A stretch of 32,159 bases of DNA from Candidatus Caccomonas pullistercoris (GTDB lineage Bacteria; Bacteroidota; Bacteroidia; Bacteroidales; Bacteroidaceae), in NCBI GenBank assembly GCA_018714085.1, contig DVNY01000097.1, positions 1 through 32,159 on the forward strand. Direction: 5' to 3'. A model generated the notes under the pieces. It made no database searches. It saw only the letters and a program-made list of their open reading frames with translations, and was not told where the DNA came from. Shown piece by piece: positions 1-32,159 of the stretch. Numbering within the stretch: the stretch's first letter is position 1; each line of letters opens with the position of its first letter. The translations under genes and the position numbers were made by a program.

Positions 1-1735
1 GTTTTCCGAACGTCACCGGCGTGTCGCTGTCGGGGTTCGACGCGTCCATCAGGTTGATGCGGGTGAGGTACTCGTTAGACGACATGATGTTGATGGCGTT
101 CTCTCCGGGAATCCCCATGAAGTTCGGGAGCCCAGCGCCGGAGGCCACGAAGATGCCCTCAAAGCCAGCATCTTCCAGTTCGGCGACTGTCAGCGTCTTG
201 CCAATGATGCAGTCTTTCACGAAACGGACGCCGAGCTGCCTCAGGTTATCGATCTCGAAATCCACAATGCGGTTAGGCAAGCGGAACTCGGGGATGCCGT
301 ATTTCAAGACACCGCCAATCTCGTGCAAGGCCTCGAAAACCGTCACGTCATAACCGCGCTTGGCCATGTCTCCGGCGAACGAAAGTCCGGCCGGGCCAGA
401 ACCCACGACTGCCACCTTGTGCCCGTTGGCCGGTGCCTTGACGGGGGTCGCATGTTCGCCGTGCTCGCGGTCGTAATCGGCTGCAAATCGTTCGAGATAG
501 CCGATGGCCACAGCTTTCCCGCCTGTCTTCAGGTGGATACAGTGCGCCTCGCATTGCTTTTCCTGCGGACAGACACGTCCGCACACGGCGGGTAGCGCGC
601 TGGTCTCTTTGAGCGTGGCTGCGGCCTCACCGAACTCGCCTCGCTCGATATTCTTGATAAAACGCGGAATATCGATGCTCACGGGGCATCCTTCGACGCA
701 CCCTGGATTTGCACAATCCAGACAACGCTGGGCCTCCCGCTGCGCCTGTGCCATGGTCAATCCGCGGTTCACTTCTTCTTTCAGGCTGCGTGCCCGGTAG
801 GCTGGCGGCAACTCGCGCATCTCGCAGCGTTCAATGGCCATGCGTTCCTTGGGCTTCACGGCCTTGCGCAGGGCCACGCGCCAGTCGGCGTCGCGTCCGG
901 ACGGCTCTCCGGCTTCGCGGTGGTGCAGTTTGTGCATCTCCTCGCGCTCCTCGCCCTTGAAGGCTCCCATGCGCTTCAACATCTCGTCGAAGTCGACCTG
1001 ATGGCCGTCGAACTCGGGGCCGTCGACGCAGACGAACTTCGTCTGCCCGCCCACCGTGATGCGGCAGGCGCCGCACATGCCCGTTCCGTCGACCATGATG
1101 GTGTTCAGTGAGACATCGGTCGGGATTTCGTATTTCTTTGTCAGCAGGCACACGAACTTCATCATGATGGCCGGGCCTATGGCGAAACATTTGTCCACGT
1201 GCTCCCGGACGATGACACTCTCCACCCCTTCCGTCACCAAGCCCTTCCGGCCGTAGCTTCCGTCGTCGGTCATGACGATGACTTCGTCGGACGAGCGGCG
1301 CATCTCGTCTTCGAGGATGACGAGTTCCTTGGTGCGGCCGGCCAGGACGCTGATGACACGGTTGCCCGCAGCTTTCAAGGCTTGGACGATAGGGAGCATC
1401 GGCGCAATGCCTACGCCACCGCCGGCGCAGACTACGGTGCCGAAGTTTTCGATATGGGTGGCCTTGCCCAACGGGCCGACCACGTCGGCCAGTTCGTCGC
1501 CGACGTTCATCTCACAAAGACGCGTCGACGACAGACCTACTTCCTGCACGACGAGCGTGATGGTGCCTCGCTCGGGGTCTGCTTCGGCGATGGTGAGCGG
1601 TATGCGCTCACCGTGTTCTCCGACGCGGACAATGACGAAATGGCCGGCACGACGGGCTTTCGCAATGAGCGGAGCCTCGACGACAAGCTTAAACACTTTT
1701 TCCGAAAACCTCTCTTTGGCTATAATTCTGTTCAT
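1..1735 (-). CDS. NfnAB-like fusion: ferredoxin/NAD(P) oxidoreductase with glutamate-synthase-type domain (C-terminus cut off)
   Basis: About 578 residues are visible and the frame runs off the left edge. The first ~270 residues resemble the FAD/NAD-binding electron-transfer subunit of dihydroorotate dehydrogenase B (PyrK-like): an N-terminal flavin domain, the glycine-rich stretch VCAGGGVGIAP, and a [2Fe-2S] cysteine cluster MCGACRI near residue 220. The second part is the GltD-like small subunit of glutamate synthase: Fe-S cysteines CLDCANPGC (about 368), CGRVCPQEKQC, and the FAD fingerprint VVGSGPAG (about 445). The codon phase is unchanged across both halves, so the fusion is real and not a frameshift. 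Such fusions are usual in Bacteroidales and match NfnA+NfnB, which move electrons between NADH, NADPH and ferredoxin; databases often name them glutamate synthase. The start ATG at 1735 gives MNRIIAKERFSEK; an in-frame ATG at 1762 would add nine residues. Family call is firm, physiological reaction inferred. Confidence 0.88.
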   Translation of the reverse strand, partial: MNRIIAKERFSEKVFKLVVEAPLIAKARRAGHFVIVRVGEHGERIPLTIAEADPERGTITLVVQEVGLSSTRLCEMNVGDELADVVGPLGKATHIENFGTVVCAGGGVGIAPMLPIVQALKAAGNRVISVLAGRTKELVILEDEMRRSSDEVIVMTDDGSYGRKGLVTEGVESVIVREHVDKCFAIGPAIMMKFVCLLTKKYEIPTDVSLNTIMVDGTGMCGACRITVGGQTKFVCVDGPEFDGHQVDFDEMLKRMGAFKGEEREEMHKLHHREAGEPSGRDADWRVALRKAVKPKERMAIERCEMRELPPAYRARSLKEEVNRGLTMAQAQREAQRCLDCANPGCVEGCPVSIDIPRFIKNIERGEFGEAAATLKETSALPAVCGRVCPQEKQCEAHCIHLKTGGKAVAIGYLERFAADYDREHGEHATPVKAPANGHKVAVVGSGPAGLSFAGDMAKRGYDVTVFEALHEIGGVLKYGIPEFRLPNRIVDFEIDNLRQLGVRFVKDCIIGKTLTVAELEDAGFEGIFVASGAGLPNFMGIPGENAINIMSSNEYLTRINLMDASNPDSDTPVTFGK

Positions 1736-1809
1736 AAGGTCTGTTGTTATGTCTGCCCCCATGGTCAAAGGCCGGGGCGTTCTGGTCGTTAAATGAGGAT
1801 ATAGCGCGA

Positions 1810-1817
1810 CAAAGTTA
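1810..1817 (-). promoter_or_regulatory. Candidate -7 promoter element of the NfnAB-like gene
   Basis: Read on the minus strand the site is TAACTTTG, an exact match to the Bacteroidota -7 consensus TAnnTTTG. It lies about 75 nt upstream of the ATG at 1735. No clear -33 TTTG is seen at the right distance, so only the -7 element is claimed. Confidence 0.55.
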
Positions 1818-1913
1818 CGCTTTATTTTCCGTTTTGTCGGCTTTTCCGACACATTTCCCGTCATCTCCACTCCCGGCTGCCTCCCCCTGCCCGCAATGCC
1901 CGGAGAAACGCGA

Positions 1914-1997
1914 CGGCTGACAGAATTTGCAGGACGGCTGACAGAAATCACGGGACGGCTGACAGGATTTTCTGTCAGTGCGACAGGACAGACGGGA
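1914..1997. repeat. 21-bp tandem repeat array, copy 1 (four units, 84 bp)
   Basis: Four consecutive 21-bp units at 1914, 1935, 1956 and 1977. The first three start with CGGCTGACAG; units end in GCAGGA, ACGGGA, CTGTC and ACGGGA. The fourth unit is more diverged (AGTGCGACAGG). The array ends three bases before the stop codon of the MFS gene (stop at 2001-2003) and lies about 100 bp upstream of the promoter of the NfnAB-like gene. Across the end of unit 3 there is a perfect 7-bp inverted repeat, CTGACAG-GATTTT-CTGTCAG (1959-1978). Units 2-3 match units 2-3 of the array at 17787 at 41 of 42 bases. Confidence 0.9.
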
Positions 1998-2000
1998 TGG

Positions 2001-3206
2001 CTACCGCCCCCGCTCGAGACTGAACATGGCGAAGAAAAGTACGACGGCAAATCCCACCATCGGTACGGCAAACGCGGTCGTAAGCCCGAAAGCGTCGGCA
2101 AGATGCCCCGTGAGAAGCGGACCGACTGCGCCGCCCACCACGCTCAGCATCAGAAGCGACGATGCCAGGGCGCGGCGTTCACCGGCATAGCCCAACGAAA
2201 GGGCGAACACCGTGGGGAACATGATGCTCTCAAACACGTAACAGGCGACCAGCGCACCCACGGACAGCCATCCGTCCCCGGCCATGACGCAAGCCATGCA
2301 CACCAGTGCGCCCACGGCACAAACGGCCAACAGACGCTCCGCCGCCACGCGCCGCATGAGCGCGCTGCCCGCGAACCGCCCGGCCATGAACAGGCCTAAG
2401 CCGCCGAAAGAGAGCAGCAACGACGCATGGAGGGGCGAGACGTAGCCCGAGTCGCTCACAAAGTTGATGAAGAACGTGTTGATCGTTATCTCGGAAACTT
2501 CATAACAGAAGAGGGCAAACAGGCCGAAGTAGAACGTCGGCGCAATGCGCCCGCCGCAATCTTCTGGTCCTCTGAGGTCGCGCTCGACCACGACTTCGGG
2601 CAAACGCAACCTGACGAAGCACAGCGCCACCAGCAGGACAAAAGCGCCCAACACGACGTAGGGGACCGCCACATTGCGCGACGCAGGGCCCGCCGTCTCT
2701 GTGAAGAAGAACAGGCCGCCCGCCAGCGCGCCGACAATCGACCCGAGCCCGTTGAACGACTGTGCCCGGTTGAGACGACCGGCGGCAGTGAGCGGGTCGC
2801 CCAAAGCGGCTGCGTAAGGGTTGGCTGCCACTTCGAGCATCACCAGCCCGCAGCCGATGACAAACAGGGGAAGGAGCAAACCGTAGAACGTGCTGCCCCA
2901 CCCTGACGGCACGAAAAGGAAAGCGCCCGCCGCAAAAAGCAGAAGCCCCACGACGACTCCGGTCCGCGTTCCGCGGCTGCGGATGAACCATCCGGCGGGA
3001 AGGGCCATCAGGAAGTAAGCGCCATAGACCGTGACCTGCAACAAAGCCGACTCGCCTTTACTCACAGACAAGGTCTCCTGCACATGCTTGTTGAGTACGT
3101 CCAGGATGGCGCGCGCCATGCCCCAGACGAAAAACAGGGAGGTGATGAGCACAAACGGCCACAGGAACCGGTTGCCGACCAACGGCGTGCCTCGTCTCTC
3201 AGTCAT
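2001..3206 (-). CDS. Sugar MFS transporter, FucP/GluP-like
   Basis: A 401-residue inner-membrane protein with about twelve hydrophobic segments, the size of the fucose/glucose-galactose:H+ symporter branch of the major facilitator superfamily. The N-terminus (SLFFVWGMARAILDVLNK), the SxxRGTRTG loop after TM2-3 and the glycine-rich TM5 (NGLGSIVGALAGG) fit FucP-like permeases. It is the last gene of the eight-gene operon and its start overlaps the HAD stop by eight bases (ATGACTGA), which suggests translational coupling. The substrate cannot be read from sequence. A sugar or polyol is likely, and the neighbours make inositol a candidate (inference). No classical terminator follows; the 21-bp repeat array begins three bases after the stop. 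Confidence 0.85.
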   Translation of the reverse strand: MTERRGTPLVGNRFLWPFVLITSLFFVWGMARAILDVLNKHVQETLSVSKGESALLQVTVYGAYFLMALPAGWFIRSRGTRTGVVVGLLLFAAGAFLFVPSGWGSTFYGLLLPLFVIGCGLVMLEVAANPYAAALGDPLTAAGRLNRAQSFNGLGSIVGALAGGLFFFTETAGPASRNVAVPYVVLGAFVLLVALCFVRLRLPEVVVERDLRGPEDCGGRIAPTFYFGLFALFCYEVSEITINTFFINFVSDSGYVSPLHASLLLSFGGLGLFMAGRFAGSALMRRVAAERLLAVCAVGALVCMACVMAGDGWLSVGALVACYVFESIMFPTVFALSLGYAGERRALASSLLMLSVVGGAVGPLLTGHLADAFGLTTAFAVPMVGFAVVLFFAMFSLERGR

Positions 3207-3924
3207 GGCGCAGGTGTTTCAACAGGTCTGACAGGTCCGTGATGACGCAGTCGGCCAATTCGCCGTCGGGCTCATCGGCTGTCCACCCCTCGCCTTTCAG
3301 CCACGCCGTGGCGCAACCGACGGCGTGAGCCGGTACGACGTCCTTGTCGTAAGAGTCGCCCACGACGAGCACCTCGCCGGGCCGACACCCTGTGGCGTCG
3401 ACGCCAAGGCGATAGATGGCAGGGTCGGGCTTGCGCACACCGACTACGGCCGACTCGACAACGTGTGCAAAGCAATCAAGACGGAAGTCGCGCAGGATTG
3501 TTCCGATGTTGCCGTAAAAGTTAGAGACGAGCACCATCCCATAGTAGGGCCGGAGGCGTCCGAGCACCTCACGCGAATGCGCCGTCGTGCGGCGGGCATA
3601 TTCATAACCGTAGTCGGCTACGGCGTCAGACAGGCGTTTCCGCCCGCCGGCATCCACCGCCCAGCGCCCTTCATCGACAAGGAAGCGGGTTTCTATGTCT
3701 ACTTTTTTCATCAGTACGGCGCGGAAGTCGTCTTCGGGCATAATGATGCGTTGCCGGGCGAGCGTCCTCTCGCCATGCACGTAAGCCTCACGGAAATCGG
3801 CCTCCGAAACCGGGATACCGGCATTGACGTATCCCTCCCAAAGCACCCGCGCCCAGTGGCGGGCGTTCGTGTCGAGCGTGCCGCCATAGTCAAAGATGAG
3901 CGACTTTATTCCTTCGAACTGCAT
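3199..3924 (-). CDS. HAD-superfamily hydrolase
   Basis: A 241-residue cytosolic protein with the HAD Rossmann fold motifs in order: motif I FDYGGTLDT (nucleophile Asp12), motif II around VLVSNFYGN, motif III lysine in GVRKPDPAIY, motif IV VVGDSYDKDV. An alpha-helical cap fills residues 18-100. Most HAD phosphatases have DxD in motif I, where the second Asp is the general acid/base; here that position is Gly14, so phosphatase activity is not certain. The gene overlaps the flippase by 19 bases at its start and the MFS gene by eight at its end. In the operon it could remove a phosphate from an intermediate (for example an inositol phosphate or a lipid phosphate), but this is inference. Confidence 0.85.
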   Translation of the reverse strand: MQFEGIKSLIFDYGGTLDTNARHWARVLWEGYVNAGIPVSEADFREAYVHGERTLARQRIIMPEDDFRAVLMKKVDIETRFLVDEGRWAVDAGGRKRLSDAVADYGYEYARRTTAHSREVLGRLRPYYGMVLVSNFYGNIGTILRDFRLDCFAHVVESAVVGVRKPDPAIYRLGVDATGCRPGEVLVVGDSYDKDVVPAHAVGCATAWLKGEGWTADEPDGELADCVITDLSDLLKHLRHD

Positions 3925-4922
3925 ACTTCTTTCGTTATATTCTTGTTACCAACCTTGACGAGCGAGACGCCAATCACAATCCACACCAGTTCGCGGATGC
4001 GGGTGAAAAAACTGGCGTAAAGTCCGAACACACCGGGGATGGCGAGCCGGTTTACGATAATGGCGAGGCCACCCTCTCGCGCGCCGAGCTGCATGGGCAA
4101 GAAGAAAAGCATGTTGCTGAACAACGACGAGAAGGCCAGCACCAGGATGCTGTCGAAAAAGCTCACGTCGAGCGACATGGCGTTCAGGATGAAGTAATAC
4201 TCCAACGCGTTGACCACGCGGGCGACGTATTCGAAGAACAAGGCGCTGTAAAACCGCCGTCCACGGCTGTGGAGGTCGGCAATCTGGCTGTCGATTTGCG
4301 CGAACGTGTCGGCGTTCTTCTCATAAATCCTGACCGACCATCGTTTCAGCAGTGGAATGTGGGTCAGCAGGCGGAACAGTTTGACAACCATACCGTTGCG
4401 GTATCCTACATAAAAGAAATAAACGAGCACCGCACAGACCGCTGCAAACAAAGCAAAGAGCACCCAAAGCCCCGCATCGACCGTGTGAATGCAAATAAAG
4501 AGCACGACCGACGATGCCCAAAGGCAAATGTGCGACAGTATGTGCATCATCGAATAAAGCACGACCGACGATGCCGCACGGCTTGTCCCGACGAGCGCAT
4601 TCAGTTCCAACACGCGATAAGGCCCCCCGCCGAAGCCGAAAGGCGTCGTGTAGCTGAACGCAAAACCCGAAACGGTCAGCTTGTATGCCCGGGCAAACGA
4701 AAGGCGGCGGCCATCGTGCGCGCCGTTGTTCACGATGATTTGAAACGCCCAAGCGTTGAAGAAATACACCACGGCCCAAATCCCCACAATCGCAGGGAAC
4801 CACGCTCCGGCCCGTTTGAGCTTGTCGACAAGTTCGGCGTAATCCACGTCGAACGTACAGAGCATGACGACGATGGCAACGATGCCAAACGCCAGAAAGA
4901 AATTACGCAGCCTCGGGTTCAT
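3906..4922 (-). CDS. Flippase-like membrane protein (LPG-synthase transmembrane domain family)
   Basis: 338 residues with about eight hydrophobic segments and the pattern of the lysylphosphatidylglycerol-synthase TM domain family: a first segment, an AxxFxxxVNN-type loop, FSYTTPFGFGGGPYRVLELN, and the late motif FLPMQLGAREGG. Family members are polytopic inner-membrane proteins that act in, or move, lipids and are often found next to glycolipid or phospholipid genes. It follows the CDP-alcohol phosphotransferase with a 20-base overlap. Its likely role is therefore to handle or translocate the lipid made by its neighbour. There is no cytosolic aminoacyl-transferase domain, so it is not an MprF. 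Start ATG at 4922 gives MNPRLRNFFLAFG. Confidence 0.8.
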   Translation of the reverse strand: MNPRLRNFFLAFGIVAIVVMLCTFDVDYAELVDKLKRAGAWFPAIVGIWAVVYFFNAWAFQIIVNNGAHDGRRLSFARAYKLTVSGFAFSYTTPFGFGGGPYRVLELNALVGTSRAASSVVLYSMMHILSHICLWASSVVLFICIHTVDAGLWVLFALFAAVCAVLVYFFYVGYRNGMVVKLFRLLTHIPLLKRWSVRIYEKNADTFAQIDSQIADLHSRGRRFYSALFFEYVARVVNALEYYFILNAMSLDVSFFDSILVLAFSSLFSNMLFFLPMQLGAREGGLAIIVNRLAIPGVFGLYASFFTRIRELVWIVIGVSLVKVGNKNITKEVCSSKE

Positions 4923-5829
4923 ACTGGTTCAAACGCTTGAAGAGCTTGAAGCAAAGGCGTTCGTGACGCGAACGCATATATAAGTAGATGATGGTCATCA
5001 CCGTTATCTCGAAAACGAAGTACAGCCATGGCTGACCGAGGAGGAGGACGGCGTAAAGGACGATTGCCCTCGTGTTGAACGTCAGGATATTGGCATACTT
5101 CATCAGAGGCAGGCTACCACGGCGGAAGTCGTCGCGCAGTGTCTGCGGGAGGTTATCGCCGAAACGCTTGCGCACCGCAGCATAAAAGCGCTGGAACGTC
5201 GGTGTCTGCCGTTCCTGTGCCCGGGTGTAATTGCCGTAGAAATAGAGATAAGTCTTGTGGAACCAGTCTTTCCGCCAACTCAGGGCATGGAAATCGGCAC
5301 GTACCTTGGCGTAGCTGTCAAGCTCGCTGCCTTGGCGGCCTTTGAGGAAATAAAGATGGATGTTGCGGTAATAATCCGCCAACTGGCATTGCGACGCATG
5401 GAAGACAAAGCCGGACAGCGCGGCTACCGCCCAGATGGACACACCCCACTCCGGCGTCAGGCGAAGACAGATGCAGAAATAAATGGTGAAGAACCAGGCA
5501 TCGCCAGCAAAGCCGTCGAGCACTCGGCCAAGGAGGGTCTTCTTTCCGGTCATGCGGGCCAGTTGCCCGTCCGCACTGTCATAAAGGTTGGCCCATACCA
5601 ACAGGATGATGCCGAAGACGGTATGGGTCATGTCGGGGTAATAGAACATCACGCCGGCCGCCATGCCGAGAATGATGGACAGGACAGTAACGACGTTCGG
5701 ATGAACTCCAAAGTAATTGAAGAACTTTGCCCACCACAACCCGAGGGGGCGAGTGAAATGAATGTCGAGCCACTCTTCGGTGTCTTGTGACTTGAACGTG
5801 GCTTCAAGTGTGGTTTTGGTTTGGCTCAT
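4903..5829 (-). CDS. CDP-alcohol phosphotransferase family membrane enzyme
   Basis: 308 residues with hydrophobic segments and the full family signature near residue 85-110: DSADG..AR........G...D...D (seen as DSADGQLAR, then GRVLDGFAGD). All four metal-binding aspartates are present. The family joins a CDP-activated group to an alcohol at the membrane: CDP-diacylglycerol plus inositol phosphate or glycerol phosphate, or the reverse arrangement, a CDP-polar head plus diacylglycerol. The upstream nucleotidyltransferase in the same operon favours the second type. The protein is longer than PgsA (~180-200 aa), with an extended middle (residues 150-230) rich in Trp, Tyr and charged residues. It overlaps the ATP-grasp gene by four bases and the flippase gene by 20. 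Confidence 0.85.
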   Translation of the reverse strand: MSQTKTTLEATFKSQDTEEWLDIHFTRPLGLWWAKFFNYFGVHPNVVTVLSIILGMAAGVMFYYPDMTHTVFGIILLVWANLYDSADGQLARMTGKKTLLGRVLDGFAGDAWFFTIYFCICLRLTPEWGVSIWAVAALSGFVFHASQCQLADYYRNIHLYFLKGRQGSELDSYAKVRADFHALSWRKDWFHKTYLYFYGNYTRAQERQTPTFQRFYAAVRKRFGDNLPQTLRDDFRRGSLPLMKYANILTFNTRAIVLYAVLLLGQPWLYFVFEITVMTIIYLYMRSRHERLCFKLFKRLNQYEPEAA

Positions 5830-6683
5830 GACAGTTTTTGATTTGACTCTATGGCTTTTACGATGACAGAGGTTATCGCCTCAGCCGCGCGGTCGCAGCA
5901 CCGGGAGAAGCTGGGCCAGTCGTTGAAATCGATAAGGCGGACCTCGCCATCAGCGCCAACGATGCAGTCGCCCCCGTAGACGGGCAAGTTGAGCAGGCTG
6001 GCGGCCCGATCGGCCGTGGCGGCAAGGTCGGCAGCGTCGAAAGCGTAGAAGCGGGCAGCTCCATTGTGGCGCTCCAACCCGAACTTGCTGAAACCGTCGC
6101 CGGCGGTGGGGTAATAATACTCAAAGAAACCCGTGCCTTTCACGCCGTAGAACTTGACCAAATCGCCGGGGAGGTGCTCGCAGACAACGGCCTCGCGCAA
6201 TCCTCTGTCGGCGAAACGGCGCATAGCGGCGGCCAATTCGTCACGCCCATGGGCATAAACGACATCCCCGCTGGCCTGTGCGCACTCGTCCGTCCGCTTC
6301 AACCAGCATGGACAGTCGGCGTCGGGCAACGTGCCATCGGTACGCACCATCCAGCTGCGGGGCATCGGGATTCCTGCCTCGGCGAAGATGCGCGTCATGT
6401 CGCCGCGCCGGGCGTTCCTGAGTCCCGCCACCGGATTTACGACCGGTGTGCTGAGCCTTTCCAACGCCGCTACTGTTTCTGTGCCCCGCGCCATGCTGAA
6501 CACGGCCGCCGCTCCTTGTGCAAGACTCGGAGTGAAAGCCTCTTCGGCATGAAGCGACACGTCATACCCTTGCCGTCCGAGGCAATCCGCCACGGCTTGG
6601 CAGATGGCCGCGTCGCGCTCCACCGAGTTCGGCGAAAAGCGCTGCGCGCGGCGGATACCGACAACGCGCAGTTTATTCGGCAT
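5826..6683 (-). CDS. ATP-grasp domain protein, resembles RimK/inositol-phosphate kinases
   Basis: 285 residues. The N-terminal third is a Rossmann-like pre-grasp region (RVVGIRRAQRFSPNS). The rest has ATP-grasp features: WLKRTDE (ATP-binding Lys), a hinge AVVCEHLPGDLVKFYGV, and the metal-binding end GGDCIVGADG followed by LIDFNDWPSF. The closing D-x-N-x-x-P pattern is like that of inositol tris/tetrakisphosphate kinases (DINYFPGY type) as well as RimK-type ligases. The reaction would be an ATP-dependent phosphorylation or ligation on a small molecule. Close homologues exist in Bacteroidales as uncharacterised ATP-grasp proteins as far as I can recall. It overlaps both neighbours (11 and 4 bases). 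A role as inositol kinase feeding the next step is possible but unproven. Confidence 0.7.
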   Translation of the reverse strand: MPNKLRVVGIRRAQRFSPNSVERDAAICQAVADCLGRQGYDVSLHAEEAFTPSLAQGAAAVFSMARGTETVAALERLSTPVVNPVAGLRNARRGDMTRIFAEAGIPMPRSWMVRTDGTLPDADCPCWLKRTDECAQASGDVVYAHGRDELAAAMRRFADRGLREAVVCEHLPGDLVKFYGVKGTGFFEYYYPTAGDGFSKFGLERHNGAARFYAFDAADLAATADRAASLLNLPVYGGDCIVGADGEVRLIDFNDWPSFSRCCDRAAEAITSVIVKAIESNQKLS

Positions 6684-7380
6684 GAGCGAGGAATTTTTCA
6701 GCCTTCACGATGTCGCCGGCATGGTCAACGTCCAGAATTTTGGAGAAGGCGTAAGCACGGAGACGCAGCCCGTCGGCCACGAGTTGGCGCTGGAAATTTC
6801 GCATCCTGTGAATCTGTCTGTCCATACAGCGTTGGAGTACGCCGAGTGCTTCCGGGTGAAGACAATAGATACCGCCGGAAATGTAACGGCAACCCGAGGG
6901 TTCGTCGAAGAAGCCAGTGATGTTCATCTCGCTGTCCGTGCCGACATAAAGGGGCTTCTCGTCGTCCACAAAGTCCGTGACGGCCATCATGCCCTGCACA
7001 TCAGCAGCTCGGAACTGACGGAGATAAGCGGCAAAATCTTCTTCCCGGAAAATGGTATCAACGGTTGTCAGGCAGAACGGTGCACCTGCGAGAAGCGGCG
7101 AAAGGGCGTGGAAACTATGCAGGGAACTCGGTGTGGTTCGCACCACGACACATAAGCGCTCGCCCCACCCTTGTTCTTTCAAGCAGGCAAGGTGCTGCGC
7201 CACTTCGGGGTGCAGGTCATTGACAACGACGTCTACTTCTTCGGCACCATTCTCTGCGAAAATGCGCAGCAGGCGGTCGATCATCGGCTCGCCGTTCAGG
7301 CGCACCAAGGGCTTCGGCAGGCTCACGCCTTCCTGGCTCAAGCGCGAGCCCTCGCCTGCGGCTATGACTGCAAACTTCAT
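6673..7380 (-). CDS. Sugar-phosphate/inositol-phosphate nucleotidyltransferase family protein
   Basis: 235 residues of NTP-transferase (GT-A-like) fold. The N-terminal nucleotide loop is FAVIAAGEGSRLSQ (residues 3-16) followed by LPKPLVRLNGEPMIDRLL, with the Lys that binds the NTP phosphate. The acceptor half contains TTVDTIF (metal Asp) and SGGIYCLHP. The family forms NDP-sugars or CDP-polyols; members in this branch include inositol-1-phosphate cytidylyltransferases. The gene starts four bases inside pdxA (ATGA) and overlaps the ATP-grasp gene by 11 bases. Because a CDP-alcohol phosphotransferase is two genes downstream, formation of a CDP-activated head group is the simplest reading. The exact nucleotide and acceptor cannot be read from sequence. 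Confidence 0.8.
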   Translation of the reverse strand: MKFAVIAAGEGSRLSQEGVSLPKPLVRLNGEPMIDRLLRIFAENGAEEVDVVVNDLHPEVAQHLACLKEQGWGERLCVVVRTTPSSLHSFHALSPLLAGAPFCLTTVDTIFREEDFAAYLRQFRAADVQGMMAVTDFVDDEKPLYVGTDSEMNITGFFDEPSGCRYISGGIYCLHPEALGVLQRCMDRQIHRMRNFQRQLVADGLRLRAYAFSKILDVDHAGDIVKAEKFLAHAE

Positions 7381-8474
7381 TCTGAAATCTCTTGATTGCG
7401 TTTTTTAGGCTCAGCGTCGTCGTGTCGGTCGCTGTTGTGCTGACGGCGCAGCGGATTGGCGTGAGCTTCTTCGTCAAAACGGCGGGCATTCCAAATGTCG
7501 ACGGCTGCATAAATCGCCTGACGGAAGGAGTTGGGATCGGCGGTGCCTTTGCCGGCCACGTCATAGGCCGTGCCGTGGTCGGGCGACGTACGTACCAAAG
7601 GCAAACCGGCCGTGATGTTCACGCCGTCACTCATCGAAAGCGCCTTGAACGGCGCCAGCCCTTGGTCGTGGTACATGGCAAGGATACCGTCAAAGTGGTG
7701 GTACATCTGCGCGCCGAAAAATCCGTCTGCGGCATAGGGACCGAAAGCATGGATGCCCTCGTTGTTGGCGTGCCGGATTGCCGGCGTGATTTTCTCAGCT
7801 TCTTCCGTGCCCAACAAACCGCCGTCGCCGGCATGCGGGTTGAGCGCCAGGACTGCTATCCGCGGAATTGAAATACGGAAATCCACCCTCAACGACTGAT
7901 GGAACAGTCTCAACTTTTCCAACAGGAGTTCCGGCGTAATGGCTTCGGCCACCTGAGAGATCGGGAGATGCGTCGTGGCCAACGCCACACGCATCTGACT
8001 GTTAGCCAACACCATCAGGGCTTTTGCCCCCCCACCCACGCGGTCTTCAAAGTATTCCGTGTGTCCGGGGAAGTGGAAGTCGGCGTTTTGGATGCTATTC
8101 TTGTTGATCGGGGCTGTGACGACAGCGTCGATGAGACCGGCCTTGTAGTCCTCCACCGCACGTTCGAGCGCCAGAAAAGCAGCCCGGCCGCTTTCAGGCG
8201 TAGGTTGTCCAAAATCGATCTTTACTTCCTCCGGATAGCATTCTACCATGTTCAGTCGGCCTTCGGCGATGTCCCCGGCCGAGGCTACGGTGGTGAAGGC
8301 GACTTGGCTGTCGATGGCTTTGCGGTGGTATGCCGCCGCTTTCGGCGAACCGTAAATGACGGGCGTACAAACGTCCAGCATTCCGGGTTCGGCGAAAGCC
8401 TTGAATATGACTTCGTACCCAATCCCGTTTATATCGCCGTGAGTGATGCCCACTCTCACTTTATGTTTTTCCAT
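7377..8474 (-). CDS. pdxA: 4-hydroxythreonine-4-phosphate dehydrogenase
   Basis: A 365-residue enzyme of pyridoxal 5'-phosphate synthesis. It oxidises 4-phosphohydroxy-L-threonine with NAD, and the product goes to PdxJ. Family motifs are all present: VGITHGDINGIGYEV at the N-terminus, TAPINK, metal-binding histidines in FPGHTEYF, LNPHAGDGG and YHDQGLAPFK, and TSPDHGTAYDVAGKG near the end. The chosen start, ATG at 8474 (MEKHKVRVGITHGD), matches the usual family N-terminus; a longer frame up to 8549 would overlap rlmN and adds sequence unlike PdxA. There are 29 bases between the rlmN stop and this start. The last ~25 residues are polar and rich in His/Arg/Asp (RRQHNSDRHDDAEPKKR), a tail that is not needed for catalysis. 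Confidence 0.95.
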   Translation of the reverse strand: MEKHKVRVGITHGDINGIGYEVIFKAFAEPGMLDVCTPVIYGSPKAAAYHRKAIDSQVAFTTVASAGDIAEGRLNMVECYPEEVKIDFGQPTPESGRAAFLALERAVEDYKAGLIDAVVTAPINKNSIQNADFHFPGHTEYFEDRVGGGAKALMVLANSQMRVALATTHLPISQVAEAITPELLLEKLRLFHQSLRVDFRISIPRIAVLALNPHAGDGGLLGTEEAEKITPAIRHANNEGIHAFGPYAADGFFGAQMYHHFDGILAMYHDQGLAPFKALSMSDGVNITAGLPLVRTSPDHGTAYDVAGKGTADPNSFRQAIYAAVDIWNARRFDEEAHANPLRRQHNSDRHDDAEPKKRNQEISE

Positions 8475-8503
8475 ACTGATCGTATTTCGTTGATGCCTTA
8501 TTA

Positions 8504-9583
8504 TTAATGGTGTCCGGCCTGCTGCTTGGCCGTCGAAAGGAGGCCGCAAGCCGCGTAGATGTCCTGACCGCGCGAGGCACGTATGGTCGTGAAAACGCCA
8601 TGGCTCGTGAGATAATCACGCAGGCGGAGCATCGTTTCTTCCGGCGCGCCATGGAGCGAGGTCGCCGGGATAGGATGAAAGCGGATGAGGTTGACGCGGC
8701 AGTCGAGGCCATGCAACAGGCGCAGGAGGGCGTCCGCATGACGCAACGTGTCGTTGACGCCGCCGAAAACGATATATTCGAACGACAGGCGCCGCTGATG
8801 CGTGCCCTCGGCAGGGCGCGACGGCGTGCGGCGGCAAAAGTCGTAGGTGCGGAGCAGGGCGATGGTCTTTTCAATCGGGTAAGCCCGCTCGATCGGCATC
8901 AGCACGGCGCGCTGCTGCGGGTCGGGCGAGTGAAGGCTGACGGCCAGATGGCAACGGCTCTCGTCGAGGAAGCGTTTCAGCCCTGCCGTGACGCCCACGG
9001 TCGATACTGTGATGCGCTTCGGGCTCCACCCGAAGCCCCAGTCTGACGTCAGCACCCGCAGGCTCGCAAGCACGTTCTCGGTGTTGTCAAAGGGCTCCCC
9101 TTGTCCCATGAAGACGACATTGGTAAGCCTGTCGCGCTCGGGAAGCGAATAGATCTGGTTCAATATGTCCGAAACAGCCAACTGGGCAGAATAGCCTTGG
9201 CGGCCCGTCATGCAGAACGTACATCCCATCTTGCATCCCACCTGCGACGAGACGCACAGCGTGGCCCGCTCGCCGTCGGGGATGTAGACACTCTCGATAT
9301 AGTCGCCCGCTTTGGTACGGAAAAGATACTTGACCGTTCCGTCGGTCGAACGCTGCGCGTCGACCGGTTCGCTGTTGCCTACTTCATACTCTTCGGACAG
9401 GCGTTGGCGGGCCGCTTTCGAGAGATTCGTCATCTCTTCAATCGAATCCGCATGGTTGACATAGAGCCAACGGGCTATCTGCCCGGCCGTGAATTTCGGC
9501 AGGCCGAGGCGGGCCGTCACTGCGAGCAGTTCCGGCGGCGCCATCCCGAGAAGAGCCTGTCGCTGCGGTTCGTGATTGTTCAT
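8504..9583 (-). CDS. rlmN: Dual-specificity 23S rRNA/tRNA adenine-C2 methyltransferase
   Basis: 359 residues. A radical-SAM enzyme that methylates C2 of A2503 in 23S rRNA and, in known members, A37 of some tRNAs. The cluster motif CxxxCxxC is at Cys117, Cys121 and Cys124 (VGCKMGCTFCMTGRQG). GQGEPFDN is the SAM-binding GGE-like segment. The second conserved cysteine, Cys346 in ASRGQDIYAACGLL, is the methyl-carrying residue, so the active site is complete and RlmN rather than Cfr is favoured by SRGQDI. An insert rich in Arg and Pro near residue 250 (CRRTPSRPAEG) is typical of Bacteroidales versions. This is the first gene of the eight-gene operon, with its own promoter 20 bases upstream of the start. 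Confidence 0.95.
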   Translation of the reverse strand: MNNHEPQRQALLGMAPPELLAVTARLGLPKFTAGQIARWLYVNHADSIEEMTNLSKAARQRLSEEYEVGNSEPVDAQRSTDGTVKYLFRTKAGDYIESVYIPDGERATLCVSSQVGCKMGCTFCMTGRQGYSAQLAVSDILNQIYSLPERDRLTNVVFMGQGEPFDNTENVLASLRVLTSDWGFGWSPKRITVSTVGVTAGLKRFLDESRCHLAVSLHSPDPQQRAVLMPIERAYPIEKTIALLRTYDFCRRTPSRPAEGTHQRRLSFEYIVFGGVNDTLRHADALLRLLHGLDCRVNLIRFHPIPATSLHGAPEETMLRLRDYLTSHGVFTTIRASRGQDIYAACGLLSTAKQQAGHH

Positions 9584-9602
9584 GCGTGCTTAATTTTCGC
9601 TG

Positions 9603-9610
9603 CAAAGTTA
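9603..9610 (-). promoter_or_regulatory. Candidate -7 promoter element for the rlmN operon
   Basis: TAACTTTG on the minus strand, an exact TAnnTTTG match, ends 19 bases before the rlmN ATG at 9583. The transcription start would fall roughly 10-15 bases before the start codon, so the leader is very short. TTTG and TTG triplets occur upstream, but at 10-14 nt, closer than the usual 19-21. This is the only promoter found between 9583 and 2001. Confidence 0.6.
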
Positions 9611-9938
9611 CAAAAAACTTCAAACAACCGGACAGTTTCAACAAATGTACTCGCGCTGCGTGCCTGGCCTGACCTGACGAGACGCAGACTGGGAGACATT
9701 TTTCCTGCACACGTGCAAGCGAATGTTTGCGCAGCCGGTGCGGGATTTTGCACACGCCGCGCAAAACGCCGGACGCTCCGGGCGTGCCCCCGCACGCACT
9801 GTACAGCGACCGACTCGGGACTGTAGTCGTCACGCCGGACGTTGGAAAACGGCCGGACAGCCAGTGCGGATTTACCAGATATTCACCTTTCAAACGTGAT
9901 CGGTTGCAAAAAAAATTCGTCGTGCCAAAGTTTAATCG
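9611..9938. other. Intergenic region without a recognised gene
   Basis: This GC-rich stretch separates the divergent rlmN operon and the OmpA-like gene. Several overlapping open frames exist on both strands, but none has a recognisable product, a fitting start or a promoter. No tandem repeat array or strong hairpin is visible here. Confidence 0.5.
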
Positions 9939-9946
9939 TACATTTG
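9939..9946 (+). promoter_or_regulatory. Candidate -7 promoter element of the OmpA-like gene
   Basis: TACATTTG, an exact TAnnTTTG match, lies 31 bases upstream of the ATG at 9977. No good -33 element is seen at 19-21 nt. Confidence 0.55.
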
Positions 9947-9976
9947 CCACGCATAATTGTATCAAACCCACAAATT

Positions 9977-10693
9977 ATGAAGAAACTCAACTTGTCAATT
10001 TACACGCTTTGCGGCGCATTGCTGCTGAGCGGTTGCGGAATGAGCAACACAGGCAAAGGCAGCCTCATCGGCGGAGGCACGGGAGCCGGAGTGGGCGCCC
10101 TTGTCGGCGGCCTCATCGGTAAGGGAAAAGGCGCAGGCATCGGCGCTGCGGTCGGCGCAGCAGTCGGAGCGGGCGCAGGTGCGCTCATCGGGCGCAGAAT
10201 GGACAAAGCCAAAGCTGCCGCCGAAGCCGTCGAGAACGCACAAGTGGAAACCGTGACGGACAACAACGGCCTGCAAGCCGTCAAAGTGACGTTCGACTCA
10301 GGCATTCTCTTCGCCACGGGCGACGCCACGCTGAGCACATCGGCCAAGGCTTCGCTGAGCAAGTTCGCCACCAACGTACTCAACCAGAACACCGACATGG
10401 ACGTCGCCATCAAAGGCTATACGGACAATCAGGGATGGAAGAACTCGACTGCCGCCGAAAGCCAGCAAAAGAATCTCGACCTGTCGCAAGTGCGCGCACA
10501 GAGCGTGCAGAGCTACCTGCTGAGCTGCGGCGTGCAGGCTGCGCAGATCACGTCGGTCGAAGGACTGGGTGAAGCCAACCCCGTCGCCTCGAACGCCACC
10601 AAGGAAGGCCAGCAGCAGAACCGCCGCGTTGAGGTTTACCTCTACGCCAGCCCCGAAATGATCCAAGCCGCCGAAGCCGGCACGCTGCAATAA
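9977..10693 (+). CDS. OmpA-family lipoprotein with glycine-zipper
   Basis: 238 residues. The signal peptide MKKLNLSIYTLCGALLLSGC ends in a lipobox (LLSGC, Cys20), so the protein is a lipoprotein. Residues 30-75 form a glycine-zipper region (repeated GGGTGAG, GALVGGLIGKGKGAG, GAAVGAAVGAGAGALIG), which may pack in a membrane. The C-terminal ~120 residues are an OmpA/MotB peptidoglycan-binding domain: FDSGILFATGDATLS, the TDNQG core, LSQVRAQSVQSYL and the closing QQNRRVEV. It likely tethers the outer membrane to the cell wall, as YiaD-type proteins do. The start at 9977 is chosen because it gives the signal peptide; an in-frame ATG at 9842 lies upstream of the promoter element. The strong hairpin at 10743 ends the transcript. 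Confidence 0.92.
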   Translation: MKKLNLSIYTLCGALLLSGCGMSNTGKGSLIGGGTGAGVGALVGGLIGKGKGAGIGAAVGAAVGAGAGALIGRRMDKAKAAAEAVENAQVETVTDNNGLQAVKVTFDSGILFATGDATLSTSAKASLSKFATNVLNQNTDMDVAIKGYTDNQGWKNSTAAESQQKNLDLSQVRAQSVQSYLLSCGVQAAQITSVEGLGEANPVASNATKEGQQQNRRVEVYLYASPEMIQAAEAGTLQ

Positions 10694-10742
10694 GCCATTC
10701 ATCGAGAGGCACAACACGGACGGCCTCTAAGGCTATCAAAAA

Positions 10743-10786
10743 ATAAAGCGAGGGGGACAGACTTCTGCCTGTCCCCCTCGCTTTAT
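10743..10786. terminator. Strong bidirectional terminator hairpin
   Basis: A perfect 18-bp stem, ATAAAGCGAGGGGGACAG (10743-10760) with its complement at 10769-10786, and an 8-nt loop. The A-rich left side (AAAAAATAAAG) and T-rich right side suit termination in both directions. It sits between the plus-strand OmpA-like gene and the minus-strand lysozyme gene, which converge here. Confidence 0.9.
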
Positions 10787-10818
10787 GCTTACACCCCCAT
10801 CGCAAGCTCGCGCCAGGC

Positions 10819-11640
10819 TCAATGGTGAAGCAGGATGTCGCCCAAGTCATATTCGCCCATGAGGCGGCTGCGGTCGACATTGCCATCGACGCCCGCAATA
10901 CGGCCGGAAGACGTATATTGCCAGATGACGTAATCCTTACCGTCGTCGAGGGTCGGCTCATCGTCGCGGTAGCGGGCTATCATCCACTTATAGTCTTTGA
11001 ACTCGCCGGCCAAGTGGCGGTTATAGAAGTTATGGAACGTATAGAGCAACGGCTTCTTTCCGTAGATCTTCGTGACCTGCGCGATGAAGTCCCTGAGATT
11101 TTTCAGGAAAGCCTCGTCCGACCCTTTCCCGCGGTGCTCGATGTCGATGATGGGCAGGAGGTCTTGCTCGCCGGGCTTCACCACGGAAGAAAGGTTCTCC
11201 AACTGTTTCCGCCAGTCGGTGTTCGGGCGATAGAAATGGTAGCTGCCCACTTTCAGGCCAACGCGCTTGGCCTCACTGAGGTTGCGGGCATAAGTGTCGT
11301 CGACCAGCGTGGCGCCTTCGGTCGCTTTCAGATAGGCGTAGGAAATCTTGCCGTCGCTTGCCACGGCGTCCCAGTTGATTTGCCCTTGATAGTGCGACAC
11401 GTCGATGCCCTCCTTGCTCACGTGGGCATAACTGCTGGAAACGCCGGGATGCGCCTTGACAACTGCCGCCATCATATGGCGGTCGGGCTTCTCAGCCAAC
11501 TGGTCGGGTTCGCGCTGCGCGAGTTCAACTATTTCGTAGCGTTTGCTGGCCTTGTCACGGCGCCTGGCCTCGGATGAAACGGGCCACGCCAACGCCACTG
11601 ACAAGATAAATATGAAGGATTGTCGGGGTGAAATTCTCAT
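10819..11640 (-). CDS. GH25 family lysozyme, secreted
   Basis: 273 residues with an N-terminal signal segment (SFIFILSVALAWPVSSEA). The rest, from about residue 75, is a glycoside hydrolase family 25 domain: GIDVSHYQGQINWD with the conserved first Asp, YLKATEG, the paired acidic motif IIDIEH in strand 4, LYTFHNFYNRH, and the closing IWQYTSSGRIAGVDGNVDRS. These cover the catalytic Asp and Glu, so the enzyme should cut the MurNAc-GlcNAc bond of peptidoglycan. Bacteroidales carry such enzymes in the periplasm or outside for wall turnover. The start ATG at 11640 is chosen because it gives a clean signal peptide and lies downstream of the promoter; a frame starting at 11682 would begin inside the promoter. 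Confidence 0.93.
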   Translation of the reverse strand: MRISPRQSFIFILSVALAWPVSSEARRRDKASKRYEIVELAQREPDQLAEKPDRHMMAAVVKAHPGVSSSYAHVSKEGIDVSHYQGQINWDAVASDGKISYAYLKATEGATLVDDTYARNLSEAKRVGLKVGSYHFYRPNTDWRKQLENLSSVVKPGEQDLLPIIDIEHRGKGSDEAFLKNLRDFIAQVTKIYGKKPLLYTFHNFYNRHLAGEFKDYKWMIARYRDDEPTLDDGKDYVIWQYTSSGRIAGVDGNVDRSRLMGEYDLGDILLHH

Positions 11641-11669
11641 CTGGCTTATAGTATTCAGCTTTGACTGCG

Positions 11670-11700
11670 CAAACTTAATCAATTTGCGGCAAAGGACAAA
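11670..11700 (-). promoter_or_regulatory. Complete -33/-7 promoter of the GH25 gene
   Basis: On the minus strand: TTTG (11700-11697), 19 nt, TAAGTTTG (11677-11670). Both elements match the Bacteroidota consensus exactly. The ATG at 11640 is 29 bases downstream. Confidence 0.8.
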
Positions 11701-11773
11701 CCGTCAAAGTCTTAATAATCTTCAAATTATCACCGCCCAACCGTTTTGCCGCGCCCGCCGGCCGCGCCGTCGT

Positions 11774-11857
11774 AACCGTCCGGACTGTCGCAGTGACAGT
11801 TTTTCCGGCCAGCCGTCCCGTAAATTCTGTCAGCCGACCTGTTTTTACGGGACGGCG
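11774..11857. repeat. 21-bp tandem repeat array, copy 2 (inverted orientation)
   Basis: Read on the minus strand it holds four 21-bp units. Well-kept units lie at 11816-11836 (CGGCTGACAG then AATTTACGGGA) and 11795-11815 (CGGCTGGCCG then GAAAAACTGTC). The unit at 11837-11857 is CGCCGTCCCG then TAAAAACAGGT. The unit at 11774-11794 is diverged but resembles unit 4 of the array at 1914 (both have TGCGACAG). The array is in the region between the divergent GH25 and tail-domain genes, outside both promoters. Confidence 0.85.
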
Positions 11858-11953
11858 ACCTGTTTTTCACACCTCCCACCCGGAGCGCCGGCATGCACTG
11901 AAAGGAAAAGCCGTCAAAAAATAAAAAATAATTGGAATTTCGCACAATAAAAC

Positions 11954-11984
11954 TTGGGTAGTCTCCGATAAAAATGTACCTTTG
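11954..11984 (+). promoter_or_regulatory. Promoter of the tail-domain protein gene
   Basis: TTG (11954-11956), 20 nt, TACCTTTG (11977-11984). The -7 element is exact; the -33 is CTTG instead of TTTG. The ATG at 12010 is 26 bases downstream. Confidence 0.65.
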
Positions 11985-12009
11985 CGGAAAACATCGAAGG
12001 GTAAACATA

Positions 12010-12336
12010 ATGAGGAATATATACTTAAAAGCAATTGCAGTCGCCTTGGGCGCATGCTTGGCGACGGGCACAATCTCCGCCGCAGAGCTTTGGGCCTCGG
12101 CGGACACCGAAGTACAGGAAGCCCCCTCCCTGAACGCGATCCGCATCACAACCAAAGGAACGAACGTCCGCGTGCAGAACGCGGCCGGACAAACGCTCGA
12201 AATTTACAACATTACGGGCGTGCGCATCGCCGCTTACAAAATCGACAGCAACGACACGACCGTCAGCCTGAGTTGCGGCAAGGGTTGCTACATCCTCAAA
12301 CTTGGGAAAATCGCCCGCAAGGTTTCTATCCTTTAA
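12010..12336 (+). CDS. Small secreted protein made of a type IX-like C-terminal tail domain
   Basis: 108 residues: a signal peptide (NIYLKAIAVALGACLATGTISA), a spacer of about 20 residues, then a beta-rich domain to the end. That domain reads VRVQNAAGQTLEIYNITG, then VRIAAYKID, SLSCGKGCYILKLG and KIARKVSIL. This is the pattern of type A sorting tails of the type IX secretion system and of related Bacteroidales tails: strand, x-V-x-N-xxG, a Y-I-L-K-x turn and a Lys/Val-rich last strand. Normally such tails sit at the end of large cargo proteins. Here there is no cargo, so the gene could be a free-standing domain protein or the remnant of a longer gene. Two cysteines flank the last hairpin. Family call moderate, function unknown. 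Confidence 0.6.
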   Translation: MRNIYLKAIAVALGACLATGTISAAELWASADTEVQEAPSLNAIRITTKGTNVRVQNAAGQTLEIYNITGVRIAAYKIDSNDTTVSLSCGKGCYILKLGKIARKVSIL

Positions 12337-12426
12337 GCCCGTTCCCCTCGCAAGGAAGAAAGGAGCACGTGTCCCAAACGCTCGTCGCGGGGCTCTAAAT
12401 GTGCCTGAACGCCTGCACTGACGCTT

Positions 12427-12975
12427 ATGTTTACCCACAGCGAAGCCTCACTCGTCCGCCGGTTGCGCGACTCGGCAACACGGCAAGAGGCGTTCAGTGA
12501 ACTGGTCGAACGATACACCGAACCTCTATACCTGCAAATCCGGCGGATGGTGCTCTCGCACGACGACGCCGACGACATCCTTCAAAACACATTCCTGAAA
12601 GCATGGCTGGCAGTCGACTCTTTCCGCGGCGAAGCCAAACTGTCGACGTGGCTCTATCGCATCGCCATCAACGAATGCCTGACGTTTTTGCAGAAAGCCA
12701 AGACCACTGTGCCCATCGACGACCTGGCCACACCGCCTGCCGCCTCGCCGGACAGCGGCCTCACCGCCGCCGAAGGCGAACAGGCCACACGCCTCTTCCA
12801 ATCAGCCATAGCCTCGTTGCCGGAAAAGCAACGCCTCGTCTTCAACCTGAAATACTTCGACGAGATGAAGTATGAAGAAATGAGCGAACTGCTGCACACC
12901 AGCGTGGGCGCACTGAAAGCGTCTTATCACTTTGCCGTTAAAAAAATCGAAGACTTTTTCAATGCACACGATTAA
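12427..12975 (+). CDS. ECF-type RNA polymerase sigma factor
   Basis: 182 residues of sigma-70 family group 4. Region 2 covers about residues 20-90 (AFSELVERYTEPLYLQIRRM, DDADDILQNTFLKAW, LSTWLYRIAINECL). A spacer rich in Ala, Pro and Ser follows. Region 4 begins at about 122 (ASLPEKQRLVFNLKYFDEMKYEEMSELLHTSVGALKASYH) and gives the helix-turn-helix that binds the -35/-33 element. There is no region 1 or 3. It heads a three-gene unit with a membrane protein likely to be its anti-sigma factor (55 bases downstream) and a Spy/CpxP-like periplasmic protein, which suggests control of an envelope response. No clear TAnnTTTG promoter is seen in the 90 bases upstream. Confidence 0.93.
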   Translation: MFTHSEASLVRRLRDSATRQEAFSELVERYTEPLYLQIRRMVLSHDDADDILQNTFLKAWLAVDSFRGEAKLSTWLYRIAINECLTFLQKAKTTVPIDDLATPPAASPDSGLTAAEGEQATRLFQSAIASLPEKQRLVFNLKYFDEMKYEEMSELLHTSVGALKASYHFAVKKIEDFFNAHD

Positions 12976-13030
12976 ACCTCCCGGCGTCGTGACAGTCTGA
13001 TACATACAACCATAAAGAGTAAGGAAAGCC

Positions 13031-13426
13031 ATGAAAAGAACTTTCGACATCCGTATGCTGGACAAAGCGGCGCTCAACGCGTCGTTCAATCCTCCCGAAG
13101 GATACCTCGACGAGGTGAAGAAACGGGTGATGGCCCAACTTCCGCCGGTTGAAGGAAGCCGCAGCGAAAGGGTTCTCACGCCCAGGCCGTCCGCACTCAG
13201 CCGCACCTTGAAAATCATTGCAGGTGCCGCCGTGGCCGCAGCGTGTGCCGCCGTAGCATGGATCTGGCCGGCGCGCGACACCGCAGAAAGCCCCCTGCCC
13301 CACTCATCCGCCCCCACCATGGCAGCCAGCCAGTACGAGGGCCACGAAGAATACGTCGACGACGTGTACAACTACGCCATGCTCGACAGCTACGACTTCT
13401 ACGATTACCTCTACACAGACTTTTGA
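13031..13426 (+). CDS. Probable single-pass anti-sigma protein with acidic, tyrosine-rich tail
   Basis: 131 residues with no recognised domain. Residues 1-58 are polar and helical, including a segment PPEGYLDEVKKRVMAQLP like the start of short Bacteroidales anti-sigma proteins. A single membrane segment follows (LKIIAGAAVAAACAAVAWIW, about 60-80). The last ~32 residues are very acidic and aromatic (YVDDVYNYAMLDSYDFYDY), with eight Tyr, two Phe and nine Asp/Glu, and end in Phe. With the N-terminus inside, this tail would face the periplasm. Placement between an ECF sigma gene and a Spy-like gene supports the anti-sigma reading; sequence alone does not prove it. The stop is two bases before the next ATG. 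Confidence 0.65.
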   Translation: MKRTFDIRMLDKAALNASFNPPEGYLDEVKKRVMAQLPPVEGSRSERVLTPRPSALSRTLKIIAGAAVAAACAAVAWIWPARDTAESPLPHSSAPTMAASQYEGHEEYVDDVYNYAMLDSYDFYDYLYTDF

Positions 13427-13428
13427 CC

Positions 13429-13902
13429 ATGTCCACATCCCTGCTCCGCCTTTCCCTCGCAGCCACTCTCTGTCTGCTCCCTGCGCTCCACCCCATGTAC
13501 GCCGACGACCGCCCGAAGCGCGTACCGATGGCGCGGGTGTTCTCGCCGCAACAATTCCAGCGCGAGCAGGAAGCATTCATCATCAGGGAAGCCGGGATCA
13601 CGCCTTTGGAAGCAGCAAAATTCTTCCCCCTTTTCCAAAAATCGCAAGCCCGGCAACGTGAAATCAACTGGGAAATCAGAAAATGCATGCGTGCCATACG
13701 CAAGGCGGAACTGACTGAAAAAGAAGCAGGAAAACTGCTCGACAAACTCAAATCACTGAACGAACAGCGCACAAAAGAAGAAAACAGGTCATACGACGAA
13801 GCCAAACGCTGCCTCGGGGCATCCAAGGCGCTCAAAGTCGTTTCAGCCAAACAGAAGTTTGACCGGAGAATTTTCCACAGGATGGTTGACCGGAAGAAGT
13901 AG
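13429..13902 (+). CDS. Periplasmic Spy/CpxP-like helical protein
   Basis: 157 residues. A signal peptide (LLRLSLAATLCLLPALHPMYA) is followed by an all-helical, strongly basic domain: QREQEAFIIREAGITPLEAAKFFPLF, then KSQARQREINWEIRK, then LTEKEAGKLLDKLKSLNEQRTKEENRSY. The ITPxEAxxFFPLF motif and helical hairpin resemble small Bacteroidales proteins related to Spy/CpxP (LTxxQ-type), which bind unfolded proteins or sense envelope state. It contains two cysteines (RKCMRA, KRCLGA) that might pair. It is the third gene of the sigma-factor unit, with two bases between it and the upstream stop, so it is very likely co-transcribed and coupled. The start ATG at 13429 is chosen because it gives the signal peptide. 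Confidence 0.75.
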   Translation: MSTSLLRLSLAATLCLLPALHPMYADDRPKRVPMARVFSPQQFQREQEAFIIREAGITPLEAAKFFPLFQKSQARQREINWEIRKCMRAIRKAELTEKEAGKLLDKLKSLNEQRTKEENRSYDEAKRCLGASKALKVVSAKQKFDRRIFHRMVDRKK

Positions 13903-13926
13903 GCGGCAGGCGCCACGTGATACAGC

Positions 13927-13961
13927 AGCGGGCGTGCTTGGATGTTCCAAGCACGCCCGCT
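13927..13961. terminator. Shared terminator hairpin between the sigma operon and malQ
   Basis: A perfect 15-bp stem (AGCGGGCGTGCTTGG at 13927-13941 with its complement at 13947-13961) and a 5-nt loop. T-tracts are short on both sides, so strength is uncertain. It lies between two converging genes. Confidence 0.75.
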
Positions 13962-14005
13962 TTGCTCATCCGGGGTGAAGCGGCGGCGCGATCCGTCGGG
14001 CGCGC

Positions 14006-16612
14006 TCATCGCCCGTTCTCCGCAATAAGCTGCCTCACCTTGCGGTTAAAGCCATCGGCCGTTTCAAGCTGCTCCACGGTGAGATGGACGCGGTAGCGCC
14101 AATAATGGGCGGCGTTTGCGGGATTGTTGATCTGCTCCTTCTCAGGGCTGGGACTACGCAGGGCGTCATCCATCGCCAGCCAGTCTTGAACGGCCAGCAG
14201 GCACAGCATCGACGGACAGGCAAGGTGGCGCACAATGACAGCCTCGCACGTCGGCGCGTCAGGCCATTCCGGCGCCGGACCGGGCAAACCGAGCACTCGG
14301 GTCCAGTATTCCTGTGCAGCGTCGGGCTGCTCGTGCCACCAGAGCCGGAGCGGCGGCATGTCGTGTGTCGAGATGGTGGCCACGGAAAGGTATGGATTTT
14401 TTTCAGCCCGCCCGAAACGCACCCACGGTTCCTTGGGCATGCGTTCGATCTCCAAAGAAAGTATTTCAAGTTGTTCAAGCACACCTTTGACCGAAGCCGG
14501 CACCATCCCGAGGTCTTCGGCGCAAGGAAGCATCGCCGTGCTCCCGACAACCGGCGGCAGTTTCTTTAACGCTTCGTCACGCCAGAAGTCGTTGTGTCGC
14601 ACGTAGAAGAAATCGTCGTAAAGGCGATTGAAAGCCGCCTGTTGACGAGCGTCAAGCGCGGCGTAAGCCGAAGTGTGCTGGGCAGCCACACGTGGATGAT
14701 AATGTCCGCGACAGTCTTCGTCTTCCATAAAGAGCACATCGGCCAGGAGCGTCATCAGTTCATCGCGCAGCGGCCCTGGGCCAACCGCAGCCTGGACGGC
14801 GCGCTGCGTGTCGGCACCCTGACGAGGAATCCAAGCACCGGAATCTTCCACGAAATAAGCCGCGGCAGCTTCGGCGCCGACGCGTCTGTCCAGTTCCCCT
14901 TTCGTAAAACGCGGAACCGTCATCCTTTTATCGAAGCGGAAACCTGCCGCTTCCATCTCGGCCACGCTGAGCGGCAAAGCCGGACGGAAATGTCCCAGCA
15001 GGCCGTAGACTTGGTCGTACGGTATCTCCCAAATTCGGAAAAAGCCCAATACATGGTCGATCCGGTACGCGTCAAAATACCGGGCCATATGCCGGAGCCG
15101 CGCCTTCCACCATGCGTAACCCTCATGAGCCATCGCGTCCCAATCATAAGTCGGGAAGCCCCAGTTCTGGCCGTCGCGGGCAAAGTCATCAGGCGGCGCG
15201 CCGGCCTGACCGTCGAAGTGGAACAACCTGCCGTCGACCCAGGCCGGCACACTGTCGCGACAGATGCCAATAGGGATGTCCCCCTTCAACAGGACGCCGA
15301 GACGGCGGGCTTCGTCATGGGCGGCCGCCATCTGCTCGTGCAGTTTGAACTGCGTGTAAAGGTAGAAGTCAAATTCATGGCTGAACGACGGGTCGCGCAC
15401 ACGGCGCTCGTCGATTTTCACAGGGTCATACTCGCTCCATTCGCCCCACTGCCTGAAATCGGCGGTTCCTTGCTCATCACGCAGGCAGCAGAAGGCCGCA
15501 TAAGGTTTCAGCCAGCCGACATTTTCGCGGAAATAGGCTTGACAGGCAGGCTGGGCCATCTCGGCGTCGCCCTTACGCTCGAAGCAGACACGTATGAACG
15601 CAAGTTTCAGGGCCATGACGGCTTCGTAGTCCACGGCGTCGAGCTGCTCGAGTCGCCTCCGCTCGTCGGCGATGGCGGCGTATTCGTCCGCGAGGTCACT
15701 GCCCGCCAAGGCTTCAAGGTCCATGTAAACCGGGTGGAAGGCGAACACGGACACCGAACTGTATGGATATGAATCGCGCCAAGTGTGGCTGCTCGTCGTG
15801 TCGTTCACGGGGAGCAGCTGGACAGCCTTCATGCCCACGCTTGCCGCCCAGCCGACAAAACGGCGCAGGTCGCCAAAATCACCAATACCGCAACTGTGCC
15901 CACTGCGCAGGGAGAACACCGGCACAACCACACCGGCCAGCCGAGGCAAGGTGCCTTCCATTCCGGCCCAAATGTCGTCGCGGCGTCGCCGGCCTTCCTC
16001 CCCGTCGGCCCGACGGTTGCGACACTGTTCCCATTCGACGGTCCCGTCCACATGCAGACGCACATATTTATACTCAAAAGCCTCTGCGGCTTTGTCCTCC
16101 GGGAGGGCAAAAATCCAACGGTTGCCTCCCACGGGCTGCATGCGCCGGGCATGGTCTACGGCCCAAGCGCCCAATTCGGGAATCGAGCCGAGCACGGCCC
16201 AGGACTCGCCTTCGGGGAGATCGGGCGCCGTGAGGCAGAGCAGGAGACCGCGTCCGACGGCAAGCGCCGGCGCCGCCTGGCGTCCGGGAAGCCGCGACAC
16301 CACCCCCGGCACGTTGCCATCGTTCCAACTGTCGGCCAGTTCATAGGCACCGGCCCCGTCTTCGACCAGAAGGCTGTGGCTCTCGCCACGTTCGGCCGCC
16401 TCGACGGCTCCGTCCCGGACTACGCGGTACGCATACGTCAGGCGTCCCGGACGGTCTATCCCTATGCTTCCGGTCCAGAGGAAACCGTCGGCTGTGGCGA
16501 GCCGGCAGGTTCCCGAAGCCAAAAGTCCTTCGGATCCGTCCAACGTATAGGCCGCTTCGAGCGCCTCACCCCAACGCGTGCCATAATCTATCTTAAAACT
16601 TACTGTCACCAT
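14006..16612 (-). CDS. malQ: 4-alpha-glucanotransferase (GH77) with N-terminal starch-binding modules
   Basis: 868 residues. Two carbohydrate-binding (CBM20-like) modules come first: residues 1-105 (VSFKIDYGTRWGEALEAAY) and about 115-225 (LGSIPELGAWAVDHARRMQ, FEYKYV). The GH77 catalytic domain follows: PVFSLRSGHSCGIGDFGDL, the nucleophile Asp in YRIDHVLGFFRIWEIP, the acid Glu in PCAEDLGMVP, and STHDMPPLRLWWHE. The enzyme transfers alpha-1,4-glucan segments between maltodextrins in the cytosol, in starch or glycogen use. This long form with CBM20 modules is usual in Bacteroidales and like plant DPE2. Start ATG at 16612 (MVTVSFKIDYG) is preferred over one at 16654, which adds 14 residues outside the CBM fold. 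No clear -7 element was found upstream. Confidence 0.93.
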   Translation of the reverse strand: MVTVSFKIDYGTRWGEALEAAYTLDGSEGLLASGTCRLATADGFLWTGSIGIDRPGRLTYAYRVVRDGAVEAAERGESHSLLVEDGAGAYELADSWNDGNVPGVVSRLPGRQAAPALAVGRGLLLCLTAPDLPEGESWAVLGSIPELGAWAVDHARRMQPVGGNRWIFALPEDKAAEAFEYKYVRLHVDGTVEWEQCRNRRADGEEGRRRRDDIWAGMEGTLPRLAGVVVPVFSLRSGHSCGIGDFGDLRRFVGWAASVGMKAVQLLPVNDTTSSHTWRDSYPYSSVSVFAFHPVYMDLEALAGSDLADEYAAIADERRRLEQLDAVDYEAVMALKLAFIRVCFERKGDAEMAQPACQAYFRENVGWLKPYAAFCCLRDEQGTADFRQWGEWSEYDPVKIDERRVRDPSFSHEFDFYLYTQFKLHEQMAAAHDEARRLGVLLKGDIPIGICRDSVPAWVDGRLFHFDGQAGAPPDDFARDGQNWGFPTYDWDAMAHEGYAWWKARLRHMARYFDAYRIDHVLGFFRIWEIPYDQVYGLLGHFRPALPLSVAEMEAAGFRFDKRMTVPRFTKGELDRRVGAEAAAAYFVEDSGAWIPRQGADTQRAVQAAVGPGPLRDELMTLLADVLFMEDEDCRGHYHPRVAAQHTSAYAALDARQQAAFNRLYDDFFYVRHNDFWRDEALKKLPPVVGSTAMLPCAEDLGMVPASVKGVLEQLEILSLEIERMPKEPWVRFGRAEKNPYLSVATISTHDMPPLRLWWHEQPDAAQEYWTRVLGLPGPAPEWPDAPTCEAVIVRHLACPSMLCLLAVQDWLAMDDALRSPSPEKEQINNPANAAHYWRYRVHLTVEQLETADGFNRKVRQLIAENGR

Positions 16613-16681
16613 GTTGCTACTGTTAAAAACTACGTTTCTTGGGGTTGTCAGCAAAAAAAATCGACAAAAAAGCCCAGTAGA

Positions 16682-16713
16682 TTTGTTTACTAATAAATTA
16701 AGCCGTATATTTG
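16682..16713 (+). promoter_or_regulatory. Complete -33/-7 promoter reading rightwards into a gene-free stretch
   Basis: TTTG (16682-16685), 20 nt, TATATTTG (16706-16713). Both elements match the Bacteroidota consensus exactly. No plus-strand protein gene lies downstream; udk and malQ are on the other strand. The predicted start of transcription, around 16718-16721, is exactly where the 5' strand of the stem of the RNA below begins. Confidence 0.75.
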
Positions 16714-16717
16714 CCTG

Positions 16718-16900
16718 TACAAAGAGGCTGCATCGGTTAGATCGGGATACTCATCAATAATAACGGAAATACCGAGAAAGCTACTCCGCTCAATGGCGGG
16801 CCGACACACTCGTTGGAGTCGGATTACAGAGATCGGAGGGCACTCAAATCTTATTTTAGCTCGGAGTTTCATCACATCACCGGTGTAGCCTTCTTTGTGT
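16718..16900 (+). ncRNA. Predicted structured small RNA, 6S-like
   Basis: About 183 nt. The two ends pair: 16719-16737 with 16879-16898, giving 19 base pairs with two G-U pairs and one bulged base. Inside is a mainly open region (16738-16771 facing 16865-16878). A further rod follows: CCGA/UCGG (16772-16775 with 16861-16864), GCUA/UAGC (16780-16783 with 16857-16860), CUCCG/CGGAG (16784-16788 with 16834-16838), and a top hairpin CCGAC/GUCGG (16801-16805 with 16818-16822). A closing stem, a central bubble and a long terminal arm of about 180 nt is the layout of 6S RNA, which binds the RNA polymerase holoenzyme. It is not SRP RNA, RNase P RNA or tmRNA: their core motifs are absent. A T-run at 16919-16924 could end it, but without a clear hairpin. 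RNA gene likely; 6S identity only a proposal. Confidence 0.6.
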
Positions 16901-16939
16901 CTTGACGTTTCCCCTATCATTTTTCGCCGCGCGTTCTTC

Positions 16940-17557
16940 TCAGGCCTTTTCAAGTATCCGTTCGATGTATGCACGGAGGATTTCGATGGCTTTCGCGTTT
17001 TCCCCGCCCTCTGGAATAATCAAGTCGGCCAGTTCCTTGGTCGGCTCGATGAACTCGCAGTGCATCGGTTTGAGCACTTGAAGGTAGCGGTTAATCACCA
17101 CGCGCGCGGTGCGGCCGCGCTCTTCGACGTCACGCTCAATCAGGCGGATCAGCCGCTCGTCCGGGTCTGCGTCGACGTAGAGTTTCAAGTCGAACATGCG
17201 GCGCAGGGCTTCTTTGTAAAGCACCATGATGCCCTCGACGATGACGACGTCGCACGGCTCGACGTGCACCGTCTCCTCCATGCGGTCGCAAGTCAGCACG
17301 GAGTAGGTCGGGACGTCGACGGCCCGGCCCTCGCGCAAGTCGGTCAGGTGACGGCAAAGCAGGTCCCACTCGAAAGCGTCGGGGTGGTCGTAGTTCAACT
17401 TTCGGAGCTGCTCGATGGTCATGCCTTTCGGCGCCCGCTTGTAATATGAATCCTGTGAGATGAGCGCTACTTGCTCACCCGGAAAGCTATCCCGTATTTT
17501 CCGCGCCACGGTCGTCTTGCCGGAACCGGTTCCGCCCGCGATACCAATTAAAATCAT
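16940..17557 (-). CDS. udk: Uridine kinase
   Basis: 205 residues, the usual length. The P-loop GGTGSGKTT is at residues 8-16, followed by ALISQDSYYK, the NYDHPDAFEWDLL motif that binds the nucleoside, PTYSVLTCDR, and VIVEGIMVLY (Walker B region). RLIERDVEERGRT is the lid, whose arginines contact phosphate. It phosphorylates uridine and cytidine with ATP or GTP in pyrimidine salvage. The gene stands alone, with its own -7 element 32 bases upstream of the ATG at 17557. Its 3' end is followed by the predicted RNA gene on the opposite strand, so the two transcripts converge. Confidence 0.95.
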   Translation of the reverse strand: MILIGIAGGTGSGKTTVARKIRDSFPGEQVALISQDSYYKRAPKGMTIEQLRKLNYDHPDAFEWDLLCRHLTDLREGRAVDVPTYSVLTCDRMEETVHVEPCDVVIVEGIMVLYKEALRRMFDLKLYVDADPDERLIRLIERDVEERGRTARVVINRYLQVLKPMHCEFIEPTKELADLIIPEGGENAKAIEILRAYIERILEKA

Positions 17558-17588
17558 AGTTATCAGGTTTTCAAAGTGATTGATAGGA

Positions 17589-17596
17589 CAAACTTA
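17589..17596 (-). promoter_or_regulatory. Candidate -7 promoter element of udk
   Basis: TAAGTTTG on the minus strand, an exact TAnnTTTG match, ends 31 bases before the udk ATG. No good -33 TTTG at 19-21 nt was found. Confidence 0.55.
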
Positions 17597-17786
17597 CACA
17601 TTTCCGGGCAATCGGGCGACATCCGGAAGCATTTTTTCGAGTGGTGAAAGGCGTTTTCCGGCTCTGCTAGCGGCACGTGCGGCTTCATGCAGCGCGTTGA
17701 AGGCCGTCCGACGCGGCATTCACAGTGCGCCCGGCGCACCGACGCGCACGGCGGGCGCGGTGTCCGCTGCCTCCGTCCGTCCCGGT

Positions 17787-17870
17787 GCTTTGACGGGAAA
17801 TCCTGTCCGGCTGACAGAAATCACGGGACGGCTGACAGGATTTTCTATCCGGCTGACAGGGATTCCTGTC
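17787..17870. repeat. 21-bp tandem repeat array, copy 3 (four units, 84 bp)
   Basis: Units start at 17787, 17808, 17829 and 17850. The last three start with CGGCTGACAG; they end in AAATCACGGGA, GATTTTCTATC and GGATTCCTGTC. The first is diverged (GCTTTGACGGG then AAATCCTGTC). It lies in the 444-base gap between the PepSY-like gene and udk, about 190 bases upstream of the udk promoter and 50 bases from the terminator at 17922. The rest of this gap (17597-17786 and 17871-17921) holds nothing I recognise. Confidence 0.9.
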
Positions 17871-17921
17871 GCCCGGACCGCTTTCGTCATCGCCCTGCCC
17901 CACCCTGACGGGCCTCACTGG

Positions 17922-17965
17922 AAAGGGCCTCCATCCGGTCTGCGAACCGGTTGGAGGCCCTTTTT
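17922..17965. terminator. Terminator hairpin downstream of the PepSY-like gene
   Basis: An 18-bp stem with one mismatch (17922-17939 with 17946-17963) and a 6-nt loop. The T-run is five bases on the plus strand and three on the minus strand, so it could work both ways. The only gene running into it is the minus-strand lipoprotein gene ending at 18002. Confidence 0.75.
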
Positions 17966-18001
17966 GCAGTTGTGTCACGCCGGACGGCACGACACACGGG
18001 G

Positions 18002-19279
18002 TCATGCGTTCACGAAGCTGCCCTGCGGAGTGATGCGGACAAGGCGCTCGCGTTCGGTGCGGTCGTCTTCGACCTCGAAGACGTACCACTCGCCCGACGG
18101 CGTCTCGGCATAGTAAATGTCATCGACTTCCCAACGGGCGTAGTCGCTCTGGCGGAAAGCCTCGACGACGGCTTCGGGCAAGTCGCGGTAGGACACATCC
18201 CAACGCGTGAGCACCCAGTCGTTCCGGCCGTCGAAAAGCACTTCCTTCTCGCGGCCTTCGTGGCGTATCTCGACCTCGAGGTAACCGTCGTCGTAGTCTT
18301 TCTCGACAATGACAGCGCCAGGATATTGCTGGCTGACGAAGGCTTCGACCTTGCCACCGACGATGGCTCCGCCGCCCGCGGACTGGTAGAGCGAGAGCTG
18401 GCCGTCCGGCGTCACGCGGAGCTTGACATCGCCAAAGCGGCTGTCGAGTTCGAGGCGGTAGTAGCGGCCGTCGTTGGCCGTCTCGAAGAAGTCAATGTCG
18501 TCAAGGCGGTATCCGTTCGTTTCGGCATATTCAGAGGAGTCCCAAGCTGCCACGACCGCTGCGGGCAAGTCGGCCCGGCGCACTTCGGTCTGGGTGTACA
18601 GCCACGCGCCCGAGCGGTCGAAGACCACTTCGCGCAGCACACGGCCTGCGTCGACAAGCTCCACTTCGGTCAGGCCGTCGTCCGTGTCGACCTCAACGAT
18701 ACGGGCGTCGGGATAATGACTGCGGATGAAATCCATCACGCTGCCGCCGGGCGTCGAGGGAATGAGCCCGTCGTAATCAGACTGGCCGCCACCGTCGGCA
18801 ACTGCCTTGACGAGCACGCCGTCTTCCGTGTAATAAAGGTCCATCTCCTGACCGGCGTTCTCCACCTCGATGACGTAAAGCAGGGTGACGCCCTCACGAC
18901 GGATCAGGTCGACGTCGTCCACACGCCATGTGGCGTATTCGCTGGTCTGGAAAGCGGTCTTCACAGCTTCGGGCAGGCGGTCGAAACGCACGTCGTACTC
19001 ACTCATCAGCCAGGCGCCGTCCGACTGATTGAACCAAGCCGACCCGGGCACCCAACCGCCGCCGTCGGCGTCAGAGTAAGAGAAGTCGGCCACGGCATAG
19101 GTGCCCCTGACTTCCCACTCGACGTCACGCGCACCGGGGAACAGGCTCTCAAACGTGCTCTGCGCCTGAGGCGAAACTTGTCCGGCGCCGGGAGGGCGTC
19201 CGTCCTCGTCGTTGCTGCAAGCCGTCGTAAGCATCAGGCAGACGGCGAGCGCCGACACAATTCTTGGGTATTTCCTCAT
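18002..19279 (-). CDS. Lipoprotein with three PepSY-like repeat units
   Basis: 425 residues. The signal peptide (RIVSALAVCLMLTTAC) ends in a lipobox with Cys at about 21. After a short linker come three copies of a ~125-residue unit, at about 38-160, 168-293 and 300-425. Each has a first half with a FPGA or YPDA/YPGA motif plus an acidic strand, and a second half starting LPEAV or LPAAV followed by Y-A-x-W and a DD(V/I/D) strand. This is the pattern of the Bacteroidales PepSY-like (beta-lactamase-inhibitor-like) domain, a periplasmic or surface module of unknown ligand. The protein is highly acidic. The gene has its own promoter and a palindrome at the transcription start. It follows the S9 peptidase gene, 93 bases away and on the same strand. 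Confidence 0.8.
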   Translation of the reverse strand: MRKYPRIVSALAVCLMLTTACSNDEDGRPPGAGQVSPQAQSTFESLFPGARDVEWEVRGTYAVADFSYSDADGGGWVPGSAWFNQSDGAWLMSEYDVRFDRLPEAVKTAFQTSEYATWRVDDVDLIRREGVTLLYVIEVENAGQEMDLYYTEDGVLVKAVADGGGQSDYDGLIPSTPGGSVMDFIRSHYPDARIVEVDTDDGLTEVELVDAGRVLREVVFDRSGAWLYTQTEVRRADLPAAVVAAWDSSEYAETNGYRLDDIDFFETANDGRYYRLELDSRFGDVKLRVTPDGQLSLYQSAGGGAIVGGKVEAFVSQQYPGAVIVEKDYDDGYLEVEIRHEGREKEVLFDGRNDWVLTRWDVSYRDLPEAVVEAFRQSDYARWEVDDIYYAETPSGEWYVFEVEDDRTERERLVRITPQGSFVNA

Positions 19280-19306
19280 AGTAGATAAAAAGTTTGGTAA
19301 GTAATA

Positions 19307-19319
19307 GAGACTAAGTCTC
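19307..19319. promoter_or_regulatory. Palindrome at the predicted transcription start of the PepSY-like gene
   Basis: GAGACTAAGTCTC: two 6-bp arms around one base, perfectly symmetrical. It lies 4-16 bases downstream of the -7 element, which is where transcription should begin. It could be an operator or form a small hairpin at the 5' end of the mRNA. Confidence 0.4.
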
Positions 19320-19323
19320 GGTG

Positions 19324-19355
19324 CAAATATACGGAGATACCGTAAAACTCACCAA
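19324..19355 (-). promoter_or_regulatory. Promoter of the PepSY-like lipoprotein gene
   Basis: On the minus strand: TTG (19355-19353), 21 nt, TATATTTG (19331-19324). The -7 element is exact. The ATG at 19279 is about 44 bases downstream. Confidence 0.7.
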
Positions 19356-19372
19356 TAGTACAGACTTTTTAA

Positions 19373-21865
19373 CTACATATTACCCTCTTTCGAGACAGCG
19401 GGATACACATCGTTGGGATAAAGGTCGTCCCACCAGGCACTGTCGTCTTTCAGCCATTTGGCCAGCCAGGCAAAGATGGCGTCCTGCCAGCTGAGCCGCT
19501 TTTGGTGATTGACAATCACATGGTTCTCACCGTCAATCTCAATCAGCGCGGCCGGACGTCCCAGTATGCGCAATGCCGTGAACAGCTGGACACTCTCGTT
19601 GGTCGGGACGTTCGTGTCGACCGTTCCGTGGAGCAAGAGGAGCGGCGTCCGTATCTTGTCGGCATGGAAAAGGGGCGACTGCTCGACATAAAGGTCCGGA
19701 CGGTTCCACGGGAAGCTGCCATATTGCGCAGCCTCACCGTAGCTGTATCCCCAAAAACCGCCACCCCAATAGCTGGCCACGTTGCTGATGCCGGCGTGCG
19801 ACACGGCAGCGGCGAAAAGCTGGGTTTGCGTTTGCAGGTACTGCGTCATGAAGCCGCCGTATGAAGCTCCCATACATCCTACCTTCGTGCTGTCCACAAA
19901 CGAATGGGCTGCAAGGAATTGTTTCGTACCTTCGATGATGTCGTCCGCCGTGCGCTTTCCCCACGCGTTGACGTGGCGTGCAGCGAACTCCTGTCCGTAG
20001 CCGATGGTGCCGCTCGGCTCGACCACATAGACGACATATCCTTGCGAGGCAAAAACCTGGAAAGGATACTGGAACTCCAACACGCGCGACGTAGGCGTGC
20101 AACCGCCGTAATAATAGACGAGCAGCGGATACTTGCGGCTCTTATCGAAATCAGGCGGCAGGAAGTAGAAGCCACGGATGGTGTCGCCGGCCGTCGTACG
20201 GAAGTCCCAGTCGTGACACTCGCCGATGGCCACACCTTTCATCAAGCGGTCAAAATCAATCTCGCCGATGCGCTGCGTCTTGGGCTTCTCCGACTTCATC
20301 TCGCAGGCATAGAGGTCGCGCGCCCTCGTCGCTGTCTGGCCGTAGAAGACGGCATTGCGCGCTTCGCGGTCGACACTGTACCCTTGCACATAGCTGACAG
20401 GAAGTTCATACCGTACGGGGGCGGAACCGTCCGGCACAAGCGTATAAAGGTCAAGCCCGTCACCGTTGGTGGCCGTAAAGACGATGCGGTCTGATGCTTC
20501 CGGCCATTCAAAGCGCTCCACCGACGGGGCAAAGCCGCACAGGAGGGGCTTCACGTCGCGCTTCGCCGGGTCGTAGAGATAGAGGCGATAGTCGAAAAAG
20601 CTCGGCGTCTGGCCTTTGGCGACTTCACTGCCGATGCCATCGAAACAAGCGGGCGAACCTTTCACTACCAAGCGGCGGCCGTCGGGTGCATAGATGGCGT
20701 TGGAGATAAAAGCAGTGTCGGCCAACAACGTGTCGACCGCCAGCGTCCGGGCGTCGATCTCGACGAGCGTCGTGCGGTCGAACGGACGGCGCGTCAGGTC
20801 TTTACGGCTGAATGATACGAGCAGCCGACGACTGTCAGGCGAGATGTCGTTCAGCCATGCGCTGCACGACCCGAAAGTCAGCCGTTGCATGAGCCCCGTG
20901 GCGATATCGAAACGATAGAGCGCCGTCCGGTTGCGCCATCCAGGCATGCGGTCGTCCGGTTCGTAGATGCGCTTCAACGCGCCGGCGTCTTTCGGCCCCT
21001 CCTCGGTAAGGCTGAACACAAGATAGCTCTCGTCGGGCGAAATGGTGAAGCCTCCGTCGGGCACGCCAGTAGCCACGACGGTTTCCCGGCCCGAGACCGG
21101 ATCGAGCGTCACGAGCTGGCGTCCCTCGGCCGTAGCCCGCGTGAAGCAGAGCACGTCGCGACGGGGCATCCAACGCAGGCCCGTGGCTTCGTCGCGTTGC
21201 CACAGGTAGCGCCCGGAGCGTGTTTCTGTCACCGTTGTGCGGTAAATGTTGCTCCCGTCAGGCTTGGTTTCATAATAACCGGTGACCAAGTATTTCCCAG
21301 ACGGCGACAGGCTCACGCTGCGGTAGTGCGGGCCATAGAGCATCTCGGCCATCGTGTACATCCGCTGGCCGTCCGCCGCCGGGCGCAGGCCGCTGAGGTC
21401 GTTGCCCACCCACTCCACTCGCAGCGTGTCGGCGTGCTTCGGCGTAGTCAGTACGGCCAGCCGGACGTCCTTGGTGCCCGGGGTGAGTTTCAGTTCGCCC
21501 TTCACTTCTTTGTCGCCGACGTATGCCTTGTACGCTTTGACGCCGCTCACTTTGAGCATGGCCTTCGTGAAGCGGGTAACGTTGAACGAGCATTGCACGA
21601 CACGCAGCGTGCCCGCCTGCCCCGACGTGAACGCCGTGCCCAGCGTCAGGGTCTTCTCGTTGCCGTCGGGCTGGAAGCGGGTCGGCTTGTTAAGGCGCAG
21701 GAACTCGTCGAAGTCGAACGCCTTGTGCTTCATGTTTACCGTGTCAGTACGATAGGGTTCACCCACGTCAAAACTGCGCAGGAGCGTCGCCTGCTTGACT
21801 GTGAGCGTGTCAGCGGACAACCCGACGGGGGCCAGCGCCAACATGAACAGGAACAGTTTTTTCAT
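19373..21865 (-). CDS. S9 family prolyl oligopeptidase, secreted
   Basis: 830 residues. A signal peptide (MKKLFLFMLALAPVGLSA) is followed by an N-terminal region of ~170 residues and a beta-propeller with repeated SPxGxY/SPDxxxL strands (LSPSGKYLV, ISPDESYLV, ISPDSRRLLV, YAPDGRRLVV). The alpha/beta-hydrolase domain comes last, with the nucleophile Ser in GASYGGFM (about 667), Asp in LLHGTVDTNVP (about 749) and His in GENHVI (about 782). The triad is complete. It should cleave short peptides, probably in the periplasm; Bacteroidales take up and degrade peptides with many S9 enzymes, but whether it removes di- or tripeptides cannot be told. The start ATG at 21865 is chosen over a TTG two codons upstream. 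It begins 19 bases after the helicase stop, and no promoter was seen, so it probably shares that transcript. Confidence 0.92.
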   Translation of the reverse strand: MKKLFLFMLALAPVGLSADTLTVKQATLLRSFDVGEPYRTDTVNMKHKAFDFDEFLRLNKPTRFQPDGNEKTLTLGTAFTSGQAGTLRVVQCSFNVTRFTKAMLKVSGVKAYKAYVGDKEVKGELKLTPGTKDVRLAVLTTPKHADTLRVEWVGNDLSGLRPAADGQRMYTMAEMLYGPHYRSVSLSPSGKYLVTGYYETKPDGSNIYRTTVTETRSGRYLWQRDEATGLRWMPRRDVLCFTRATAEGRQLVTLDPVSGRETVVATGVPDGGFTISPDESYLVFSLTEEGPKDAGALKRIYEPDDRMPGWRNRTALYRFDIATGLMQRLTFGSCSAWLNDISPDSRRLLVSFSRKDLTRRPFDRTTLVEIDARTLAVDTLLADTAFISNAIYAPDGRRLVVKGSPACFDGIGSEVAKGQTPSFFDYRLYLYDPAKRDVKPLLCGFAPSVERFEWPEASDRIVFTATNGDGLDLYTLVPDGSAPVRYELPVSYVQGYSVDREARNAVFYGQTATRARDLYACEMKSEKPKTQRIGEIDFDRLMKGVAIGECHDWDFRTTAGDTIRGFYFLPPDFDKSRKYPLLVYYYGGCTPTSRVLEFQYPFQVFASQGYVVYVVEPSGTIGYGQEFAARHVNAWGKRTADDIIEGTKQFLAAHSFVDSTKVGCMGASYGGFMTQYLQTQTQLFAAAVSHAGISNVASYWGGGFWGYSYGEAAQYGSFPWNRPDLYVEQSPLFHADKIRTPLLLLHGTVDTNVPTNESVQLFTALRILGRPAALIEIDGENHVIVNHQKRLSWQDAIFAWLAKWLKDDSAWWDDLYPNDVYPAVSKEGNM

Positions 21866-21884
21866 TGTCAATGATATTGATAGG

Positions 21885-24800
21885 TTAATAAATGTGTCTG
21901 TTTATTATCTCACTCTCGCTGATCAGCTCACGGTACAGGGGATTGCGGCTGAGCAGGAGGTCGTTGCCCACGACTAACAGTTGCATCCTCGCCCTTGTGA
22001 CAGCGACGTTCAGCTTGCGGTCGACAGGTCGGCCATCCACTTGCTGCACGGCGGAAAGGAGGCCGAGCTGGTAGGGCTGACTGATCGTCGTGCTGAAAAT
22101 GATGTGGTCGCGTTGGCTACCTTGGTAACACTCCACGGTGTCCACGGTGATGCGTCCGGCGTCCGCGATGCCCCGCCGCGAAAGAGCCTGTCGGACCAGG
22201 GCGATCTGATTGCGGAACGGCACGATGACGCCGACCTGCCTCGCGGCGTCGAAAGGCAGACTGTTCAAGGCGTAAAGCCGCCCGATGGCCTCCACCAGTG
22301 CGGCCACGGTTTCGGCCTCGGCCGCATTGGCCTTGTTGTTGGCCACAGGACGGTCCGGCCGAACGGGCAGGAAACCCAGACGCACTCCGGCGATGGCGCG
22401 CGACAGCCCTTGACCCACTTGCACAAACGGCAGTTTCCCCAACTGGTGCGGCAACGGGACGGGACGCAGTCTGCCGGCATAGAAGAGCTGGTTGACGTAA
22501 TCGCTGATGGCCGGGTGCATCCTTCCTTGGCAGTCAAGCCAGCCATAGCAGTCCGTCCGCCCCCATCCGCACAACAGTCCGTAGAGCCGTTCAAAGAGGG
22601 AGTTGCTCAGGTCGGTCAGCCCGATCTTGCGCAAACAAGCGTCCGAGACGCGGGTGTCGCGTTCGGGTTGCACGACGACGGCCGGAAGCTGTTTGTGGTC
22701 GCCGATGAGGATGAACTTCCCAATCAACGGTTCGCCGTCAGCGGCAGCACATAAGAGGGGGAGCAATTGGGGTTCAAGAATCTGGGAAGCCTCGTCGACG
22801 ATGACAGCCTCAAAACGTTTGAAGGCCAGAAGCCCGGTGTGCCCCGACAGGGTAGCGACTGTTCCGACGACGACCGGGACGTGCAGCAAGGCTGCGGCCA
22901 CCTCTTCGCGCCGAGCCAGGCCATCGGCCCACTGCGAGAGCAGGTGTGACCTGTACTGCGGGGCGCACGTCTGTTCTACGCCGATACGCACGTAGTCTGC
23001 GACAGGCACAAGCGTCTCCAACATCTGGCAAATCTCGTCCACGGCCCGGTTCGTATAAGCCGACAGGAGCAGGCTGCGACCGGGACGACAGGCGTTTTCG
23101 AGCAGGAACTCCTCAACCATGGCCCGGAGGGCGACACTCGTCTTCCCCGTCCCGGGCGGCCCGACAAGGAGGTAATAATCGCGGGCTTGCTTGGCTGAAA
23201 GGACAATGGAAGCGATCGCCTTGTTGGCATAGTGTCCGCACAACGTCACGCCGGCCTCACGCTCAGGCTGGCGCAGTCCCAAAAGAAGTCGCCTGCGGCT
23301 TTCGGGCGCGGTCAGGAACTGATAAAGTCCCCGGTAGGCCTGGGAAAAAACCGAGTCAGAACTGTCGTGCTCGACGGCATAGCCACTGTCTGTGGGCAGC
23401 ACTTTCGCGTTGCGTTGGGCGTAAGTGAGCTGGACGACGAGGGCTTCGTCTGTCAGGCTCTCGATATATCCCCGGAAGAGCTGGCGGTTGGTCACGTTGT
23501 CCTCCGGGCCATTCCAGACATAGAGCTGCACCATCTCGCCTTCCGCAAAGCCGGGCAGGAAATCCGGCCCGTAGTCAGGCAGCGAAAAGACAAGGCGACT
23601 GATGCCGCGGTCGCCCTCGGCCGTCCGTAGGCGCAGGCCGGTCAGGATGTCACCCGACAGCCGCTTGGCGTCAACACCGGCTTTCCACACACGGGCAAAG
23701 CCTCGTGTCGAATCAGGGCGGTTGTCGCCGATTTTCGCAAAATAATGCTCACGTTTCAGGAAAGCAAGGAAAGCATTGAAATAGCGCCCGGCGAGGCCTT
23801 CGTCGCCATTGCCGCAGCGCGCCTGCTCACGCAGGACGCCGCACATGCGTTCGAGGGGCGGGCGCAGGTAGGTCCCGAAAAAACGCCCGTCCATGTGACG
23901 CTCGTTGAGGGTGTCGACCGTCAGCTGGTCGAGCAAGCCCACAAGGCCGTCGCGGCGCAACTGTTTTTCGAGGCAGACAATGCCGTTGCGCAACCGCATG
24001 GCGGCAGCGATGGCGTCGCGCGGGGTGCGCTCGTCGTAGAGGACGGGATAGCGGGAATAGAGCAAGTAAGTATGGATGTCCTGATAGGGTATGCCGAAGT
24101 TATAATGAAGGATGGCCTTGTACAGTCCCATTTGCAACGCATGGGGCATCTGTGGACGCGGTTCATGGCCAAAATCGTCCGCACGTCCGCTTTTCAACTC
24201 CACGACACGGCGATGGTCAAGGGTCATCACGTCCAACCGTCCACGCAGCCCCATAGCCTCGCAGATGAACGAGGGTTCGAGCACGAGCTGGCCGGCGGCT
24301 AAGCCATTGTCGGGCGCGGGGAAGTCGTCCGTGACGGTCTTGCGGATGTGGCAATAATGCTTGTAGGCTTCCTCGAAATAGTCACGGTCAACCTTCTCGT
24401 CCGTCGTGGCATAGTCAATCAGGTGTTCGCGGAAATGCGCCTGCATCGACCGCACGAAAGCCTCGCGCGGCGGGACGTCGGTGCCGCCATTGATGCAGTC
24501 GTCCATGAAGCTGTTGGCCGCTTCACCGAGGAGGATGGGGAGCGTCACGCGGCGGGGGGCAAGCTGGTCGAGCAGGTAGTTGAGCGGATGGCTGCCATAA
24601 GGTTTGACGCTGGCTGCAAGACGGCTGACGTCAAGCAGGAAATCGGGTTCGAGCACAAGCATCGAGGGACGCAGTTCCTGCCCTTGGCGGACACAGTCGA
24701 GCGCATTGAGCTGCGCGCCAGGCTCAACCTGACGAAGAATAGGGTCATTGGGCGGACAGGCAATGTAAAAGGTTTCACCCTTGGGCGTGTCGGAACTTAC

Positions 24801-25286
24801 GACGTCGAGGCCACAGCCCTGCACGCCGACGACCGTCAGACGGACGCAGCGACAGGTCTCGCCGGTCGGGGCAACAGGATTTTCTGTCACTACTCCAGAC
24901 TTTCCTGTCACTGCTTCAGTTTTTCCTGTCACTGCGACTGTTCGCGCCAAATCGCCGGGCAGCGGGAAGGCATAGAGCGAAGAGAGCCACGCGCAAAGCG
25001 CGGCCCAATCGCGACGGTAGCCTGCTTCGGAGGGGGCGGCCTCATGGTTCAGCACGAGGCGGGCATTGCGGCGCGCGCGGTCGACGGCGTGATAATCAAG
25101 TCCGCGATGCTGGCAGACGGCATAGAGCCGCGAGAAAAGTCCGGAGTATTCGGCATGGCTATGGGCGGTTTCTTCGACACAGACACGGCGCATGAGTTCC
25201 TGCAAGCGCCGATAACGCTCCACAAGTCCGACGCGCTCATCCCCCAAAGCCCGCAACTCGTCGACATATGCTTCTTCCTTATTCAC
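21885..25286 (-). CDS. Dna2-like nuclease-helicase (PD-(D/E)XK plus superfamily 1 helicase)
   Basis: 1133 residues from a GTG start at 25286. The middle carries a PD-(D/E)XK nuclease core: GLRGRLDVMTLDHRRVVELKSGR (Asp, then ExK at about 363). The C-terminal half is an SF1 helicase: Walker A VGPPGTGKTS (about 712), VIVDEASQILEP (motif II), GDHKQLPAVV (III), VGVIVPFRNQ (IV), VECYQGSQRDHIIFSTT (V) and KLNVAVTRARMQLLVVGN (VI). The order nuclease then helicase is that of Dna2, which processes flaps and DNA ends. Its GTG overlaps the stop of the lytic transglycosylase gene (GTGAATAA), which suggests coupled translation; earlier in-frame starts lie inside that gene. Residues about 119-146 are encoded by a 21-bp repeat array and look like an insertion (VTGK, VTGK, VTEN). 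Confidence 0.85.
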   Translation of the reverse strand: MNKEEAYVDELRALGDERVGLVERYRRLQELMRRVCVEETAHSHAEYSGLFSRLYAVCQHRGLDYHAVDRARRNARLVLNHEAAPSEAGYRRDWAALCAWLSSLYAFPLPGDLARTVAVTGKTEAVTGKSGVVTENPVAPTGETCRCVRLTVVGVQGCGLDVVSSDTPKGETFYIACPPNDPILRQVEPGAQLNALDCVRQGQELRPSMLVLEPDFLLDVSRLAASVKPYGSHPLNYLLDQLAPRRVTLPILLGEAANSFMDDCINGGTDVPPREAFVRSMQAHFREHLIDYATTDEKVDRDYFEEAYKHYCHIRKTVTDDFPAPDNGLAAGQLVLEPSFICEAMGLRGRLDVMTLDHRRVVELKSGRADDFGHEPRPQMPHALQMGLYKAILHYNFGIPYQDIHTYLLYSRYPVLYDERTPRDAIAAAMRLRNGIVCLEKQLRRDGLVGLLDQLTVDTLNERHMDGRFFGTYLRPPLERMCGVLREQARCGNGDEGLAGRYFNAFLAFLKREHYFAKIGDNRPDSTRGFARVWKAGVDAKRLSGDILTGLRLRTAEGDRGISRLVFSLPDYGPDFLPGFAEGEMVQLYVWNGPEDNVTNRQLFRGYIESLTDEALVVQLTYAQRNAKVLPTDSGYAVEHDSSDSVFSQAYRGLYQFLTAPESRRRLLLGLRQPEREAGVTLCGHYANKAIASIVLSAKQARDYYLLVGPPGTGKTSVALRAMVEEFLLENACRPGRSLLLSAYTNRAVDEICQMLETLVPVADYVRIGVEQTCAPQYRSHLLSQWADGLARREEVAAALLHVPVVVGTVATLSGHTGLLAFKRFEAVIVDEASQILEPQLLPLLCAAADGEPLIGKFILIGDHKQLPAVVVQPERDTRVSDACLRKIGLTDLSNSLFERLYGLLCGWGRTDCYGWLDCQGRMHPAISDYVNQLFYAGRLRPVPLPHQLGKLPFVQVGQGLSRAIAGVRLGFLPVRPDRPVANNKANAAEAETVAALVEAIGRLYALNSLPFDAARQVGVIVPFRNQIALVRQALSRRGIADAGRITVDTVECYQGSQRDHIIFSTTISQPYQLGLLSAVQQVDGRPVDRKLNVAVTRARMQLLVVGNDLLLSRNPLYRELISESEIINRHIY
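24849..24932. repeat. 21-bp tandem repeat array, copy 5, inside the helicase gene
   Basis: Read on the minus (coding) strand: three well-kept 21-bp units, starting at 24932, 24911 and 24890, each beginning GTGACAG(A/G)AAA, and one diverged unit (24869-24849, CCGACCGGCGAGACC) like the fourth unit of copy 1. Each unit is seven codons, so the array adds 28 codons in frame: VTGKTEA, VTGKSGV, VTENPVA, PTGETCR. Length (84 bp), unit number (four) and the GACAG(G/A)A core agree with the four intergenic arrays, though the CGG start is replaced by GTG here. Confidence 0.75.
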
Positions 25287-26514
25287 CTTCGACTTCGCTG
25301 AACGCGGCGTCCGTAGGCCGCAGGATTTCCACTTTCTTTGCGTAGCGGTTGCGCTTCGTGGCGCGTTTTGGCTCAGAGTATGCCGCTCCTGACGCCACGC
25401 CCGGCCCACTGCCCGGCACGCCGCCGTAAGAACGCCAGATGTCCATGACGGACGACACGTAGTTGTACGTCTCGTTCCCAATCATATATCCGTGCTTCAC
25501 CACAGGGTCACGATAATAACGGGGACTGCTCAGGCCGAGCACATAGCGGCTGACGTTGTCCCAACGTGTCGGGTCCTGGCCATGTTTGCTGCAAAGAGCC
25601 ATCGCGTCGCGGATGTGGTAATAGCCGCCGTTGTAGGCCGCCAGCACGAACTTGATGCGCTCGCCCCCGTCGCGTATTTCGCGAAAACTTTGCGACAGTT
25701 CACGGATGTAGCGTGCTGCGGCCGCCACGTTCTCCGCCGGATCGTGGACGCGCTCCGGACTGAGCCCGAGATGTCGCGCCGTGGCCGGCATGATCTGCAT
25801 AAGTCCCTGTGCGCCAGCCCATGAGACGGCTTCGGGGTCAAAGCCGGACTCTTGATAACACTGGGCGGCGAGCAGTTTCCAGTCCCACCCCGTCACGCGC
25901 GAGGCGGCTTTGAAATGGGCGTCGTACTCCGAAATGATGCCCTTGGCACGCGACAGGTATCGCGCCCGGACACGACGGCGCACCTGGCGGCGCTCCCGCT
26001 GTTGTGTCTGCTCCTGGCGCGTCAACTGCCGGGCTATGTCGGGCGTGTACCAGTCTTTCAGGGCCTTGGCCAGCTCTGGGGTGTCGCCGCGGACAGCCCA
26101 CGACAGTTTTCCGCCGTCGGCTGTGGCGCCGCTGGCCACGAGGCGATGCGCGCTGATGTAATTGAGCGGAAGGGGATAAGCCACGACGTCGACCTCAGCC
26201 GCCGCCAACGCCTCGCACAACTCCGCCGAATCGCGATACAACTCGACACGCAGGCGCACCCCGACACGCTGGGCGAAATGTTCGGCCAGGTAATACTGCA
26301 AACCGAGTGGGCGGCCATGATATTCATAATAGCTCTCGGGACCGTTAAGCGTAGCCACGATGAGCTCGCCTGCTTCCTGTATGCGCGTCAGGTCGTAGGC
26401 CGAGGTCTCAGTCTCGGCCGAAGGGGCGAACGCCGCATTGGCCGGCGCTTCGGGCGCCTTTTGGCACGACGCAAGGACGCACGCGATGAAAAAAAGAAGC
26501 AATAGGTGTCGCAA
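25279..26514 (-). CDS. mltF: Membrane-bound lytic transglycosylase, MltF-like lipoprotein
   Basis: 411 residues. A lipoprotein signal (LLLLFFIACVLASC) comes first. Residues 45-150 resemble a solute-binding protein family 3 domain (ELIVATLNGPESYYEYHGRPLG, VDVVAYPLP). A basic helical linker QQRERRQVRRRVRARYLS follows. The SLT domain starts near residue 205: LLAAQCYQESGFDPEA with the catalytic Glu, AGAQGLMQIMPATA, and VLAAYNGGYYHIRDA. The enzyme would cleave peptidoglycan, releasing anhydro-muropeptides, at the inner face of the outer membrane. The start must be a TTG at 26514, because an in-frame stop (TAA) lies directly upstream and there is no ATG near the signal peptide. The stop overlaps the helicase start by eight bases. 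Confidence 0.9.
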   Translation of the reverse strand: MRHLLLLFFIACVLASCQKAPEAPANAAFAPSAETETSAYDLTRIQEAGELIVATLNGPESYYEYHGRPLGLQYYLAEHFAQRVGVRLRVELYRDSAELCEALAAAEVDVVAYPLPLNYISAHRLVASGATADGGKLSWAVRGDTPELAKALKDWYTPDIARQLTRQEQTQQRERRQVRRRVRARYLSRAKGIISEYDAHFKAASRVTGWDWKLLAAQCYQESGFDPEAVSWAGAQGLMQIMPATARHLGLSPERVHDPAENVAAAARYIRELSQSFREIRDGGERIKFVLAAYNGGYYHIRDAMALCSKHGQDPTRWDNVSRYVLGLSSPRYYRDPVVKHGYMIGNETYNYVSSVMDIWRSYGGVPGSGPGVASGAAYSEPKRATKRNRYAKKVEILRPTDAAFSEVEGE

Positions 26515-26521
26515 TTATTTG

Positions 26522-26529
26522 TACTTTTG
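26522..26529 (+). promoter_or_regulatory. Candidate -7 promoter element of the Dabb gene
   Basis: TACTTTTG, an exact TAnnTTTG match on the plus strand, 38 bases upstream of the ATG at 26568. No clear -33 TTTG was found at 19-21 nt. It faces the minus-strand -7 element at 26534-26541. Confidence 0.45.
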
Positions 26530-26533
26530 CAGG

Positions 26534-26541
26534 CAAAGTTA
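26534..26541 (-). promoter_or_regulatory. Candidate -7 promoter element of the lytic transglycosylase gene
   Basis: TAACTTTG on the minus strand, an exact TAnnTTTG match, 19 bases before the TTG start at 26514. The two facing -7 elements are four bases apart, so the transcripts would overlap by about ten bases at their 5' ends. Confidence 0.55.
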
Positions 26542-26567
26542 CAACTTCTCAATAAACTATAAAAGCG

Positions 26568-26867
26568 ATGGTAAAGCATATCGTGCTCTTTCAATTGAAG
26601 AAAGAACTGCCTGAAAATGAAAAACAGGCCATCATGGAACGGTTCAGGGCGGGCATCATGGCCTTGCCGGCTGTCATTCCCATCATCCGCCGCATTGAGG
26701 TGGGCTTCAACACCAATTCAGACGAGGGGTGGGACATCTGCCTGAACGGCGACTTCGACTCACTTGACGACGTCCGGACCTACTCTGCCGACCCGGCACA
26801 CCAAGCCGTGGCAGGCGCTCTGAAACCGCACCTATCCGGGCGGAGCTGTGTGGACTATGACTGCTGA
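26568..26867 (+). CDS. Dabb (stress-responsive A/B barrel) domain protein
   Basis: 99 residues, the family's usual length. The N-terminus MVKHIVLFQLK is the hallmark first strand with its conserved His. Then come two helices and the strand pattern IRRIEVGFNTN, WDICLNGDFDSLDDVRTYSADPAHQAV, ending near the C-terminus. Dabb proteins form dimers of ferredoxin-like barrels; the His and a pocket bind small molecules in some members, but there is no general function. It is a short monocistronic gene, with a -7 element upstream and a strong terminator just after. It diverges from the lytic transglycosylase gene. Confidence 0.9.
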   Translation: MVKHIVLFQLKKELPENEKQAIMERFRAGIMALPAVIPIIRRIEVGFNTNSDEGWDICLNGDFDSLDDVRTYSADPAHQAVAGALKPHLSGRSCVDYDC

Positions 26868-26876
26868 AACTGAAAA

Positions 26877-26922
26877 AATCCCCGCCACACACTTGCCTCT
26901 CGGCTTCGGTGTGGCGGGGATT
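26877..26922. terminator. Bidirectional terminator hairpin
   Basis: A perfect 14-bp stem, AATCCCCGCCACAC (26877-26890) with its complement at 26909-26922, and an 18-nt loop. A-runs precede it (TGAAAAAATCC). It lies between the converging Dabb and conserved hypothetical genes. Confidence 0.85.
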
Positions 26923-26947
26923 ACTCACTATGTAACTCACCAATAAA

Positions 26948-27574
26948 TTATCCTTCGTAGAACTCACCGTCGAAAATGGGAGAGTCTGCCACCGGGGCCG
27001 GCTCTGGGGCCACTACGTTCTCCGGGAGGGCGTCACCGATAAAGCGGTAGGTATAGCTGTTTCCCTTGGACGACGGGAACTGGCTGCGGAGGTCGACATC
27101 CTGACGGTTTTTGAGGTGATCGACAATCCGTTCGTAGCAATGCTGCGCACTGTCGGCTTTCACGTAAGCCGAAAAACGCGTGTCCTGATACTGGAACTTG
27201 CTGGTGCCCGGTATGGGAATGACGCGCTTGAACACGATGGCTCCTTCATACCAGCCAGGTTGAACGCTGTTAAGTTGGCTAAGCTTTGTCTCTTTGCGTG
27301 CCTGCGCTTCTGTCACTTCATTGACAGGGGCAGACTTTTTGTTCATTTTGAACTCGGCAAGCGTCTGTGCGACCGTTTTTATCAAGATAAAGTAAATCCG
27401 TGGGCGGACTTTGTAGCGCTTAGGATAAGGCATGTCGCTCGCGGCGTAGTCTTTGATATCAGCCACTAACGCAGGCGTAATCATGATTTCAGGAATGGAA
27501 GACAGAAATTCAACAACTTCGTCAACGCTGCTCGCTACGGTTTCTTGATCGAAATAACGGACGTATAAATTCAT
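26948..27574 (-). CDS. Conserved Bacteroidales protein of unknown function
   Basis: 208 residues starting at the ATG at 27574 (MNLYVRYFDQETVASSVDE); a longer frame to 27622 reads back towards the tRNA-Gly gene and is not supported. No catalytic motif is recognised. The N-terminal half has YPKRYKVRPRIYFILIKTVAQTLAEF, a basic/aromatic segment. The C-terminal half is beta-rich (WYEGAIVFKRVIPIPG, YQDTRFSAYVKADSAQHCYERIV) and ends in an acidic, proline-rich tail (APEPAPVADSP). There is no signal peptide or membrane segment. From memory, proteins of this type are common in Bacteroidales and annotated as hypothetical. It lies 113 bases downstream of the tRNA cluster on the same strand and may be transcribed with it; no separate promoter was found. 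Confidence 0.75.
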   Translation of the reverse strand: MNLYVRYFDQETVASSVDEVVEFLSSIPEIMITPALVADIKDYAASDMPYPKRYKVRPRIYFILIKTVAQTLAEFKMNKKSAPVNEVTEAQARKETKLSQLNSVQPGWYEGAIVFKRVIPIPGTSKFQYQDTRFSAYVKADSAQHCYERIVDHLKNRQDVDLRSQFPSSKGNSYTYRFIGDALPENVVAPEPAPVADSPIFDGEFYEG

Positions 27575-27686
27575 AAGAGTTACAAAAAAACACTTGCCCT
27601 CTCGGACAAATTCGTTATCCAACGGGAGAAGGATTGCCTACTGCGTAAAAAAGTTGTTTTACCACCTCCCGGCATTCTCAAAATTG

Positions 27687-27759
27687 AGCGGAAAACGAGA
27701 CTCGAACTCGCGACCCCAACCTTGGCAAGGTTGTGCTCTACCAACTGAGCTATTTCCGC
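27687..27759 (-). tRNA. tRNA-Gly (GCC), second copy
   Basis: 73 nt, no encoded CCA. On the minus strand: acceptor GCGGAAA/TTTCCGC, D-arm TAGCTCAGTTGGTAGAGC, anticodon loop TTGCCAA (anticodon GCC) in a fully paired CAACC/GGTTG stem, and T-loop TTCGAGT. It is the last tRNA of the cluster and differs from the first by one base in the anticodon stem. Confidence 0.95.
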
Positions 27760-27766
27760 AAGCAAG

Positions 27767-27850
27767 TGAAGAGGAGGAGACTCGAACTCCCACGACATAA
27801 TCGTCACTACCCCCTCAAAGTAGCGCGTCTACCAATTCCGCCACCTCTCC
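27767..27850 (-). tRNA. tRNA-Leu (GAG)
   Basis: 84 nt with the long variable arm of class II tRNAs (TGACGATTATGTCGT). Acceptor GGAGAGG pairs with CCTCTTC, with one G-T pair. The anticodon loop is TTGAGGG (anticodon GAG), so it reads CUU/CUC. The T-loop is TTCGAGT. No encoded CCA. Confidence 0.93.
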
Positions 27851-27876
27851 AAGTTTGCCTGACTGACGAAACGAAG

Positions 27877-27959
27877 TGCCCAGAACAGGACTCGAACCTG
27901 CACGTCATTGCTAACACCAGTACCTGAAACTGGCGCGTCTACCATTCCGCCACCTGGGC
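27877..27959 (-). tRNA. tRNA-Leu (CAG)
   Basis: 83 nt, class II, with a long variable arm (around GTTAGCAATGAC). Acceptor GCCCAGG pairs with TCTGGGC. The stem CCAGT/ACTGG closes the loop TTCAGGT (anticodon CAG), which reads CUG. The T-loop is TTCGAGT. No encoded CCA. Confidence 0.93.
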
Positions 27960-27993
27960 CGCTCTTTTTCGTCGTTAGTTGTTCAATAAATTG

Positions 27994-28066
27994 AGCGGAA
28001 AACGAGACTCGAACTCGCGACCCCAACATTGGCAAGGTTGTGCTCTACCAACTGAGCTATTTCCGC
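27994..28066 (-). tRNA. tRNA-Gly (GCC), first copy
   Basis: 73 nt, identical to the copy at 27687-27759 except for one base: position 39 is T, not G. This makes a C-T mismatch at pair 31-39, the last pair of the anticodon stem. Anticodon GCC. It is the first gene after the promoter at 28094-28124. Confidence 0.93.
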
Positions 28067-28093
28067 TTATCGCGTTTTCTCTCAAACGCGGTG

Positions 28094-28124
28094 CAAAGAT
28101 AGCGCTTTTATTATTACCGACAAA
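28094..28124 (-). promoter_or_regulatory. Complete -33/-7 promoter of the tRNA cluster
   Basis: On the minus strand: TTTG (28124-28121), 19 nt, TATCTTTG (28101-28094). Both elements match the consensus. The first tRNA begins 27 bases downstream at 28066. Confidence 0.85.
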
Positions 28125-28297
28125 CTTTTGGGACAAAAAATTACGCAAAACACTGCTTTTTTCCTTTTCGCAGGCATGTAGAAACGCGGAGATGGCGATT
28201 CTTATGACTTCACGGGACAACAGAAAAAGCAGGGCGTTTTTTCGCTAACAGGCTGATTTTCATAAAGCCACGAACTGCTCTGTGAGGAAGAACGGGA

Positions 28298-28381
28298 CGG
28301 CTGACAGAAAAAACAGGTCGGCCGACAAAATTTTCTAAATAACTGACAGAATTTTCGGGACGGCTGGCCGAATTTTACGGA
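28298..28381. repeat. 21-bp tandem repeat array, copy 4 (four units, 84 bp)
   Basis: Units at 28298 (CGGCTGACAG then AAAAAACAGGT), 28319 (CGGCCGACAA then AATTTTCTAAA), 28340 (TAACTGACAG then AATTTTCGGGA) and 28361 (CGGCTGGCCG then AATTTTACGGA). The array lies between the gltA terminator and the tRNA promoter, 174 bases upstream of the latter. Between 28125 and 28297 I see no gene, only a possible single decayed unit near 28211. Confidence 0.88.
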
Positions 28382-28422
28382 ACCTGCCTCTGCGTTCTTG
28401 AACCGTTTCGGCCTCAAAACGT

Positions 28423-28464
28423 CTCAGCGGGCCGTTCCGAGGTCTCGGAATACGGTCCGCTGAG
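28423..28464 (-). terminator. Terminator of the acn-icd-gltA operon
   Basis: A stem of about 19 bp (28423-28441 with 28444-28464) with a two-base bulge. Read on the minus strand it is followed by ACGTTTTGAGG, a short T-run. It lies 50 bases after the gltA stop. Confidence 0.75.
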
Positions 28465-28513
28465 GAAAGATGCCGGCAACGGCGGGACGGCCGCTGCATG
28501 GAGAATTGGGGGA

Positions 28514-29860
28514 TTAACGCTGATCGATGGGCACGTAGGTGCATTCTTCGCTCACACTGCGATAGGCGGGGCGGATGATGCGTTTTCCCTCAAAGTTGAG
28601 TTCTTCATTGCGATGGGCACACCATCCGACGATGCGCGCCATGGCAAAAAGCGGCGTATAGATTGCGGGCGGCAGCCCTATGAGCTCGTAAACGAAACCG
28701 GAATAGAAATCAACGTTCGCGCAGAGCGTCTTTTTCCGCCCTTTGATTTCATAGACGGTCTCGATGGCGCATTTTTCGAGGCGCTCCATGAAAGCGAACT
28801 CACGGTCACGCCCTTTTTCGCGGGCCAGGTCGCGAGCCAATTTTTTGAGCAGCACTGCGCGTGGGTCAGAGAGGGTGTAAACCGCATGGCCGATGCCGTA
28901 AATGAGTCCGGCCTTGTCGTAGACCTCACCCGTCACCATGCGGCGCAGGTAAGTGCGGATCTCTTCCTCGTCTTCCCAGTTGGTGATTGTCTCTTTGAGG
29001 TGGTGGACCATGTTGTCGACCTTGATGTTGGCGCCGCCGTGAAGGGGACCTTTCAGCGAACCGATGCCTGCGGCTATCGAGGAATAGGTGTCCGTGCCTG
29101 TCGACGACGTGACGCGCACCGTAAAGGTAGAGTTGTTTCCGCCGCCGTGCTCAGCGTGCAGGATGAGCAGCAAGTCGAGCGTGCGGGCTTCGAGCTCGGT
29201 GTATGAGCCTTTGAGCATGTAAAGGAAGTTTTCGGCGATGGAAAGCTGTTCCTGCGAGTGGCGGATGTGGAGCGAGCGGCCGAGCGTCTTGTGGCGAAGC
29301 GTGTTATAGGCGTAGGCAATGATCGTCGGGAACTTGGAGATGAGTTCCACGCTCTGACGCATGAGATTGTCGCGCGATGTGTCGTCGGGCGTGGAATCGA
29401 ACGTATAAAGTTCGAGTACGCTGCGCGCAAGGATGTTCATAACGTTCGTCCCTTCGAGCTCTATGATGTTGAGGATGGTCTTGGGATCGAGCGGCATGTT
29501 ATCGGTGATCTGTTCGCAGAACGACTGCAACTCTTCGCGGTCGGGCAGGCGCCCGGACAACAGGAGGAACGCGATTTCCTCGAAACCGAACCGGTGTTCT
29601 GCCAGAATGGGGTTGACGAGGTCCGATATCTCGTAACCGCGATAAAAGAGTTTGCCTTCGATCGGCGTCAAAGTTCCGTCAGGCTTACGCTCGTAGCCAA
29701 CAACGTTTCCCACGTTGGTCAGGCCGACGAGCACGCCCGTCCCGTCTTCATTGCGCAGGCCGCGCTTCACGTCAAGTTGTCTGAAAAGTTCCGCATCTAT
29801 CTTGATGCAACTTTTCATCTCGTCGGACAGTTTATATATAATGTATTCCTTTTTCATCAT
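28514..29860 (-). CDS. gltA: Citrate synthase
   Basis: 448 residues. It condenses acetyl-CoA and oxaloacetate to citrate. Catalytic motifs are present in order: LHAEHGGGNNSTFTVR, GPLHGGANIKV, YGIGHAVYTLSDPRA (His), and the Asp in CANVDFYSGFVY. The sequence GLTNVGNVVGYERKPDG and YRGYEISDLV in the N-terminal half fit the Bacteroidales form. Transcription runs from acn through icd to gltA. There are seven bases between the icd stop and this start. Two ATG codons stand in a row (29860 and 29857) and either could be used. In these bacteria the acn-icd-gltA set is thought to make 2-oxoglutarate, mainly for glutamate synthesis rather than a full respiratory cycle (inference). Confidence 0.96.
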   Translation of the reverse strand: MMKKEYIIYKLSDEMKSCIKIDAELFRQLDVKRGLRNEDGTGVLVGLTNVGNVVGYERKPDGTLTPIEGKLFYRGYEISDLVNPILAEHRFGFEEIAFLLLSGRLPDREELQSFCEQITDNMPLDPKTILNIIELEGTNVMNILARSVLELYTFDSTPDDTSRDNLMRQSVELISKFPTIIAYAYNTLRHKTLGRSLHIRHSQEQLSIAENFLYMLKGSYTELEARTLDLLLILHAEHGGGNNSTFTVRVTSSTGTDTYSSIAAGIGSLKGPLHGGANIKVDNMVHHLKETITNWEDEEEIRTYLRRMVTGEVYDKAGLIYGIGHAVYTLSDPRAVLLKKLARDLAREKGRDREFAFMERLEKCAIETVYEIKGRKKTLCANVDFYSGFVYELIGLPPAIYTPLFAMARIVGWCAHRNEELNFEGKRIIRPAYRSVSEECTYVPIDQR

Positions 29861-29867
29861 TCGCAGT

Positions 29868-31061
29868 TTAAGGGTTTAAGACAAGTGAGGCCAGTTCGTC
29901 AGCAAAAGCGGACGTGGCGAGCGGAGTGCCGCCCGGCATGAAGCGCGCAAGGTCAGCCGTGGCCCGGCCGGCCGCGAACATCCGTTCCAAAGCGGCAGTG
30001 ATGCCTGCGGCTGCTTCGTCCCAGCCAAGATATTCGAGCATCATGACGGCCGAAAGGATGAGCGAACAGGGATTGACGATGTCTTTTCCGGCGATATTGG
30101 GCGCCGTGCCATGCGTAGCTTCGAAAATGGCACTTCCCGTGGCGTAATTGATATTGGCGCCGGGAGCGATTCCGATTCCGCCCACCATCGCGGCGAGCAT
30201 ATCAGAGATATAATCGCCATTTAGGTTCAGCGTGGCGATGACGGAATAATTTTCAGGCATCAGGAGGGCATTTTGCAGGAAAGCGTCGGCAATGCAGTCG
30301 TTCACGACGAGGCGCCCACTGCGGAGGGCATCGCCAAACTCGCGTTCGGCCAACTCGTATCCCCACGCCTTGAATCCTCCTTCGGTAAACTTCATGATGT
30401 TTCCTTTATGCACCAACGTGACGGACGGCAAGCCATGGTCAAGCGCATAGCGGCAGGCCGCGCGGACAAGGCGCTCCGTCCCTTCTTTCGACACGGGCTT
30501 TACGCCATAGGCGGACGTCTCGGGGAAACGGACCTTGGCAACCCCCATCTCTTCATGGAGGAAACGATAAAATTTCTGCGCCTCTGGCGAACCACTGGCC
30601 CACTCTATGCCGGCGTAAATGTCCTCCGTGTTCTCACGGAAAATGTGCATGTTCACCTTGGCAGGGTCGTTGACGGGCGAGACGACACCCTTGAACCATC
30701 GCACAGGGCGCAGGCAAACATAAAGGTCGAGCGTCTGGCGCAGGGCGACGTTCAGCGAACGGATGCCACCGCCGACGGGTGTAGTCAGCGGACCTTTGAT
30801 GCCGACGAGGTATTCCTTGAACGCCTCCATCGTCGCATCAGGCAGCCATGAGCCAGTCTTGTCAAAAGCGCGCTCACCGGCCCACACTTCCAGCCAGTCG
30901 ATACGTCGTTTGCCTCCATAGGCTGCCTGTAACGCCGCATCTACGGTTTTCTGCATCGCAGGGGTGATTTCAGCACCCACTCCGTCGCCCGTAATAAAAG
31001 GTATGGTGACAACGTCTGGAACGACGAGGCGCCCGTCTGGCGCTTTGGAAATCTTACTCAT
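29868..31061 (-). CDS. icd: NADP-dependent isocitrate dehydrogenase
   Basis: 397 residues of the isocitrate/isopropylmalate dehydrogenase family. N-terminal [16 protein letters not shown], the isocitrate-binding loop [13 protein letters not shown] (with the Ser that is phosphorylated in E. coli), the Tyr/Lys motifs [13 protein letters not shown] and [13 protein letters not shown], and the C-terminal cofactor segment [18 protein letters not shown], which fits NADP preference, are all present. It oxidises isocitrate to 2-oxoglutarate with release of CO2. Its start overlaps the stop of acn by eight bases (ATGAGTAA), so the two are coupled. Confidence 0.96.
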
Positions 31062-32159
31062 GGCTTAATGAATTTAACGCAGAACCGGCTTTGAACCACG
31101 CGATCTGCTGTGAGTTATACGTATGTTGGGCGAGGAAGTCTTCCGTCGTCCCGTCGGCATGATGCAGCGTCACTTTCAGCGTGCTGCCTGGCGCCAGCGA
31201 CGTCACGCCCGTCACCGACAGGCGATCGTCCTCGCGGACTTTGTCGTAATCAGCTTTATCGACAAACGTAAGCGCAAGTATGCCCTGTTTTTTCAAGTTA
31301 GTCTCGTGAATGCGGGCAAAACTTTTAGCAAGAATAACCTTTACGCCGAGATAGCGCGGCTCCATCGCTGCATGTTCGCGGCTCGACCCCTCGCCGTAGT
31401 TCTCCTCCGCCACGACGATGCTCCCCTGCCCTTTCGCCTTGTAGTCGGCGGCCACGGCCGAGACAGCGCCGCGTTGGCCGTTGAGGATGTTCAGCACGCA
31501 ATTCGTCTCGCCGCTGAAAGCATTCACGGCGCCCATGAGGAGGTTTTTGGAGATGTTCTGCAAATGTCCGCGGTAGCGCAACCATGGCCCGGCCATCGAG
31601 ATGTGGTCCGTGGTGCACTTCCCCTTCGTTTTGATGAGGAGGGCCAAATCGTGGAAGTCGTGCCCGTCCCAACGAGGGAAGGGTTCAAGGCGTTGCAGGC
31701 GCTCGCTGTCTGGCGCGATGCGCACCGGCTCGCCCGTGGCGGTAGGAGCGACATAACCGACCGTCGTGCCGACGAAACCGGCCGCAGGCAGTTCGTCGCC
31801 CACCGGCGGATCGAGGCGGACAGCCCGGCCATCCTTATTTATTAATGTGTCGGTAAGCGGGTTAAAACCTAAATCACCTGCCAGCGTCAGCGCCATGACG
31901 ATTTCGGGCGAAGCGATGAACGCGTGCGTATTGGGATTTCCGTCCGCGCGCTTGGCGAAGTTCCGGTTGAACGAAGTGACAATGGAGTTGCGCCGCACTG
32001 GATCGTCGGTCTGCCGCTGCCACTGCCCGATGCACGGGCCACATGCGTTGGCCATCACCGTTGCCCCGGCGGCCTGGAAGTCTGCCAGCATGCCGTCGCG
32101 CTCCGCCGTGGCGCGCACGCGCTCCGACCCGGGATTGACAACGAGTGCCGCCTGCACGG
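31054..32159 (-). CDS. acn: Aconitate hydratase, C-terminal part (N-terminus beyond the window)
   Basis: About 368 residues at the end of a ~750-residue enzyme; the 5' end lies outside the right edge. Seen are the Fe-S ligand segment [11 protein letters not shown] (two of the three cluster cysteines, CxxC), [23 protein letters not shown], the swivelling domain [25 protein letters not shown], and the catalytic [23 protein letters not shown] with the conserved SSREHAA. The pattern is the mitochondrial-type aconitase found in Bacteroidales. It isomerises citrate to isocitrate, which the next gene, icd, then oxidises. It ends inside the start of icd. Confidence 0.95.

Follow-up and report, generated by a model that had tools for sequence, protein, structure and literature searches.

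Dispersed arrays of a 21-bp unit in Candidatus Caccomonas pullistercoris and its congeners: putative protein-binding sites or a selfish repeat

The window, i.e. the whole stretch of 32,159 nucleotides analysed here, comes from the 2.15-Mb draft genome of Candidatus Caccomonas pullistercoris (G000). It contains a tRNA cluster, a citrate synthase gene, a PepSY-like gene (18002-19279, minus strand), a helicase gene and five short arrays, Table 1. A Bacteroidales-1 RNA match was obtained in the structured-RNA search of the window. Ten open reading frames, which include part of the array neighbours, were scanned against Pfam; eight have a family match and none is a transposase, in agreement with the preliminary description, which had seen no transposase beside any copy.

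The preliminary description had reported five arrays of identical period and unit number. All five are present with a period of 21, but in the corrected register (a 15-bp block plus a 6-bp spacer) they hold three or four blocks. Their scores span 37.8-84.9 bits, and these absolute values are optimistic because the scoring matrix was trained on the same 765-kb sample that was scanned. Tandem Repeats Finder (minimum score 30) detects three of the five, with period 21. Array 2 has an extra degenerate block in register at 11848-11862, array 3 sits past the stop of the PepSY-like gene, and array 5 is flanked by the tRNA cluster and the citrate synthase gene. As had been stated, four arrays are intergenic by the gene calls. 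The fifth (24884-24940) is in frame in the minus-strand helicase gene, where it encodes TVAVTGKTEAVTGKSGVVTE in an apparent N-terminal linker. The helicase gene was matched in five of the five congeners searched, and no array was found in the ortholog of G043. A known structured RNA is rejected, as the search of the window gave only a 6S-like RNA and four tRNAs, and at four other loci a tRNA and nothing else.

Table 1. The arrays of the window in the corrected register (block orientations written F and R) and the gene that hosts array 4.
Feature	Position	Strand	Blocks	Location or remark	Score (bits)
array 1	1909..1986	none	four, RRRF	intergenic	84.9
array 2	11785..11841	none	three, RFF	intergenic	48.0
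array 3	17803..17880	none	four, RRRF	intergenic	80.2
array 4	24884..24940	none	three	within AAA-type helicase gene	37.8
array 5	28293..28370	none	four, RRRR, two inner weak	intergenic	45.3
helicase gene (AAA_11/AAA_12), host of array 4	21885..25481	-		gene caller start 25286	

All five window arrays are members of a family dispersed through the G000 draft genome. In a sample of 765 kb the matrix scan found 117 arrays, and it found none in the control, the same 765 kb after Markov resampling, where three arrays exceeded 14 bits and none exceeded 16 bits. Dimers of the 21-bp unit number 272 in the genome and 0 in the control; the genome search that had been proposed does find many further copies. 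A first scoring matrix, built without constraints, diverged (343 control matches vs 913) and was dropped. Contigs that were not picked for matches are poorer in arrays, with at least nine in 150 kb. In both G000 and the congener G043, 21 is the top non-coding repeat distance, and the seed pairs are spaced by 21 in 137 of 157 cases and by 42 in 18.

Each unit consists of a 15-bp block, with C as the first and G as the last base, and a 6-bp spacer, mostly AT-rich. In G000 the block orientation flips within arrays while the phase is kept; the orientation pairs are RF 66 and FR 33 there, and RF 62 and FR 61 in G043. At four places per block a YR step falls either at one position or at its neighbour (the two sum to 0.96-1.00, vs a maximum of 0.11 elsewhere), and YR steps flank each spacer on both sides. 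In G000 the GC signal has an amplitude of 0.231 at 21 bp, against 0.078 at 10.5 bp; in G043 the two values are 0.202 and 0.115. Whether four units is a strict rule had been raised as a question; four is only the mode, and the 117 arrays have from two to six blocks (2 blocks in 6 arrays, 3 in 43, 4 in 57, 5 in 10 and 6 in 1).

In G000 the array ends fade over two to three degenerate units, with no fixed ends bearing terminal inverted repeats, and there is at most one array per intergenic gap. The words are combinatorial: 252 of 254 27-mers are distinct, and none of the 117 arrays has an exact segment of 48 bp in common with another. Blocks agree on average at 11.48 of 15 positions when adjacent, 11.31 within an array and 11.05 between arrays (10.42 within and 9.83 between in G043), with a slight excess of identical blocks within arrays, 6.8% vs 3.3%. 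There is little sign of a larger conserved element around the G000 arrays, where 28 of 227 flanks resemble the flank of another array against 20 of 234 in the control (53 vs 16 pairs). The inverted repeat that had been noted between adjacent units is present at 1959-1978, but it is not general in G000; facing arms match in 56 of 308 cases vs 73.8 expected, and a hairpin across each spacer is rejected.

Most arrays are intergenic, and they tend to lie by stop codons and away from starts; 5% and 3% of the arrays are within 60 bp of start codons in G000 and G043, vs 23% and 17%. For gaps of at least 100 bp, G000 has 21 arrays for 58 divergent, 52 for 134 tandem and 24 for 51 convergent gaps, and the corresponding numbers in G043 are 28 for 73, 40 for 195 and 17 for 49. 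An intrinsic terminator is rejected, as divergent gaps are not poorer in arrays in either species. The suggested avoidance of coding sequence describes most arrays, but it is not strict. Open frames of called genes hold 11 of the 117 arrays in G000, in frame, and seven in G043, in apparent linkers or tails.

We compared orthologous positions in G000 and G043. Of 63 conserved gaps, six have an array in G000 only, one in G043 only and five in both. When the gap is at least 110 bp in both species, the counts are five in both, three in G000 only, one in G043 only and 15 in neither (Fisher P 0.007 for co-occurrence). In the five gaps occupied in both species, out of nine with an array in either, the words differ. 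The same is seen in one protein for which both species carry an array at the equivalent place, while in four of nine ortholog pairs of in-gene arrays one species has no array or only a remnant. Arrays are thus absent at many orthologous positions, i.e. they turn over. The gaps of G000 and G043 have diverged too far to show target-site duplications at empty sites.

Arrays are rarely close neighbours. For G000 and G043 we give the figures under a strict null (2000 draws); a looser null gave larger effects. In G000 one of 57 distances is below 2 kb, 1.8% vs 16.6% in the null (0/2000 draws as low), and the coefficient of variation of the spacing is 0.45 vs 0.62 (1/2000). G043 has two of 77 such distances, 2.6% vs 8.4% (12/2000), and a weaker effect on the coefficient of variation, 0.74 vs 0.85 (178/2000); distances below 1 kb are no rarer there than under the null, and two arrays lie 138 bp apart. 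Among the matches listed, no distance is below 2 kb in G016 (0/47, expected 5.0), G022 (0/40, expected 5.4), G042 (0/32, expected 2.5, P 0.070) or G055 (0/27, expected 1.9, P 0.144). The depletion below 2 kb holds in four species, and G042 and G055 point the same way, with too few arrays to be decisive by themselves. Fifteen in-gene arrays (8 of 11 in G000, 7 of 7 in G043) all have their nearest intergenic array beyond 2 kb, compared with random coding positions, 40% and 30% of which are closer than that. The 20 stretches that were not picked for matches provide one distance only and carry no weight in the spacing test.

A search of the relatives, as had been proposed, finds congeners with arrays on the same 21-bp plan, spelled in other words. 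There are three further word sets, one in G043, one in G022 and G016, and one in G042 and G055; the 21-bp signal is absent in two of the nine sampled species (G034, G037). Because one plan has many spellings, searches with the unit of one species miss the others. A scan of GTDB genomes with one dimer pattern gave two records, one from a Streptomyces and the other from a Thermoanaerobaculia MAG; the own genome may be excluded from such a scan. These clade-specific spellings and the minimum spacing go beyond the preliminary description. Many of the G043 arrays form an inverted repeat over their whole length, with changes matched between the arms (z 8.5, vs -1.5 in G000), and the arrays there often end CAAGT...ACTTG; 13 of 93 have exact segments of at least 48 bp in common with another array. 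These features are suggestive of copying or of correction through hairpins. A whole-array hairpin as a general feature is rejected, being seen in G043 and not in G000. One pattern detects 49 arrays in G042, and 26 of these are contained in a larger dispersed repeat of about 350 bp. G042 and G055, which align at 85-93% over the four longest stretches compared, have arrays at the same place in two of the two loci compared. Two words gave no exact match in viral contigs, and a phage or virus origin is rejected on that ground.

Both explanations offered in the preliminary description, a protein-binding array and a mobile element moved in trans, remain viable. Our tentative preference is for dispersed, sequence-specific, putative protein-binding sites with an architectural role on the chromosome; the rival reading, a palindromic element that is selfish and subject to target immunity, comes close behind, and neither is proved. 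We favour binding because of the 21-bp period, the single phase in either orientation, the narrow block number and the limit of one array per gap, and also because of the depletion below 2 kb, the avoidance of start codons and the shared positions with different words. It is weakened by the copying-like arrays and the weaker spacing of G043, the carrier repeat of G042, the turnover, the lower array density of contigs not picked for matches and the two species without the signal. Since 21 bp is two turns of B-DNA, a putative DNA-binding protein would line up along a single face of the helix. Each 15-bp pseudo-dyad block may take up one dimer, with flexible YR steps beside the AT spacer, and the bound protein would probably bend or wrap the DNA and so organise chromosome domains or topology. 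If its specificity drifts, selection would rewrite the dispersed arrays, and each clade would acquire its own spelling.

The rival, which we hold to be quite possible, is a selfish palindromic repeat (similar to REP/REPIN, a MITE or a Rickettsia palindromic element) moved in trans by a putative enzyme, with target immunity over about 2 kb; with seven codons per unit, copies could survive in frame inside proteins. It would fit the in-frame gene copies, some of which were found in only one of the two species, the clade-specific amplification, the inverted and near-identical copies of G043 and the G042 carrier repeat. Target immunity of the Tn7 type would give spacing, and the TnsB end sites of Tn7, about 22 bp, form short arrays about two helical turns apart; the arrays here differ in that many are solitary, no cargo is seen and the window frames scanned contain no transposase. 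Against a selfish repeat, the G000 copies are not near-identical and lack fixed ends, array positions are common to two species despite different words, G042 and G055 agree in position, and exact viral matches to the two words are lacking. The Y1 transposase family (PF01797), the only one searched, has no match in the incomplete genomes of G000 (86.5% complete) and G043 (90%), so a REP moved by a RAYT is rejected there; the family occurs in 26 of 41 genomes searched, including the array carriers G042, G055, G022 and G016. If selfish, the arrays would be a class of palindromic repeat whose copies visibly tend to keep a minimum distance and can be inserted in frame, with no detectable Y1 (RAYT-type) transposase in two of the species.

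The literature on bacterial repeats offers partial parallels. BrickBuilt of Porphyromonas gingivalis is likewise short-period, dispersed and intergenic with imperfect units, and is described as 23-nt direct repeats in 19 copies of 1 to 22.8 units, always intergenic, with leader and tail and small inverted-repeat ends (PMC4596501). In contrast, the arrays here have 21 bp, more than 100 copies, a mode of four blocks and in-phase inversion, with no leader or tail found in G000 and 11 of 117 in genes. Like the arrays, REP/BIME and REPIN occur in hundreds of copies, for the most part between genes, with a tendency to palindromes, a mosaic unit order and lineage-specific sequence (PMC3116915, PMC3733652), but the phase locking at 21 bp and the lack of a Y1 transposase match in G000 and G043 set the arrays apart from the RAYT systems. 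The SBW25 REPs are reported to show no significant departure from random spacing above 200 bp (PMC3116915), whereas the arrays are depleted in neighbours below 2 kb. Rickettsia palindromic elements also lie in frame in protein genes, as ten families of about 150 bp with nearly half of the copies in ORFs (PMC10969869); the arrays differ in their smaller genic fraction, modular anatomy and spacing tendency.

It is improbable that the arrays are wrapping sites for topoisomerase or gyrase, equivalent in function to BIME-2. The dyad tendency of G000 (absent from the balanced pairs of G043), the footprint fading over a few units, the intergenic location nearer stops than starts and the YR steps beside every spacer are consistent with such sites. 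In E. coli, the gyrase motif and BIME-2 represent long phased sites, some of which lie in intergenic repeats, with a suggested role in genome organisation; the motif is degenerate with a 10.75-bp GC period (PMC6379681), but the arrays peak at 21 bp and have specific words. A functionless minisatellite made by tandem duplication and slippage is very improbable, since in spite of the tandem units, fading edges and slightly commoner identical blocks and spacers within arrays, units invert in phase, block number is narrow, blocks are barely more alike within than between arrays, and arrays are spaced.

We recognised nothing in the literature searched as describing these arrays, and they may represent an undescribed system for chromosome binding or organisation. 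A stronger form of the protein-binding reading, which we consider rather unlikely, is a chromosome-wide grid of helically phased putative binding arrays with about 2 kb minimum spacing in and outside genes, respelled genome-wide when the specificity of the putative protein shifts. Such a grid would be a new mode of bacterial nucleoid organisation and a bacterial counterpart of fast-evolving pairs of binding site and protein. As binding sites, the arrays would point to a new chromosome-organising protein and would be a rare case of many dispersed sites respelled together, in which a co-evolution of site and protein could be followed across congeners.

All five arrays of the window were recovered, with 37.8-84.9 bits, by a scoring matrix built from a sample of its own genome. 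These scores are optimistic because the matrix was trained on the sequence it then scored, and the safeguard is the control count: when the same 765 kb are resampled by a Markov model, 3 arrays exceed 14 bits and none exceeds 16 bits. The sample comprises 61 stretches with 764,889 bases, 36% of the draft assembly that contains the window (G000; 2,154,759 bp, 181 contigs, 86.5% complete), namely the window, 40 stretches on contigs with known matches, and 20 picked without that criterion. In it, 117 arrays score more than 22 bits, and none does so in the control. At least 9 lie in the 150 kb sampled without choosing for matches, so the density is uneven and the 117 are not to be extrapolated to the whole genome. 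The genome-wide search proposed in the preliminary description did find further units: a dimer pattern, allowed up to 3 mismatches, occurs at 272 places (reversed control 0), and one exact unit, CTGTCAGCCG....G......C, also at 272 (control 2). A Bacteroidales-1 RNA in the window makes Bacteroidales the probable order of the source. The basis throughout is one draft assembly, a partly match-selected sample, self-written gene calls and sequence data.

Coordinates of the arrays and of neighbouring or related features
Feature	Stretch	Position	Remark
Array 1	window	1909-1986	
Array 2	window	11785-11841	
Array 3	window	17803-17880	
Array 4	window	24884-24940	inside helicase gene
Array 5	window	28293-28370	
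Bacteroidales-1 RNA (suggested 6S RNA)	window	16726-16896	between the next two genes
Gene	window	14006-16654	
Uridine kinase-like gene	window	16940-17557	
Four tRNA genes (Gly-gcc x2, Leu-gag, Leu-cag)	window	27686-28066	next to array 5
Dispersed repeat, ~350 bp	L191 (congener G055)	8664-9023	
Second dispersed repeat, ~90 bp	L191 (congener G055)	9093-9184	among the matches listed, 14 places in congener G042
Seven exact dimer matches	L032 (Thermoanaerobaculia MAG)	5090-5414	at multiples of 21

In a corrected register, the 21-bp unit is a 15-bp block, starting with C and ending with G, followed by a 6-bp, mostly AT-rich spacer. Neighbouring seeds in G000 are 21 bp apart in 137 of 157 cases and 42 bp apart in 18. 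The strict four-unit rule does not hold, as arrays have 2 (n=6), 3 (n=43), 4 (n=57), 5 (n=10) or 6 (n=1) blocks, and their edges fade across two to three more units. Read in one orientation, and counted from seeds with the first ten letters fixed, the block starts with CTGTC (220/254) or CGGTC (34/254) and continues with AGCCG (210) or ACTGC (44). The last arm is variable (e.g. TCCCG, GACAG, ACTTG, GATAG). The letter before the final G goes with the one after that G: where C or T precedes the G, a T follows it in 116/146 blocks, and where A or G precedes it, an A or G follows in 84/96. YR steps occupy four places in the block, each at one of two adjacent positions, and are at most 0.11 elsewhere. 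The copies are diverse: 252 of 254 27-mers are distinct, and none of the 117 arrays has an exact 48-bp segment in common with another.

The G000 dimer (up to 2 mismatches) was found in none of 57 congeners. With one protein as the probe, G043 was the nearest congener found (70% identity; the median across 236 reciprocal pairs is 76%). In 999 kb of G043, 91 arrays score more than 22 bits (control 0), most of them with 3-5 blocks, and chains number 182 at 21 bp vs 0, 2, 10 and 1 at 19, 20, 22 and 23 bp. The G043 middles are ACTAC, GCAGC and GCTAC; its arms (CAAGT, CTATC, CTGTC) are also present in G000, and one block type common to both occurs at 330 strand-places in G043, 28 in G000 and 0-1 in the other 56 congeners. 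A third spelling, CTGCAGTGCTTG, occurs at 324 places in G022, 237 in G016, 11 in G048 and 0-2 elsewhere (reversed controls 0-4 per strand), and a fourth, CCATGGGATG, at 61 in G042, 53 in G055 and none in the other 56 genomes. With a gene caller trained on G000, the repeat distance of 21 has the strongest signal in non-coding DNA in five of nine sampled species (G000, G043, G042, G055, G022); in G041 it is tied at three counts, in G004 it is weak, and in G034 and G037 it is absent. For G022, G042 and G055, the 15+6 reading was set by eye on few arrays, and on this reading the G042/G055 spacer is not AT-rich. Also by eye, a similar outer block like TGACACTTTGCAAG, then A-rich DNA, comes before several arrays in G022 (stretches L205, L206, L221); the 21-bp register is kept in the one case checked.

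Adjacent units had been proposed to form inverted repeats, yet in G000 the arms across the spacer do not pair. Many G043 arrays are inverted repeats with changes matched on both sides, spacers included (e.g. TCGTTC opposite GAACGA). Against arrays rebuilt from pooled units, the palindrome score has z 8.5 in G043 and -1.5 in G000. Since palindromes are marked in one species and not in the other, the 21-bp phase, and not strand pairing, is the common denominator of the arrays; block inversion in G000 keeps this phase. By orientation pairs (RF, FR, FF, RR), the counts are 66, 33, 115 and 94 in G000 and 62, 61, 84 and 91 in G043, where RF and FR are nearly equal, so the dyad tendency by this measure is limited to G000.

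Using a self-written gene caller, we assigned the G000 arrays to tandem (52), convergent (24) and divergent (21) gaps, genes (11) and contig ends (9); for the 93 G043 arrays above 20 bits the numbers are 40, 17, 28, 7 and 1. The avoidance of coding sequence is only partial: most arrays are intergenic, but the 11 and 7 inside called genes keep the frame open and encode 7-residue repeats such as GRLTENP and STTTGKT. Among gaps of at least 110 bp, 97/234 are occupied in G000, none by two arrays, and of 298 in G043, 81 have one array and 2 have two. Only 5% (G000) and 3% (G043) of arrays lie 60 bp or less from a start codon, vs 23% and 17% when arrays are placed at random in these gaps; for stop codons, the shares at this distance are 33% and 46% vs 28% and 34%.

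The arrays also tend to keep apart from each other. Our strict null held the occupied gaps per stretch equal, weighted them by the observed occupancy per gap length and excluded in-gene arrays. In G000, 1/57 distances (1.8%) is below 2 kb vs 16.6% (0/2000 draws as low), and the CV is 0.45 vs 0.62 (1/2000). In G043, 2/77 (2.6%) are below 2 kb vs 8.4% (12/2000) and 6.5% below 3 kb vs 15.4% (7/2000); distances below 1 kb are no rarer than in this null, and the CV is not clearly below it (178/2000). The two short distances are one array split by the caller and one pair 138 bp apart. In four further congeners, with places up to 200 bp apart merged and an exponential null blind to gene layout, no distance is below 2 kb: 0/47 in G016 (expected 5.0, P 0.005) and 0/40 in G022 (5.4, P 0.003), both among the places listed, 0/32 in G042 (2.5, P 0.070) and 0/27 in G055 (1.9, P 0.144). 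Of the in-gene arrays that could be compared (8/11 in G000, 7/7 in G043), every one is over 2 kb away from its closest intergenic array; 60% and 70% are expected to be that far.

Conserved gaps of at least 110 bp in both G000 and G043 carry arrays in both species in 5 cases, in G000 only in 3, in G043 only in 1 and in neither in 15 (Fisher P 0.007); for any length the counts are 5, 6, 1 and 51. Arrays at the same place may have been gained independently. Nine ortholog pairs were compared for in-gene arrays. One protein has the array at the same place with different words, and one gene has it at the 3' end in both; for three G000 arrays, among them the one in the window helicase, no G043 counterpart was found, and one G043 array is matched by a short remnant-like stretch in the G000 gene. 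The other three pairs are affected by contig-end cuts or too much divergence. Between G042 and G055, the array is at the same place in 2/2 loci compared.

Larger repeats surround some arrays. The ~350-bp repeat of G055 recurs at 36 more places in G042 (not counting the ortholog, 33 matches are long and 3 partial, with 40/176 candidates scored) and encloses 26/49 pattern-found arrays there. Its copies are ~68-76% alike; it starts with TGTCCGC and has GCGGACA close to the opposite end. For a different G055 array, the matches to other G042 places span the array alone. Flanks of a few G000 arrays (L038, L051, L069; L046, L064, L066, L071) contain other interspersed repeats of ~80-115 bp, some in inverted order.

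A literature search covering titles and abstract starts, with most subscription journals outside its coverage, returned no recognised description of the 21-bp plan. BrickBuilt elements (PMC4596501) have a 23-nt period, a leader and a tail and are always intergenic, whereas the G000 arrays have a period of 21 bp and some copies in genes. PARCELs are coding repeats of 25 residues (PMC2996958). According to PMC3116915, there is a link between REPINs and RAYTs, and the neighbour distances of SBW25 REPs do not deviate significantly from random above 200 bp. A Y1 transposase is present in G042, G055, G022 and G016; the search in G000 and G043 found none.

The best-fitting reading, which we put forward tentatively, is that the arrays may be binding sites of a putative sequence-specific architectural protein, because the units are locked in phase, arrays vary little in size, the spacing extends across coding and non-coding DNA, starts are avoided, and positions are shared with differing words. 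Somewhat less probable, and still a serious candidate, is a selfish element with target immunity. The in-frame copies in genes argue for it, and in-frame insertion is a trait in common with the Rickettsia palindromic elements, as described in PMC10969869; so do the array differences between species, the inverted repeats of G043 and the larger carrier repeat of G042. Binding by an architectural protein and a selfish element are not mutually exclusive.
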